Positions 1 to 47,898 of a stretch of 47,898 nucleotides of DNA are shown here, piece after piece (the stretch's first letter is position 1; the number at the start of each line of letters is the position of its first letter). Below the pieces are notes generated by a model. The model searched no databases and was not told the origin of the DNA. It worked only from the letters and a program-made list of their open reading frames with translations. The position numbers and the translations under genes were made by a program. Source of the DNA: an uncultured Saprospiraceae bacterium (GTDB taxonomy: Bacteria > Bacteroidota > Bacteroidia > Chitinophagales > Saprospiraceae); the NCBI GenBank assembly GCA_937923485.1, contig CALDUE010000017.1, positions 1 through 47,898 of the forward strand. Reading direction: 5' to 3'.

Positions 1-1016
1 AACCTCATATCCCCCTCAAACAACATTCGAATATCATTGATTCGATACTGTAACATCGCCTGGCGCTCAATGCCCATCCCGAAAGCAAAGCCTGAATACT
101 TGCTCGAATCGATGCCGCAATTTTCGAGGACGGCAGGATCAACCATACCGCAGCCGAGGATTTCTAGCCAGCCCGTTCCTTTGGTGATACGCTTGGCATG
201 CTCGTCACCGAGTCCCCACCAGACGTCAACCTCTGCACTTGGCTCGGTAAACGGGAAGTAACTCGGACGCATACGGATCTTGGCTTCCGGACCGTACATC
301 TCACGGGCGAAATGTAGAATCGTCTGCTTCAAATCTGCAAAGCTTACATCCTCATCGATGTACAAACCCTCGACTTGGTGGAACTGGGCGTGACTGCGTG
401 CAGAAATGGTTTCGTTGCGATACACACGCCCAGGAGCAATAATGCGAATCGGAGGCTTCTGTGTAGTCATCGCTCTTGACTGTACACTTGAAGTGTGTGT
501 GCGAAGCAGCAATTTTTCTGGACCTCGCAAATAGAAGGTGTCCTGCATGTCTCGAGCAGGGTGATCTTCTGGCGTGTTCATCGCCGTGAAGTTGTGCCAA
601 TCGTCTTCGATCTCACGATCCTCTTGAACCGCAAATCCGAGTCGCTCGAAAATATCAATGATGCGATCTAAGACTAGGTTGACTGGATGGCGCCCCCCAG
701 GCAGAATAGGTTCTCCTGGTCGAGTGAGGTCGAGCCCTTCTAGACTGGCGGCTGTTTTCGCTTTCGCAAAACCTGCCTTCGCCTCCTCCAAACGTTGTTC
801 AGCACTTTGCTTCACGCTGTTTACGAGTTGACCATAATCGCGACGCTGATCGCCAGGAATGTCTTTCATTGCCCCCATGAGGCCTTTGACTTTTCCTTTT
901 GAGCCCAGAAACTCAATGCGGAACTGTTCGGCACTATCCGCATCTGTTATTGATGCGGACTTAATTTCTTCGCCCAAAGCTCGGGCTACGGCAAAAACAT
1001 CTTGTTGGTCGGACAT
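1..1016 (-). CDS. pheS: Phenylalanine--tRNA ligase alpha subunit, 3' end missing
   Basis: Catalytic subunit of cytoplasmic phenylalanyl-tRNA synthetase, which works with PheT to charge tRNA-Phe. The reverse-strand frame opens with an ATG at 1016 (MSDQQDVFAVARALG) and runs off the window start after about 338 codons, so only a few C-terminal residues should be missing. An N-terminal coiled-coil arm (about residues 1-90) precedes the class II catalytic core. Diagnostic stretches are GRVYRNET near residue 193, FHQVEG near 209 and FGMGIERQAMLQYRINDIRM near 310-328 (class II motif 3). The arm contains a one-base-shorter version of the dispersed GTTTT hairpin at 759-772. Identification is very firm. 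Confidence 0.97.
   Translation of the reverse strand, partial: MSDQQDVFAVARALGEEIKSASITDADSAEQFRIEFLGSKGKVKGLMGAMKDIPGDQRRDYGQLVNSVKQSAEQRLEEAKAGFAKAKTAASLEGLDLTRPGEPILPGGRHPVNLVLDRIIDIFERLGFAVQEDREIEDDWHNFTAMNTPEDHPARDMQDTFYLRGPEKLLLRTHTSSVQSRAMTTQKPPIRIIAPGRVYRNETISARSHAQFHQVEGLYIDEDVSFADLKQTILHFAREMYGPEAKIRMRPSYFPFTEPSAEVDVWWGLGDEHAKRITKGTGWLEILGCGMVDPAVLENCGIDSSKYSGFAFGMGIERQAMLQYRINDIRMLFEGDMR
759..772 (-). repeat. GTTTT hairpin, shortened form
   Basis: GTTTTGCGAAAGCG on the minus strand in pheS: one base shorter than the consensus (T-GC-GAAA-GC-G). It encodes GFAKAK in sense. A similar shortened copy with a GCAA loop is at 42655-42668. Confidence 0.5.
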
Positions 1017-1278
1017 AAGCGCAGGCTGCTGGTTACAAGCGCCGAAGGTAAGCGGTTAGATTTTTCAATTCTACTCTTTTCAAAAGACCCTACAAAATGA
1101 CACTTTTTAGCCCTGTACACGCCACGAATGAAGCTCCTTATACGTTGTGCACCTAGCAACGCGTAAATTCGCCGCTCCCAAATACACTTTGAGGCACTAA
1201 TCACTATTTTCGATCAACAGGGACCAAGAGATAAAGCCCTCGAGTCGAGATATAGCTGGAGTTAACGATCAACCGAAT

Positions 1279-2673
1279 TTGAACACCGAAGCTTCCAAGG
1301 TTGATCAGCAATCACCGCCCAAGGGTTGGCCTCCAAAGTTGCACGTCTTTATGGTCGTGCTTGGCACCTTGCTGTGGATGTGGACTTTAACCATCAAAGC
1401 ACGCACCCCTTCGGGCGTGGCGTTAATTGGTTTAGGCTTACTATGCTTGATTCGCTTAGAGTGGGCACAACTTCCAATTCGGCTTTGGAAAGGTGCTTCA
1501 CAAGCCGTACTCAAGTTCATCAAAACCCCCGCCTACAGCCTACCCGCACTCTTTTTCTTGGGCTATTTGACAACCGCCTTGCTCGAAAATGTCAATGGTT
1601 TCTGGGGTGGCAGGTTAAGGCATAGTATCCAAGCTGTTGGGATTCCAGCAATGTTCTTCATTCTGAGTGCGATCTACATTCGTTACCGCGACCACTTATA
1701 CATGGCGATGGGACTATTTGCTTCAGCATCTGCACTTGGAGTGGGTCTGTATCTTGGAGCAAATAGTGACGCCATCTTCGTCGCTATCGGGCAAGGTCGC
1801 GTCGTCCCCACACCCAATCGCCACGTCCGCTATTCTATGGTCCTCGCTGTCACCGCAGTCTCCATGTGGTGGTATGCATTTTCAGGCTTCAGCAAGGAAC
1901 AGAAAGCAGATTCACCAGCAGATTGGCTCGGCTTACCACGCACTTGGCTCCGCATCTTTGCATTGAGCTTTGCTGTAATTTTGACTACCGTCCTTCACGT
2001 GATCGCGGTGCGCACAGGACTCGTCATGTTTTACATCGGTTTTGTGGTCGTGTTGACCAGAGTCCTTTTACCAAAGATCGGCAAGAAAGGCGTCGCACTT
2101 TCCTTAGCGGGCTGCATATTCTTGGCTGGTGTCGCCGTCACACAAATTCCTACGCTTTCGCAAAAACTTGCGTACGTCAGCTTCGACATAGAGCAGATCG
2201 GCAAAAAAAGTCGAAGGCTTTATTCTGATGCTGGTCGTTTTGCAAGTATTCGCGCTGGAATTGAAGTCATTAAAGCGTATCCGATATCTGGGGCTCCAAA
2301 TGGAGATTTTGCAGAAGCGATGCGTTTAGCTTACGCCAAAACCGGGAATCCAACGATGGTGCATCCTCCCCATAATCAATTCCTCTACAGTTGGGGAGCA
2401 GCGGGAATTCTAGGATTCTTAGGAGTCTGCGCGGTACTCATTGGCCCTTTGATCGACCGCACGTTTTGGCGAAAGCCCCTCCTCGCAGAAGGCTGGTTAA
2501 TGATCTCGGCGATGTTCATGATTGAGCTTCCCTTAGAATCTGACAATGGAATAGGAATCTGCCTCTTAGCACTTTATTTACCCAAAATTGGAGAAGGTCT
2601 GGCAAGAGTACAGCACAAAGAAGAAAGTGTAGGAGTTGAGCTTTCGCCAAAACCCGCTACCGAAACTTCGTAG
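1279..2673 (+). CDS. O-antigen ligase (WaaL/Wzy_C-like) polytopic membrane protein
   Basis: Probable glycan ligase or polymerase of the O-antigen ligase superfamily. These proteins join or polymerise undecaprenyl-linked polysaccharide at the periplasmic face. The 464-residue protein is almost entirely hydrophobic helices, with a loop in its C-terminal half carrying the family-like segment MVHPPHNQFLYSWGAAGILG (about residues 359-378). It resembles the H-x-N-x-hydrophobic-Gly pattern of Wzy_C proteins. The start given is TTG at 1279. An ATG at 1351 is the first in-frame alternative, but the Pro/Lys-rich N-terminus before the first helix reads like protein. The last 500 bases carry four copies of the GTTTT-GNRA hairpin. 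Whether it ligates O-antigen or polymerises another glycan cannot be told; no glycan cluster is adjacent. Confidence 0.75.
   Translation: MNTEASKVDQQSPPKGWPPKLHVFMVVLGTLLWMWTLTIKARTPSGVALIGLGLLCLIRLEWAQLPIRLWKGASQAVLKFIKTPAYSLPALFFLGYLTTALLENVNGFWGGRLRHSIQAVGIPAMFFILSAIYIRYRDHLYMAMGLFASASALGVGLYLGANSDAIFVAIGQGRVVPTPNRHVRYSMVLAVTAVSMWWYAFSGFSKEQKADSPADWLGLPRTWLRIFALSFAVILTTVLHVIAVRTGLVMFYIGFVVVLTRVLLPKIGKKGVALSLAGCIFLAGVAVTQIPTLSQKLAYVSFDIEQIGKKSRRLYSDAGRFASIRAGIEVIKAYPISGAPNGDFAEAMRLAYAKTGNPTMVHPPHNQFLYSWGAAGILGFLGVCAVLIGPLIDRTFWRKPLLAEGWLMISAMFMIELPLESDNGIGICLLALYLPKIGEGLARVQHKEESVGVELSPKPATETS
2153..2167 (-). repeat. GTTTT-GNRA hairpin copy, TGC/GCG stem
   Basis: GTTTT-TGC-GAAA-GCG; the outer pair is a T-G wobble. 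Antisense in the O-antigen-ligase-like gene, which reads LSQKLA here. Confidence 0.6.
2328..2342 (-). repeat. GTTTT-GNRA hairpin copy, GTAA loop
   Basis: GTTTT-GGC-GTAA-GCT; the only change from the commonest form is in the loop N position. Antisense; the gene reads AYAKTG. Confidence 0.75.
2463..2477 (+). repeat. GTTTT-GNRA hairpin copy, GGC/GCC stem
   Basis: GTTTT-GGC-GAAA-GCC, a fully paired copy. Sense; the gene reads TFWRKP. Confidence 0.85.
2639..2653 (-). repeat. GTTTT-GNRA hairpin copy, GGC/GCT stem
   Basis: GTTTT-GGC-GAAA-GCT (outer G-T wobble). Antisense in the last ten codons of the O-antigen-ligase-like gene, reading LSPKP. It is the fourth copy within 500 bases. Confidence 0.85.
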
Positions 2674-3364
2674 GCATCTTACTGACCGGTCGAGGTAACC
2701 ATGGATTCTCGACGATCAACGGGGGATCAGGTTGCTTGTATTTGCGGAAATAAAATCCCGCAAGGACGCCAAAAACAAAGCCTCCGATGTGTGCAAACCA
2801 AGCCACTCCAGCCGTCTCGTCTGTAGCAACTCCTAGGCTCGCCGTTCCGCTGAAAAGCTGCTGCACAATCCAAAATCCTAGAAATAGAAAGGCGCTAATT
2901 TTGAAAGGGAAAAACAGCCACAGCATTTTGATTTGGGAGTGCGGAAAACAGACGAGGTACGCACCCATCACACCCGCAATAGCACCCGAAGCTCCAATGG
3001 CAGGAATAACCGATGATGGTCCAGCCAAGTAGTGCGCAACCGTGGCTAGAATGCCAGCCACAAGATAAAAGAGCAGATACTTCATGCTCCCAATCGTCTG
3101 CTCGATATTATCGCCAAACAGCCATAGAAAGACCATATTTCCAAGTAAGTGCATGAGGCCTCCGTGCATGAAAATATTGGTGAGCACCGTCAAGCCAAAT
3201 CCTTCTGCAGGAATAAATCCATTCTTATAAACGAAGGCCATCAACTCAGCTTCTGGCAGAGAATACTGATAGATGAATACGGCCACGTTGATCGCAATCA
3301 GCAAGTAATTGACGATCGGGAATTTGCCATTAGGCACGTTGGTATCACCGTAGGGGAATATCAT
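2657..3364 (-). CDS. Rhomboid family intramembrane serine protease
   Basis: Integral-membrane serine protease that cleaves transmembrane substrates within the bilayer. It shows the rhomboid plan: N-terminal FPYGDTNVPNGKFPIVNYLL, the FMHGGLMHLLGNMVFLWLFG helix with the conserved His/Asn, the catalytic Ser in GASGAIAGVMGAYL, and the catalytic His in AWFAHIGGFVFG. I chose the ATG at 3364 (MIFPYGDTNVPN, 235 residues). The frame stays open 15 codons further, to 3409, but that stretch would collide with the divergent rlmG frame and lacks family similarity. The last 17 bases overlap the 3' end of the convergent O-antigen-ligase-like gene. No PDZ or zinc-finger extension is present. Confidence 0.92.
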   Translation of the reverse strand: MIFPYGDTNVPNGKFPIVNYLLIAINVAVFIYQYSLPEAELMAFVYKNGFIPAEGFGLTVLTNIFMHGGLMHLLGNMVFLWLFGDNIEQTIGSMKYLLFYLVAGILATVAHYLAGPSSVIPAIGASGAIAGVMGAYLVCFPHSQIKMLWLFFPFKISAFLFLGFWIVQQLFSGTASLGVATDETAGVAWFAHIGGFVFGVLAGFYFRKYKQPDPPLIVENPWLPRPVSKMPTKFR

Positions 3365-3528
3365 GGCCGCAAAGTAGGGGAAGAAGAACTGTAAGTTGGT
3401 AATTGTCAATTGATAATGTCGAGCTGCTCAGCTCGACTACGACTCATTTTGTTGGTCGTACCATCCACTGGTTCGCAGGAAAGCAGATACCAAAAGAGGC
3501 ATCTCGTTTACTACCTTTGAAAATAACG

Positions 3529-4611
3529 ATGGCTACAATCAAAACGCAACTTCAAATACAAAGACACGACCTCTCCACCGACAAGTCGTTGCGCGCTCAC
3601 AGCGCAGCTGATGAGCTTCTCCTAAAACGTGTCGGCGCCCTTGAGACCAAGCCAAAGAGTCTAGCTATCTATCACGATAGGTTTGGCTACCTGACCTGTC
3701 ACCTGCAAAAGCTATCTCCTGTAGCCATCCTTACAGAAAAAAGCCAAGAGAAAGCTATTCTCGCCAACGCATCAGCCAATGACCTAGAAGGACGAAGATT
3801 TTCCAATCCGCTTTCTCCGCTAAAGAAGAAGCTCGACTACGCCCTTATCAAGGCGCCAAAATCTTTGGCGCTCTTTCAGGTATTTCTAGAACATATCGCA
3901 CACAACTCGACTGCGAAAGTGATCGTCGAGGTTGCCTTCATGACCCGGCACTTCACGCCAAAATTACTGAGCATCTCCAACCAGTATTTTGAAAACGTCG
4001 AACAAAGCAAAGCAGAAAAGAAAGCGCGCACCATCACCTTGACAGGTAAGAAACAAGTACCGAAGCAGGACATTCTTGACGTGATTAATTATCGAAACGA
4101 TTCCTACAAACAATACTGGGGCGTCTTTTCAGCAAAACACATCGACTATGCGACGCAGTATTTTTTAGACTGTTTTGAATTAACTCCGGAAGATAAGGTC
4201 ATTCTTGATCTCGCTTCTGGCAATGGGGTAATCGGTAAAGAAATTCAGCGAGAATCGCCAGATACTGAAATACACCTCTTGGAAGATTCCTACCTCGCCG
4301 TAGAATCTGCCAAGCTCAATATCGATGGTCCGAACGTCCACCATCACTACGATAACGATCTAACAAATTTTAAGAACGACACTTTCGATCTTATCGTAAC
4401 GAATCCTCCATTTCATTTTGAGCACGAGATCAATGTAAAGATCCCGATCTACCTCTTCAAGGAATGTTTTCGCTGTCTAAAGCCTGGGGGAAACCTACAG
4501 CTTGTCTCCAATACGCATTTGAACTATAAGACACACTTAACAAAGATATTTCCAAGCGTTCAGGTGCTTGCTGAGAACGAAAAATTTGTGGTATATAAGT
4601 GTGTAAAGTAG
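3529..4611 (+). CDS. rlmG: 23S rRNA (guanine-N2)-methyltransferase RlmG-like
   Basis: SAM-dependent methyltransferase of the RsmC/RlmG group, which methylates the exocyclic amine of a guanine in 23S rRNA. The C-terminal Rossmann domain has the SAM-binding loop LDLASGNGVIG (about residue 226) and the catalytic NPPFHF motif (about 291). The tail HLNYKTHLTKIFPSV...NEKFVVYK aligns well in memory with E. coli RlmG (HLDYFHKLKKIF...NNKFVVLK). The N-terminal half is the degenerate methyltransferase-like domain of this family, and 360 residues fits. I prefer the ATG at 3529 (MATIKTQLQIQRHD). The frame is open to a TTG at 3403, but those 42 codons overlap the rhomboid upstream region and look unconserved. 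RsmC is the main alternative. Confidence 0.8.
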   Translation: MATIKTQLQIQRHDLSTDKSLRAHSAADELLLKRVGALETKPKSLAIYHDRFGYLTCHLQKLSPVAILTEKSQEKAILANASANDLEGRRFSNPLSPLKKKLDYALIKAPKSLALFQVFLEHIAHNSTAKVIVEVAFMTRHFTPKLLSISNQYFENVEQSKAEKKARTITLTGKKQVPKQDILDVINYRNDSYKQYWGVFSAKHIDYATQYFLDCFELTPEDKVILDLASGNGVIGKEIQRESPDTEIHLLEDSYLAVESAKLNIDGPNVHHHYDNDLTNFKNDTFDLIVTNPPFHFEHEINVKIPIYLFKECFRCLKPGGNLQLVSNTHLNYKTHLTKIFPSVQVLAENEKFVVYKCVK

Positions 4612-4653
4612 TGCAACGAATGGTCTATGGTTCGAAACATGTGGCATGTGGCC

Positions 4654-4671
4654 CGACCGCTCCAGCGGTCG
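4654..4671. repeat. 8-bp inverted repeat between convergent rlmG and kdsD
   Basis: CGACCGCT-CC-AGCGGTCG is a perfect inverted repeat (7-bp stem with a 4-base loop if folded) in the 174-base space between two convergent genes. It could end transcription from rlmG, but no T-run follows on either strand, so I do not call it a terminator. Confidence 0.5.
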
Positions 4672-4785
4672 ACCGAATAAAAAATCAAATTGAGGATATT
4701 GTTAAAGAAATAAAATAGAACAGCTTACGGGATTTAAAACTTGAATTATTTTGTTTAAAACTTAAGATTGGAATGATTATTAAAA

Positions 4786-5757
4786 CTACTCCAATCCCTC
4801 TCTTACAAAATCATGGATATGAACCATCCCTGAATACTTGCCTTCCCCATCCACGAGGAGAAGTTGAGAGATATTATGCTTTTGCAAGAGCTCCAATCCT
4901 TTGACGGCCAACTGTGCATCATCTAGCGATCGGGGTGACGGCGACATCAGCTGTTTTGCCGAAAGGCGAACTACCTCAACGCCTCTACCCAAAGCACGAC
5001 GTAGATCACCATCTGTGATGATGCCGATGAGTTTTTGATCAGCATCGACTACCGCAGTGGCACCAAGACGCTTGGTCGTCATTTCAACCACCACCTGCTC
5101 CAAAGTCGCATCTGGACCTACTGACGGACAAGCATTTCTGCAACCTAGATCTGCCAAACGCATAAACAAGCGCTTGCCCAACGAACCGCCAGGATGATAC
5201 TGTGCGAAATCTTCAGGTTTAAAACCACGCAACGCCGTGAGCGAAGTTGCCAGAGCATCGCCCATCGCCATCTGAGAAATCGCACTTGCCGTCGGAGCGA
5301 GATTATGCAAGTCTGCCTCTTTTTGAACCGGAGTCAGCAAGACATAATCTGCTTGCATCGCCAGGTAGCTTTCGGGCTTGGACACCATCGCAACGATCTT
5401 GTTACCCAAGCGACGCACCAAAGGCAGTAAAGCTCGCATTTCTGACGTTTCACCGCTTTTCGACAGGGCAATGACGATGTCGTTGGTCTGCACCATCCCT
5501 AAATCTCCGTGAATCGCATCCGCACCGTGCATAAAAAGCGCAGGCGTACCCGTCGAATTTAAAGTGGCCGCAATCTTCTGAGCAACCAGCGCGCTCTTGC
5601 CTACACCAGTAATTACTACCCTACCACCACAGTGCTGCACAAGGCTTACCACTTCTGAAAATGAGGCATCTATGGAGTCATGCAAGGCTTGAAGCGTCTC
5701 CAGCTCGATTGCAAGCGTCCGCCTTGCGGTATCAAAAATCAAGCGTTGGTCTGACAT
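4786..5757 (-). CDS. kdsD: D-arabinose 5-phosphate isomerase (KdsD/KpsF type)
   Basis: Interconverts D-ribulose 5-phosphate and D-arabinose 5-phosphate, the first committed step to Kdo for LPS inner core or capsule. Residues about 40-180 form a sugar isomerase (SIS) domain with GVGKSALVAQKIAATLNSTG, the HGADAIHGDLGM loop with conserved histidines, and ALSKSGETSEM. Residues about 205-323 form two CBS domains (LIGIITDGDLRRAL and the final YSGMVHIHDFVREGL). The length of 323 residues is standard. The start is the ATG at 5757. It is divergent from recQ, with a strong inverted repeat in the shared 5' region. One GTTTT-GNRA hairpin lies antisense inside the gene (4953). Confidence 0.94.
   Translation of the reverse strand: MSDQRLIFDTARRTLAIELETLQALHDSIDASFSEVVSLVQHCGGRVVITGVGKSALVAQKIAATLNSTGTPALFMHGADAIHGDLGMVQTNDIVIALSKSGETSEMRALLPLVRRLGNKIVAMVSKPESYLAMQADYVLLTPVQKEADLHNLAPTASAISQMAMGDALATSLTALRGFKPEDFAQYHPGGSLGKRLFMRLADLGCRNACPSVGPDATLEQVVVEMTTKRLGATAVVDADQKLIGIITDGDLRRALGRGVEVVRLSAKQLMSPSPRSLDDAQLAVKGLELLQKHNISQLLLVDGEGKYSGMVHIHDFVREGLE
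4953..4967 (+). repeat. GTTTT-GNRA hairpin copy, GCC/GGC stem
   Basis: GTTTT-GCC-GAAA-GGC, fully paired. Antisense in kdsD, which reads RLSAKQ. Confidence 0.85.
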
Positions 5758-5797
5758 ATGAGCGTTATAAAGCCTACCCCTTTAGCGTAAATTCGCT

Positions 5798-5821
5798 ACT
5801 AGTGTGGAAAGGAACACTAGT
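5798..5821. promoter_or_regulatory. Candidate operator ACTAGTGT-N8-ACACTAGT between kdsD and recQ
   Basis: A perfect 8-bp inverted repeat with an 8-base spacer, 41 bp upstream of the kdsD ATG and about 155 bp upstream of the recQ ATG. The same left half with the same spacing and a partly matching right half recurs before the HtrA gene (17111-17134). This layout suits a dimeric regulator; the regulator is unknown. Confidence 0.45.
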
Positions 5822-5975
5822 TTTTGGTTGGCGAACCGCAAATAAACATTACTTTAGTAACAGACTTTTAGTCATCGAGGTCGCTTTGTTGAATCAGCTT
5901 GAATTTTCAGACTGTTCAAAGCGTTAAATGCACGCCTCGCTCCATTTTTACGAACACTCTACACCCAATAGCGGT

Positions 5976-8171
5976 ATGGTCGCAACAAGCGCGAATCTTC
6001 ACGAAGCACTACAAGAATTCTTTGGCTTTGATTCCTTTAAAGAAAAACAAGAAGAAATCTGTAAATCGGTCTTAAAAGGCCAAGACACATTTGTCATCAT
6101 GCCTACGGGTGGAGGCAAGAGCATGTGCTACCAACTTCCAGCACTGATGATGGAAGGTACTGCCATCGTTATCAGTCCACTCATCGCTCTGATGAAAAAC
6201 CAAGTCGATGCCATCCGTGGCTTCGGGCAGGATGATGCGGTAGCTCACTACCTCAACTCTTCACTAACTAAAGTGCAAACACGCACGGTTCGCGAGGATA
6301 TCCGAGCAGGCAAGACCAAGCTGCTTTATGTAGCTCCGGAGACCTTGACAAAAGAGGAGAACATCGAGTTTTTCAAAAACACCAATATTTCTTTCGTCGC
6401 CGTCGATGAGGCCCACTGTATTTCAGAGTGGGGACACGATTTCCGTCCAGAATATCGACGTATTCGCCTGATGCTCGACGATATCAACAAAACGATACCT
6501 GTCGTTGCGCTAACCGCAACGGCAACGCCAAAGGTGCAGAGTGATATCGTCAAGAACCTCAACATGAGGGACGAGGCGATTTACATAACGAGTTTCAACC
6601 GAACCAATCTTCACTATGAAGTACGTTCAAAAGGCAACAAGGAAAACACGTTCCGCTCGATCATCCAATACGTTACAAGTACGAAAGGGGCTTGCGGAAT
6701 CATCTACGTGCAAAGTCGCAAGAGTACAGAGGAAATAGCCAGTGCACTTGCCGTCAATGGCGTACGTGCTATGCCCTACCACGCTGGACTTGATGCCAAG
6801 ACACGTTCTCGTACGCAGGACATGTTTATCAAAGACGACAGTGACGTAATTGTCGCTACCATCGCTTTCGGTATGGGAATCGACAAGCCGAATGTGCGCT
6901 TCGTCATTCACTACGATATCCCAAAGTCAATCGAGAATTACTACCAGGAAACAGGTCGAGCTGGTCGTGATGGCATCAATTCCGATTGTATTGCCTACTA
7001 CAATTACAAGGACATTCTTCGCTTGGAGAAATTCCTACGTGACAAGCCCGTTGCTGAGCGTGAGCTTGGCCGCCAGCTTATCCAAGAAGTGACTGCATAC
7101 TCTGAGACTGCTGCTTGCCGTCGCCGCTTCCTTCTTCACTATTTTGGAGAGGACTACGGTAAGGAGAGTTGCGATCTTTGTGACAACTGCGTCAACCCGA
7201 AGCCACGCAAAGAGGTGCAAACAGAAATGCACCAAGCACTTTCTGCGATTAAGGAGTTGGATGAGAATTACACCATTAAGACGTACGTAGACTTTGTCAT
7301 GGGCAAAGCGACCAAGGAAATGAAGGATTTCCGCTTTGATCAGCGTCCTTTATATGGTGTAGGCAAAGCGCACGACGATAACTTCTGGATGAGTGTGTTC
7401 CGTCAAGCCATACTTAGCGATTTGGTATTTAAAGACATCGAAACCTACGGTCAACTCTCGGTTACAGAGAAAGGGCAAAGCTTTATCGATAATCCGTACA
7501 GCCTCACAATTGCGCTGAATCACGAATTCGATAGTTCAGATGCGAATCCAGATCCACAGCCTGCACGAGCGGTTGCGCTAGACGCCGATCTACGAGCCAT
7601 GCTTCAGAGCCTTCGCAAGAAAGTGGCTGATGAAAAGGACCTACCACCATATGTCATCTTCCAAGACCCAAGTCTTGATGATATGGCCACGCAATACCCT
7701 ATATCCATTGAGGATATGGCCAAAATTTCTGGCGTCAGCGTTGGAAAAGCGAAGCGATATGGTAAGCCTTTCATGGAGTTGATTGCAAAATATGTTGACG
7801 ATAATGACATCGACCGTCCAACGGATTTCGTCGTCAAACAAGTCGCCAACAAGAGCCGTTCGAAGGTTCAGATCATTCAGGGCATCGATAAAAAGATGGG
7901 CCTCGACGAGATTGCTGAGGTCGTAAAAATGTCAATGGATGAGTTCCTCGACGAGCTGTATGCCATCGTCCATTCAGGAACCAAGGTCAACATCGATTAC
8001 TATCTCGAAGAAGAACTCGACGAGTACACTGCAGACGATTTGAAGGAGTACTTCATGGAAGCAGAAACCGATGATCCTGAAGTTGCTTTCAAGGAGCTTC
8101 ATGAAGACGACATCACCATGGATGAAATTCGTCTCTACCGCATCAAGTTCTTAAGCGACGTAGCGAATTAG
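5976..8171 (+). CDS. recQ: ATP-dependent DNA helicase RecQ
   Basis: 3'-5' superfamily 2 helicase acting in recombination repair and replication-fork maintenance. The helicase core has Walker A MPTGGGKSMCYQLPAL (about residue 42), the DEAH box AVDEAHCISEWGHDFRPEYRR (about 144), and motif VI QETGRAGRDG. Next come the RecQ zinc-binding cysteines in CRRRFLLHYFG...CDLCDNC (about 381-405), a winged helix, an HRDC domain (about 535-610) and a C-terminal helix-turn-helix region typical of Bacteroidota RecQ. I prefer the ATG at 5976 (MVATSANLHEALQ), giving 731 residues. The frame extends 16 codons upstream to 5928 with little family likeness. It is monocistronic, followed at once by a terminator. Confidence 0.96.
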   Translation: MVATSANLHEALQEFFGFDSFKEKQEEICKSVLKGQDTFVIMPTGGGKSMCYQLPALMMEGTAIVISPLIALMKNQVDAIRGFGQDDAVAHYLNSSLTKVQTRTVREDIRAGKTKLLYVAPETLTKEENIEFFKNTNISFVAVDEAHCISEWGHDFRPEYRRIRLMLDDINKTIPVVALTATATPKVQSDIVKNLNMRDEAIYITSFNRTNLHYEVRSKGNKENTFRSIIQYVTSTKGACGIIYVQSRKSTEEIASALAVNGVRAMPYHAGLDAKTRSRTQDMFIKDDSDVIVATIAFGMGIDKPNVRFVIHYDIPKSIENYYQETGRAGRDGINSDCIAYYNYKDILRLEKFLRDKPVAERELGRQLIQEVTAYSETAACRRRFLLHYFGEDYGKESCDLCDNCVNPKPRKEVQTEMHQALSAIKELDENYTIKTYVDFVMGKATKEMKDFRFDQRPLYGVGKAHDDNFWMSVFRQAILSDLVFKDIETYGQLSVTEKGQSFIDNPYSLTIALNHEFDSSDANPDPQPARAVALDADLRAMLQSLRKKVADEKDLPPYVIFQDPSLDDMATQYPISIEDMAKISGVSVGKAKRYGKPFMELIAKYVDDNDIDRPTDFVVKQVANKSRSKVQIIQGIDKKMGLDEIAEVVKMSMDEFLDELYAIVHSGTKVNIDYYLEEELDEYTADDLKEYFMEAETDDPEVAFKELHEDDITMDEIRLYRIKFLSDVAN

Positions 8172-8190
8172 CATCTATTCGAATTAACTT

Positions 8191-8228
8191 AGAAAGCCTT
8201 TCTTGCGTACTCGTAAGGAAGGCTTTCT
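8191..8228 (+). terminator. Intrinsic terminator after recQ
   Basis: A 14-bp stem with one G-T wobble (arms 8191-8204 and 8215-8228, 10-base loop), followed by a short T-rich stretch. It sits 20 bases after the recQ stop and 17 bases before the aroQ ATG, so it may also affect aroQ expression. Confidence 0.7.
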
Positions 8229-8245
8229 TATTTCAAGTAACTTGT

Positions 8246-8671
8246 ATGACCATCCACATCGTTAACGGACCGAACCTCAACCTCGTTGGAAAGCGCGAAC
8301 CCGAGATTTATGGCAACGTTTCGCTCGATAATTATCTCGGCGATTTGGGTACCGAGTTTAAGGACCGTACAGATATCAAGGTGTTTCAGAGTAATGCGGA
8401 AGGAGAGTTGATCGACTACCTCCAAGAAATAGGTTTTGACGAAAGTGCAAAAATCATCGTCAATGCAGGTGCCCTCGGTCATACATCTCTAGGCCTTGGA
8501 GACTGCATTCGCGCCATTTCTGCCCCTGTAATCGACGTGCATATTTCCAATGTTTATGCAAGAGAGAGCTTTCGCCAAAACTCTTTTGTAACGCCTGCCG
8601 CAGTAGGCACCATCAGCGGCCTCGGGCTTGAGGGTTACCGACTAGCGATTGAGTGGTTTCTGAGAAAGTAG
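8246..8671 (+). CDS. aroQ: 3-dehydroquinate dehydratase, type II
   Basis: Removes water from 3-dehydroquinate in the shikimate pathway to aromatic amino acids. It has the type II signature NGPNLNLVGKREPEIYG at the N-terminus, with the catalytic Tyr of the flexible loop. The conserved NAGALGHTSLGL and the VIDVHISNVYARESFR segment with catalytic His and substrate-binding Ser/Arg follow. 141 residues is the usual size of the dodecameric enzyme. The gene stands alone, with no other shikimate genes nearby. It carries one perfect GTTTT-GNRA hairpin in antisense (8567) and one with an A-T middle pair in sense (8433). Confidence 0.96.
   Translation: MTIHIVNGPNLNLVGKREPEIYGNVSLDNYLGDLGTEFKDRTDIKVFQSNAEGELIDYLQEIGFDESAKIIVNAGALGHTSLGLGDCIRAISAPVIDVHISNVYARESFRQNSFVTPAAVGTISGLGLEGYRLAIEWFLRK
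8433..8447 (+). repeat. GTTTT-GNRA hairpin copy, GAC/GTG stem
   Basis: GTTTT-GAC-GAAA-GTG: the middle pair is A-T, while the outer pair is mismatched. Sense in aroQ, reading GFDESA. Confidence 0.5.
8567..8581 (-). repeat. GTTTT-GNRA hairpin copy, GGC/GCT stem
   Basis: GTTTT-GGC-GAAA-GCT. Antisense in aroQ, reading ESFRQN. Confidence 0.85.
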
Positions 8672-8774
8672 CACAGCGGCCTAGATGCTCCGCACCAGCG
8701 TATCGCCTTGTTTAATTTGATGTCACGTGATTCTAGTGAAACATGCTTTCACTACGCAAAATACAATGAACGAA

Positions 8775-9311
8775 TCACGTTCCATCATATAAATCTCTCC
8801 CATCTCTAAGGCGCAAATCGCCACCAGCTATTTTCAAAAGATAACGTTGGTTCGGACCTACTTCGCGGCTGACGTACCTGCCAAAACTCCCATAAATAAC
8901 CATTGCCGCACTGACGATCGCAGCAACGATCAAGAAGTTTTTCTGCTCCCTTCGCGTACGCTTGGAAAATGCGGTAAACCCTCCAAGAAAAACTAGATTG
9001 ACTAAACCTTGCCCCTGTAAGTATTTCTTTAATCCTGCACCATTCTTTCGATAGCGAACCTCCGCAAATTTGTTAATCGAGACGAGGATATCGTCAATCC
9101 TAATGGTCTGTGATTCAGGGTAAAAGTCTATAATTCGAGCAGAAAAGAACTCATCCTCTCCATGGAATCGCCACTCAAGTTCTTGTCCGCGAACAAAACG
9201 ATAGGTCTTGCTACCTGAAGGACCCTGCAAAAGCAAATACGGCTGAAGCTGAGCGGATGCAGAAACGAACAGCCCACCTAAGAAAAGCAGCAAGAGTACC
9301 CAACGATTCAT
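8775..9311 (-). CDS. Hypothetical membrane protein coupled to rnpA
   Basis: I do not recognise the family. From the ATG at 9311 (MNRWVLLLLFLGGLFVSASAQ) the 178-residue protein has a clear signal peptide. A region of likely beta strands with charged residues follows (SARIIDFYPESQTIRIDDILVS). Two hydrophobic helices come next (LVNLVFLGGFTAF and FLIVAAIVSAAMVIYGSF), then a basic tail. The start codon overlaps the rnpA stop as ATGA, so it is probably translated by coupling. The position after rnpA is where many bacteria have yidD and yidC, but the sequence shows neither motif set. An envelope role is inferred only from the topology. Confidence 0.75.
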   Translation of the reverse strand: MNRWVLLLLFLGGLFVSASAQLQPYLLLQGPSGSKTYRFVRGQELEWRFHGEDEFFSARIIDFYPESQTIRIDDILVSINKFAEVRYRKNGAGLKKYLQGQGLVNLVFLGGFTAFSKRTRREQKNFLIVAAIVSAAMVIYGSFGRYVSREVGPNQRYLLKIAGGDLRLRDGRDLYDGT

Positions 9312-9724
9312 TTGAAAAAATTGGGCTCTAGTCGACGTAGCAATTTGCGCCATGCGTGGTTTATCTCTTTTTGCGTGGGAAGTTCTCTGCCTGTAAAGAT
9401 GAGCATGCCCTCGAGATATTGATCTCGTTGCTCAAGCCATGTGTATAAGCTGCTTTTTGTCAAACGATATGACTCGCGCATTCGCCGCTTTACGTGGTTA
9501 CGATCTGGTGCGCGCTTAAAATTTCGCTTGGATGCGACAAAGGCCATTTTGGCAATCGAATCTTGCTCGGCTGTTTTCGGTTGGAGCCGATAAACGAGCC
9601 TCAAAGGATACGCTTTTGCCGTCGGCGCTCCTGCAAACAACTCCCCTATCGCCTTGCGCGATTTCAGTCTTTCGCTTGCGCCAAAACTAAAATCCAACAA
9701 AATATTTTGATTTTTCTCGGTCAA
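9308..9724 (-). CDS. rnpA: Ribonuclease P protein component
   Basis: Small basic protein subunit of RNase P that helps the catalytic RNA bind pre-tRNA 5' leaders. The family hallmark is visible: ERLKSRKAIGELF at the N-terminus and the RNR-type motif KRNFKRAPDRNHVKRRMRESYR (about residues 69-90). The frame begins with TTG at 9724, as no suitably placed ATG exists. The 138-residue length is slightly above the usual 110-130. rpmH, often directly upstream, is absent here; radC is divergent instead. A GTTTT hairpin with a GCAA loop lies near the 5' end (9673-9687), encoding SFGASER. Confidence 0.93.
   Translation of the reverse strand: MTEKNQNILLDFSFGASERLKSRKAIGELFAGAPTAKAYPLRLVYRLQPKTAEQDSIAKMAFVASKRNFKRAPDRNHVKRRMRESYRLTKSSLYTWLEQRDQYLEGMLIFTGRELPTQKEINHAWRKLLRRLEPNFFK
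9673..9687 (-). repeat. GTTTT-GNRA hairpin copy, GCAA loop
   Basis: GTTTT-GGC-GCAA-GCG; the outer pair is mismatched. Sense in rnpA, reading SFGASE. An incomplete relative (TTTCGCCAAAAC) lies at 9991-10002 in radC. Confidence 0.7.
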
Positions 9725-9775
9725 AACGTGAAATAGAGGTTTCCGGCAAGTCTTACTACAAATTGTTTGATCGAA

Positions 9776-10732
9776 ATGAAAAACCTAGCACAAGTCATTC
9801 CCTCCAATCCACCGTCAACATTGAAAGTGGCCGCTTCGAAGCATCGTAAAGCTAAGACTTCTGACACCTCCTCAAAGCCCAGCAAACGACTAAAGTTCAA
9901 AGAGACCTCGTCTCGAATGACGGTCGTTGAGCGAGATGAGCCCGGTGCTGCCCCGTGCGGAGCACGCGGGTCCACGCACGAGTGCGGGAATTTCGCCAAA
10001 ACCCATGACACCAAGTCAATAGAACACGGATTAGAGAATTTGTCCAAAAGCACCCTCAAAGAATGGCACCCTGAAGAACAGCCTCGAGAGCGGCTCATGA
10101 ATTACGGTCCTCAAGCACTTGCGACTAGCGAATTGATCGCTATTCTGCTTCGCTCAGGTACCAGAACTGCTACTGCCGTAGATGTTGCCCGCAACTTACT
10201 TCTCGATACCAATGGGCACTTGCGCGAACTTGCTAGTCGAGACTGGCGAACGCTCGAAAAGGTCCATGGAATAGGAAAGGTAAAAGCTATCACGCTTGTT
10301 GCTGCATTGGAGCTAGGTCGTCGCCGCGGACAAGAAAGTGATGTCGAACGGCCAACCATTCGTACTGCTCAGGCAGCCTTCAATATCCTCGGTCCACAAC
10401 TGGCAGACCTGCGCCACGAAGAATGCTGGGTACTGCTGCTCAACACAGCTTGTAGGCTCATCGGTACCGAGCGTCTCAGCAGCGGCGGCGTTGATGGTAC
10501 CGTTGTCGACGTGCGCAAACTTATGGCTATGGCGCTCCGCTTCAATGCGACCAGTTTCGTCTTGGCTCACAATCATCCTTCGGGCAACCTAACACCGAGC
10601 AAGTCTGATATTTCACTGACGCGCAACCTCGTCACGGCTGGGAAGATTCTTAATATTCAGTTACTTGATCACCTTATCGTAGCCGGTCATAAGTACTACT
10701 CCTTCTCTGATGAAAACATGCTTGCGAGCTAG
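9776..10732 (+). CDS. radC: RadC family protein with long N-terminal extension
   Basis: Member of the RadC family: a helix-hairpin-helix region and a JAB/MPN-type metal-binding domain. The precise function is unsettled. The core starts near KEWHPEEQPRERLMNYGPQAL and includes HGIGKVKAITLVAALELGRR (HhH). The metal site motif AHNHPSGNLTPSKSD (His-x-His...Asp) is near residue 265. Compared with the usual 220-230 residues, this frame has about 90 extra at the N-terminus. They are rich in Lys/Ser, then contain two Cys in a Gly/Arg-rich patch. The ATG at 9776 opens the whole frame. A later start, for example TTG near 10040, would give a normal-length RadC, so the extension may be untranslated. Confidence 0.9.
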   Translation: MKNLAQVIPSNPPSTLKVAASKHRKAKTSDTSSKPSKRLKFKETSSRMTVVERDEPGAAPCGARGSTHECGNFAKTHDTKSIEHGLENLSKSTLKEWHPEEQPRERLMNYGPQALATSELIAILLRSGTRTATAVDVARNLLLDTNGHLRELASRDWRTLEKVHGIGKVKAITLVAALELGRRRGQESDVERPTIRTAQAAFNILGPQLADLRHEECWVLLLNTACRLIGTERLSSGGVDGTVVDVRKLMAMALRFNATSFVLAHNHPSGNLTPSKSDISLTRNLVTAGKILNIQLLDHLIVAGHKYYSFSDENMLAS

Positions 10733-10779
10733 AAAGGAATAGCTAGGAAAATTGTTAGGGTCGACTAACTTTGTAGTCG

Positions 10780-12039
10780 ATGGAAGAAATCATCACAGCA
10801 TTCGACTATCCTTACGCTTGGCGTGCGCTGGCTGCCAGTGTTATGGTTGGATTGATGTGTGGTGCGCTTGGTTGCTTCATCGTCTTGCGCAACATGTCGA
10901 TGGTTGGCGATGCCTTGAGCCACGCCATTCTGCCTGGTGTCGTCGTGGCATTCATGGTGGTTGGCGGATATTCTGCCTTGGGCTTTTTCCTCGGGTCGGT
11001 AGCAGCAGGACTTGTCACTGCGGTGCTTATCACTTGGATTCAGCAGAAAGTCGCCACCAAAAATGATGCTGCCATTGGCATTGTCTTTACGACCATGTTC
11101 GCTCTTGGGGTCATGGGGATTTCATGGCTCAGTAAGAACGAGCATGCACATATTGATCTCAAGGACTTCCTCTTTGGCAATGTGCTTGGCGTATCAGATA
11201 GTGACCTGGTACTTACGGGAATGATTTGCCTGTATGTGCTTGCGAGTTTATACGTGTTTTACCGTCCACTCTTCGCTACGACTTTCCAGCCTGTAATTGC
11301 CGAAACGATGGGCGTCAACACGAAGTTGGTGCACTACTTCTTGATGCTCTTGCTTTCGTTTGCGGTTGTTGCTGCCTTGCAAACTGTAGGCGTCATCCTC
11401 GTAGTTGCTATGCTCATTACTCCAGCAGCAACAGGTCTTCTCCTGTCTCGGAGATTGCCAAAAGTGATCATGATTGCCTCGCTAGTTGGTGTGCTTGCGG
11501 CAGTATTTGGGCTGGCCATTGCCTTCGCATTCAAGACGACTCCTGGTCCAGCAATGGCAGTGATGGCGAGTTTCTTGTACGGCTTAGCAGTATTCTTCGC
11601 GCCCGAACGCGGATTGGTGTTTAGGTTCTACCGCAAGCGTACTCGCGAACGTCGCATTGAAATTGAAGATGTTATCAAACAGGGCGCTCGATTAGAGCAG
11701 AATGGGGCTATGACAATCGATGGCTTGGTCGAGAAGACAGTTTTGCCGAAAGGCGTTGTAACGTCAAGATTGAAAACCCTTGCCAAGCGAGGATTGGTCA
11801 CCCTGCAACCGCTGGCCATGACCAATCTTGGCAAGCTTGAAGCCTTCAAACTTGTGCGTGCACACCGCCTATATGAGACCTTCTTGGTCGATCGCCTCGG
11901 TCTCAGCGAAGATCAAATCCACGATGAAGCTGAGCGCTACGAGCACCTGCTTACCGATGAACTGCTTGATGAAATCGATCAGGAATTGGGGTATCCAGAG
12001 ACGGATCCACATGGTAGTCCGATTCCTAAGCGGGGGTAA
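10780..12039 (+). CDS. Metal ABC transporter permease fused to a DtxR/MntR-like regulator
   Basis: The N-terminal part (about residues 10-275) is an ABC-3 family permease for Mn/Zn/Fe uptake, with about eight helices and the conserved NMSMVGDALSHAILPGV loop. The C-terminal part adds a winged helix (about 290-355) and an iron-dependent-repressor dimerisation/metal-binding domain. The latter shows RAHRLYETFLVDRLG, DEAERYEHLL and a terminal YPETDPHGSPIP, as in MntR/IdeR. The fusion is known in Bacteroidota and could let cytoplasmic metal feed back on transport or transcription (inference). No ATPase or binding protein is adjacent; a matching pair lacking a permease lies at 26.8-28.6 kb. It contains one GTTTT-GNRA hairpin (11740). 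Confidence 0.9.
   Translation: MEEIITAFDYPYAWRALAASVMVGLMCGALGCFIVLRNMSMVGDALSHAILPGVVVAFMVVGGYSALGFFLGSVAAGLVTAVLITWIQQKVATKNDAAIGIVFTTMFALGVMGISWLSKNEHAHIDLKDFLFGNVLGVSDSDLVLTGMICLYVLASLYVFYRPLFATTFQPVIAETMGVNTKLVHYFLMLLLSFAVVAALQTVGVILVVAMLITPAATGLLLSRRLPKVIMIASLVGVLAAVFGLAIAFAFKTTPGPAMAVMASFLYGLAVFFAPERGLVFRFYRKRTRERRIEIEDVIKQGARLEQNGAMTIDGLVEKTVLPKGVVTSRLKTLAKRGLVTLQPLAMTNLGKLEAFKLVRAHRLYETFLVDRLGLSEDQIHDEAERYEHLLTDELLDEIDQELGYPETDPHGSPIPKRG
11740..11754 (+). repeat. GTTTT-GNRA hairpin copy, GCC/GGC stem
   Basis: GTTTT-GCC-GAAA-GGC, fully paired. Sense in the permease/DtxR gene, reading TVLPKGV within the winged helix. Confidence 0.85.
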
Positions 12040-12185
12040 AAGGAGTACGATGACCGCTTCGCTGCAAGACCGTTGCACTGCTAGAGCGCTTCGCTGCTAG
12101 ACAGGGTGGAATGTGTCCAGTATTTGACCTGTGCTTAAGCTCACTCTTGATGAAGTGGTGTAAGTCGAAACTCTAGCGCGAGGTT
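12040..12185. other. Non-coding stretch before the tandem repeat
   Basis: Between the permease gene and the 350-bp repeat I see no gene. It contains the 11-mer CGCTTCGCTGC twice (12055-12065 and 12087-12097). Confidence 0.5.
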
Positions 12186-12233
12186 GTATTTCGCCGAAAT
12201 ACGAACAAGGGATTTACGCTCACAAATCCCCAG

Positions 12234-12281
12234 CTAATCCTCGTTCTTCAACACATCGAATACTTCACGGAGACGGTACAT
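12234..12281 (-). pseudogene. Decayed copy 1 of the rbfA 3' end
   Basis: The reverse strand reads MYRLREVFDVLKNED-stop. The intact rbfA at its end reads MYRLREVFDELKEEKKDGDAKT-stop. Identity fades just upstream (LLEM versus LDEM), so only the last 18 or so codons were copied, and they have a shorter tail. There is no start site of its own; it is a remnant of duplication, not a gene. Confidence 0.75.
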
Positions 12282-12317
12282 TTCAAGGAGGCAACGGACG
12301 CTTTAGCACAAAAAAAG

Positions 12318-12347
12318 AAGGCCCTTATGATTGCTCAAAAGGGCCTT
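12318..12347 (-). terminator. Intrinsic terminator in repeat unit 1
   Basis: On the minus strand, AAGGCCCTT and AAGGGCCTT pair into a 9-bp stem with a 12-base loop, followed by C and seven T (plus-strand A run at 12310-12316). It is identical to the copy in unit 2. Confidence 0.8.
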
Positions 12348-12584
12348 TCTAACCAAAATCAGTCTCCGCTGTAAGGGTGTTTCGCAGGGCGACTTTCTGG
12401 GAAAGAAGCCGCCTGTTTCCTGCGAAATACAACCTTAAGACGCACTAGGTGACCTAAGGTCACAATTTTGAATTGATAATTTCGATTTTTGAATGGCTTT
12501 AAGGACGCTCTATAAGGACGCCCATTCGAGACGTGTGTATTTCGCCGAAATACGAACAAGGGATCTACGTTCACAAATCCCCAG

Positions 12585-12632
12585 CTAATCCTCGTTCTTC
12601 AACATATTGAATACTTCACGGAGACCGTACAT
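12585..12632 (-). pseudogene. Decayed copy 2 of the rbfA 3' end
   Basis: The reverse strand reads MYGLREVFNMLKNED-stop, a second copy of the rbfA tail with more substitutions than copy 1 (Gly for Arg, Asn-Met for Asp-Val). The stop is at the same codon as in copy 1 and seven codons earlier than in intact rbfA. It lies upstream of the unit's shared palindromes, in the same order as in unit 1. Confidence 0.75.
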
Positions 12633-12668
12633 CTCAAGGAGGAAACGGACGCTTTAGCACAAAAAAAG

Positions 12669-12698
12669 AAGGCCCTTATGATTGCTCAAAAGGGCCTT
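12669..12698 (-). terminator. Intrinsic terminator in repeat unit 2, nearest to rbfA
   Basis: Same 9-bp stem and T-run as in unit 1 (plus-strand A run at 12661-12667). It lies about 215 bases after the rbfA stop and is the most likely end of the rbfA transcript. Confidence 0.8.
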
Positions 12699-12914
12699 TC
12701 TAACCAAAATCAGTCTCCGTTGTAAGGGTTTTCGCAGGGCGACTTTCTGGGAAAGAAGCCGCCTGTTTCCTGCGAAATACAACCTTATGACGCACTAGGT
12801 GACCTAAGGTCACAATTTTGAATTGATAATTTCGATTTTTGAATGGCTTTAAGGACGCTCTATAAGGACGCCCATTCGAGACGTGTGTATTTCGCCGAAA
12901 TACGAATAAGCTTG

Positions 12915-13295
12915 CTACGTCTTTGCGTCGCCGTCCTTCTTCTCCTCCTTCAACTCATCGAAAACCTCACGGAGGCGGTACATCTCATCGAGTGTGTCGT
13001 CGAGGTAGAACTGGAGGTCAGGTATTCGGCGGACGTGCTTGCGCAAACGAAAGCCCAAGGACTGTCGGATACGAGCGTACTCGTCTTCTAGCTTTAGAAT
13101 AACTGATTGCTTGTCCTCGGTTCCGAAGACAGAAAGGTAGACACGTGCTATTCCGAGGTCTGAAGTCATTTGAACTTCGGTGACCGTTACAAAAGCAGCC
13201 GAGCCGTAGATGTAGCTCCCTTCGGCTTGGAGTACTACCCCAACATTGCGGCGTACGAGTTCTCCGACTTGCTCTTGTCTGATGCTGGTAGCCAT
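12915..13295 (-). CDS. rbfA: Ribosome-binding factor A
   Basis: Binds free 30S subunits and assists 16S rRNA 5'-end maturation, especially in the cold. The 126-residue protein from the ATG at 13295 (MATSIRQEQVGELVRRNVG) has the KH-fold RbfA plan. It includes VTVTEVQMTSDLGIARVYLSVFG and the basic RLRKHVRRIPDLQFYLDDTLDEMYRL near the C-terminus. The frame is open 8 codons upstream to 13319, but the N-terminus there is atypical. The final EEKKDGDAKT tail is charged and differs from the shorter NED ending kept in the two decayed tail copies downstream. The divergent gene is recG. Confidence 0.93.
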   Translation of the reverse strand: MATSIRQEQVGELVRRNVGVVLQAEGSYIYGSAAFVTVTEVQMTSDLGIARVYLSVFGTEDKQSVILKLEDEYARIRQSLGFRLRKHVRRIPDLQFYLDDTLDEMYRLREVFDELKEEKKDGDAKT

Positions 13296-13474
13296 AACGA
13301 TTTCAGGTTGGTGATGCAAAAGTAGCTGCTTTCAAGACAGCAAACTGCGTTAGCCTTAAAACTATGTGGAGCACAAAGAAGTTGCCCGCAAAAAGTCGAA
13401 CTGCTCACTGCACACCACAAATTACCTTTTTAATACATTCTGTGTAATTCGTAAAGAATTGGCACTTTTGTGAA

Positions 13475-15592
13475 GTGCTACCCGCTTGGAAAGACTTTCT
13501 GGCCAAACCGATCACCAGCCTCAAAGGTATTGGTGATGAAAAAGCTCAACTTTTCGCGGAAGAGTTGGGGGTAAGAACCTTGGGGGACTTGGTGTATCTG
13601 CTTCCATTGCGTTATGTCGACAAGACACAGGTGACACCAATCGCTCAACTTAAGAGTGTCGGTAGTGGAGATGTCTTCGTACGTGGAGTGTTGCGTAGAG
13701 TCAATCATATTGGAACTGGAGCAAAGCGACGTGTTTCGGCAACCTTACAAGACGAAACAGGTCAAGTAGACTTGGTCTGGTTTAGAGGTGGTTACTATGC
13801 AGCTCAATCTCTTAAAGTTGGAACGGCTTACTCGGTCTTTGGCAAAGTGAATATTTTCAAGAACAGAGCGAGCATCGCCCACCCTGAGATAAGCGAGCGC
13901 GCTGGTGCTAACGAGACCTTCGAACCTGTCTACCCAAGTACTGAAAAATTCAACTCCAAAGGGGTCAACATGAAGACCCGGCGGAGAATGGTCAAGGCCA
14001 TCATCAGTCTACTTGAAGAGCGATTTCCTGGTGCTGAGGATACCTTACCGGGCTATCTGAGAGAACAGTATAGGCTAGTGACCCATACCAAAGCACTGCA
14101 CGACCTACACTTCCCAGCCAATCATGATGCTGCCCATGAAGCAACAAGGCGCATAAAGTTTGAAGAGCTCTTCCTTTTCCAGATGAGACAACTCTGGGGG
14201 AAGTACCAGCACGATCGCGACATCAAAGGCTATACTATTCCTGGGCCAGGCAAAATTTACAATCAGTTTGTCGCTGAGAAATTGCCCTTCACCTTGACGG
14301 GTGCCCAGCAACGGGTTTTGACGGAAGTCTCAACGGACCTTACCTCAGGAACGCACATGAATCGACTCATTCAAGGAGATGTCGGTTCGGGTAAAACCAT
14401 CGTTGCATTGCTCGCCATGTTGATGGCTATAGACCATGGCTACCAAGCAGTATTGATGGCGCCAACACAAATACTAGCCCATCAACATTTCGAAGGACTC
14501 ACTGAAATGCTGAAGGGAACAGGAGTTATGCTAGCCTTTTTAACAGGAAGCACCAAGGCGCAACAACGAGCTCAGACCTTACGCGCGCTTGAGCGAGGTG
14601 ATTTAAACATTATTATCGGAACCCACGCGCTTATCGAAGACCCAGTGGTCTTTAAAAACTTAGGTCTTGCGGTCATTGACGAGCAGCACCGATTCGGGGT
14701 GAAACAGCGCGCCAAGTTGTGGCGGAAGAATAAGCCCCATCCTCCTCATGTATTGGTGATGACGGCGACGCCCATTCCAAGGACGCTTGCACTCACCACT
14801 CATGCAGAACTAGACGTCAGTAAAATTGACGAGTTGCCACCTGGAAGAAAGCCAGTAACAACGCGCCACATCGTCGAAAAACATAGAAGTAGCGTTACCG
14901 AATGGATGCGCTCTGAAGTAGAGAAAGGTCGACAGATCTACGTGGTCTATCCACTCATCGAAGAAAGTGAAGCGCTTGACTTGAAAAATGTGATGACAGG
15001 TTTTGAGCGGATTCAGGAACGCTTCCCAGCACCTAAGTATCACATCTCGATTGTTCACGGTCGCCTTAAAGCTGCCGACAAGGACTTTGAAATGGATCGT
15101 TTTGTAAAAGGTCAAACGCAGATCATGGTGGCGACTACCGTCATCGAGGTTGGCGTTAATGTCCCCAATGCGAGCGTAATGGTGATTGAAAATGCTGAGC
15201 GTTTTGGGCTGAGTCAACTGCACCAGCTGCGTGGTCGAGTTGGTCGCGGCGCAGAGCAGAGTTACTGTATTCTTATGACCGACGGCCGTCTGTCTGATAA
15301 TGCGAAACAGCGCATCAAGATAATGTGCGAGACCAATGACGGCTTCGTGATTGCTGAAAAAGACTTACACCTCCGTGGGGCTGGTGATATCGAAGGTCTG
15401 CGCCAAAGCGGGCAGATGCTCTTTAAGCTAGCGCGCATCCCAGAAGACGAGGTGATCCTAAACGTTGCCCATGAAGAGGCGAAAAAGCTTTTGAGCGAAG
15501 ACCCCGAATTCGTGGAAGAACGTCATCGCGGACTGAAGCTGCACATGCGTGAAATCGGGGAGACGCGTAGAGCCTGGACGCAGATAAGTTAG
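13475..15592 (+). CDS. recG: ATP-dependent DNA helicase RecG
   Basis: Double-strand DNA translocase that reverses stalled forks and branch-migrates Holliday junctions. The 705-residue protein has an N-terminal region with the start-like ITSLKGIGDEKAQLFAEELG, then an OB-fold wedge domain. The helicase core shows Walker A GDVGSGKTIVALLA (about 301-308), the DEQH box AVIDEQHRFGVKQR (about 401), TATPIPRTL, and motif VI QLRGRVGRG. The C-terminal LHLRGAGDIEGLRQSG is characteristic. The start is GTG at 13475; no ATG fits. The stop codon is buried in a perfect 23-bp fold-back (15576-15624). A GTTTT hairpin with a GGAA loop lies at 14315. Confidence 0.96.
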   Translation: MLPAWKDFLAKPITSLKGIGDEKAQLFAEELGVRTLGDLVYLLPLRYVDKTQVTPIAQLKSVGSGDVFVRGVLRRVNHIGTGAKRRVSATLQDETGQVDLVWFRGGYYAAQSLKVGTAYSVFGKVNIFKNRASIAHPEISERAGANETFEPVYPSTEKFNSKGVNMKTRRRMVKAIISLLEERFPGAEDTLPGYLREQYRLVTHTKALHDLHFPANHDAAHEATRRIKFEELFLFQMRQLWGKYQHDRDIKGYTIPGPGKIYNQFVAEKLPFTLTGAQQRVLTEVSTDLTSGTHMNRLIQGDVGSGKTIVALLAMLMAIDHGYQAVLMAPTQILAHQHFEGLTEMLKGTGVMLAFLTGSTKAQQRAQTLRALERGDLNIIIGTHALIEDPVVFKNLGLAVIDEQHRFGVKQRAKLWRKNKPHPPHVLVMTATPIPRTLALTTHAELDVSKIDELPPGRKPVTTRHIVEKHRSSVTEWMRSEVEKGRQIYVVYPLIEESEALDLKNVMTGFERIQERFPAPKYHISIVHGRLKAADKDFEMDRFVKGQTQIMVATTVIEVGVNVPNASVMVIENAERFGLSQLHQLRGRVGRGAEQSYCILMTDGRLSDNAKQRIKIMCETNDGFVIAEKDLHLRGAGDIEGLRQSGQMLFKLARIPEDEVILNVAHEEAKKLLSEDPEFVEERHRGLKLHMREIGETRRAWTQIS
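14315..14329 (+). repeat. GTTTT-GNRA hairpin copy, GAC/GTC stem, GGAA loop
   Basis: GTTTT-GAC-GGAA-GTC: the middle pair is A-T and the loop GGAA, so stem and loop both vary while structure is kept. Sense in recG, reading RVLTEVS. Confidence 0.75.
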
Positions 15593-15624
15593 TGCAGCAG
15601 AGCTGCACTAACTTATCTGCGTCC
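15576..15624. repeat. Perfect 23-bp inverted repeat over the recG stop codon
   Basis: The last five sense codons of recG, the stop and the next bases (15576-15598) are repeated exactly, inverted, at 15602-15624 with only three bases between. No T-run follows, so it is not a standard terminator. The exact copying of coding bases suggests a fold-back template-switch event or a maintained mRNA 3' hairpin. Confidence 0.9.
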
Positions 15625-15665
15625 TAGTATTGGGAACAACTGGTTCGCAGTAACCCTCATAAATT

Positions 15666-15699
15666 AAAGCCCCCTACTTCGTAAGAAATAGAGGGCTTT
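15666..15699. terminator. Bidirectional terminator between recG and sigma factor gene
   Basis: Arms AAAGCCCCCTA and TAGAGGGCTTT pair with one mismatch, with A- and T-rich flanks on both sides. It lies between two convergent genes and could serve both. Confidence 0.65.
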
Positions 15700-15717
15700 G
15701 AATTCTTTAAAAAGGAC

Positions 15718-16269
15718 TTATGCCTCCGATTCCGCCGGCTTAGACAAGTCTACACTAGCAGTAGCGTATAAGGCTTGCAGCTTACGGCGAGCAAAGAAAA
15801 TTCTACTCTTAATGGTACCAAGGGGACTACCGAGCTTCTGAGAAATCTCTTCGTACTTATAACCTTGGTATGCCATCCAGAAAGGGATACGAAGATCATC
15901 TGGCAACTTGTTGACCATGGTCAAAAGTTCCTTATAACTAGCGTCGCTTTCACCCGCATTTGGATTATTTACTTGGCCAGAATCAATAAAGTAGTTGTTA
16001 GGCGTCTGATCGAGAAGCGTGTTACGACGCATCTTCTTACGGTAATTGTTGATGAACAAATTACGCATGATCGTTACAGCCCAAGCTTTAAAGTTTGTGC
16101 CTTGTCTAAACTTCTCAGCGTTACTGATGACCTTATATACAGTATCCTGATATAAATCGTGTGCATCAGCCTCACTTTGAGTCAAAGCCATGCTAAACGC
16201 ACGAAGACTGGGACTAATTTCTTCAAATTGATTGAAAACGTTGGCTTGAAGGGCAAGAGAAGGGGTCAT
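15718..16269 (-). CDS. RNA polymerase ECF-type sigma factor
   Basis: Sigma-70 family group 4 factor of 183 residues. Region 2 lies at about residues 25-90, with SEADAHDLYQDTVYKVISNAEKF and FKAWAVTIMRNLFINNYRKK. Region 4 (about 125-175) contains the helix-turn-helix YKYEEISQKLGSPLGTIKSRIFFARRKLQ. The ATG at 16269 (MTPSLALQANVF) fits the family; the frame is open 31 codons upstream with no family likeness. No anti-sigma gene is adjacent, and the 5' neighbour is a divergent XRE regulator. A perfect GTAAAT-TCT-ATTTAC inverted repeat lies about 20 bases before the start. The regulon is unknown. Confidence 0.9.
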   Translation of the reverse strand: MTPSLALQANVFNQFEEISPSLRAFSMALTQSEADAHDLYQDTVYKVISNAEKFRQGTNFKAWAVTIMRNLFINNYRKKMRRNTLLDQTPNNYFIDSGQVNNPNAGESDASYKELLTMVNKLPDDLRIPFWMAYQGYKYEEISQKLGSPLGTIKSRIFFARRKLQALYATASVDLSKPAESEA

Positions 16270-16293
16270 GATGTTACTTTTTAGTGGGAGAAT

Positions 16294-16308
16294 GTAAATT
16301 CTATTTAC
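16294..16308. promoter_or_regulatory. Inverted repeat GTAAAT-TCT-ATTTAC before the sigma factor gene
   Basis: A perfect 6-bp inverted repeat, separated by three bases, directly upstream of the ECF sigma start. It is AT-rich and in promoter position, so it may be an operator; no regulator is assigned. Confidence 0.35.
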
Positions 16309-16483
16309 AAATATAACCCATTTTGAACAAAAAAACACCCATTTGCGTGCATTTTCTTGCATAAATGCGGTACATGTGTGTGATGTCAGCCAGAAAACAA
16401 TTGTTCAATGCGGTAAAGATGTAATTTTAATTACCCAAAACTAACCGCCCTACCAAGACGTATAGTATATGAACACGTCGAGT

Positions 16484-16497
16484 CAAACACGTGTTTG
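16484..16497. promoter_or_regulatory. 14-bp palindrome CAAACACGTGTTTG before the XRE gene
   Basis: A perfect uninterrupted palindrome 27 bp upstream of the XRE regulator ATG. The position suits autoregulation by the XRE protein, which is an inference from location only. Confidence 0.5.
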
Positions 16498-16524
16498 GTC
16501 GATAACTAGCCCACATTACATCCA

Positions 16525-17031
16525 ATGGAACGCGTCATCACGGTCACCGAAACTCACGCTTTATCTAGCAACATGCGTCACATGCGCAAGCGCCTTGGTA
16601 TTAGCCAAGAGGATTTAGCCAGTCGTGTTGGATTGAACAGGGGGAATATTGCGAGCTATGAAAAAGGTACAGCCGAACCTAAGCTATGTAACCTACTCAA
16701 GTTCTCTCAGCTTTTTGGAGTTTCGATTCACGACCTTACAAAAAGAGACCTCAGCTGCGATTGTACCTACAAGACAGCTTACACCAATTATTTGCGTCTC
16801 AACAGCGAAGAAGCTGCTGCACTGGCTGATTTTAATTCTCAGGCGGAAGAGTTTGGAGACGTGTTTCAAGGAATCACGAAGTACTACGATTTCTCAAAAA
16901 AATCTGAAGATGCTGTACCTGACGCACGTGTGTTAGAAGGCCAGTTTGGACAACTTCAGCATTTAACGCAAGAGGTCCTGCGAGCGCATGCACAGTTGCT
17001 CGACTTTGTGAAGTGCAGGCTCAAGGAGTAG
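16525..17031 (+). CDS. XRE family transcriptional regulator
   Basis: DNA-binding regulator of 168 residues. Residues about 14-70 form a Cro/C1-type helix-turn-helix (NMRHMRKRLGISQEDLASRV, then NRGNIASYEKGTAEPKL). The C-terminal hundred residues are helical and charged, possibly for dimerisation. They include a Cys pair in LSCDCTY and no known sensor domain. Target genes are unknown. The nearby HtrA protease gene begins 127 bases downstream on the same strand but has its own inverted-repeat promoter region. A perfect palindrome 27 bp before the start suggests autoregulation. Confidence 0.88.
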   Translation: MERVITVTETHALSSNMRHMRKRLGISQEDLASRVGLNRGNIASYEKGTAEPKLCNLLKFSQLFGVSIHDLTKRDLSCDCTYKTAYTNYLRLNSEEAAALADFNSQAEEFGDVFQGITKYYDFSKKSEDAVPDARVLEGQFGQLQHLTQEVLRAHAQLLDFVKCRLKE

Positions 17032-17110
17032 CCAGGTTCAAATTTTTTAATTTTTCTTAACGTTCGACAGCCAACAGGTTGAAGGGCTCGCCCGTTGTTA
17101 TAAAAGTCTT

Positions 17111-17134
17111 ACTAGTGTCGGCCTAGACACTTCT
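17111..17134. promoter_or_regulatory. Candidate operator ACTAGTGT-N8-ACACT before htrA
   Basis: ACTAGTGT, eight bases, then ACACTTCT; within it AGTGTC-GGCCTA-GACACT is a perfect 6-bp inverted repeat. The left half and spacing match the perfect repeat at 5798-5821 between kdsD and recQ. It ends 23 bp before the start codon. Confidence 0.45.
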
Positions 17135-17157
17135 CTTTAACTCTGAATACACAACAC

Positions 17158-18693
17158 ATGACTCGTTACGGAAGTATAATCTTCGCCTCAGTGCTAAGCT
17201 GTCTTTTGACCCTTGGCGTCCTCTGGTCTTTCGGTTTTGGCGAAAGCGCTACGAATACCTATCGCATTGAGCATCACGACGCGGTAGCTGCAACCGACGC
17301 CAATTTCGCTCCCAACACCAATAACAATAACAACGCTAGCAGCAATGTAGCATTCGACTTCACCTTTGCTGCCGACAAGGTGGCTCCTGCGGTGGTTCAT
17401 ATTCGCAATACCATGGAATCGCGCCGTGGTGGCCAAGGTGGCTTTGGATCTCAGGAAGATTTTTTCCGCCAATTCTTCGGAGATCCTGGAGCAGGAGGTC
17501 AGCGCCAAGCGCCCCAGCCAAGTGTAGGTTCAGGATCAGGTGTTCTTATTTCTGCTGACGGGTATATCGTCACCAACAATCACGTGATCGACAACAGCAT
17601 TGACCTCGAAGTTCGTGTTGGCGACAAGGACACCTACAAAGCAACACTTGTTGGTACCGACCCTACAACCGACATCGCCCTACTTAAAATAGAAGATGCA
17701 AAAGATCTTCCTTACGTAGAATTCGCTGACTCTGACCAAGTTAAAATTGGTCAGTGGATTGCAGCTGTTGGAAATCCCTTTGATCTAGAAACCACTGTAA
17801 CTGCTGGCATCGTCAGTGCTCTTGGAAGGAGTATCAATATTATTGGTCGCAATGGCGGTGGGCAAGGGCGTGATCGCACAGCTATCGAAAGCTTTATTCA
17901 AACAGATGCGGCTGTTAATCCAGGCAACTCAGGAGGAGCGCTTGTAAACACAGACGGTAAGCTCATTGGAATTAATACCGCAATCGCATCTCCAACTGGT
18001 GCGTTCGCAGGCTATTCTTTTGCTGTACCAAGTCGCTTGGTCCGTAAAGTGGCTGATGATCTCCGCGAATTTGGAACTGTTCAACGCGGCTTTATCGGTG
18101 CAAGTATTATCGAAGTGGACCAATCGTTTGCTAATGATCGCGGACTTGACATCAACTATGGTGTCTATGTCGATACGCTAGTTGGCAACAGTTCAGCAAA
18201 AGAAGCTGGCCTCAGAAAAGGTGACGTCATCGTAGAAATTGATGGCAATAAGGTCCGTACGAGTCCAGATTTGCTAGGGAATATCGGTCGCCACCGTCCA
18301 GGTGATGTAGTTCGTCTCACGTACATGCGCGGAGGAACGGAGCGCACCGCCGATGTTACCTTGAAGACTGCAGAAGGGACTACCAAAATTGGCCGAAAGC
18401 AGAGTTCTAAAGTATATGCAGCCTTGGGCATCGAACTAGATGAACTTGACGATGCAACTAAGAAGAAGCTTCGTATCGATGGAGGTGTCCGCGTTTCAAG
18501 TATCCGTAAGGGTCGCGTAGCTAGCCAAACGGACATGGCCGAAGGTTTCATTATCACTGAAGCTGGAGGACAATCGATCTCAAATATTGACGATTTCATG
18601 AAAGTTGTGGGTGCCACCAAAGGAATACTTGCCGTCAAGGGACGTTATGAGAATATGCCAGGGATGAAGATCTACGCATTCGAGGCAGGCTAA
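17158..18693 (+). CDS. HtrA/DegP-type periplasmic serine protease
   Basis: Envelope quality-control protease/chaperone of the Do (HtrA) family. An N-terminal membrane anchor or signal (residues about 4-26) and an Asn-rich linker come before a trypsin-fold domain. The catalytic triad is H142 in TNNHVIDN, D172 in TDIALL and S258 in GNSGGAL. Two PDZ domains follow (about 295-390 and 410-505). The length of 511 residues matches Bacteroidota Do proteases. The start is the ATG at 17158. A GTTTT-GNRA hairpin falls in the anchor-to-linker boundary (17234, SFGFGESA), a weakly constrained place. The upstream inverted repeat suggests specific regulation. Confidence 0.95.
   Translation: MTRYGSIIFASVLSCLLTLGVLWSFGFGESATNTYRIEHHDAVAATDANFAPNTNNNNNASSNVAFDFTFAADKVAPAVVHIRNTMESRRGGQGGFGSQEDFFRQFFGDPGAGGQRQAPQPSVGSGSGVLISADGYIVTNNHVIDNSIDLEVRVGDKDTYKATLVGTDPTTDIALLKIEDAKDLPYVEFADSDQVKIGQWIAAVGNPFDLETTVTAGIVSALGRSINIIGRNGGGQGRDRTAIESFIQTDAAVNPGNSGGALVNTDGKLIGINTAIASPTGAFAGYSFAVPSRLVRKVADDLREFGTVQRGFIGASIIEVDQSFANDRGLDINYGVYVDTLVGNSSAKEAGLRKGDVIVEIDGNKVRTSPDLLGNIGRHRPGDVVRLTYMRGGTERTADVTLKTAEGTTKIGRKQSSKVYAALGIELDELDDATKKKLRIDGGVRVSSIRKGRVASQTDMAEGFIITEAGGQSISNIDDFMKVVGATKGILAVKGRYENMPGMKIYAFEAG
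17234..17248 (+). repeat. GTTTT-GNRA hairpin copy, GGC/GCG stem
   Basis: GTTTT-GGC-GAAA-GCG, outer pair mismatched. Sense in htrA, reading GFGES at the end of the membrane anchor. Confidence 0.8.
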
Positions 18694-18739
18694 AGCATTA
18701 GTCCACGTAATTCTTACGAGGACGTTCTCAGCAGAGTGA

Positions 18740-18754
18740 GGCTTTCGCCAAAAC
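18740..18754 (-). repeat. GTTTT-GNRA hairpin copy, intergenic
   Basis: GTTTT-GGC-GAAA-GCC, fully paired. This is the only clear copy outside a gene, 47 bases after the htrA stop. Confidence 0.85.
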
Positions 18755-18823
18755 GAAAAAGCACACACAGTGCCCCCCAATTAGGGTCTTAAAGCCAGAA
18801 GCTTACTCCCAAAGACCTCATAG

Positions 18824-18853
18824 CCCGGCTGCCGAAAGGCGGTCGGGTTTTTT
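18824..18853 (+). terminator. Intrinsic terminator after htrA, GAAA tetraloop
   Basis: A 10-bp stem with two G-T wobbles and no mismatch (arms 18824-18833 and 18838-18847), closed by a GAAA loop and followed by six T. It is a textbook rho-independent terminator for the htrA transcript. Confidence 0.9.
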
Positions 18854-18985
18854 GTTGCACCTACACCTGAGCGAAGCTCTGACTGAGTGAAGGTTCGGCA
18901 ATCCCTTTTAAAGCTTAGCTTCAAACGGGATTAGTGGTAGGTTCATCAGGATTCTTACGTGCTTCGCATTTATAGAATCCTGGCT

Positions 18986-20500
18986 CTAGGTTCTGGGTTG
19001 TACCCTTACTTGCTCGTCAGCTCCAACACTTAGCATCCATAGGCCGATGAAGGTGAGTAGGCCATTTAAGGCGAGTAGCAAAAAGCCGAATTGAAATCCA
19101 CCCAACCAGGCCACTGAATTTTTATCAATCAGCCAAGTAAGTAGAGGAGCAATAACACAAACGACTGGCACCAACTTATCTCTGAGCGGTCGGCGATTAC
19201 TCAACCCAAAGGCGAAGAGACCTAGTAACGGACCATAGGTCAAGCCAGCTATTCGAAAGAGAGAATTGATTACACTTTCGTCGCTGAGTGCATAGAAAAT
19301 AAGGATCACGATAAATAGCACCACGGCAAATCCAATATGCACGACGTTACGTGCCTTGCTCTGCTCACTTTTCTTCAAGCCATCTTTTCGATCGAAGCCT
19401 AGAAAATCAACGCAAAAACTTGTCGTCAAACTCGTCAAGGCGCTATCTGCACTAGAATATGCAGCGGCAATCAATCCAATCACAAAGGTGATTCCAGCCG
19501 CGGGTGGTAAGTGCTTTATCGCCATGGTAGGGAAAATCTGATCAGCACTACCAGGTATGTCCATGTGGTTCACGTGCATACAGCTATAAAGCAGTATTCC
19601 AAGCGTCAGAAAGATGAGATTTATTGGTACGAGCAAAAGAGAAAGACTGAACATGTTTTTCTGCGCTTCTCCCAAAGATTTACACGTCAGGTTTTTCTGC
19701 ATCATGTCTTGATCGAGGCCTGTCATTACAATGGTGATCAAGGCACCTGAGAAAAATTGCTTCCAAAAATTGTTCGGGTCGGCCCACCCTCCTCCAAAAA
19801 AGAACATTTGATCTAGCCCGCTCTCACTCACCAACCTAGGCATCGAAAGCAGGTCACCTCCTAAGTTTGAAGTAAGCGCGGAGAGCGAAACAATCACCGC
19901 AGCAAGCATCGCAAAGGTTTGTAAGGTATCCGTATAGACCACCGTGCGCATACCGCCTTTAAACGTATAGAGATAGATCAAAAGAAGTGTGGTCGCAACC
20001 GTTCCCCATATCGGAAAGCCTAGTGGACCAAGCACAAAAAGATCAAGGACGATCGCTACTAGATAGAGACGAAAGCTCGCTCCGATAATTCTAGATAGTT
20101 GAAAGAATGCAGCGCCTGTGAGGTAACTACTATGCCCGAAACGCTTAGCGAGGTACTCGTATATGCTCGTCAACCCAAGACGATAGTACAGAGGCAGCAA
20201 AACCGTTGCGATAAAAGCATAACCGAGCAGATAGCCGAAGACCACTTGCATGTAGGAAAGCTGCTGGTTGAGACCGCCTGCTCCTACAACTCCTGGAATA
20301 CTAACAAAGGTCACTCCAGAGAGGCTCGCTCCGATCATGCCCCAAGCGACGAGATACCAAGGAGAAGACTTTCCAGCCTTGAAAAAAGTATCGTTGTCTC
20401 CTTTTCCCGCGGTAAGAAAACTGATTCCAACAAGCACAGCAAAATAGCCAAGTACAATCGTAAGAAGCAGTCCTGGAGAAATCAATGAATGTCCATCCAT
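18986..20500 (-). CDS. Sodium:solute symporter family protein
   Basis: Sodium-coupled transporter of the SSS family (sugar/proline/pantothenate type); the substrate is not predictable. The 504-residue protein has about 13 hydrophobic helices. These include the family segment SLSGVTFVSIPGVVGAGGLNQ, then TSIYEYLAKRFG, the GLDQDMMQKNLTCKS loop and GLIAAAYSSADSALTSLTTS, where family members bind sodium. The ATG at 20500 (MDGHSLISPGLLLTI) is chosen; a TTG three codons upstream is also open. Bacteroidota carry many of these next to sugar or sialic-acid genes, but none is seen here. Confidence 0.92.
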   Translation of the reverse strand: MDGHSLISPGLLLTIVLGYFAVLVGISFLTAGKGDNDTFFKAGKSSPWYLVAWGMIGASLSGVTFVSIPGVVGAGGLNQQLSYMQVVFGYLLGYAFIATVLLPLYYRLGLTSIYEYLAKRFGHSSYLTGAAFFQLSRIIGASFRLYLVAIVLDLFVLGPLGFPIWGTVATTLLLIYLYTFKGGMRTVVYTDTLQTFAMLAAVIVSLSALTSNLGGDLLSMPRLVSESGLDQMFFFGGGWADPNNFWKQFFSGALITIVMTGLDQDMMQKNLTCKSLGEAQKNMFSLSLLLVPINLIFLTLGILLYSCMHVNHMDIPGSADQIFPTMAIKHLPPAAGITFVIGLIAAAYSSADSALTSLTTSFCVDFLGFDRKDGLKKSEQSKARNVVHIGFAVVLFIVILIFYALSDESVINSLFRIAGLTYGPLLGLFAFGLSNRRPLRDKLVPVVCVIAPLLTWLIDKNSVAWLGGFQFGFLLLALNGLLTFIGLWMLSVGADEQVRVQPRT

Positions 20501-20509
20501 GCGGGACAA

Positions 20510-20846
20510 GTTAGTTGAGCCACGAGCTTGTTGTCATAATCAGATCCGCCATCCGTACAAAGCACTGCAAAATAGGTCAATGATTGGGCTATTTCTTCTT
20601 CCTTCAATTTTGATAAAAACAACAATTTACATCATATGTGGCAAGTAATCATAGCGCTGAACAAGCATTCAAATATGTAAAAATAATTGCATGTGATTAT
20701 AATAAAAATTAACCAAAAAATCACATGTTCAGAACTTGACACCCCCTATATTAGACGAGGCTTTATTTTTATCAAGTTCATTTACAGCAAAATGTCGTAT
20801 CATTTTTGCTATAGCTACAGTTCAGCCCCCTACAGACACGTAAGGA
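20510..20846. other. AT-rich intergenic region upstream of beta-helix protein
   Basis: 337 bases between divergent genes, with no gene seen. It contains a 9-bp inverted repeat, CATGTGATT ... AATCACATG (20690-20698 and 20719-20727), with an A/T-only spacer. This may be an operator or hairpin in the promoter region of the T9SS protein. Base composition is clearly more AT-rich than the neighbouring genes. Confidence 0.5.
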
Positions 20847-23483
20847 ATGCAATTAACTAATTCAATTTCAGCTGTTTATAGCATATTTTTCGCTATAATA
20901 CTTGCTACAGGGTCGGCTACATCACAGGTAATTTACGTATCTGAAGGTGCAACTGGTGACGGTTCTTCATGGCAAAATGCCACTGGAGATTTACGTTCAG
21001 CTTTATCTTCTGCACAAGATGGAGACGAGCTTTGGGTAAGTGAAGGAACATACACGCCCACCTTATGCTCTCCCTGCTCGTTTGCTGATCGCGACATGAG
21101 GTTTGTTTTGCCGAAAGGCGTAAAGCTTATGGGTGGATTCTCAGGAACAGAAGTGACTGCCGAGGATCGGTTCATCAACGACCCAACATCTGTTGCTTTA
21201 GTAACTTTAAGTGGAGATATTAGTACTGGAGTGGATACCTCAAGAAGCTTTACGGTCTTGGAAGCTGTCGCTCCTACTACAGAAAATCGTATCGAGTTCA
21301 TAACTTTTGAGAGTGGCCTCGCCAACGATGAAACGCGCGGCAATTCTAGCAGAGGAGCTAGCGGAGCTTTGCTCTACATCACATCTTATGACACGCTGGA
21401 GCATATCGATCTGTCCTTAGATTATTGCACTTTCCTTGACGGTCAAGCCATAGGATATGGTGGGGCAATTTTTGTAGATGCCGACTCGCGTAAGAATTCT
21501 CAACTACAATTCAGCAACTGTGATTTTGGCTTGAATTCAGCAGAAACAGGGGGCGGAGCAATAACACTCACTGCAAATTCTGGAGGTTATGATAACTCAA
21601 CATTCTTCAACTGTAATTTCGATGCAAACGAAGCTGGCCAAGAAGGCGGTGGCGGAATCTTAATTCGAGCCGCTAATGGTGGCCGATCAGAAGCGCAATT
21701 TGATGGGGTTAACTTCTCTGGAAATCGTACAACAGATGGCGACGGTGGAGGTCTTCGACTCTACGGAAATAATGGATATTGCTCTCCCACGATCTCTAAC
21801 GCAACATTTGATGGAAACTTTGGTCACTTTGGAGGTGCGCTACAAATCGACGGAGGCTTTGGTGGAGTCTCAAGTCCAATTCTGACCAACTGCGAATTGT
21901 ATGAGAACGAATCTGGCAACGCAGGCGGAGCAATCTTCGCGAACGCCATTTTTGGTGGTACCTGCGACTTTGAAATTTATCAAAGTAAAATATACGCTAA
22001 CTACAGTGGGGAGTCCGGCGGAGCAATTCTCGTCAATGCGATAGAAGGATCGAGTCGTGCACATTACCGCGATGTGCAGTTCACTGATAACGAAGCCTTC
22101 TATTACGGGGGAGCTGTCTACAACTTAGGTAAAGGAGGTGTTTGCAGCCCGACCTTCATCAACTGTATCATCGCAAACAATAAAGGAGCGAGCGCTGGAG
22201 GCGTCTACTGCTTAGGCAGTGAAGGCGGCGAGAGTAGCCCGATCATTCTCAATTGCGTTTTCGAGGGTAATGAAGCGCTCGTCGGTGGCGGACTCTACAG
22301 CAATGGAAACGACTCAACAGGTACAGCCGAACCTTTCGTTGCCAATACAGTATTCCTCAACAACAGGGCTGACAATGGTCGGACCTTAAGAATCATTCAC
22401 GCAAAGCCGCGCTTGCTCAACTGCTACTTCGATGAAGTAGATTGCGCGAGTCTAAATTCAGGCTTTGGCGGGGAACCTATTTGCCTTGGCGGGAATCAAT
22501 ACAATACCGCAGATGTTTTTGATCGCACCAAAGAGCAGTACGCGTATCAAGCACTGATGAATGCTCCAATCTTGGATGCGGGAAACGATTCAATCCTAAT
22601 CGCACATCTCATCTTCAATGATCATGTGGGCGACGTGCGCTATCGAGGGACGGCCACCGATTTAGGCCCTAATGAGCGAAGCTCTGATCCGCTCTTATTA
22701 GAAATTAAGACAGACTCGTTGATGTACACGGCCTGCGAAGGTTCTGAAACAACGCTGAACGCTCAACTAAATCCACCCTATCCAACTGCAGAAATCACAT
22801 GGACCGTTGGTGGTATGATCGTAAATCAAGGTCAATCCTACACGATTCAATCCGTTGATCAATCGCAAACCATACAGATTGAGGCATCAGTCTCGGGCGA
22901 GACAAACACCATGGAAGTGACTGTAGTGGCTTTACCAGTTATACAGACCAGTTTGACAATCGATACATCCACGCTAACAGATAAACTTTGTATCGACTCT
23001 ATATATCAGATTTCAGCTACCTGTTTAGCGCCTGGGGCGGACTGCTCTGTGGTATGGTTTGATGAAGATGAAAATATTTTAGCTCAATCTGGTTCGCTAA
23101 GTCTCCAACCTGCGAACGTCGAAAATATTATGATTAGGGCCGAAGCGAGTTTTACGGGAGCATGTCTTGATGAAATATCGAAGGAGGAGACGCTTTCATT
23201 TGAAGTGGTCAACTGCGAGACATCAAGCACTCGTCAACCGATTAGTAATGAACCAATTATAGCTTACCCGAATCCTACACACGGCAATATTTCATTGCAA
23301 GGACTTCCTGAAAACAGCCGATTACCGCTCAAAATTTACAGTTCAACGGGTCAAATCGTTTATTCTGGCATAATGTCTGCTTCAGAAAGAACTGTCGATC
23401 TATCCCCACTTCCGCAGGGATTGTACTTCATCATTATTAATGATGAACAAACAATCTTTCGAGTTTTACTAGAAAAACTCTAG
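20847..23483 (+). CDS. Secreted right-handed beta-helix protein with T9SS sorting domain
   Basis: Probable cell-surface or released protein exported by Sec and then T9SS. A signal peptide (about 1-26, ending TGSATSQ) is followed by the stretch VIYVSEGATGDGSSWQNATG, a start typical of outer-membrane beta-helix proteins. About ten Gly-rich turns follow between residues 200 and 500 (GGAIFVDAD, GGAITLTAN, GGGLRLYG, GGALQIDG, GGAIFANA, GGAILVNA, GGAVYNLG, GGVYCLG, GGGLYSNG). An Ig-like region comes next (about 620-790) and a type A sorting domain ends the protein (AYPNPTHGNISLQGL ... LPQGLYFIIIND ... FRVLLEKL). Ligand or enzymatic activity is unknown; no polysaccharide-lyase catalytic residues are evident. 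Confidence 0.88.
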   Translation: MQLTNSISAVYSIFFAIILATGSATSQVIYVSEGATGDGSSWQNATGDLRSALSSAQDGDELWVSEGTYTPTLCSPCSFADRDMRFVLPKGVKLMGGFSGTEVTAEDRFINDPTSVALVTLSGDISTGVDTSRSFTVLEAVAPTTENRIEFITFESGLANDETRGNSSRGASGALLYITSYDTLEHIDLSLDYCTFLDGQAIGYGGAIFVDADSRKNSQLQFSNCDFGLNSAETGGGAITLTANSGGYDNSTFFNCNFDANEAGQEGGGGILIRAANGGRSEAQFDGVNFSGNRTTDGDGGGLRLYGNNGYCSPTISNATFDGNFGHFGGALQIDGGFGGVSSPILTNCELYENESGNAGGAIFANAIFGGTCDFEIYQSKIYANYSGESGGAILVNAIEGSSRAHYRDVQFTDNEAFYYGGAVYNLGKGGVCSPTFINCIIANNKGASAGGVYCLGSEGGESSPIILNCVFEGNEALVGGGLYSNGNDSTGTAEPFVANTVFLNNRADNGRTLRIIHAKPRLLNCYFDEVDCASLNSGFGGEPICLGGNQYNTADVFDRTKEQYAYQALMNAPILDAGNDSILIAHLIFNDHVGDVRYRGTATDLGPNERSSDPLLLEIKTDSLMYTACEGSETTLNAQLNPPYPTAEITWTVGGMIVNQGQSYTIQSVDQSQTIQIEASVSGETNTMEVTVVALPVIQTSLTIDTSTLTDKLCIDSIYQISATCLAPGADCSVVWFDEDENILAQSGSLSLQPANVENIMIRAEASFTGACLDEISKEETLSFEVVNCETSSTRQPISNEPIIAYPNPTHGNISLQGLPENSRLPLKIYSSTGQIVYSGIMSASERTVDLSPLPQGLYFIIINDEQTIFRVLLEKL
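21105..21119 (+). repeat. GTTTT-GNRA hairpin copy, GCC/GGC stem
   Basis: GTTTT-GCC-GAAA-GGC, fully paired. Sense in the beta-helix gene, reading FVLPKGV. Confidence 0.85.
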
Positions 23484-23492
23484 ATTGCGGTC

Positions 23493-23516
23493 AGATTGAC
23501 AAACCAACGTCAATCT
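23493..23516. repeat. 8-bp inverted repeat downstream of beta-helix gene
   Basis: AGATTGAC-N8-GTCAATCT, 10 bases after the stop of the beta-helix gene. It has no T-run, so it may be a weak terminator or mRNA 3' hairpin. Confidence 0.4.
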
Positions 23517-23691
23517 AGCATATCCTAAACCGCGTACGATCTATTTCGATCGACGCAATCCCAGAGAAAAATTGTTTGACGAATGCCTACCTAGGCGTTT
23601 GCGGCATCGTATTATCCTACCTGACATAGGAATGAATGCGACGCTGAGTCTCAATCAAGCAATTCTCGCTCTGTCTAATTAGGACGTCAGA

Positions 23692-25206
23692 ATGCTCAAC
23701 AAGTCTCTACTCACATTACTTAGTGTTTGGTTAGTGCTATGCTGTACTCAGGTAACAGCACAATACGCGCAGGAGTTCAAAGTGAATCTCGCCGCAAACA
23801 AGAGTAAGATTATTAATGTCCCCGTTGGAGGACTCCAAGCGCTTACCGCAGAGTGGAAATCCAGCATCCAACGACCAACGACCCTTCAATATCGCTACGC
23901 AAAGCGAAACAAGAGCCTGACCGCTTGGACCAACTGGTCGCTCGAAAATGAAGCTGGTGCATCTGCGGCTAGCCTCCTTACGCTTCCTGGTCACGTTAGA
24001 AGAATTGAGGTCAAATCAACAAGTGAATTTGACGTAACTATCCGAGCACTTACCTACAACGAAACGGAGCAAGGATCAAAGCGATTCTCAGCGCTTGAGG
24101 CAAATAGCTGTCCATGTCCTGCACCGGCGGTAATAGATCGAAATTCATGGTGCCCGAACGGGGATTGTCCAATCGTCGATACCCCTACTCCACTCGACCC
24201 TGAATACCTCATCGTACACCACAGTGCTGGAAACCTTAGTGCAGATGTAGACTATGCACTCGTTGTGCGGGCGATCTACGACTTCCATGTCAACACGAAC
24301 GGATGGTCTGATATCGGATACAACCTTCTTGTGGCTCCGGACGGAACTGTCTACGAAGGACGCGGCACTGCTGCGCAAGGGGCTCACTTTTGCGGTGCCA
24401 ATGCAGGAACGCTTGGCGTTTGTATGCTAGGCAATTTTGTCGACCAAGCGCCTGCTACGACGGCCATGTCAGCCTTGACGACTCTTGGTTACTTTCTTTC
24501 TTGCGAGTTTGATATCGATGTAAATAGTACAGCTGCTCATCAGCCTTCCGGCAAAACCTTGACTGGACTTGCTGGACATCGCGACGGTTGTAGTACTGCA
24601 TGTCCAGGCGAACAACTTTACGTTCAACTGGACGAAGTTCGCGCAAACATTACCACTAGAATAGATGCAGGTTGTCAAGCGCTTGAAGCTCCTCAAGACC
24701 TTAGCGCAAGTGCACTTTCCGATGGAGCTGTGGGACTAGACTGGGAAGCATACACAGGAGCTAGCCGAATCATCATCGAACGCTCGATTAGTGTTCCAAG
24801 CAGCTACGAGCCAATCGCAGAAGTCGACGGATCACTTGCAATGTATACTGATCGCACAGCGCCTTCAGGAGCTAACTACTACCGCATCCGTGCACTTGTC
24901 GACGGCGAGCTTAGCGGCTTTAGCAACGAAGCATTGCTTGCTGTTTCTTCTTCGGAGGCTGGTCCACCATCCGTGCGCCCTCGCCTTGCACGAAATCCTG
25001 TTCGCGGACAAATAGAAATCAAAGATCTCGTTGCTCCTGTAGACATGGCATTTATTTCTGATGTTTCTGGTCGCACCGTGCTTGAGCTTAATGGTACCAC
25101 GCCGCGCTGGAATCTTAATCCAGGTCAACTTGCTAGGGGCAAGTACTGGATCATGATCTTCAGTGGAAACGAATGGTACACCGTCCCGATGGAGTACATG
25201 CCATAG
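23692..25206 (+). CDS. Secreted PGRP/amidase_2-type N-acetylmuramoyl-L-alanine amidase with FN3 and T9SS domains
   Basis: Likely cuts the amide bond between MurNAc and the peptide stem of peptidoglycan. The order is signal peptide (about 1-24, ending VTAQ), an N-terminal beta domain, and an amidase/PGRP domain (about 165-320). A fibronectin III-like domain (about 330-415) and a T9SS sorting domain (last 75 residues, with GRTVLELN and ARGKYWIMI) follow. Zinc ligands fit T7 lysozyme: a His of VHHS (176-177), H296 and C304 in GHRDGCSTACPG, with the same eight-residue spacing. T9SS export suggests action outside the cell, perhaps on other bacteria (inference). The 5' neighbour is another T9SS protein. 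Confidence 0.9.
   Translation: MLNKSLLTLLSVWLVLCCTQVTAQYAQEFKVNLAANKSKIINVPVGGLQALTAEWKSSIQRPTTLQYRYAKRNKSLTAWTNWSLENEAGASAASLLTLPGHVRRIEVKSTSEFDVTIRALTYNETEQGSKRFSALEANSCPCPAPAVIDRNSWCPNGDCPIVDTPTPLDPEYLIVHHSAGNLSADVDYALVVRAIYDFHVNTNGWSDIGYNLLVAPDGTVYEGRGTAAQGAHFCGANAGTLGVCMLGNFVDQAPATTAMSALTTLGYFLSCEFDIDVNSTAAHQPSGKTLTGLAGHRDGCSTACPGEQLYVQLDEVRANITTRIDAGCQALEAPQDLSASALSDGAVGLDWEAYTGASRIIIERSISVPSSYEPIAEVDGSLAMYTDRTAPSGANYYRIRALVDGELSGFSNEALLAVSSSEAGPPSVRPRLARNPVRGQIEIKDLVAPVDMAFISDVSGRTVLELNGTTPRWNLNPGQLARGKYWIMIFSGNEWYTVPMEYMP
24543..24557 (-). repeat. GTTTT-GNRA hairpin copy, GGAA loop
   Basis: GTTTT-GCC-GGAA-GGC, changed only at the loop N. Antisense in the amidase gene, reading QPSGKTL. 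Confidence 0.75.
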
Positions 25207-25225
25207 CGAGCTGCTGCTCAAATCT

Positions 25226-25263
25226 AAAAAGCCCATTCGCCTCAAAAGTGAATGGGCTTTTTT
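25226..25263 (+). terminator. Intrinsic terminator after the amidase gene
   Basis: A perfect 13-bp stem (AAAAAGCCCATTC with GAATGGGCTTTTT, 11-base loop) ending in six T. Confidence 0.9.
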
Positions 25264-25361
25264 CGTTTGGTCCACGGCCAGCCGCTTGCAGCATAATCTC
25301 ATACCCTTAGAACTTGAGTACTTTGAGCGTCTTTCAAGAATCAAGTTTCAACCACCATCCA

Positions 25362-26765
25362 ATGTCAACCTTCGAAAGAATAAACGCATACATCAAAGGG
25401 AGCGCAACTTTGAAGCTGATTGGCGTAGCAATTCTAGCCCTCATCTTACTGATTCCTGCAAGTATGGTCGACAGCTTGATTTGGGAACGTCAAAACTTGA
25501 GAGATGCTGCGATTTCTGAAATATCGGGCAAATGGGGAAATGCTCAGCGCCTCGCGGGCCCCGTCATTCAAGTACCTTTCAGCGAGACCATAACCACTGT
25601 TCTTTCAGATGGCAAGGAGAGTCAATCCACCAGACGTGGGGCTGCATACTTCTTGCCCGAAACTGTTGAATTTAAAGGAGCCACTGTCTCTGAAGAACGT
25701 TATCGCGGTATCTATGTCGCGGTGCTTTATACTGCAGATGTCACCGTAAAAGGCCGTTTCAAGCCTTTTGCACTCAACCGACTTGACGTGGATGAAGCTG
25801 CCCTTGATTGGTCGAGGGCTACGCTCGTTTTCGGTCTCAGCGACGTGCGCGGCATCGATAAACTTAGTGCACTTTCCTTCGAAGCTCAGACCGCTGAATT
25901 TGAACCTGGGACACCATCCTTTGGCCTCGTGCCAAGAGGGTTTCAAGCTCCAATAAGCTTATCACCAGATTTTGCTGGAGGAGAATTTTCGTTTGATCTG
26001 AACTTCCGCGGCAGCAGCATGATGGCCTTTGCTCCCTTGAGTGCCGAAACCAATGTGAGTCTCCAAAGTGATTGGGGAACACCAAAATTTACGGGCTCAT
26101 TTTTACCAGATGAGCGCAACATTGACGGGGCAGGTTTTGGCGCAAGCTGGAAAATACTCGAAGTGAATCGTCCCATTCCTCAAGAAGGTACGATACGCAC
26201 GGGGAAGAGTGATAGCTACGCTGTTTTTAACGATCACAAGTTTGACAAGTACGCCAACGATGTGCCGCAGGCGGGCGTCTATGACTTTGGAGTGCGTTTC
26301 CTACTACCTGTGGATGAATACCGCAAAATCAGTCGCTCTGCTAAGTACTCAGCTCTCTTCATTGCGGCTACCTTCCTTACCTTTTTCTTTATAGAAGTCC
26401 TCAACGGCCGTCGGCTTCACCCCGTTCAATATTTACTCGTGGGCTTCGCGGTAGTCTTGTTTTATGTGCTGCTTCTTTCCTTGAGCGAGCACATTGGCTT
26501 CAACTGGTCATACCTCGCTTCTACCCTGATGATCCTTGGATTGATCACTGGTTACACCTCCGCCGTCCTGAAAAATCGTCGACTAACAGTATTCGTCACG
26601 TCCATCCTCGCGGTGCTTTATGGGTTCTTCTACAGTCTACTCCAGCTAGAAGACTATAGCCTTTTACTGGGTTCACTCGGCCTTCTACTTGCACTTGGAG
26701 CGGTGATGTACCTCACGCGAAAGACCAATTGGTACTCGCTCAACACCAATGAGAAGCAAGACTAA
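25362..26765 (+). CDS. creD: CreD family inner membrane protein
   Basis: Membrane protein of the CreD family, linked in enterobacteria to envelope integrity and colicin tolerance; its molecular role is unclear. The 467-residue protein has an N-terminal helix (LKLIGVAILALILLIPASMV), then a large periplasmic domain starting with WGNAQRLAGPVIQVPF. The C-terminal cluster of about five helices begins near residue 325 (YSALFIAATFLTFFFIEVLNGRRLHPVQYLLVGFAV), the most conserved part of the family. The ATG at 25362 (MSTFERINAYIKG) is chosen over a TTG at 25314. No creBC two-component genes are nearby. The stop lies in a 14-bp perfect fold-back (26757-26797), and a GCAA-loop GTTTT hairpin is at 26134. 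Confidence 0.9.
   Translation: MSTFERINAYIKGSATLKLIGVAILALILLIPASMVDSLIWERQNLRDAAISEISGKWGNAQRLAGPVIQVPFSETITTVLSDGKESQSTRRGAAYFLPETVEFKGATVSEERYRGIYVAVLYTADVTVKGRFKPFALNRLDVDEAALDWSRATLVFGLSDVRGIDKLSALSFEAQTAEFEPGTPSFGLVPRGFQAPISLSPDFAGGEFSFDLNFRGSSMMAFAPLSAETNVSLQSDWGTPKFTGSFLPDERNIDGAGFGASWKILEVNRPIPQEGTIRTGKSDSYAVFNDHKFDKYANDVPQAGVYDFGVRFLLPVDEYRKISRSAKYSALFIAATFLTFFFIEVLNGRRLHPVQYLLVGFAVVLFYVLLLSLSEHIGFNWSYLASTLMILGLITGYTSAVLKNRRLTVFVTSILAVLYGFFYSLLQLEDYSLLLGSLGLLLALGAVMYLTRKTNWYSLNTNEKQD
26134..26148 (+). repeat. GTTTT-GNRA hairpin copy, GCAA loop
   Basis: GTTTT-GGC-GCAA-GCT, changed only at the loop N. Sense in creD, reading GFGASW. Confidence 0.75.
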
Positions 26766-26797
26766 CTTTTATTCTTCTCGATCAAAAGTTAGTCTTG
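26757..26797. repeat. Perfect 14-bp inverted repeat over the creD stop codon
   Basis: The last creD codons and stop (26757-26770) recur inverted at 26784-26797 with a 13-base loop. A short T stretch lies in the 5' arm only. Together with the recG case it makes two genes whose 3' end is copied back in inverted form. Confidence 0.85.
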
Positions 26798-26811
26798 CCT
26801 AACTTGCAGCC

Positions 26812-27837
26812 GTGAGGAATCCTTTGTTATTTCTTGTTAGCGTTTGTTTGCTTTCGGCTTTCGCCAAAACTAGTTCTGCGCAGGCGGTCGAAGATGACCG
26901 TCCTCTCGTGGTGAGTACTGCGAGCATTTTTGCCGACATGGCCGAGGTAATTGCAGGTAATGTGATTCGAGTCGAAAGCATCGTCCCACTTGGCGGTGAT
27001 CCACATACTTATGAACCAACGCCTGAGGCAGCCAAGCTGGTAACTTCTGCCGATCTGATTTTACGCAATGGGCTAACCTTCGAAGGCTGGCTCAATGAGT
27101 TGATCAAGTATTCGGGTACTGAGGCTCCTGTTACCTTAATTACTAAAGGCATCGAACCGCTCGGATCTATTGCCTATGCAGGTAGTAGTGATCCCCACGC
27201 ATGGATGAATGCAGGCAATGGGCTGATCTACGCAAAGAATATCTATAGAGCGCTCAGCCTCACTTTTCCCGAGTATGCTGATCAATTTGAGTTTAACTAT
27301 CGCCTATACAAAAGCGATATCGAACGACTTGATGCATGGATCAGGGACACGGTGCAGGTTATCCCAAAGACACAACGCGTGCTCATCACTTCACACGATG
27401 CCTTTCAATATTTTGGAGCGGCTTATGGACTTCGACTCGAAGCCATCCTTGGAACGAGCACCGATGCAGACGCACAGACTAGCGACGTAGCTCGCGTAAT
27501 ACAGCTGATCGTCGATAGCAGAGTACCAGCGGTCTTCATTGAGACCACCGTCAACCCGAAACTTATTCGACAGATCGCAGACGATACCGGCGCACGCATA
27601 GGAGGAAGCCTCTATAGTGATTCCTTGGGAGATAAAGACAGTCCGGCGAGTACCTATATCAAGATGCTCCAATTCAATACTCGGACCATTGTAGCGGCCT
27701 TGAGCGGTTCGAACACGCAACTGAGTGCTGACGATGGGTTTGAGGAAGATGAAGGCAGTATTCCACTGCTTGTCGGTACGCTGCTTGTTGTTTTTGCCTT
27801 AGGCTTCATCATCATGTTTCGATATGGACAAAAGTGA
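26812..27837 (+). CDS. Metal-binding protein of an ABC uptake system (ZnuA/TroA family)
   Basis: Solute-binding protein for Zn or Mn uptake. A signal peptide (about 1-24) is followed by the cluster A-I fold with ligands H65 in GGDPHTYEPTP, H129 in DPHAWMN, H195 in SHDAFQYFG and D270 in YSDSLG. Three His plus Asp is the set seen in ZnuA and TroA. It lacks the His-rich loop common in ZnuA. Unusually, it ends in a hydrophobic helix and short basic tail (IPLLVGTLLVVFALGFIIMFRYGQK, cut by position 341), suggesting inner-membrane anchoring. It starts with GTG at 26812, just after the creD fold-back. The ATPase gene follows after 4 bases, and no permease follows. Confidence 0.92.
   Translation: MRNPLLFLVSVCLLSAFAKTSSAQAVEDDRPLVVSTASIFADMAEVIAGNVIRVESIVPLGGDPHTYEPTPEAAKLVTSADLILRNGLTFEGWLNELIKYSGTEAPVTLITKGIEPLGSIAYAGSSDPHAWMNAGNGLIYAKNIYRALSLTFPEYADQFEFNYRLYKSDIERLDAWIRDTVQVIPKTQRVLITSHDAFQYFGAAYGLRLEAILGTSTDADAQTSDVARVIQLIVDSRVPAVFIETTVNPKLIRQIADDTGARIGGSLYSDSLGDKDSPASTYIKMLQFNTRTIVAALSGSNTQLSADDGFEEDEGSIPLLVGTLLVVFALGFIIMFRYGQK
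26856..26870 (-). repeat. GTTTT-GNRA hairpin copy in a signal peptide
   Basis: GTTTT-GGC-GAAA-GCC, fully paired. Antisense in the signal-peptide codons of the metal-binding protein, reading SAFAKT. Confidence 0.85.
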
Positions 27838-27841
27838 ACCA

Positions 27842-28597
27842 ATGGCAAATCAAGATCAATATGCGATTCAGGTAGAAGCGCTCAATGTGTCTTATGACCG
27901 CAAGCGAGTGCTCTCTGCAGTGTACCTCAACCTAAAGCCTGGACTCGTTTATGGACTACTCGGCCCCAATGGCGCGGGAAAGTCTACCCTCTTCAAAGCG
28001 ATTTTAGACTTGATAGACGTTGACACCGGTCGCGTGCTTATCAATGGAGGATCCGTACAAGATATTCGTAAGGAAGTGGTGTACGTTCCGCAACGAGATG
28101 ATGTTGACCTAAGTTTTCCAGCGACGGTGTATGACGTAGTACGCATGGGTCGGTTTCCACATGTGAGCTTAATGCAACGTCTAGGTAAAGCAGACAAACT
28201 TGCCATTAACGAAGCTCTTGAAAAGCTAGGGATTAGCCACCTGAGAGATCGTCAGATTGGGCAACTATCTGGGGGACAGCAACAGCGCGTATTCTTAGCC
28301 AGAGCTATGGCTCAACAAGCAGATATTTGGTTTTTGGACGAGCCGTTTGTAGGCGTTGATGCTACTACAGAAGCTCGCATCATGACGCTTCTACATGACC
28401 TCGCAAATCAAGGTCGAACCGTGATCGTCATTCACCATGACCTGAGCACCGTTCGTAATTATTTCGATCAAGTGATCTTAATGAATCAGCGCATCGTAGC
28501 TTACGGAAAGACGAGTGAAATTTTCACGGACGAAAAAGTCGCCGAAACTTATGGTAGTCAGACCTCTATTCAGCACCGGACAAATTTACTGGGTTAA
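27842..28597 (+). CDS. Metal ABC transporter ATP-binding protein
   Basis: ATPase that drives Zn/Mn-type uptake with the preceding binding protein. The 251-residue protein has Walker A GLLGPNGAGKSTLF (about 38-46), a Q-loop in VVYVPQRDDVD, signature LSGGQQQRVFLARAM, Walker B IWFLDEPF, and the H-loop VIVIHHDL. The FPATVYDVVRMGRF segment is typical of the Mn/Zn subfamily (MntB/ZnuC/SitB). The ATG at 27842 lies four bases after the binding-protein stop; an ATG at 27824 would overlap it by 14 bases. Since no permease gene follows, the likely partner is the permease/DtxR fusion at 10780-12039 (inference). Confidence 0.93.
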   Translation: MANQDQYAIQVEALNVSYDRKRVLSAVYLNLKPGLVYGLLGPNGAGKSTLFKAILDLIDVDTGRVLINGGSVQDIRKEVVYVPQRDDVDLSFPATVYDVVRMGRFPHVSLMQRLGKADKLAINEALEKLGISHLRDRQIGQLSGGQQQRVFLARAMAQQADIWFLDEPFVGVDATTEARIMTLLHDLANQGRTVIVIHHDLSTVRNYFDQVILMNQRIVAYGKTSEIFTDEKVAETYGSQTSIQHRTNLLG

Positions 28598-28638
28598 AAA
28601 AGCTTTCCTTTTAAAGATCTGCCTTACCTAGCAAGTAC

Positions 28639-29274
28639 ATGCCTGCTTTACAATTCGAACGCTTTGCGCCTGAGATACAGGCGATAGTTTGGGAAGGGAG
28701 TGAATCACCTGCCGAACTTCTCGATCCGCTACCTGAAGCGTGGAGGGGTCAATTACCACACAATGATGTACGTTTAAAGGACACTTTAAGCGCCCGTAGA
28801 GCGCTACTTGCCTTGGCTCCAGATGCAGCCAGAGACGGCTTTGAGAAAGATAACTTTGGCAAACCTCACTTCAAAGGTCTTGATACGCTTGAGTTCTCGC
28901 TCTCTCATTCGCATGGACACGCCGCCGCACTTGTAAGTCCGCAAGCATGTGGAGTAGACCTTCAGCTACGGGTTGATAAAATCCTCAAACTGCGGAGAAA
29001 ATTCGAACGCCCAGACGAGCGTGCTTTTATCGAAGGACAAGCAGACGAAGTCGGAGCATTACACGTCTTATGGGGTGCGAAAGAATCCTTGTTTAAGCTC
29101 TGGGGTAAGCGCCTCATTGATTGGCACGAACACCTCATCGTGTATGAGTTTGAACACAATCCAAAAGGCGGTGAATTCAAAGGAGAAGTGCGCAAGGACG
29201 GTGTCGTTATACGCGCTAAGTTGTGGTTTAGGTGGATTGGTGACTACTGTTTGGTCGCGGCTGTTGCCGATTAG
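28639..29274 (+). CDS. 4'-phosphopantetheinyl transferase superfamily protein
   Basis: Transfers the phosphopantetheine arm of CoA to a carrier-protein serine. The motif order fits the Sfp-like group: FGKPHFKGLDTLEFSLSHSH (substrate-binding), GVDLQ with the Mg-binding Asp (about residue 104), and WGAKESLFKLWGK with the Mg-binding Glu and conserved Lys (about 150). 211 residues is normal for the monomeric type. No polyketide or peptide synthetase is in the window, so the carrier may be fatty acid ACP or a distant cluster. It is about 40 bases downstream of the ABC ATPase on the same strand and may be cotranscribed. Confidence 0.9.
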   Translation: MPALQFERFAPEIQAIVWEGSESPAELLDPLPEAWRGQLPHNDVRLKDTLSARRALLALAPDAARDGFEKDNFGKPHFKGLDTLEFSLSHSHGHAAALVSPQACGVDLQLRVDKILKLRRKFERPDERAFIEGQADEVGALHVLWGAKESLFKLWGKRLIDWHEHLIVYEFEHNPKGGEFKGEVRKDGVVIRAKLWFRWIGDYCLVAAVAD

Positions 29275-29342
29275 ATTAATCTTAACGTTCTGCTCGAAAC
29301 AGCCCTGCAAGTCAAGGCGTTAATTTGCTACAAAACTTCAAT

Positions 29343-30032
29343 ATGAAACTGTTTCTTTCCCTTTCTGCATCGATTTTGCTCTTGTTCGGTGCTTGTGCCA
29401 ACGCACAAACAAATCCTGCCTCTAACGATAACATGGCCGTCAAGTCTATGGAGAAGAAGCCAGCTCAAATTGCTGCTCCAGATAAGAATTTGCCTGTTGC
29501 ATACCTCGCTGGCGGCTGCTTCTGGTGCATTGAAGCAAGTATGGAAAGAATCAAAGGTGTGCAAGCTGTTATTAGCGGATACAGCGGCGGAGAGAAGTCG
29601 ACCGCAGACTATAAAACAGTCTCTTCTGGTGCGAGCAAGCATGCTGAGGCAATCGCAGTCTCTTACGATCCGAAAGTCATTAGCTACCGTACGCTGCTTG
29701 ATGTATTCTTCATCGCACACGATCCAACCACGTTAAATCGTCAAGGTCCTGATGTAGGAACACAATATCGGTCTGAGATTTTCTATACCTCAGCAGAGGA
29801 AGAAGCAACAGCAAAATCTGTGATTGACAGCATTAACCAGTCTGGATATTATAGCAATCCGATCGTGACGAAACTTAGCAAATTCGACGCTTTTTATGAT
29901 GCAGAAGATTACCACCAAGGGTATTATGACCTCCACCCTAATAATGGCTACATCACCAACGTGAGTCGTCCGAAAGTCTTAAAAACTGAGAAGTATTTCC
30001 CTAACCTAATTAAGCCTGAGTACAAAAAGTAA
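29343..30032 (+). CDS. msrA: Peptide methionine-S-sulfoxide reductase MsrA, exported lipoprotein form
   Basis: Reduces the S-epimer of methionine sulfoxide in oxidised proteins. Catalytic motif AGGCFWCIEASMERIKGV, with nucleophile C59, then GYSGGEKSTADYKTV, HAEAIAVSYDP, and HDPTTLNRQGPDVGTQYRSEIF are all present. The N-terminus (MKLFLSLSASILLLFGACANAQ) is a signal peptide with a likely lipobox LFGAC, placing the enzyme in the envelope. Most MsrA proteins are cytoplasmic. There is no fused MsrB domain; 229 residues with export signal. The ATG at 29343 is preferred over one six codons upstream at 29325. A strong terminator follows. Confidence 0.95.
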   Translation: MKLFLSLSASILLLFGACANAQTNPASNDNMAVKSMEKKPAQIAAPDKNLPVAYLAGGCFWCIEASMERIKGVQAVISGYSGGEKSTADYKTVSSGASKHAEAIAVSYDPKVISYRTLLDVFFIAHDPTTLNRQGPDVGTQYRSEIFYTSAEEEATAKSVIDSINQSGYYSNPIVTKLSKFDAFYDAEDYHQGYYDLHPNNGYITNVSRPKVLKTEKYFPNLIKPEYKK

Positions 30033-30081
30033 TCGGCTTTTATGAGCGATCAGATTCAGGATTAGAGTTCCAAAACAAAGC

Positions 30082-30119
30082 AGGACTGTAGATGAACGCA
30101 TCTACAGTCCTTTTTTTTT
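30082..30119 (+). terminator. Intrinsic terminator after msrA
   Basis: A perfect 13-bp stem (AGGACTGTAGATG with CATCTACAGTCCT), 4-base loop AACG, followed by nine T. Confidence 0.95.
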
Positions 30120-30492
30120 CGCGGTTCTAGGTTGTTTTTGAGCACTCCTTACTGGCATACTCAAATCCTCAGCTTATCTGCGGTACGCGAAAGCATGTCT
30201 GCTGGCGTATCGAAAGCGGATGCAAGATGAGGTCATCTTTCTGCTTGAGGTGATTATTAGGTACGATGAATAAGCGCTGGGATCAAACCTTACTAATTTA
30301 ATAGCCTATAAGTTTGTGAAGTCAAGTTACAAGCGCTAACAGTAACATTCTACAAAGGTAGGCTGGGGCTTAGCATGGAGAATCCAATCCGATGATTGTT
30401 TTCTTAGAGACTTAAGCCTCATGAATGCTAAAAGTCTTTCTAAAGGTATGTTTATGTACGCAAAGCGTGGTCGCAAACGCTGATCATTTCAG
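30120..30492. other. Intergenic region without a recognised gene
   Basis: 373 bases between convergent genes. It contains an inverted repeat AAGATGA-GG-TCATCTT (30224-30239) and two GAAAGC-containing segments near 30185 and 30212. No convincing gene or RNA is visible. Confidence 0.4.
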
Positions 30493-31719
30493 CTACTCGC
30501 CTTCCTTGATTTTAGTAGGTTTTACTGTTCTATCAATTTTCGCAGGCTTCTCTACCTCCAAATCTCCTTCTTCCGCTGGAACGAATTCGCCGTCGATAAC
30601 TACCGCTGGACCATAGGTATAAAGATCAACAAGTTCTGCTCGTTTTTCGGCAGTAAGACCATACTCCTGCTCAAGGAATGCTTCAACACTGCCGTATTTT
30701 TCATCAATGGCATCGTATGCTGCATTGATGTAGCGCCTATCTACGACCATGAGGGGAGCTATGGTTGAGATATTCAAGTTTCGCTTGACGATTGAGGCAT
30801 AGCGCAGTTTTTTCAGGCGATTTGCATTCAATTCGTAGCGATAATAGTTGCTTAGTAGGTAATCTTCAATAATGGTATCTCTACCTACATTGATAGCACT
30901 CAAGAGTAGTAAAGTGGCAAAACCCGTGCGGTCCTTTCCTGAGGTACAGTGGTATACGATTGGTCCTTTGCCCTCCAGTAAACAGTCAATAAATGGTTTG
31001 AATCGTTGAGACATATCTGTAGCGAACAAACGGTTTCCCTGCACGAGGATATCGCTGGCCTCTATTTCAGAAATCTCGCCACTCAGGATACGCTCCTTTA
31101 TATGCGTTGTGTCTTCTACGTCGAAATATATGGGCTCATTGATGTATTCTAAGCCTTCTATGTTAGGGAGAATGTTTGGGTCTTCCTCGACCTCACTTTC
31201 ACTACGAAAATCATAAACCGTTTGTAAGCCAAGTGACTCCAAATACTTGAGGTCATTTTTAGTCAATGCACTCAATCGATCCGAGCGATAAATCTGTCCC
31301 CATCGTACAAATCGACCATCGCGTGTTGGTATACCGCCGATATCGCGGAAGTTGTTTGATCCTGAGAGAGGTATGAGCTGATCAGAAACGATTAGCGTAT
31401 CGCCTTTTTCCGTTAGCATACCCACAAAATAACGGTCGGCTAGGCCAGGATTTTTGATTATGGTACGCTTTCCTTGACGCTCGCCATAGGGTTTAGTCCA
31501 ATCGATATTGGTAGGACGAGTGCCCAAGAATATTGGCTGCACCCCACCTTCATTTGTTCTAAGGAGGTAATCACCGTCTGCTTGGCGTATAAGGTTAATT
31601 CTAGTGTCTGGAGTTACCTCAGGGGCATCCAAAGTAATCTTCTCGCCGCATCCAACGACAAATGCCGTTGTAAAGCACAGAAGGATCGTTAAAAGCTGAA
31701 TTTTTCGTCGTGTGAACAT
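30493..31719 (-). CDS. Lipoprotein tyrosine/serine phosphatase (Y_phosphatase3-like)
   Basis: Probable protein tyrosine or phosphoinositide-type phosphatase on the envelope. The N-terminal signal ends in a lipobox-like VVGC. An N-terminal domain (about 25-125) precedes the phosphatase core, with NFRDIGGIPTRDGRFVRWGQIYRSDRLSAL and the P-loop HCTSGKDRTGF (about residues 252-262, Cys-x5-Arg nucleophile loop). This matches the Bacteroidota PF13350-type family. The C-terminal tail is rich in Glu/Lys and seems disordered. The extra N-terminal domain often has a beta-sandwich role in this family (inference). Substrates are unknown. The glycosyltransferase upstream on the same strand starts its own unit. 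Confidence 0.88.
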   Translation of the reverse strand: MFTRRKIQLLTILLCFTTAFVVGCGEKITLDAPEVTPDTRINLIRQADGDYLLRTNEGGVQPIFLGTRPTNIDWTKPYGERQGKRTIIKNPGLADRYFVGMLTEKGDTLIVSDQLIPLSGSNNFRDIGGIPTRDGRFVRWGQIYRSDRLSALTKNDLKYLESLGLQTVYDFRSESEVEEDPNILPNIEGLEYINEPIYFDVEDTTHIKERILSGEISEIEASDILVQGNRLFATDMSQRFKPFIDCLLEGKGPIVYHCTSGKDRTGFATLLLLSAINVGRDTIIEDYLLSNYYRYELNANRLKKLRYASIVKRNLNISTIAPLMVVDRRYINAAYDAIDEKYGSVEAFLEQEYGLTAEKRAELVDLYTYGPAVVIDGEFVPAEEGDLEVEKPAKIDRTVKPTKIKEGE

Positions 31720-31778
31720 GTATTTATTTAACGTGCTAAACCGTCGCGGTTGTTTACGACTCGCTGAAATTACTTAAA

Positions 31779-32867
31779 TTACTCAAGTAGGCCTTGAAAA
31801 AAAGCATCCATGTTTTTGACCGTCGTGGCGTGACTCAGCGGCCCCGCTAATCTTTGTTTTGCTGCAGCGGCTAGGTTTTGGCGTAAGCTGGAATCTTGAA
31901 TCAACTGCTCCATGGCTTGAGCTAAGGCAGAAGCGTTCCTAGGTGGAACTTTCCAACCTGATTCACCATGGATGACCAGTTCCTCGTTCCCTGGAAGATC
32001 AGTAAGCAATAAGGTAGTCCCCAGGGCCATGGCTTCTACTGCTGCTTTGGTGAGCGATTCACCACGAACAGAAGGAAGGATTTTCACGTCGGCCGCAGCA
32101 ACCAAGCGATAGACATCATCTCGAAACCCGGGATAGATGATACGTTCTGGATAACCAGATGCAGTTGCCAATTTGCGATGCTCTTCAGTATCCATTCGAC
32201 GCCCGCATAATACTAGATGAGCATTAAGTTTAGGATTAATTTGACCCATGGCTGTCAATAAATACGGGACGCCCTTGAATTTGGAGGCATTCGCCACACA
32301 GATGAGCATTGGAGCATCGAGCGGAATGCCAAGTGTGGTTTTGTCAATTGGTTCAATACCCTCATACCAAGCAAGGTCGTGCCCCTTATTGACCACCGTC
32401 GAAATGTCTTTACCGAACTTGTTGGATTGAATGTGTCGTTGAACCCCGATGTTGTTACACAGGATTGCGTCTACACGTGGATTAAGAATCTTGAGGTAGT
32501 TAAAAGGGTCGTACCAGTTGACATCCGCTGCGCAACCACGATAAACGGCAACTTTCACGGGAAGTCCTTTTGCTGCCCGAATGCCGTTTGCGATCGCACG
32601 GCTATTGTAAAGCATAAGGACATCGTACTTCTGCGCTAGAAGCTCTTGGCGGATAAGCGCTGTGGCTTCATCGTCCCTGCGTTTTACGGGATGACCGAAT
32701 AGGACTTTAATGCCGCTTTCGCGAAAACGAGTGACGTATTCAGATTCTCCATGGGTAATGATGGTGATCTCATACCCCAGTTTTTTGAGCGAGAGGTAAA
32801 TCTCAGCTTCTGGGCGAGTCGAAGACATGTGGCCGTAATAGGAAACAACAAGAATTCGAGGCAACAC
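31779..32867 (-). CDS. Glycosyltransferase family 4 protein
   Basis: GT-B fold glycosyltransferase. The N-terminal domain begins RILVVSYYGHMSSTRPEAEIYLSLKKLGYEI. The C-terminal nucleotide-sugar domain shows MLICVANASKFKGVPYLLTAM, the PSVRGESLTKAAVEAMALGTTLLLTD segment with the E-x7-E motif, and NEELVIHGESGWKVPP. Acceptor and donor are unknown, though the protein is likely involved in LPS, capsule or protein glycans. The start is GTG at 32867 (MLPRILVV). No other glycan genes are beside it. Two hairpins of the GTTTT type lie within the gene: one with a GTAA loop (31875) and one whose outer pair is C-G instead of G-C (32714). Confidence 0.88.
   Translation of the reverse strand: MLPRILVVSYYGHMSSTRPEAEIYLSLKKLGYEITIITHGESEYVTRFRESGIKVLFGHPVKRRDDEATALIRQELLAQKYDVLMLYNSRAIANGIRAAKGLPVKVAVYRGCAADVNWYDPFNYLKILNPRVDAILCNNIGVQRHIQSNKFGKDISTVVNKGHDLAWYEGIEPIDKTTLGIPLDAPMLICVANASKFKGVPYLLTAMGQINPKLNAHLVLCGRRMDTEEHRKLATASGYPERIIYPGFRDDVYRLVAAADVKILPSVRGESLTKAAVEAMALGTTLLLTDLPGNEELVIHGESGWKVPPRNASALAQAMEQLIQDSSLRQNLAAAAKQRLAGPLSHATTVKNMDAFFQGLLE
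31875..31889 (+). repeat. GTTTT-GNRA hairpin copy, GTAA loop
   Basis: GTTTT-GGC-GTAA-GCT. Antisense in the glycosyltransferase gene, reading SLRQNLA. Confidence 0.75.
32714..32728 (-). repeat. GTTTT-GNRA hairpin copy, CGC/GCG stem
   Basis: GTTTT-CGC-GAAA-GCG: the outer pair is C-G instead of G-C, a compensated change. Sense in the glycosyltransferase gene, reading RFRESG. Confidence 0.75.
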
Positions 32868-32932
32868 AGTTGAGTAAGGGGGCGAGAGGACGTTGCGAAC
32901 AACGAATACGAAAGGCGTGCTAAGGCACCAAG

Positions 32933-33397
32933 TTAGCTATCCTGAGTACATCCATCTTTACAAGTACCATATAGGTTGAGCGAGTGGCTTTCGACATTAA
33001 AGTTCATCAATTCGCCCATCATGTCTTTGATTTGTTGAATACGCGGATCACAAAACTCTAGGACCTTCCCGCAATTCGTGCAAATAATGTGGTCGTGTTG
33101 ACGTCGGCCGTGCGCGCGTTCATATCGAGCGAGGTTAGAACCGAATTGATGACGGGTGACAAGGTTGCAATTGACGAGTAGCTCGAGTGTATTGTACACC
33201 GTTGCTCGACTCACGCGATAGCTCTGCGTCTTCATGTGAATGTAGAGCGCTTCCGCGTCGAAGTGATCCGTACGTCGGTAAATTTCTTCGAGTATCGCAA
33301 ACCGCTCTGGAGTCTTTCGCTGGTTTGTCCTTTCCAAGTGAGTAGAAAACCGCTGCAATACTTCCTTGATGGTGTCTTCTAGCGCCGTGTCAACCAT
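32933..33397 (-). CDS. Fur family metal-responsive regulator
   Basis: Winged-helix repressor of the Fur/PerR/Zur family. The DNA-binding domain (about residues 20-90) includes TPERFAILEEIYRRTDHFDAEALYIHM and RVSRATVYNTLELLVNCNLV. The dimerisation domain has RRQHDHIICTNCGKVLEFCDP, a metal-binding His/Cys cluster, and a last Cys pair TCKDGC, so a structural Cys4 zinc site is likely. The spacing suits Fur or PerR; which metal or peroxide it senses cannot be read. It is the only separate metal regulator in the window and might control the binding protein/ATPase pair (inference). tRNA-Leu lies just upstream on the same strand. Confidence 0.92.
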   Translation of the reverse strand: MVDTALEDTIKEVLQRFSTHLERTNQRKTPERFAILEEIYRRTDHFDAEALYIHMKTQSYRVSRATVYNTLELLVNCNLVTRHQFGSNLARYERAHGRRQHDHIICTNCGKVLEFCDPRIQQIKDMMGELMNFNVESHSLNLYGTCKDGCTQDS

Positions 33398-33444
33398 ACT
33401 TTAATAACAGATGTCTAGCTGGGAGGTTGTATCCTTAAGGACAT

Positions 33445-33500
33445 AAAAAAAGGTTGATTGCAAGCTGCGTGACTATGTCACAAACAACTCACAACCAACC
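33445..33500 (-). terminator. Possible terminator after tRNA-Leu
   Basis: On the minus strand, after the tRNA, GGTTG and CAACC flank an inner hairpin GTGAC-ATA-GTCAC, and seven T follow. The outer stem is short and the loop branched, so the call is tentative. Confidence 0.4.
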
Positions 33501-33508
33501 ATTTAATG

Positions 33509-33592
33509 TGCGGGCGAAAGGACTCGAACCTTCACGCTTTTAAAGGCACTGGATCCTAAATCCAGCGTGTCTACCAATTTCACCACGCCCGC
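33509..33592 (-). tRNA. tRNA-Leu (anticodon UAG)
   Basis: A class II tRNA of 84 nt on the minus strand. The acceptor arms GCGGGCG and CGCCCGC pair fully with discriminator A. The anticodon stem CTGGA/TCCAG encloses the loop TTTAGGA, so the anticodon is TAG, decoding CTA/CTN leucine codons. A long variable arm (TGCCTTTAAAAGCG) precedes the T arm with GGTTCGAGTCC. CCA is not encoded. It lies 110 bases upstream of the fur start. Confidence 0.97.
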
Positions 33593-33702
33593 AGGGCTGC
33601 GATACCGTTTGTATCGGAGCGCAAAAGTAGTGATTTCTGAGAATCGAAACACAAAAATTTTTGTATTTTTCATCTACAGCTCAAACTTCTTCATTTCATC
33701 GT

Positions 33703-34419
33703 TTAAAACCAGCCTTTACGGACGCAATCCACCACCGTAGCGGTCATGTTTGCGTGCGCCGACTTTTGCAGAATATGTTGCCTGTGCGTACGAACAGTAT
33801 CTACACTAATGAAAAGAGATTCAGCTATTTGAGCGGTCTTCTTACCCTCCGCGAGAAGTTTTAGAATTTCAAGTTGTCGAGAGCTAAACGGGCAGACATC
33901 ACTATCATGCTCGAAGCCTTCCAGTCTGAGTACTCCTAAGCTTTCCTGTTCTTCTTGGCCATAGACGCGAATAATCTTTACAGGATCTATTACGGGAGTA
34001 GTGATGTCCGTCTCGGTCACAGACATCTTTGAGATGGGGCTTTCATATGTCCCGGCTGGAGTAATGACGTGTTTTATAAGACGTGTCTTACCTGCACTAC
34101 ATACTTTTCGAAATTGAATACTTGCGCTAATGTGTTTGTGTTTCCGAGCTGAAGAGTCAAATTTTTTGACCACAGCTTCACGAGCAGCAATCACAAATTC
34201 TTTATCGTCGGGATGTATCTCCTCGTTAAGCCTAGCTGGATGTTGCGCTGAATTTAGATGTGGGTTTTGGCGAAAGCTGGTTAATTCTGGCAGAAATTCA
34301 GTTAAGAATTTACAGGTTGAAAAAATGTACTTGACAGGTTCTTGAGAATCCTTCTTACTTATATCTGCCTGAGCATGATACATAGTAGGCTTGCCGATCA
34401 GCTGAGTTATATTTTTCAT
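33703..34419 (-). CDS. LuxR-type response regulator-like transcription factor
   Basis: 238-residue regulator with a C-terminal LuxR/GerE helix-turn-helix (about residues 175-235). The key stretches are FSSRQLEILKLLAEGKKTAQIAESLF and ISVDTVRTHRQHILQK. The N-terminal 165 residues do not look like a receiver domain, with no DD...K phospho-acceptor set. They resemble a PAS-like sensor (NEEIHPDDKEFVIAAREAVVKKF). I start it at the ATG at 34419 (MKNITQLIGKP); the frame is open 52 codons upstream but the residues there look random. No histidine kinase is adjacent. The relA/spoT-type gene is divergent. A GTTTT-GNRA hairpin lies in the variable N-terminal part (34264, SFRQN). Confidence 0.88.
   Translation of the reverse strand: MKNITQLIGKPTMYHAQADISKKDSQEPVKYIFSTCKFLTEFLPELTSFRQNPHLNSAQHPARLNEEIHPDDKEFVIAAREAVVKKFDSSARKHKHISASIQFRKVCSAGKTRLIKHVITPAGTYESPISKMSVTETDITTPVIDPVKIIRVYGQEEQESLGVLRLEGFEHDSDVCPFSSRQLEILKLLAEGKKTAQIAESLFISVDTVRTHRQHILQKSAHANMTATVVDCVRKGWF
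34264..34278 (+). repeat. GTTTT-GNRA hairpin copy, GGC/GCT stem
   Basis: GTTTT-GGC-GAAA-GCT. Antisense in the LuxR-type gene, reading TSFRQNP. Confidence 0.85.
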
Positions 34420-34657
34420 TTCTATTGGACTGCGTCCAGAATTGAATCTGGAAGTGATTTTGGAGTCCAAAAGATACGGGATCAAGTGCAGGAAAACGAC
34501 GTTTAGCAGCAAAGAGTAGGTCCTAATACACAAACGGTGCACAATGGTACATGAAAGGTTCTTTCGACTTCGCAAATAGCACAGGCCAACTGCCCGAAAA
34601 AGAATTTCTTTTATGTTTCACAATTGAGCATAATGACCTTAGGTTTGTTACTATACC

Positions 34658-36895
34658 ATGGCGACTCAACTGAAAGACGCTTTAGCAGCGACCGGGACGA
34701 TTGACGAGATCAAACTTATACAGAGTTCGTATCGCAAACTCCTACGCGCTATCAAGGTGGAAACTGACGCGGACGACAAAGCTCAGATTCGCTTAGCCTA
34801 CGAAGTCGCTGTGCGAGCGCACCGTAAGCAACGACGTAAATCTGGAGAGCCATATATCCTTCATCCAATAGAGGTTGCGACCATTTGCGCATGTGAAATC
34901 GGCCTCGGACCTACTGCAATCGTTGCAGCTTTGCTTCATGATGTTGTCGAGGACACGGATGTCACTTTAGAGGAAATCCGAAATCAGTTTGGACCTAAAG
35001 TGATGGCCATTGTTGATGGACTTACTAAACTAGATGGCAACCTCGCCAAGAATAGTCCGCAGGCAGAGAACTTCAGAAAAGTTGTACTCACCCTGCTTGA
35101 TGACGTCCGCGTGGTGCTCATCAAGATGGCTGATCGCATGCACAACATGCGTACACTCGGTAGTATGCCGCGTCACAAACAGCTGAAAATTGCTGGTGAA
35201 ACGGCTTATATCTACGCGCCACTTGCCCACAGGCTAGGTCTATATGCATTCAAAACCGAATTTCAGGACTTGTGCTTGAAGATTCAGGACAATGGGGCGT
35301 ATAAAGACATCGCAAAGAAGCTTCACGAAACCAAACGTGAACGCAACCGATATATCAGTGACTTCATAAGACCAGTCAAGAAGTTGGTCGATGGACTAGG
35401 CGTCGATTATCGAATCTTTGGAAGACCTAAATCGATTTATTCTATCCATCAAAAAATCGAGAATAAAGAGGTCGCCTTTGAAGACATCTTTGATCTTTTT
35501 GCTGTACGGGTAGTCATCGATGTGCCCATCAAGGACGAAAAACAAACGTGCTGGCAGATCTATTCGCTAATTACAGACATTTACCAGCCGATTCCTGAAC
35601 GGCTAAAGGATTGGGTTACTACGCCCAAGTCGAACGGATACGAAAGCCTTCACACGACGGTGATCGGTCCTAAAGGCCGTTATGTAGAAATTCAAATCCG
35701 TTCAGAACGAATGGATGATATCGCCGAGCGTGGATTTGCCGCGCACTGGAAATACAAAGGTGTTGGCGGTGGAGCTAATCGCTACGAGCCTTGGCTAGAT
35801 TCAATTCGAGAAATTCTCGATGGTGGGTCTGGTGATGCTTCAGAATTTTTGGCAGATTTTAAAACGAACTTGTTTTCTGAGGAGGTTTTCGTTTACACTC
35901 CACAAGGAGACCTTGTCAACCTTCCAAAAGGTGCGACTGCACTTGACTTCGCCTTTAGCGTCCATAGCATGGTGGGCTACCACTGTCAATCGCTGAAGGT
36001 GAATCAACGGCTGGTACCCATGGGCTACGAGCTCACCAATGGTGATCGGGTTGAAGTAATTACCAATAAGAATCAGCGCCCGAGCGAAGGCTGGTTGAAA
36101 TTCGTCGTTACAGGAAAAGCCCGCGCAAAAATTAGAAGTTCTTTGAAAGAAGAACGTCGTCGAAAAGGAGAATTTGGTAGAGAAGAACTTGAACGAAAAC
36201 TATCACATCGTAAGGTCGACTTCGAACCTGCAGTCGATGCTATCGTCAAGCATTTCAAGTTTACAAGTCCTGTCGACTTGTATTACGCATTGGCGACCGA
36301 CCAGATGTCGACCAATGACATTTTTAGAGAATTCGAAATCGAGAATGGGAAATTGATTCCTAATCCCGTGCACGAACCGAGTGTTAAGAGTCTGCCGAGC
36401 AACTCAAAGCCAAAACGCGTCCGGAAAAAAACTATCGACAAACCTCAGCTCTTAGTGAATGGAGAGTCGGCAACGCAGTACGATTTCGCCTTTGCGACCT
36501 GTTGCAATCCTGTTCAAGGTGATGACATCTTCGGTTACCTCTCAGGGACCAACTCCCTAAAGATTCACCGAACGAGCTGTAAGAATGCCGAACACTTGCT
36601 CAGCAATTATGGGTACCGAGTCTTACGCGCAGAATGGGGCATCCCTAGCGATCGGAATTTTGTCGCGAATCTTTTGATAAAAGGCATCGACTCAGGCCTA
36701 GGCGTAATCGACAGCCTTACTACTGTATTGAGTAAAAATCAATCGCTCAATATTCGCTCGATGCATATCGATGGTACGGGAGGATATTTCGAGTGCCGAA
36801 TTTCAGTAGTTGTGACCAACATTGACCAACTAGAAATCGCCATGCGTGCCCTTTCTCAATTGCCTGAAGTTGCAAGTGTGCTAAGAGAGGATTGA
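34658..36895 (+). CDS. Bifunctional (p)ppGpp synthetase/hydrolase (RelA/SpoT homologue)
   Basis: Makes and degrades the alarmone (p)ppGpp in the stringent response. The HD hydrolase domain retains HPIEVATICACEIGLGP and the catalytic HDVVEDTDV (about residue 94). The synthetase domain has GRPKSIYSIHQKIENKEV (G-loop), then LFAVRVVI and SLHTTVIGPKGRYVEIQIRS. A TGS domain (about 395-455, FVYTPQGDLVNLPKGATALDFA), a helical/zinc-finger-like region with Cys-Cys in FATCCNPVQGDD, and a C-terminal ACT domain follow. 745 residues and both intact active sites suggest the sole long RSH of this organism. The start is the ATG at 34658 (MATQLKDALAATG). Confidence 0.96.
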   Translation: MATQLKDALAATGTIDEIKLIQSSYRKLLRAIKVETDADDKAQIRLAYEVAVRAHRKQRRKSGEPYILHPIEVATICACEIGLGPTAIVAALLHDVVEDTDVTLEEIRNQFGPKVMAIVDGLTKLDGNLAKNSPQAENFRKVVLTLLDDVRVVLIKMADRMHNMRTLGSMPRHKQLKIAGETAYIYAPLAHRLGLYAFKTEFQDLCLKIQDNGAYKDIAKKLHETKRERNRYISDFIRPVKKLVDGLGVDYRIFGRPKSIYSIHQKIENKEVAFEDIFDLFAVRVVIDVPIKDEKQTCWQIYSLITDIYQPIPERLKDWVTTPKSNGYESLHTTVIGPKGRYVEIQIRSERMDDIAERGFAAHWKYKGVGGGANRYEPWLDSIREILDGGSGDASEFLADFKTNLFSEEVFVYTPQGDLVNLPKGATALDFAFSVHSMVGYHCQSLKVNQRLVPMGYELTNGDRVEVITNKNQRPSEGWLKFVVTGKARAKIRSSLKEERRRKGEFGREELERKLSHRKVDFEPAVDAIVKHFKFTSPVDLYYALATDQMSTNDIFREFEIENGKLIPNPVHEPSVKSLPSNSKPKRVRKKTIDKPQLLVNGESATQYDFAFATCCNPVQGDDIFGYLSGTNSLKIHRTSCKNAEHLLSNYGYRVLRAEWGIPSDRNFVANLLIKGIDSGLGVIDSLTTVLSKNQSLNIRSMHIDGTGGYFECRISVVVTNIDQLEIAMRALSQLPEVASVLRED

Positions 36896-36973
36896 GCTCT
36901 GGAGTACCAACGCCTTCATCTGCTAAATATGTAGTTACTTCGCGCTCAATTTTGAAGATTTAGCGCAATCCAC

Positions 36974-38443
36974 ATGTCCAACGCAAAGCTCGACCGCACG
37001 TCACCAACGGAGATCAACATCACCGTTACTCTCCAACCCGAACAATATATCAAACCTGCGAAAGCAGAATTGAATAAGCTTGCCCGAACAGCCCAGATCA
37101 AAGGGTTTCGACCTGGCAAAGTTCCAGCCTCTTACATGAAAAAACTGTACGGAGAACGTACCGTGATCGAGACTGTCAGTAAGCAAGTTGACCAAGCCAT
37201 CAACGACCTCATTAAAGAGGAAAAACTTGAGATTTTTGGTCAGCTACAACCTATCAATGAGCCTGACTTCGAAGGAATCAACTTAGATTCAGACAAGACG
37301 CTTGAATTTAAGTACACTGGTGGTTTGATGCCAACAGCAGAAGATGTTGACGTTAAAGGCCTCAAAAAAATTAGTCGCTTCGAAGTTCAACTGAGCGATG
37401 AAGAAGCGGCTCAGAAACTTGACGATGCACGAAAGCGATTCGTTGATTATACGGAGCGCGACAACATAGAGACAGAAGAAGACTTCGCAACCTTGGTGAT
37501 CACCGATGCCGAGCTCGACGCGAAGATGCTGGCTGAAGTTCCAGAAGGGGAAGAGGCTCCCAAAGAGTCACGACAGCGCTACTTCCTACGTCCGAATGAT
37601 TTGCGTACGAAAACCGCTCAGAAAAAGCTTCTTAAAAAGAAGAAGGGTGATCAGGTAACGCTCTCTCTCAAAGACCTCAACGACGATATCAAAGAGCGTT
37701 TCGATAAAGCTATCGAAGCAGACGGAGAAGCAACGTTTACCATCACTAAGGTGGATCGTGAATCGATGCCAGAGCTCAACGAAGAAACTTATAAAAAAAT
37801 CTTCGGTGAAGAAACGACGGTGAGCACCGAGCAAGAAGCCAAGGATGAATTCAGTCGTCGCTTTGCTGAAAATTCTCAGTCCAACCTCGACGATTTTGCA
37901 CTAGAGCTATTGATCGACAAGCTTGTTGAGACTAACGAGATCGATGTCCCACTGTCGGCTATCAAGCATCGCCTTGAACAAGCACGACAAGAAGAAGCTG
38001 AAGCAGCTAAAAAGGAAGAGCGTGAGCCAGAATATGCACATGAGCTGACGGAAGCTGATCGTTTTGGATTAGCTCGGAGATTGAAGTGGATGGCCTTTCG
38101 GCAAAACCTCATCAAAGCAAATGAGGTGGAACTAGACCGCGAGGATATTGATGCAGGCATTGAAGCCAATTACATCAAGCAGCTCTCTGGCATGGGAATC
38201 GATCCTGAGCAATATCGTGCGCAGTTCTTCGACATGTTTAAGAAGAACTTGCTGGAGAATCGCGAGCAAGTCATGGAAATGACGGATAGCCTCATCAATG
38301 CAAAACTCCTTCTAAAGCTTGAGTCTGAGGATGTACTTGGTAAGAAAAAGGTGGTTAGCGAAAAGGAATTCTCCGACATCATCGAAGCTTATAATAAGGA
38401 CGCTTCTTCTAAACTAGACAAGTTGCGCGAGCAAAAACTCTAA
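36974..38443 (+). CDS. tig: Trigger factor
   Basis: Ribosome-bound chaperone that receives nascent chains. The N-terminal ribosome-binding signature is GFRPGKVPASYMKKLYG (about residue 44). A divergent middle PPIase-like domain follows (about 155-255, with FVDYTERDNIETEEDFATLVITD and KKGDQVTLSLKDL), then the long helical C-terminal chaperone domain with extended Glu/Lys stretches. 489 residues is typical of Bacteroidota, which have weak FKBP motifs. No clpP/clpX follows, unlike many bacteria. It starts 78 bases after the RSH gene on the same strand and ends in a strong terminator. A perfect GTTTT-GNRA hairpin lies antisense at 38093 (AFRQNL). Confidence 0.94.
   Translation: MSNAKLDRTSPTEINITVTLQPEQYIKPAKAELNKLARTAQIKGFRPGKVPASYMKKLYGERTVIETVSKQVDQAINDLIKEEKLEIFGQLQPINEPDFEGINLDSDKTLEFKYTGGLMPTAEDVDVKGLKKISRFEVQLSDEEAAQKLDDARKRFVDYTERDNIETEEDFATLVITDAELDAKMLAEVPEGEEAPKESRQRYFLRPNDLRTKTAQKKLLKKKKGDQVTLSLKDLNDDIKERFDKAIEADGEATFTITKVDRESMPELNEETYKKIFGEETTVSTEQEAKDEFSRRFAENSQSNLDDFALELLIDKLVETNEIDVPLSAIKHRLEQARQEEAEAAKKEEREPEYAHELTEADRFGLARRLKWMAFRQNLIKANEVELDREDIDAGIEANYIKQLSGMGIDPEQYRAQFFDMFKKNLLENREQVMEMTDSLINAKLLLKLESEDVLGKKKVVSEKEFSDIIEAYNKDASSKLDKLREQKL
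38093..38107 (-). repeat. GTTTT-GNRA hairpin copy, GCC/GGC stem
   Basis: GTTTT-GCC-GAAA-GGC, fully paired. Antisense in tig, reading MAFRQNL. Confidence 0.85.
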
Positions 38444-38466
38444 GCAACTGCCATTGAAGTAAATGA

Positions 38467-38509
38467 AAAAAGCCCGTTCTCACATGCATGATGTGGGAAC
38501 GGGCTTTTT
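38467..38509 (+). terminator. Intrinsic terminator after tig
   Basis: A 19-bp stem with a single T-G wobble (arms 38467-38485 and 38491-38509), 5-base loop GCATG, ending in five T. The A-run on the other side may also stop minus-strand transcripts. Confidence 0.92.
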
Positions 38510-38559
38510 GCTGACGTTTGGTTGCCATGTAAAACAAATGATCTAAACCGAAACTAACC

Positions 38560-38763
38560 TTAGGATTTTGGCTCCCTGTGTTCTGAATTTTGGTGAGTTT
38601 TATCTGTCAAAAATGCAGTCATCAAGCCAAAAGCTAGAATACTTAGCATTGCCACTAAATGAATGGTGGATTCGAAAGGATTTCCTGCACTAAAGATTGC
38701 TAAACTGAAGATGATTAGCAGGATTGGAAAAGACGTGACGAGGCTGTTGGAGAAAGACTTCAT
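38560..38763 (-). CDS. Small hypothetical membrane protein
   Basis: 67 residues with two hydrophobic helices (SFPILLIIFSLAIFSAG and IHLVAMLSILAFGLMTAFL) and a short charged tail (DKTHQNSEHREPKS). I do not recognise a family. The hydrophobic pattern and placement just after the ECF/anti-sigma-like unit on the same strand support a real gene, but the evidence is only composition and an ATG at 38763. It could be a single-gene transcript, since a gap of 73 bases separates it from the gene upstream. Confidence 0.5.
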   Translation of the reverse strand: MKSFSNSLVTSFPILLIIFSLAIFSAGNPFESTIHLVAMLSILAFGLMTAFLTDKTHQNSEHREPKS

Positions 38764-38836
38764 GATGAAATTTTACATGTTTAATTATCTCAACACCATC
38801 TCTATTATGCTTTGTTCACGGTCTCATGAAAAAAAT

Positions 38837-40135
38837 TTAGGGTAAGCTGATGATGTAGCGCCAAGACTTGCGTTGGTAGGCAGCTGGCCAATCGGGGCCA
38901 TTCTTCAACCACTCTTTGACTTCTTTGACCGCTTCGCGGTTCTGCTTTCCCGGTCCAGACATAATTTGTCTAGGTCGGCCATACCGATTTACATCAAATT
39001 GGACCACTACCCTCTCGCCCGAAAATTCACTCTGCTTTGTAGCTACATATGCGTCAAACGCAGCATAAGCCTCTGCTTTTGGTGCGACGATCCGAAGGCC
39101 TACGTCCTTTCCTTTCAACTGGGCTGTGGGTAGAGAACTTGATACTCTCGGTAAGAAAATACGGTATTCTTCGCCAGCTGTCACGTCAAACAGAAAGCTG
39201 CTGAAGCCTTCCGCTTGAATGTCTCCGACCACCGCGTCATCAGAAACGAGTATTGAGAATTCACCTTTTTGGTCCGTCACCACTTGCTGACCGGTTTCTT
39301 CAATGGTGATCCGTGCTCCTACCACGGGCACTCCTGAAGGTTCAACCACTTCGCCGGTCACTTCTCTGGTTTTCTTGGCTGGAGCTCGCTCCATACGATA
39401 GCTACTGGTGCTTACATCGACTGTTGCGGCATCATCAGCTAACATGTCTGCATCTTTTTCGGATGCTTGCTTGCTCTCGATTGTGGACTTTGCTGCCGGT
39501 GAAACTGGTTCAGATTCATCCAGTTCAGGTAACTCAACCTCAGGAATTGGAGCATCCGCAGCATCCACCTGCATAGGGGCAGCTTTTTCCATTCGCTTTT
39601 CTACACCATCCGACTTGGAAGGAGCTACTATATCAGTAGTTGAATTTGCATTCGATGCAAGCTCCTCTTGGTTAATATCCCGCTGATTGATTTCTTTTTC
39701 TGCGCGTTGAGCACGCTTAGAGGCTGCCTCATTCTTTGCTTCATTCCTCGGTGGAGCTGAGACCACAGGCGCAGCGTCCAGTGCTTCTGGTACATTAGCA
39801 ATAGGAGCTTGCTCAGCTTCTTGAACAGTCATGTCCACAGGAGCCATGACCTTAGCCGTTTGCTGTTCAGGGCTATCATAGTTGTATAGAGTTATTCCTG
39901 CGACGAGTAAGGCCGCAATACCTGCAGCGATCGCCAACCAGCGCTGAGGACGCATATTCCGCACCACAGCCTCGGTTGTCGGCGCTGTTTCTGTCGGTAA
40001 GCTCAACCTATCTTGTATAGACTGGAGTCTCGACGCATGATCGCCAGGTACGGCCTCGAAACCTTTATTCGCCAACTCACCAAACGCATCGTCGCGCTCC
40101 GGTTGAGGATTATAGGGTGTATTGGTCTTAGGCAT
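38837..40135 (-). CDS. Membrane-spanning carboxypeptidase-regulatory/TonB-C-like protein, putative anti-sigma partner
   Basis: 432 residues from the ATG at 40135, which overlaps the end of the ECF sigma gene by 8 bases. A cytoplasmic N-terminus (about 1-65) with GDHASRLQSIQDRLSLP precedes one membrane helix (66-84). A long Ala/Glu/Lys-rich periplasmic linker (about 90-250) follows, then a CarboxypepD_reg-like beta domain (about 255-320, TGEVVEPSGVPVVGARITI). The C-terminal region (about 355-432, VVVQFDVNRYGRPRQIM and WPAAYQRKSWRYIISL) resembles a TonB C-terminal domain. The overlap and topology suggest it restrains the sigma factor and senses periplasmic events. Anti-sigma function is inferred, since no zinc HxxxCxxC motif is seen. 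Confidence 0.8.
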   Translation of the reverse strand: MPKTNTPYNPQPERDDAFGELANKGFEAVPGDHASRLQSIQDRLSLPTETAPTTEAVVRNMRPQRWLAIAAGIAALLVAGITLYNYDSPEQQTAKVMAPVDMTVQEAEQAPIANVPEALDAAPVVSAPPRNEAKNEAASKRAQRAEKEINQRDINQEELASNANSTTDIVAPSKSDGVEKRMEKAAPMQVDAADAPIPEVELPELDESEPVSPAAKSTIESKQASEKDADMLADDAATVDVSTSSYRMERAPAKKTREVTGEVVEPSGVPVVGARITIEETGQQVVTDQKGEFSILVSDDAVVGDIQAEGFSSFLFDVTAGEEYRIFLPRVSSSLPTAQLKGKDVGLRIVAPKAEAYAAFDAYVATKQSEFSGERVVVQFDVNRYGRPRQIMSGPGKQNREAVKEVKEWLKNGPDWPAAYQRKSWRYIISLP

Positions 40136-40736
40136 GGGCTTTTTTTCCTTCGAGGCAAATCTTGAGGTTGCGGCGACCATTCTGTATCGCGCTGCGCACC
40201 TTACCTATTGTCACTGAGAGTGCAGCAGCAATGTCTGCATAGCTCTCACCATTGAGATAGAAACGTTTTATACAGTCACATTGATTTACAGGGAGGGCTT
40301 CCGTGCAGGCTTCAAGTGCTTGTAAAACGGCTTCTTTCTCAATTGCCTCACCTTCTAGATGCGAAGTGTCGGCAAATTGCATATCTGCGGGGTCAAGTTC
40401 TTGCGAAATAGAAACGCTACTGGAGTCTATCGTCATGTGTGAGGCCCCACGGCGCAACACCATGAGGCAATGATTTCTAGCTAATCGGTACACCCAGGGC
40501 CTAAAATTATCGACCTGATGTTTCAGCAGCTTGATCCGAAGTTCCTCATAGATGTCGAGCGTAGCATCCTCTGCACGGGCGGCATCCTTGAAGTATTGCA
40601 AACAAAGGCCATAGATCAGTTCTAGATACCGACCATAGAGAATCCCGAGCACCGTCTGATCTTCCGATTGTCGGTATTCAATCGCGAGCTTTTCATCGCT
40701 TCGTTTGTCTTCGCGCCTTGAGCGCAGCCACGCCAT
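40128..40736 (-). CDS. ECF-type RNA polymerase sigma factor
   Basis: 202 residues. Region 2 shows LYGRYLELIYGLCLQYFKDAARAEDATLDIYEEL and FRPWVYRLARNHCLMVLRR. Region 4 shows LPVNQCDCIKRFYLNGESYADIAAAL with TIGKVRSAIQNGRRNLKI. The layout and the translational overlap with the membrane protein gene downstream make a sigma/anti-sigma-like pair likely. The start is the ATG at 40736 (MAWLRSRREDKRSDEKL). The region between the two conserved blocks is longer than usual (about 30 extra polar residues with SSSVSISQEL). The target promoters are unknown; the plug-like secreted protein gene upstream on the same strand may belong to the unit. Confidence 0.9.
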   Translation of the reverse strand: MAWLRSRREDKRSDEKLAIEYRQSEDQTVLGILYGRYLELIYGLCLQYFKDAARAEDATLDIYEELRIKLLKHQVDNFRPWVYRLARNHCLMVLRRGASHMTIDSSSVSISQELDPADMQFADTSHLEGEAIEKEAVLQALEACTEALPVNQCDCIKRFYLNGESYADIAAALSVTIGKVRSAIQNGRRNLKICLEGKKAHA

Positions 40737-40762
40737 GTGTTAAAGGTAGGCCTAAGCGGACT

Positions 40763-41320
40763 TTACTGCTTGGTGGTTACTTCAATTGCACCGTCTTTGG
40801 CTAAATCACCGTATTTTTTCATCGCGGCATCTCCTTTCATAACCTCCATCGACTTAATCTGGCTAGGGCTCATTGCTTGAAGTTTTTCCATCGAAGAAGG
40901 CTTTCCATCAATAACAATGTGCGCTTTCAAATCAGAACCGAAGGACATCTTCACCTCATCGCTCATCGCATCAGTGACTTGCTCAGCTGGAGCTGCAGGT
41001 ACAATTGCATCCAAGTCAGTCGGCTGGATAACATCAGCTGGAGGAGTAGAAGAAATGACAATTGCACCGTTTTTCTTATACTTACCAAATCGCGCATGTG
41101 CTTGTTCGCCAGTAAGAATTTGAATATCACCGATGTTCTGCTCATCCATGTCCGCGAGCTGAGCTTGCGTAATTTCAGTCTTATCGAACAAGATTACTGG
41201 ACCATCGCCTTCTTCAGACAATACGACACTTTGGGTTGGTTGTGAAGCTGTGGGAGTTGTTTGAGCACTTGTGAGCGCGGCAGAAAGAACGAAGAAGCAG
41301 AGAGAAAAGAATAGTTTCAT
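40763..41320 (-). CDS. Secreted protein with two TonB-receptor-plug-like repeats
   Basis: 185 residues from the ATG at 41320 (MKLFFSLCFFVLSAALTSAQ, a clear signal peptide). Two repeats share one pattern: VILFDKTEITQAQLADMDEQ, then IGDIQILTGEQAHARFGKYKKNGAIVIS; and HIVIDGKPSSMEKLQAMSPS, then IKSMEVMKGDAAMKKYGDLAKDGAIEVTT. The pattern (Ile-Asp-Gly, Val-x-Lys-Gly-x-x-Ala, Tyr-Gly, Gly-Ala-Ile) is the plug-edge motif found in SusC-type receptors and at the C-terminus of some BlaR1-like proteins. No barrel is present. It lies 27 bases upstream of the ECF sigma start on the same strand, so it may be a partner in the same signalling unit (inference). Confidence 0.8.
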   Translation of the reverse strand: MKLFFSLCFFVLSAALTSAQTTPTASQPTQSVVLSEEGDGPVILFDKTEITQAQLADMDEQNIGDIQILTGEQAHARFGKYKKNGAIVISSTPPADVIQPTDLDAIVPAAPAEQVTDAMSDEVKMSFGSDLKAHIVIDGKPSSMEKLQAMSPSQIKSMEVMKGDAAMKKYGDLAKDGAIEVTTKQ

Positions 41321-41396
41321 GGCAGGTGTTTTCACAGTGTAAAGATAACAAAGCCCGTGGGTGTACCTTTATTCTATCAATCATAATGAGAACTTA

Positions 41397-42971
41397 ATGG
41401 CTACTTACCTCCGCTTTTCAGCCCTTTTTGCTGGGCTTTTTCTTTTCGTCAGCCTTTCGGCAAAACCTATTCCGACCTTCTCAAGTCCTTTTGGCGTTGC
41501 AGAGATACCTTCGATTGCGACTCAAGTCGATAGCCTTCCCACGGCAGCATCGATTGAGGTTTTGGCGAAAGCTGCAATGGACAGCTTCGATGTGCCAGGC
41601 TTTGCGATAGGTATCGTTAAAGACGGCAAAGTTGTACTTTCCAAAGGCTACGGCGTACGTAAAATAGGAACGGATGAGGCGGTAGATGCAAATACGCTTT
41701 TCGCGATCGCTTCCAATACCAAAGCCTTCGTTGGCACGATGGCTGCGATGTTGGAAGATGAAGGAAAGCTATCGCTAAAAGATCCCGTTTCGCAGTATCT
41801 ACCCTACCTCAAATTTCCTAGTGAAGAGGTTACTAAACTCGCCATCGTCGAAGATTTGATGACCCACAGAACCGGTCTCGGTACTTTCAAGGGAGACCAT
41901 TTGTGGTTTAAGCGAAAGATCAATCCGAGGGAAGTTTTGACGAAAGTCAGAGACCTGGAACTTGAATATCCGTTCCGCGCAGGCTATGGATACAGCAATG
42001 TGATGTTCATCGCGGCGGGCGAGGTGATCGGGAAGGTGGCAGGCAAGCCGTGGTCGGAAGCAGTCGAAACGCAAATCTTCGCGCCTTTGGGAATGAATCG
42101 TACTGTTACACGCGTTCGTGATCTCCCCAAAGATAACTTCGCATACGGGCACATCACGCGTCAAGAAAACAATTCAATTCCTCCAGTTGCTTGGGATGCT
42201 CCAGGCGCCGCAGGAGGAATCTGGTCGAGCAGCAACGATATGCTCAAATGGATTAGTTGTAATTTGAATGACGGCGTCTATAAGGGTGATACTGTTTGGA
42301 GCAAACAGGTGCAACGCACCACCATGCGTCCAAAAAATGTCATCGGCGCGGCTCCAGGATTCACCTCCTATGGTCTTGGTTGGTTTCTATCAAATGACGA
42401 TGGACATTTGATTGCCGGACATGGAGGAGGCTATGACGGGATGTACTCACGTGTCGTATTAGTTCCAGATTTAAATTTAGGAATCGTCGTTTTAACTAAC
42501 AGTATGACAGGATTTCCTCGAGCTTTAAGTACTGAAATTGTTAACCAGTACATGGGCAAAAGCTCTGCGACTTGGCTTGATGATGGATTGAAAGGTGAGC
42601 GGGCTGGACACGCAAATTGGTTCACTCATCAGGACAGTGTATCATATTTACTCTCGCTTGCGCAAAACAAGCCTGACGCTCATCCTTTAGTCCTCGGCAC
42701 GTATCGAGATGCCACCTACGGGACCTTTACCGTAACTGCTGGAGCAGGCAAAAACCTTGAGCTTAGCTTTCCGCAAGCACCGCAATTAGACGCGCTGCTG
42801 CAACCAGTCGGAGGTGATCACTACAAATTGACCTGGCGAGAACGGCATGCTTGGGTTGACCAAGGATTAGCCTTCACGGAACACAAAGATGGCAAGCTTG
42901 CTTTGCGTCTTTATATCCCAAACGAGGATATTTTCTATGATAGCATTTTGGCGGTTAAAGTTTCTGAGTAG
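41397..42971 (+). CDS. Serine hydrolase (class C beta-lactamase/penicillin-binding-protein-like) with C-terminal DUF3471-like region
   Basis: Exported serine hydrolase of the AmpC/EstB/DD-peptidase superfamily. The signal peptide (about 1-23, FAGLFLFVSLSAK) precedes S106-x-x-K109 in ASNTKAF, Y199-S-N201 in GYSNVMF and the third motif H342-G-G in GHGGGYDGM. The active-site triad is complete. The last 110 residues (LGTYRDATYGTFTVTAG) form a small beta domain as in DUF3471. True beta-lactam hydrolysis is not implied; family members include D-aminopeptidases and esterases. The ATG at 41397 is chosen (MATYLRFSALFA). Three GTTTT-GNRA hairpins and a degenerate one lie in this gene. Confidence 0.9.
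   Translation: MATYLRFSALFAGLFLFVSLSAKPIPTFSSPFGVAEIPSIATQVDSLPTAASIEVLAKAAMDSFDVPGFAIGIVKDGKVVLSKGYGVRKIGTDEAVDANTLFAIASNTKAFVGTMAAMLEDEGKLSLKDPVSQYLPYLKFPSEEVTKLAIVEDLMTHRTGLGTFKGDHLWFKRKINPREVLTKVRDLELEYPFRAGYGYSNVMFIAAGEVIGKVAGKPWSEAVETQIFAPLGMNRTVTRVRDLPKDNFAYGHITRQENNSIPPVAWDAPGAAGGIWSSSNDMLKWISCNLNDGVYKGDTVWSKQVQRTTMRPKNVIGAAPGFTSYGLGWFLSNDDGHLIAGHGGGYDGMYSRVVLVPDLNLGIVVLTNSMTGFPRALSTEIVNQYMGKSSATWLDDGLKGERAGHANWFTHQDSVSYLLSLAQNKPDAHPLVLGTYRDATYGTFTVTAGAGKNLELSFPQAPQLDALLQPVGGDHYKLTWRERHAWVDQGLAFTEHKDGKLALRLYIPNEDIFYDSILAVKVSE
41452..41466 (-). repeat. GTTTT-GNRA hairpin copy in a signal peptide
   Basis: GTTTT-GCC-GAAA-GGC, fully paired. Antisense in the serine hydrolase signal peptide, reading SLSAKP. 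Confidence 0.85.
41559..41573 (+). repeat. GTTTT-GNRA hairpin copy, GGC/GCT stem
   Basis: GTTTT-GGC-GAAA-GCT. Sense in the serine hydrolase gene, reading EVLAKAA. It faces the 41452 copy, 92 bases away. Confidence 0.85.
41934..41948 (+). repeat. GTTTT-GNRA hairpin copy, GAC/GTC stem
   Basis: GTTTT-GAC-GAAA-GTC: the middle pair is A-T with both bases changed. Sense in the serine hydrolase gene, reading EVLTKVR. Confidence 0.7.
42655..42668 (-). repeat. GTTTT hairpin, shortened form, GCAA loop
   Basis: GTTTTGCGCAAGCG on the minus strand in the serine hydrolase gene (LAQNKP). It is one base shorter than the consensus, like the copy at 759. Confidence 0.45.
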
Positions 42972-43001
42972 GTATCGGTTATTCTAATATTATTGCTTAA
43001 G

Positions 43002-43048
43002 AAAGGTAAAGGCGCACCAAACTCTTGGCGCGCCTTTACCTTTTTTTT
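43002..43048 (+). terminator. Intrinsic terminator after the serine hydrolase gene
   Basis: A 14-bp perfect stem (AAAGGTAAAGGCGC, with GCGCCTTTACCTTT) across a 14-base spacer, followed by further T (T run 43041-43048). Confidence 0.85.
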
Positions 43049-43091
43049 AGCATCAGCTTAGCTAAAACACTAAGCAATATAATCTCGGGAA

Positions 43092-43982
43092 TCAATCGAC
43101 CTTTGACTTAATGAGTTGACCTGATTCCAAATCTTGTTCGAGCTTATTGATGGCTGCCTCTGCTGCTTCAATTTTAGCTTTTTTGTCCTTGTAAGCCGCT
43201 TCATTTATGTTACCCCGTTGCTTATCTAATTCGAGTTTAGCTTTAGCAGCTTCGACTTTTTGACGAGCGGATTCGGCCTTACTTTGATTTTTAGAGATTG
43301 TCTCATCAAGCTCTTTTTTGCGCGACTCCTTTCTAAGTTTTGCCTGTAAAGCTTGCTCTTGGCCAAACGCTTTGCGAGAATTGACTCCACCTTTGTCGCC
43401 TCTGGCATTATTCCTATCAGCATTTTCAGACTTGTCATAATCTTCACGGTCGGCAGCCCGATCATTCTGCATTTCCTTTCCTTTAGCTCGACCTTGTGCT
43501 CCTTTATCCGACTTCGGACCTTTCACTTTATCCTTCTTAGGTCCACCATCACCGCCGTCATCGTCGTAGTCCTCATCTTCGTCGTCATCAGACTTCACAC
43601 GATCTTTTCTAGCTAATTTATCGGCTTCTTTGGATAGCTCTCTAGCTTCCTTGTCTGGCTTTTGTGCAGAGGCAGCATTTTTGGCTTCCATCGCTTTGGC
43701 TTTGCCTCCTTCGGCTTTGTCGTTGGCTGCTTTTGATTTGTCTCGTCCGCCTTTGCCAAGACGATCTTTGAGCGATTTACCCTTTGCTTTGGCTTCTTTG
43801 CCCACTGAAGAGGCTCCATCTTCTGCACCATCTATGACAGGTTCTGCCTGCATTTTGGCGTTTTTCTTCAATTGCCCTTTATTCACTTTTTCAGCTTTGA
43901 CGTTGGGGTTTTGTGCGAACGCGGTCGTCTGAAAGAATAGAATGGCTGCTCCAAAAAGGAGTATGGTTGTTAAATTTTTCAC
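43092..43982 (-). CDS. Secreted Lys/Asp-rich low-complexity protein
   Basis: I do not recognise a family. The 296-residue protein starts with GTG at 43982 and a signal peptide (LTTILLFGAAILFFQTTAFAQ). It is then extremely charged and Ala/Lys-rich, with an acidic run (KSDDDEDEDYDDDGGDGG, about residues 131-148) between basic blocks. The C-terminal third (about 220-290) is a predicted coiled coil of Glu/Lys/Ala heptads (ESARQKVEAAKAKLELDKQ). Such composition is seen in periplasmic scaffold, mineral- or polyanion-binding proteins. The gene for a short lipoprotein follows upstream with 218 bases between the starts. No catalytic motif is visible. Confidence 0.75.
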   Translation of the reverse strand: MKNLTTILLFGAAILFFQTTAFAQNPNVKAEKVNKGQLKKNAKMQAEPVIDGAEDGASSVGKEAKAKGKSLKDRLGKGGRDKSKAANDKAEGGKAKAMEAKNAASAQKPDKEARELSKEADKLARKDRVKSDDDEDEDYDDDGGDGGPKKDKVKGPKSDKGAQGRAKGKEMQNDRAADREDYDKSENADRNNARGDKGGVNSRKAFGQEQALQAKLRKESRKKELDETISKNQSKAESARQKVEAAKAKLELDKQRGNINEAAYKDKKAKIEAAEAAINKLEQDLESGQLIKSKVD

Positions 43983-43990
43983 GGTTGGGA

Positions 43991-44203
43991 TTATTTTAAG
44001 GCGTCGAGTAAATGATCTAGTTGCGCTGCCGACTCAAGAATTTCAGTATTCATACTGTCGAGTGTGTTTACGGCGGTTTCGGCTTCTTGGATTTCTTGCT
44101 CAGCTTGAACAGCCTCGGACATCTCTTCTGTTGAAGTTGATGTATTACCAGAGCAAGCAGCGAAGAGCGCGATAAAACCGAAATAGAACAGCAAGTTTTT
44201 CAT
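43991..44203 (-). CDS. Small putative lipoprotein
   Basis: 70 residues from the ATG at 44203 (MKNLLFYFGFIALFAACSGN). The signal ends in a lipobox-like LFAAC, so the mature protein would start at Cys17. The mature part is Glu-rich and helical (EEMSEAVQAEQEIQEAETAVNTLDSMNTEI), probably a coiled coil. Nine bases separate its stop from the start of the charged secreted protein downstream, so the two are likely cotranscribed. The longer open frame to 44302 has no signal sequence at its start. I do not recognise a family. Confidence 0.7.
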   Translation of the reverse strand: MKNLLFYFGFIALFAACSGNTSTSTEEMSEAVQAEQEIQEAETAVNTLDSMNTEILESAAQLDHLLDALK

Positions 44204-44454
44204 TAAGAAGGTTTGGTGTAGTGAGAAGTGCAAGACGTTGATATTCAATTGAACACAACACCTGCAAGGTACTTTTAAGACGAAGTTATGCATTAAAGTC
44301 ACACTCTATACATAAAAATTACTTAACTGCGAGCCGTGGCGCTAACCCTCTACAGCTGTCAGCTCTTGAGCATATGCGTGAACAGGATGCTTCACTTTGC
44401 ACGGTGCGATTGCAGCACTTCTAAAGAGTGCCGCTACGTTTATGTGAATTGTGT

Positions 44455-45780
44455 CTACTTCACTAATACCCTTGCACTCGAAGAACCTTTATTCGTTTGA
44501 ATCCGAACGATATACCATCCTGCTTGCACTGCGCTTATTTGCCAATAGGTATTGCTTGGGCGGACGTCAACCTGTTTTCCCGAAAGGGTAAACACTTCAA
44601 CCTTTTGCACTTCCTGTCCAGCAGTTTCAATCTGGAAAGTGCGATCGGCGCCAAGTAGTGTAGGATAAATCTTAGGCCTATCTGCACCAGTGACTTGAGA
44701 AGTAGAAGAAACAAGGCTAATGGTATACACAAAAATCTCTGTACAGTCGGCTACATCACGACTGGTGGTGATTTGTTGACCGTTTGAGACGACTTCCTCT
44801 CCAAAGAGAATTTCTCCAAGCACTGCCATGGTGTCGAGTCGAAAAGTGTCGGGAGGGGTAATGGTAAGTTCTTCCAGTTGCGCACAGCCTGCTGCATCCA
44901 CACTGTTGAACACATAAGTCCCTGGCAGGATAAAACTGGTGTCTTGAAAAGGGATTGAAGCTCCTTCTAGAAAACATTCAGTAGCTCGAATAGTAGCAGA
45001 CTGACCTGCGTGGAGATATGCAATTTGATCGCAGGCGCTAGGGCTAGTTGAAATAGCTTCATAAAACCCAGGAGTATCTATGGCTTGCCCATTCCACATA
45101 AACGTTACTCCAGGTTCTAAACAGACGTCTTCGCGTTGCACTATGGGAGTGATACAATCATCTGTTTTAAAGACGCCGTGAATGCCTGAGATGAAGGTGT
45201 TGCCATTGAGGTGTTGTAGGTTGTCGTACCCGCTGACGGTTTGGGTGTAATCCTGCCAAAACTCATCGAGGCACGTCTCACCAGAGTTTCTTGCAATAAA
45301 AGATGGAATATTAACGGGGTCCTCGATCAGACTCTGTCCATCCCATTGAATCTTAAACAACGATGTAAAGGGTCCTCCCGACAAATTTCTATTGGCTATT
45401 GAAGTAAATAAGGCAGCATCTCTACGTTGGATCGGTCCGCTTAGAGCAAAATTTCCAAGAAAATCTAGCGTCTGAATATCATAAACAAACGCTTGGTAGA
45501 CCGTGCGCATCGGACCAAATTCAGTCTGAATCTTTTGTACAACATAGACATCTTCAAGTAGTAGCGGTGTTGAATTAGATTCATCTGAAAGTGTTACTAC
45601 TTGATTACCTCTTTTGATGAAAGCCGTGCGATTCTCTGAGTAAAGTGTGTCTATACCTCTCACAAGGATTTCAAGATCCGAAAATTGACCTGACATAGGG
45701 GTGAGCGAACCTAACTCTAAACGGAAATTTTTTGAGCCTTCTCGGACTACACGCGCATCATCTCCTCCATCGGAAATCAT
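44455..45780 (-). CDS. T9SS sorting-domain protein, C-terminal part after an apparent frameshift
   Basis: The 441-residue open frame has no signal peptide and begins mid-protein (MISDGGDDARVVREGSKNF). The region about 225-350 contains Cys-containing Ig-like/SprB-like repeats. It ends in a type A T9SS sorting domain (KVEVFTLSGKQVDVRPSNTYWQISAVQAGWYIVRIQTN). Reading back across its start in the same frame gives plausible protein, AIFATSPSGTTEVLIDEL, which meets the frame upstream after one extra base. So this is probably the second half of one 867-residue secreted protein whose first half is 45792-47057. A GTTTT hairpin with an inverted stem pair lies in the sorting domain (44574). Confidence 0.8.
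   Translation of the reverse strand: MISDGGDDARVVREGSKNFRLELGSLTPMSGQFSDLEILVRGIDTLYSENRTAFIKRGNQVVTLSDESNSTPLLLEDVYVVQKIQTEFGPMRTVYQAFVYDIQTLDFLGNFALSGPIQRRDAALFTSIANRNLSGGPFTSLFKIQWDGQSLIEDPVNIPSFIARNSGETCLDEFWQDYTQTVSGYDNLQHLNGNTFISGIHGVFKTDDCITPIVQREDVCLEPGVTFMWNGQAIDTPGFYEAISTSPSACDQIAYLHAGQSATIRATECFLEGASIPFQDTSFILPGTYVFNSVDAAGCAQLEELTITPPDTFRLDTMAVLGEILFGEEVVSNGQQITTSRDVADCTEIFVYTISLVSSTSQVTGADRPKIYPTLLGADRTFQIETAGQEVQKVEVFTLSGKQVDVRPSNTYWQISAVQAGWYIVRIQTNKGSSSARVLVK
44574..44588 (+). repeat. GTTTT-GNRA hairpin copy, CCC/GGG stem
   Basis: GTTTT-CCC-GAAA-GGG: the outer pair is flipped from G-C to C-G. Antisense in the T9SS sorting-domain part, reading TLSGKQV. Confidence 0.65.
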
Positions 45781-45791
45781 TAAGGATTGAT

Positions 45792-47057
45792 CTAGCTCGT
45801 CGATAAGTACTTCAGTTGTTCCGCTCGGAGAAGTAGCAAAAATTGCTTCCGATCATTTAGCTGTCTTATTGAGTAGGTAAAACCTCCAAAAGTCTCAGAC
45901 AGTAAGAAGCGCTCTTCAACATCTAAATCAATTAGCGCTGGAGTACTGCTGTTATCCGTGTACTCTTCAAAACCAGCTCCAGACGGGGCAAGTATTGAAC
46001 CTGAAAGCGTGGGGGACCAATTTGAAAACCCTTTTGCTAAAGAAGAGGCTACCGATACATTGTCATCATGAAGCGTAACAACTCTTCCATTACTTGTACC
46101 GATTACATAGGATAAGTCTTCCGTAAAATTACCCAACTGAAAATCAAGAGGAAGCATAGTTGAAACTAGCAAACTAGCTGATGTAGTAGCCTCTCTTAAT
46201 TCAAGACTATTAGCATACTGAAATAAAAACTGATTATTATTAATAGTGGTTGCAGTTTCAAATCCAACTGGATCAATAGATGTAGTAGACCACTGTGCAT
46301 TTGCAACTGAGTAGGTCGCTACAGCTACTGCAGTGGTTGTACCGTTCGAATCTCTCTGAGCTACTACTATTGAATAATCAGAAAAAGAAAAGTCTTGCGC
46401 TTGCTCGCTTGTCACAATAGAGTACCCTTGGTCTAACAGACCTAAAGGTTGAATGGAAGGAGGAGTAGCAAAAGAAGATGCAGGTATCTCTGGTTGCGCG
46501 CTGAATTCTAAATCGCCACTGTTTCGATCTCGCTCTAACTCGTAAAAATAAGGTTCGGGAATGGTAACTGGAGACACCTCTAACCGGTTGCCCAAGCCTT
46601 CATCAACAGCAATTCCATGAGTAGTAACAACCCCCAAAGCCGCAAATATTTTAAAGGTGAAAATTCGTTCATCGTTTCTGCTAATAATTTCAAACGGTAG
46701 TGCTGCACATATAGAATTGCTCTGGATCGTGGAAGTATCGACTGTCCCATCGCAAGCAAACCTATAATCATTCAACGCGCCACTCTGGGTCGAATAGCTT
46801 GTAAAATTCACATTCCCATTGGTCGTTGTAAAACGATATGAGGCGTCGGACAGACCAGTAACATCAAGCACCGATTCCCACGTCTGCCCCAAATCAGCAG
46901 AACGATAAACTCGATTGGCCACCCTCGCGAAGGCGTTTCCACAACTATCGATAGCAAGTGCGTCTGGTGAAGTGGCCTGGGTAGCAAGTAAGTCCCACTG
47001 CCCGAAAGCGAGTGTAGTAGAAAGACTAATGAAGAGTGCTAATAAAGAAATTTTCAT
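45792..47057 (-). CDS. Secreted protein, N-terminal part of the frameshifted T9SS gene
   Basis: 421 residues starting with an ATG at 47057 and a clear signal peptide (MKISLLALFISLSTTLAFGQ). The region SPDALAIDSCGNAFARVANRVYRSADLGQTWESVLDVTGLSD resembles sialidase-like/BNR repeats. The frame ends prematurely in KYLSTS-stop without a sorting domain. The five-A run at 45838-45842 (plus strand) is the likely break: one extra A would join it in frame to the C-terminal part (44455-45780). That would make an 867-residue protein with signal peptide, beta-propeller-like body and T9SS domain. It may be a sequencing error, a true mutation, or a phase-variable tract. Confidence 0.75.
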   Translation of the reverse strand: MKISLLALFISLSTTLAFGQWDLLATQATSPDALAIDSCGNAFARVANRVYRSADLGQTWESVLDVTGLSDASYRFTTTNGNVNFTSYSTQSGALNDYRFACDGTVDTSTIQSNSICAALPFEIISRNDERIFTFKIFAALGVVTTHGIAVDEGLGNRLEVSPVTIPEPYFYELERDRNSGDLEFSAQPEIPASSFATPPSIQPLGLLDQGYSIVTSEQAQDFSFSDYSIVVAQRDSNGTTTAVAVATYSVANAQWSTTSIDPVGFETATTINNNQFLFQYANSLELREATTSASLLVSTMLPLDFQLGNFTEDLSYVIGTSNGRVVTLHDDNVSVASSLAKGFSNWSPTLSGSILAPSGAGFEEYTDNSSTPALIDLDVEERFLLSETFGGFTYSIRQLNDRKQFLLLLRAEQLKYLSTS

Positions 47058-47120
47058 GGGGTTATTTTATAAGGCTTAAATTCTAAAGGAAAGATAGGAA
47101 TTATTCTATACTTGTTCACA

Positions 47121-47135
47121 AGGTCTAGGACCTTA
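47121..47135. promoter_or_regulatory. Inverted repeat AAGGTC-TAG-GACCTT between divergent genes
   Basis: A perfect 6-bp inverted repeat, three-base spacer, in the 163-base divergent promoter region of the frameshifted T9SS gene and the MFS gene. It is a possible operator and nothing more is known. Confidence 0.35.
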
Positions 47136-47220
47136 GCCTATCACTACACCCATTTTTAACATTTACAAGAGCTGGCATTCATTGTTTTAGCGCGCGCAGA
47201 TTGCTGTCTACCTTGCCCCA

Positions 47221-47898
47221 GTGAACGTACCCTTTTCGCTTTCAACCCACCGCTGGGCAGTACTTGCCTTGTTTGCACTCAATGGCTGGTTGTACTCAAG
47301 TTGGGCGGCGCGTGTACCCGCTATTATAGCACAGTACGACATCAGCGACGCCACCATGGGACTCATCCTCATTACTGCTAGTTTGGGTGCTTTCCTTTCT
47401 ATGCCCTTTGCAGCATTTATTAATAAGCGACTCGGCGTCATGAAGGTGTGCTTGCTCACATCGCTACTATACATTGTCATTCTTCCCGCAATCCCGTTAT
47501 TTTCAACACCCATAATGCTCTACGTCATCTACGCCTTGATGGGCGTTGCATTTGGCTTGCTAGACGTGGCAATGAATGCGCAAGCTGTAGAAGTTGAGCG
47601 AGCTTATGAGAAGCCTATCCTTTCATCCTTTCACGCAGGCTTTAGTGCTGCTATGATTGCAGGTGCATTAGCAAGTTCTTTAGTGATAAAGCTCGGCCTC
47701 TCTTTCCAATTGCACCTCTCTTTAGCGGCCGTATTGGCACTAGCACTCGTCATTTATGCGTACCCACGCCTATACCCGCACCTGCATAGTGAAGATGTGC
47801 CCAGCGAGGCAGACTCCTCTGCTTTTCGAATACCTGTGCGAGCCACATGGCTCATTGGCGCCATCGGCTTTTGCTCCATGATGAGTGAGGCCAGTATT
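47221..47898 (+). CDS. MFS transporter (YbjJ-like), 3' end missing
   Basis: Major facilitator superfamily transporter cut off by the window end after 226 codons. It opens with GTG at 47221 (NVPFSLSTHRWAVLALFALN). Six hydrophobic helices are visible, including GLILITASLGAFLSMPFAAF, VIYALMGVAFGLLDVAMNAQ and SSFHAGFSAAMIAGALASSL. The DVAMNAQAVEVE and SFHAGFS motifs are typical of the YbjJ-type group. The substrate is unknown. A perfect inverted repeat lies about 85 bases upstream. Confidence 0.85.
   Translation, partial: MNVPFSLSTHRWAVLALFALNGWLYSSWAARVPAIIAQYDISDATMGLILITASLGAFLSMPFAAFINKRLGVMKVCLLTSLLYIVILPAIPLFSTPIMLYVIYALMGVAFGLLDVAMNAQAVEVERAYEKPILSSFHAGFSAAMIAGALASSLVIKLGLSFQLHLSLAAVLALALVIYAYPRLYPHLHSEDVPSEADSSAFRIPVRATWLIGAIGFCSMMSEASI

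Follow-up and report, generated by a model that had tools for sequence, protein, structure and literature searches.

Uptake sequences of the Neisseriaceae (DUS) and Pasteurellaceae (USS) are short, occur in many copies on both strands and in coding DNA, and are evenly spread. Chi sites are strand-specific, dispersed and clade-specific; they are also shorter, coded by sequence and skewed to one replication strand. REP elements with their RAYT transposases consist of a hairpin after a short 5' guide and have clade variants. DUS are described as forming clade dialects around a fixed core (PMC3630211) and as showing a sharp drop at one mismatch (PMC1939737); ComP, a type IV minor pilin with a preference for mediating dsDNA transformation, binds them, and in gonococci, according to the same source, ssDNA with one of the two DUS strands is preferred (PMC12061091, citing Duffin and Seifert 2012). 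The cyanobacterial HIP1 is presented as a highly iterated, fixed palindromic word, for which some lineages have others instead, and its abundance tracks methyltransferases (PMC4390886). For DNA mini-hairpins with GNNA loops, high Tm, nuclease resistance and protection from 3' exonucleases are reported (PMC4686876).

We analyzed a 47,898-nucleotide stretch of DNA from an uncultured Saprospiraceae bacterium (the window), in which a sequence-only reading had noticed a dispersed 15-base element, GTTTT followed by a GNRA-capped mini-hairpin. Like DUS and USS, this element is short and strongly over-represented, lies in many copies on both strands, coding DNA included, is evenly spread, has clade-specific dialects around a constant core and shows a sharp drop at one mismatch. 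It differs in that it is coded by a covarying hairpin and not by a fixed sequence with no fold, and in that its hosts have no clear PilB/PilT match; our best guess is that it is analogous to DUS/USS and not a member of that class. With Chi sites it shares strand specificity, dispersal and clade specificity, but it shows no strand polarity on five long contigs, is longer and is coded by structure. As in REP elements, the hairpin follows a short 5' guide and has clade variants, whereas the copies are not preferentially intergenic, not inserted and not linked to Y1 proteins, and five of 12 carrier genomes have no match to a cognate Y1 transposase. Like HIP1, the element is highly iterated genome-wide with lineage alternatives, but it has two covarying positions and an asymmetric 5' arm, and its copies in 609 kb are not a fixed dsDNA palindrome. 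The comparisons with REP and HIP1 made in the sequence-only reading therefore do not fit. Nor do the copies show the sense orientation and GNRA loop of RNA GNRA hairpins. The core NCGNAAGN' has G...A loop ends on a stem of two pairs and belongs to the class of d(GCGAAAGC) and other GNA-GNNA mini-hairpins, which are known as synthetic oligonucleotides. We know of no natural genome-wide use of such mini-hairpins, and none appears among the literature matches listed.

Copy number and fold of the element

The relaxed pattern GTTTTNNCGN[A/C]AG has exactly 24 matches in the window, and the sequence described is present at all 24 sites that had been claimed, with the claimed split of 13 plus and 11 minus (Table 1). 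The claimed feature start, position 759, is a 2-mismatch look-alike and is excluded as a member. Exact GTTTTGNCGNAAG occurs 21 times in the window against a mean of 0.03 and a maximum of 1 in 200 first-order Markov simulations; when up to 2 mismatches are allowed, 36 matches stand against a mean of 17.4 and a largest value of 31 in 100 dinucleotide shuffles, in line with the claimed excess over chance. In the genome (3.31 Mb, 85% complete), GTTTTGNCGNAAG has 1,072 copies (546 plus, 526 minus) versus 3 for the reversed pattern used as control (0 plus, 3 minus), and the ORFs of 609 kb hold 165 elements versus a mean of 4.1 and a maximum of 9 in 30 synonymous-codon shuffles. The refuting outcome named in the sequence-only reading, counts no higher than in shuffles or matches in the window alone, did not come about. 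The existence of the element is confirmed, with stronger evidence than first described, and the idea of a genome-wide DNA-level element is borne out by its presence on both gene strands and its stem covariation.

Table 1. Copies of the element in the window
Coordinates	Strand	Element	Basis or context
2153..2167	-	GTTTTTGCGAAAGCG	sequence
2328..2342	-	GTTTTGGCGTAAGCT	sequence
2463..2477	+	GTTTTGGCGAAAGCC	sequence
2639..2653	-	GTTTTGGCGAAAGCT	sequence
4953..4967	+	GTTTTGCCGAAAGGC	sequence
8433..8447	+	GTTTTGACGAAAGTG	sequence
8567..8581	-	GTTTTGGCGAAAGCT	sequence
9673..9687	-	GTTTTGGCGCAAGCG	sequence
11740..11754	+	GTTTTGCCGAAAGGC	sequence
14315..14329	+	GTTTTGACGGAAGTC	within recG gene; sister species retains
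17234..17248	+	GTTTTGGCGAAAGCG	close to trypsin-like/PDZ protease gene start; sister species retains
18740..18754	-	GTTTTGGCGAAAGCC	inter-ORF; sister species retains
21105..21119	+	GTTTTGCCGAAAGGC	sister species retains
24543..24557	-	GTTTTGCCGGAAGGC	sister species lacks it (substitution)
26134..26148	+	GTTTTGGCGCAAGCT	sequence
26856..26870	-	GTTTTGGCGAAAGCC	antisense in znuA-like gene; sister species retains
31875..31889	+	GTTTTGGCGTAAGCT	sequence
32714..32728	-	GTTTTCGCGAAAGCG	sequence
34264..34278	+	GTTTTGGCGAAAGCT	sequence
38093..38107	-	GTTTTGCCGAAAGGC	within trigger factor gene
41452..41466	-	GTTTTGCCGAAAGGC	sequence
41559..41573	+	GTTTTGGCGAAAGCT	sequence
41934..41948	+	GTTTTGACGAAAGTC	sequence
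44574..44588	+	GTTTTCCCGAAAGGG	sequence

All 24 window copies pair positions 7 and 14 and have the closing pair C8-G13. The 3-base matching stem of the sequence-only reading stands for the 13 copies with full 3-bp Watson-Crick pairing and not for the remainder. Over 609 kb, positions 7 and 14 form a Watson-Crick pair in 291 of 298 copies (the pair is missing in 7), all four pairs G-C, C-G, A-T and T-A being used, and they do so in 128 of 129 copies of a smaller set from G000; matches near stretch ends were dropped from this pairing set (0/129 in G000, 1/38 in G001). Positions 6 and 15 are associated as well (chi-square p ~2e-10 on 278 of 291 copies, after omission of 13 that have T at position 6). 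By contrast, the 5' GTTTT, the closing pair (C-G in 291 copies versus G-C in 3) and the loop ends are nearly constant in the 609 kb. The loop is GNAA in 279 copies, GNCA in 12 and GNGA or GNTA in 0, giving GN(A/C)A; since GNGA is absent, the GNRA label was wrong in detail. Loop tally and closing pair fit the GNNA mini-hairpin chemistry as it is described in PMC4686876. In a standard DNA energy model, copies with a 2-bp stem fold no better than shuffles; an RNA fold of the element is also possible. Because the variable letters are nearly always pairable and copies lie on both strands within genes, a signal read on single-stranded DNA is suggested, and the single-strand recognition raised in the sequence-only reading stays live on these grounds.

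Distribution, conservation and placement

Carriage in the Saprospiraceae is patchy: 12 of 199 family genomes have at least 400 matches. Nine genomes of seven genera share the hairpin and differ in the 5' arms; GTTTT is the arm of the source genus, and six further genera combine the same hairpin with other arms. The dialects of G029, G061, G181, G104 and G110 rest on 10 to 30 copies each, and part of the dialect scan imposed TTT in the 5' arm. No comparable excess was found in 81 genomes from other families of the order, and 395 genomes of the phylum are mostly at background level. Of additional note, many members of a genus of the same class (g148) show an excess, with up to 217 matches versus 23, and one g179 genome has 84 versus 6. 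Of 19 paired matches in G590 (g148, 160 kb), 18 are in ORFs, where a single sense phase accounts for 10, a pattern not seen for the Saprospiraceae element; G286 (51 kb) has 0 paired matches and G582 (g179, 120 kb) has 3. We treat this excess as a signal different from the Saprospiraceae element. Among the matches listed in the open literature (titles and abstract beginnings, with subscription papers and preprints outside it), none describes the element.

Alignment with a sister species (77.6% identity) covers 41 copies, of which 37 remain at the same site, compared with 8.5% for random windows and 4 of 57 for permuted words (alignments of <150 bases, or overlapped by a better one, were dropped). 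Among the loci fetched by RecG search, L041 was the one analyzed. Where the sister species differs, there are no gaps within the element; one pair change is compensatory, and one conserved site became G-T. In its behavior the element matches a maintained DNA signal whose code is a single-strand fold, and not a transposed repeat or an RNA motif.

ORFs hold 251 of 291 elements and cover 88% of the DNA, so that coding and intergenic DNA are hit in proportion; all six codon phases are used, and the flanks of the copies are mutually unrelated. Relative to genes, 101 copies are sense and 150 antisense in G000 (p 0.002), and 76 and 68 in G001 (p 0.56); codon phase, gene decile and sense/antisense ratio show no consistent pattern in these two genomes. 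Strand counts on the five long contigs are 13/11, 22/24, 12/9, 7/7 and 4/5, favoring strand balance by 14 natural-log units against a 75:25 skew; a Chi-type orientation skew is thus absent on these contigs of an incomplete genome. The copies are evenly spaced, 5-kb counts being under-dispersed (index 0.70, p 0.007). Same-strand spacing is clearly regular in the G000 discovery stretches (CV 0.67 vs 0.93), as expected under ssDNA recognition. A pre-registered replicate went in the same direction without significance (same-strand CV 0.86 vs 0.94, fraction 0.19; opposite-strand neighbors 60/98, p 0.12), and the regularity is absent in G027 and in G155+G104. Element count was also weakly related to 4-mer atypicality (rho -0.18, p 0.07).

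Carrier proteins and possible functions

ComEC is present in 12 of 12 carriers and 14 of 14 low-copy relatives, DprA in 10 of 12 and 14 of 14; both DprA-less genomes, G001 and G154, are carriers. Since low-copy relatives have ComEC and DprA just as often, and these two carriers do without DprA, the machinery is no predictor of the element. The sole strong PilB/PilT-family (PF00437) match in the 12 carriers is a 94-position fragment in G001; G029 reaches 25.3 bits against a cut-off of 24.9 in an 892-residue frame, and other carriers are weaker. With no clear PilB/PilT match in most carriers, canonical pilus-based uptake is not borne out. No candidate hairpin receptor was found in the carriers.

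The main rival, which we consider unlikely, is a Chi-like recombination signal, in which an AddAB-type helicase-nuclease reads the unwound strand and the hairpin halts degradation and starts RecA loading. Such a signal would also be strand-specific and act at the ssDNA level, and the resistance of mini-hairpins to 3' exonucleases described in PMC4686876 fits a halt of this kind. None of the 12 carriers has a RecC (PF04257) match, which makes AddAB-type enzymes the likely alternative. PDDEXK_1 is found in open frames of 899-953 residues in 7 of 12 carriers and 4 of 14 non-carriers (G072, G022, G014 and G198), and G161 adds a frame of 563 residues; this association is a weak, post hoc lead, and G000, an 85% complete genome, has no match. 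The strand balance of the long contigs speaks against a Chi-like signal, and we know of no Chi with a covarying stem. The structural and conservation evidence is compatible with any ssDNA-level function, so a site for another single-strand- or hairpin-binding protein, serving replication restart, chromosome organization or phage-defense self-marking, may be considered, if doubtfully; this reading comes without a candidate protein, and the orientation bias along contigs that is usual for replication-coupled functions is missing.

It is very improbable that the element is a mobile REP-like one, its 5' guide and hairpin recognized by a Y1 (RAYT) transposase. The guide, the hairpin and the clade-specific variants recall REP/RAYT, and Y1_Tnp matches occur in 7 of 12 carriers; however, five high-copy genomes (G029, G155, G161, G110 and G193) have none and 7 of 14 non-carriers have one, so that Y1 matches are not linked to carriage. 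The proportionate presence in coding DNA, the gap-free absences in place and the unrelated flanks are likewise contrary to the transposase-like spread once suggested, and a transposed repeat is contradicted by location, in-place conservation and Y1 distribution. We give even less credence to a GNRA tetraloop hairpin acting in transcripts: RNA can adopt the fold, but antisense copies are about as many as sense copies (150 vs 101 in G000), GNGA loops are missing and all six phases are occupied, which contradict an RNA motif. As for chance, a bias in codons or amino acids, or an artifact of mutation, nothing was found in favor, and shuffles, the reversed-pattern control, covariation and orthologous conservation rule them out for practical purposes.

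We propose, with a probability of about 0.42, that the element is a dispersed, maintained self-label coded by an ssDNA mini-hairpin, a function that we infer, and probably one in natural transformation. A shade more tentatively, this label could be a genome-wide self-recognition signal coded by its fold, with a genus-specific 5' arm, and read on single strands in a type-IV-pilus-independent transformation (or strand-processing) pathway. The element would act on DNA in its single-stranded state: its C(GNAA)G portion would fold into a very stable, nuclease-resistant mini-hairpin, and the 5' arm would supply species identity. The single-stranded stage would most likely be natural transformation, in which ssDNA passes via ComEC to DprA and RecA. 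Tagged DNA may be taken in, protected or recombined better; such a bias would hold tags in position across a population and would allow each genus to diverge towards a 5' dialect of its own. A standard type IV pilus is an improbable reader of the tag. In the Bacteroidota, Riemerella anatipestifer is reported to transform with ComEC, DprA, ComF, RecA and essential proteins whose function is unknown (PMC8459023), and R. columbina to prefer its own DNA (PMC7965970); our literature search found no transformation reported for the carrier organisms.

Whereas Chi, HIP1 and the uptake sequences are all words, in the Saprospiraceae element it is a structure in DNA that is under selection. Because this structure is selected within genes and on both strands, selection must act at a single-stranded stage of genomic DNA. 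To our knowledge, a fold-coded genome-wide self-recognition signal would be the first of its kind. It would give a possible natural role to the DNA mini-hairpin chemistry known in vitro, and a handle on how Bacteroidota with no recognizable pilus motor might distinguish self DNA from that of other organisms.

Abundance and anatomy of the hairpin element

All 24 window sites at which the sequence-only reading placed GTTTT followed by a mini-hairpin are present as written, 13 on the plus strand and 11 on the minus strand, and the pattern GTTTTNNCGN[A/C]AG has 24 matches there. Its estimate of a density far above chance agrees with the 21 exact GTTTTGNCGNAAG copies in the window, against 0.03 expected (200 simulations). 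The proposal that the element is genome-wide is borne out by 546 plus-strand and 526 minus-strand copies in the window's own genome, G000 (3.31 Mb, 216 contigs, 85% complete), where the reversed pattern occurs 0 and 3 times. The excess also withstands the codon-preserving check: ORFs hold 165 exact copies, whereas synonymous-codon shuffles average 4.1. The cluster of four in the window (table) is one among eight spots with four elements per 1.5 kb in the 609 kb of G000 examined.

Numbering the element from 1 to 15, positions 7 and 14 are complementary in 128 of 129 GTTTTGNCGNAAG copies (21 stretches, 363 kb of G000), as G-C (91), C-G (22), A-T (13) or T-A (2), and they are paired in 291 of 298 relaxed copies from the 609 kb; this covariation in the stem shows that pairing matters. 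Position 6 (G 212, A 44, C 22, T 13) is associated with position 15, C15 occurring mostly with G6 and G15 mostly with A6 or C6; 6/15 is a weaker third stem pair. C-G closes the stem in 291 copies and G-C in 3, and at the remaining fixed positions each non-consensus base is found in 0-6 copies versus 129 for the consensus. The loop is not GNRA, as had been read, since GNAA (279) is joined by GNCA (12), and GNGA and GNTA are both at 0; variants in loop length are almost lacking. A shortened arm, GTTT, is seen in 24 copies, 18 of them paired, and the 3' side is mildly A-rich.

In a standard DNA fold model, which probably underrates the special mini-hairpin loop, copies with a 3-bp G-C stem reach -2.3 kcal/mol and those with a 2-bp stem -0.7 kcal/mol, no better than shuffles. 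The core, NCGNAAGN, is a mini-hairpin of the d(GCGAAAGC) type, described as having a GNA or GNNA loop and at least two G-C pairs, and as heat-stable, nuclease-resistant and, when at a 3' end, a guard against 3' exonucleases (PMC4686876). The fixed letters are those needed by the DNA mini-hairpin, plus the 5' arm.

Placement, conservation and spacing

In the 609 kb, ORFs make up 88% of the DNA and contain 251 of 291 copies (101 sense, 150 antisense), with all six phases occupied; the pattern is the same in the sister species G001 (76:68) and in G027, another high-copy genome (83:83). An RNA or protein cause is strongly disfavoured by this ORF-proportional placement, by the use of both gene strands and six phases, and by the excess over synonymous shuffles. 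Because the pairing lies inside 15 genomic bases and occurs on either gene strand, it points to a single-stranded DNA stage.

The alignment of G000 with G001 (86.6 kb, 77.6% identity) retains 37 of 41 copies at the same place; the corresponding figures are 8.5% for random windows, scored at the fixed positions, and 4 of 57 for permuted words. Four copies in G000 and six in G001 are partnerless, none with a gap inside the 15 bases. Eleven of the 37 shared copies are altered within the element, solely at positions 6, 7, 10, 14 and 15, while flanks differ at 23.6%; one carries a compensatory double change (GGC..GCC to GCC..GGC), and in one the 7/14 pair goes from G-C to G-T. The conserved positions and restricted changes show an element that is long established at its sites and is kept by purifying selection or drive. 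Separately, the window's 351-bp tandem repeat (table) matches the sister species at 92%, adjoining alignments being at 74-79%, and has no Rfam match at gathering score; it may represent a structured, conserved RNA or else a family of repeats.

Counts per 5-kb window vary less than expected at random (index 0.70, p 0.007). Same-strand copies were evenly spaced in the initial G000 stretches (CV 0.67 vs 0.93), those of both strands together were not (0.91 vs 0.96), and alternating-strand neighbours were in excess (100/158). With the prediction fixed beforehand, 20 new G000 stretches showed same-strand evenness in the same direction, not significantly; pooled G000 values, discovery data included, are CV 0.75 vs 0.95 and 160/257 alternating neighbours. 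Alternation is seen in G001 (35/53, p 0.03) and not in G027 or G155+G104, and the strand-wise pattern carries little weight as evidence. The second-longest element-free gap (9.2 kb) contains EF-Tu and rpoB.

Distribution in the family and 5' arms

TTTNGCGNAAGC occurs in at least 400 copies in 12 of 199 family genomes, from seven genera (404-1,689 vs 7-21 for the reversed control), and in 155-266 copies in 17 more; the remainder are at background or modest excess. Among 81 genomes from other families of the order, the highest count was 97 against a control of 68, and a few exceeded a low control by a factor of two to three (e.g. G634, 34 vs 10). In the phylum sample, genus g148, of the same class, has a mild excess (G590, 217 vs 23), and 10 of 18 G590 ORF matches share one sense reading phase; this signal looks different from the Saprospiraceae element and is unexplained.

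Stretches from nine of the 12 high-copy genomes show the same hairpin with differing 5' arms (table). One of the two arm surveys, that including G155, imposed TTT; unconstrained 10-mer counts are consistent with the arms (TTTGCCGAAA in G155, 13 vs 0.5 expected at 59% GC; CTTGCGCAAA in G027, 35 vs 0.8). With no arm imposed, positions 7/14 are paired in 322 of 610 NCGNAAGN words in G027 (C-G 119, G-C 119, A-T 43, T-A 41); with TTT imposed, in 52 of 59 in G155.

Arm variants, PDDEXK_1 frames and located features
Feature	Genome or stretch	Contig or positions	Remarks
5' arm GTTTT then G	G000, G001		own genus
5' arm (T)TTT then T	G027		
5' arm [T/A]TTT then G	G029		
5' arm [T/A]TTT then G or T	G155		
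5' arm ATTT then G	G104, G061		
5' arm TTTTT then G	G181		10 copies
5' arm C(T)TTTT then G	G110		20 copies
PDDEXK_1 frame	G029	C15	
PDDEXK_1 frame	G155	C221	
PDDEXK_1 frame	G104	C176	
PDDEXK_1 frame	G061	C76	
PDDEXK_1 frame	G154	C277	
PDDEXK_1 frame	G027	C43	
PDDEXK_1 frame	G181	C321	
Element cluster	window	2153-2653	four elements in 501 bp, within O-antigen ligase-like gene
351-bp tandem repeat	window	12185-12910	2.1 copies, without long ORF
Pieces related to 351-bp repeat	L202	8147-8839	about 90%
Longest element-free gap	L191	1-15335	15.3 kb, at contig end, over two giant ORFs (1745 and 2718 aa); second (profile-searched) has CHU_C, SprB and PKD domains

Candidate readers and possible role

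We compared the 12 high-copy genomes (carriers) with 14 low-copy relatives (non-carriers). ComEC (26/26 genomes) and DprA (24/26, both misses being carriers) fail to discriminate, since they are present in carriers and non-carriers alike. For PF00437 (PilB/PilT family), G001 has the sole strong match, a fragment of 94 positions; scores right at the cut-off occur in G029 and G014, and other genomes fall below it. None of the 12 carriers has a RecC match, against 3 of 14 non-carriers. PDDEXK_1 matches open frames of 899-953 residues in seven carriers, those on the tabulated contigs having 903-946, and frames of similar length in four non-carriers (G072, G022, G014, G198), the scores of G014 and G198 being much stronger than the others; carrier G161 has a 563-residue frame. 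As a candidate AddB-like reader, these frames are at most a weak lead.

The element is like REP in shape and unlike it in location and spread, and the suggested link to a Y1 transposase fails, as Y1 presence does not follow the element. It behaves like DUS but differs from it in recognition mode and known machinery. None of the paper titles or abstract openings among those listed in literature searches describes it. Among the stages exposing either strand are transformation and replication, as well as recombination at broken ends. No orientation bias was seen in long contigs, which disfavours a replication-polar role and an ordinary Chi role; a Chi-like signal is our second choice. Riemerella anatipestifer (Bacteroidota) is described as having unique transformation machinery that includes essential proteins of unknown function (PMC8459023), and R. 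columbina as favouring its own DNA, the basis of which, by that paper's account, has so far been sought by k-mer count only (PMC7965970). Given these reports and the lack of orientation bias, the reading we prefer, by analogy, is that the element would serve as an uptake-like self-label read as single-stranded DNA; since the 5' arm differs between genera, it may be the arm that carries identity.

Follow-up and report, generated by a model that had tools for sequence, protein, structure and literature searches.

A tandem repeat downstream of rbfA in a Saprospiraceae bacterium is probably a two-gene array of a multicopy small-RNA family

The two repeat units that follow rbfA in the window (the whole stretch of DNA that was analysed, 47,898 nucleotides from an uncultured Saprospiraceae bacterium) probably form an array of two small-RNA genes that belong to a multicopy family; pieces of rbfA hitchhike in it, and it would be driven by an ECF sigma factor under membrane or osmotic stress. 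Each unit is a predicted promoter-RNA-terminator cassette on the minus strand. The case is built on the alignment of the RNA copies, on a second array elsewhere in the same genome (G000) and on the only other genome of the genus that was compared (G001).

Repeat units, rbfA fragments and the predicted RNA

The repeats lie between rbfA and a gene of the metal-ABC-transporter type that ends at 12039. Direct-repeat comparison pairs 12185-12381 with 12536-12732 (95% identical) and 12380-12570 with 12730-12920 (97%) at a spacing of 350-351. This bears out the description, in an earlier note on this DNA, of two 350-bp units each carrying a decayed rbfA 3' end: the units are 95-97% identical, and the common terminator and hairpin set that it reported is present in both, nearly unchanged. 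The note had overlooked the promoter-RNA-terminator make-up of each unit, a third palindrome copy after rbfA at 12887 and the related cassettes, free of rbfA sequence, elsewhere in the genome. The palindrome at the unit edges, as GTATTTCGCCGAAATAC(GAACAA), also occurs in a 49-bp tandem array on contig C145 of the same genome (L012:1382-1551). Stretches of AATTTTGAATT are dispersed repeats in the window's genome, and AATTTTGAATTGRTAATTT-type stretches, which occur in the unit spacer, are dispersed across both genomes (L010, L011, L013, L017, L036-L038).

The rbfA-like part of each unit is a 51-mer in register with the true tail of the gene at 12942-12992 (78% identical). The two 51-mers translate as LLEMYRLREVFDVLKNED and LLEMYGLREVFNMLKNED, the real end of RbfA being LDEMYRLREVFDELKEEKKDGDAKT, each followed by a stop. 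Both fragments end LKNED-stop, whereas intact rbfA ends EEKKDGDAKT-stop. That the fragments derive from rbfA is supported by similarity scores of 58-66 against a null maximum of 38 in 2000 shuffles, and each of the five fragments in the two genomes outscores every shuffle against the 3' end of one or both rbfA genes. RbfA of the sister genome ends EEKKDGDAKKKDGDAKK, a tail of the EEKKDGDAK type as in the window; since both genomes have the same type, it predates their split and is ancestral in the genus. The LKNED ending belongs to the decayed copies, not to rbfA. The sister tail is internally duplicated, with KKDGDAK twice (L034, near 6798-6840), a duplication that the rbfA of the window lacks.

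Read in the sense of transcription, the aligned copies consist of TGTGACC, 15 nt and CGTC, then a hairpin of ~65 nt, then a stretch, CGGAGACTGATTTTGGTTAG, that is nearly invariant among them, and finally an intrinsic terminator. In the first alignment of the copies TGTGACC and CGTC were invariant and at fixed spacing, and the 20-nt core of the RNA is invariant as well; every full copy has both the promoter-like motif, with two changes in one copy, and the terminator. An ECF sigma factor promoter combines a -35 of the AAC/GAC type with a -10 that contains CGT, and TGTGACC-N15-CGTC has the look of one. Both RNA copies of the window fold better than shuffles (Table 1). Among 12 copies from the two genomes, both sides changed at 13 of 34 pairs against 5.7 after shuffling (0 of 500 shuffles scored as high), although several copies are near-identical, so that the effective sample is small and the covariation rests mainly on the paralogues of the second array. 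Paired cells amounted to 91.9% and fell to 36-54% once the pairing was slid (about 50% at one column); most of the covariation lies in the inner helix and in the stem of the terminator. Compensatory changes and indels of 1 nt speak against a coding function, and no ORF is conserved in the RNA.

Table 1. Positions of the features of the array, with one other element elsewhere in the window's genome
Feature	Position	Strand	Basis
rbfA, intact, 126 aa, tail EEKKDGDAKT	12915..13295	-	Pfam PF02033 2.2e-21; G001 orthologue 97% identical
Palindrome GTATTTCGCCGAAATAC after rbfA, dispersed repeat in the window's genome	12887..12903	.	
Tandem unit, rbfA-proximal	12536..12886	-	direct-repeat comparison
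Predicted ECF-sigma-type promoter of RNA copy 2, TGTGACC-N15-CGTC	12789..12814	-	copy alignment, pattern search
Predicted small RNA copy 2	12662..12788	-	fold z -3.62, covariation, CM match
Hairpin, RNA copy 2	12724..12786	-	
Core, RNA copy 2	12700..12719	-	
Terminator hairpin, RNA copy 2	12669..12698	-	
T-run, RNA copy 2	12662..12668	-	
Decayed rbfA 3'-end fragment A (MYGLREVFNMLKNED-stop)	12591..12641	-	repeat comparison, translation, shuffle test
Palindrome GTATTTCGCCGAAATAC, unit edge	12537..12553	.	
Tandem unit, rbfA-distal	12185..12535	-	direct-repeat comparison
Predicted ECF-sigma-type promoter of RNA copy 1	12439..12464	-	copy alignment, pattern search
Predicted small RNA copy 1	12311..12438	-	fold z -3.52, covariation, CM match
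Hairpin, RNA copy 1	12373..12436	-	
Core, RNA copy 1	12349..12368	-	
Terminator hairpin (plus T-run), RNA copy 1	12318..12347	-	
Decayed rbfA 3'-end fragment B (MYRLREVFDVLKNED-stop)	12240..12290	-	repeat comparison, translation, shuffle test
Palindrome GTATTTCGCCGAAATAC, distal array edge	12186..12202	.	
ATTTGGTTYATTTGGTTAGGG element, window's genome (L192)	G000:C87:5214-5277		family loci L187-L216

The second array, the sister genome and rival readings

Contig C70 of the window's genome carries the rbfA-free part of the unit another four or five times, between genes that their translations name as PLP-dependent-decarboxylase-like and Xaa-Pro-aminopeptidase-like. This second array has four copies, none with rbfA sequence and each with its own promoter motif, that run in the opposite direction from the aminopeptidase gene. 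At its far end lies a fifth, divergent copy (L009:7974-8093, 49.8 bits), possibly a diverged family member, with a weaker counterpart at C200:22856-22973 of the sister genome (31 bits). Good copies number six in the window's genome and seven in G001 (full or nearly full, plus one cut by a contig end); the RNA is multicopy in the sense of at least two highly similar genes per genome.

Both arrays stand at the same genes in the sister genome. There rbfA leads directly into an RNA copy, which is followed by a fragment-bearing unit and the end of the contig; the other side of the array lies at the end of contig C248, adjoining the transporter gene, so that the contigs break inside the array. Identity between the species falls from 97-98% in the RNA to 91% in the spacer and about 60% in the rbfA fragments, a gradient which indicates that selection acts on the RNA. 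Within a species the spacers are 100% identical and the fragments 92-93%; the units are thus homogenised within each genome while the rbfA fragments drift. The earlier proposal of an unequal (tandem) duplication that carried the rbfA end together with the terminator is supported by this pattern. The four copies of the second array are mostly 1:1 orthologous between the species, by tree and by terminator type. Intact rbfA runs into the unit palindrome and spacer in the window and into an RNA copy in G001: either recombination of the rbfA tail with a fragment cost the lineage of the window an rbfA-proximal copy, or the sister lineage gained one.

The RNA has so far been met in two draft genomes of one genus. 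No Rfam covariance model reached its gathering score on it; the best match (E 0.017) is a terminator-like match to ctRNA and lies below the gathering score of that family. The exact core was found in a public genome collection only in contigs of the sister MAG (uncultured Saprospiraceae, CALDTK01), and two models (R1 and R2), run on 199-398 genomes of the family and 396 of the order, found the RNA in this genus only. The weak R1 matches outside the genus that were inspected (L062, L063) look like ordinary terminators. Terminators of several Saprospiraceae genera have in common a loop that contains GAGCAATC (L062, L063 and the terminator hairpin of copy 1 in the window), and this loop gave rise to weak model matches outside the genus. 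Two other identities were set aside: a mobile element, given that plasmids and viral contigs gave no match and that the RNA sits at only two syntenic loci, and an integron attC site, on its anatomy (a terminator with a T-run and no adjacent integrase).

A tandem intergenic repeat without a product, terminator- or REP-like, mobile or selfish and placed after rbfA by chance, would account for the dispersal of the edge palindrome and of the AATTTTGAATT stretches in the window's genome. We think it unlikely, because the RNA part is confined to the two syntenic arrays and outlasts spacer and fragment between the species, and because it shows covariation, keeps its promoter motif unchanged and has an unvarying single-stranded core for which a terminator has no use. 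It is less probable still that hairpin and terminator are a mere 3'-UTR or terminator module of rbfA and of the neighbour of the second array. The nearest terminator downstream of rbfA does sit in the first unit, and in G001 an RNA copy begins right after the gene, but the second array points away from its aminopeptidase neighbour with four copies that each have a promoter motif, and termination needs no serial terminators.

The weakest reading, proposed by the earlier note on the strength of the frame MYxLREVFxxLKNED-stop kept with a different tail in both window units, was that these are relics of an exchanged rbfA end, rbfA having gained a new tail later, or donors for switching the RbfA C-terminus; it is largely refuted and now very improbable, given the ancestral tail of the sister rbfA, fragments that decay fastest within the unit (they differ by about 40% between the species, and one sister copy is frameshifted), four further RNA copies at a locus without rbfA sequence, a conserved unit part that is the RNA gene, and no RbfA with an alternative tail in the one relative of the genus that was checked.

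Promoter motif, candidate regulon and possible targets

The promoter motif has 11 matches in the window's genome, the six RNA copies and five others, and each of these five stands, correctly oriented, 31-98 nt ahead of an ORF. They precede the gene of an ECF sigma factor (Sigma70_r2 4.8e-18) with a PF05552 channel-type gene downstream of it, an MscS channel gene, the gene of a protein with three PF05552 stretches, the gene of an OmpA-family protein, and one further ORF; PF05552 or MscS proteins are thus encoded at three of the five loci. The motif is conserved in G001 at the orthologous ECF sigma and MscS genes, a third match there being inside an ORF, and in both genomes the RNA copies and the ECF gene share TGTGACC-N15-CGTC upstream. 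Genome-wide the motif numbered 11 against 6, and 8 against 3, for the reversed control with the RNA copies included, and showed no clear enrichment once these were set aside. Since the totals are not clearly above the control, the case rests on position, orthology and a common functional theme. Taken together, the sequences suggest a membrane-stress regulon of ECF sigma factor, channel genes and RNA arrays, and we infer that the RNA is under the control of the candidate sigma factor. The best NCBIfam match of this protein is NF007222 (SigX); its 111 bits are below the cut-off of 194 bits, and we therefore do not call it SigX.

The invariant core suggests action by base pairing or by protein binding. 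As a genome-wide class, 14-mers complementary to it were not enriched over the reversed pattern, with 36 against 22 in the window's genome (6 RNA copies included) and 35 against 40 in G001 (7 RNA copies included). A single lead to a candidate target is the leader of a tyrosine-recombinase gene (Phage_int_SAM_4), which has AACCAAAATCARTC just 5' of the start (G000:C197 and G001:C326; L103, L138): the complement of the core matches at 14 of 14 positions in the window's genome and 13 of 14 in G001, and the remaining leader is unalignable. For pairing with the core, the ECF leader of the window's genome took second place out of 119, at a site that overlaps the likely transcription start. Feedback of the RNA on the ECF mRNA was tested and found no support, 30 ECF leaders of the family having no excess for the related family-wide core (combined p 0.60).

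On the reading that we favour, a cassette of ECF-type promoter and RNA of about 125 nt (long hairpin, single-stranded core CGGAGACUGAUUUUGGUUAG, intrinsic terminator) would have been multiplied by a duplication that set in within the 3' part of rbfA and reached past the RNA terminator. Recombination between units since then would keep the copies alike in each genome while the rbfA pieces decay. The ECF sigma factor would drive its own operon and membrane-channel genes and, triggered by membrane or osmotic stress, switch on all RNA copies together, and the core could then act on other transcripts, either through base pairing or by offering a binding site for a protein. Sequence comparison shows the anatomy of the cassette, the covariation, the second array, the conservation and the source of the rbfA pieces, while transcription, control by the ECF factor and mode of action are inferred.

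A second element may be connected with this system. In about ten genera, including that of the window, the homologue of the ECF gene is preceded by an element of 60 nt, ATTTGGTTYATTTGGTTAGGG, with a covarying GAGGTA...TACCTC terminator behind it. A model of the element found it in 60 of 99 Saprospiraceae genera, mostly as one strong match per genome, often near an ECF gene and elsewhere in other genomes; none of the ten loci compared with Rfam had a match up to E 1. Directly 5' of the terminator it shares TTTGGTTAG with the window RNA, a likeness that may be homology or convergence. It is tempting to speculate, though we hold it doubtful, that a regulatory-RNA system linked to an ECF sigma factor for membrane stress and to mechanosensitive channels is conserved in Saprospiraceae, with a mostly single-copy RNA (AUUUGGUUAG core and terminator) often near the sigma gene across the family, and in this genus an expanded multicopy branch that has this core, multiplies by tandem duplication and takes rbfA pieces with it.

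Significance and relation to known systems

If real, the RNA would add a new family of small RNAs to a little-studied family of the Bacteroidota, and the candidate regulon of ECF sigma factor, mechanosensitive channels and RNA arrays would become testable. A literature search found no papers that pair Saprospiraceae with small RNA or sRNA. The array also holds a caution: gene fragments beside a gene may be by-products of the duplication of a neighbouring RNA gene and not alternative ends of the gene itself.

The enterobacterial sRNAs MicA, RybB and MicL are under an envelope-stress ECF sigma factor (sigma-E); the RNA of the window belongs to another phylum, and here it is only the promoter motif that points to ECF control. 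We know of no multicopy sRNA in the Pseudomonas SigX network. The candidate sigma factor resembles that network in its link to MscS-type channels, its SigX score being below the cut-off; two papers on SigX and cmaX-cfrX-cmpX link the ECF sigma factor to MscS-type channel genes (PMC7641640, PMC10965496).

Nearer in phylum is FopS of Bacteroides, a 14-member family of paralogous sRNAs that represses SusC-type mRNAs near the start codon (PMC11697453). The likeness lies in multiple copies, a Bacteroidota host, a conserved single-stranded seed and an intrinsic terminator. However, FopS has a single-stranded 5' seed and terminator and canonical sigma-ABfr promoters (PMC11697453), whereas the window RNA has a long 5' hairpin before the core, ECF-like promoters and two tandem arrays; it also has no match in Rfam, in which the FopS structure is stated to be deposited (PMC11697453).

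In arrangement, the array is like the sibling sRNAs OmrA/OmrB, PrrF1/PrrF2 and AbcR1/AbcR2, near-identical tandem genes for which duplication is presumed, how such siblings arise being a matter of speculation according to a review (PMC4211561); a sequence relation to the window RNA is not expected. Sibling sRNAs are thus a known kind, in which the family described here appears to be new. What sets the array of the window apart is that its duplication is marked by pieces of the adjacent protein gene that stayed behind, and these rbfA fragments record the origin and homogenisation of tandem sibling sRNA genes.
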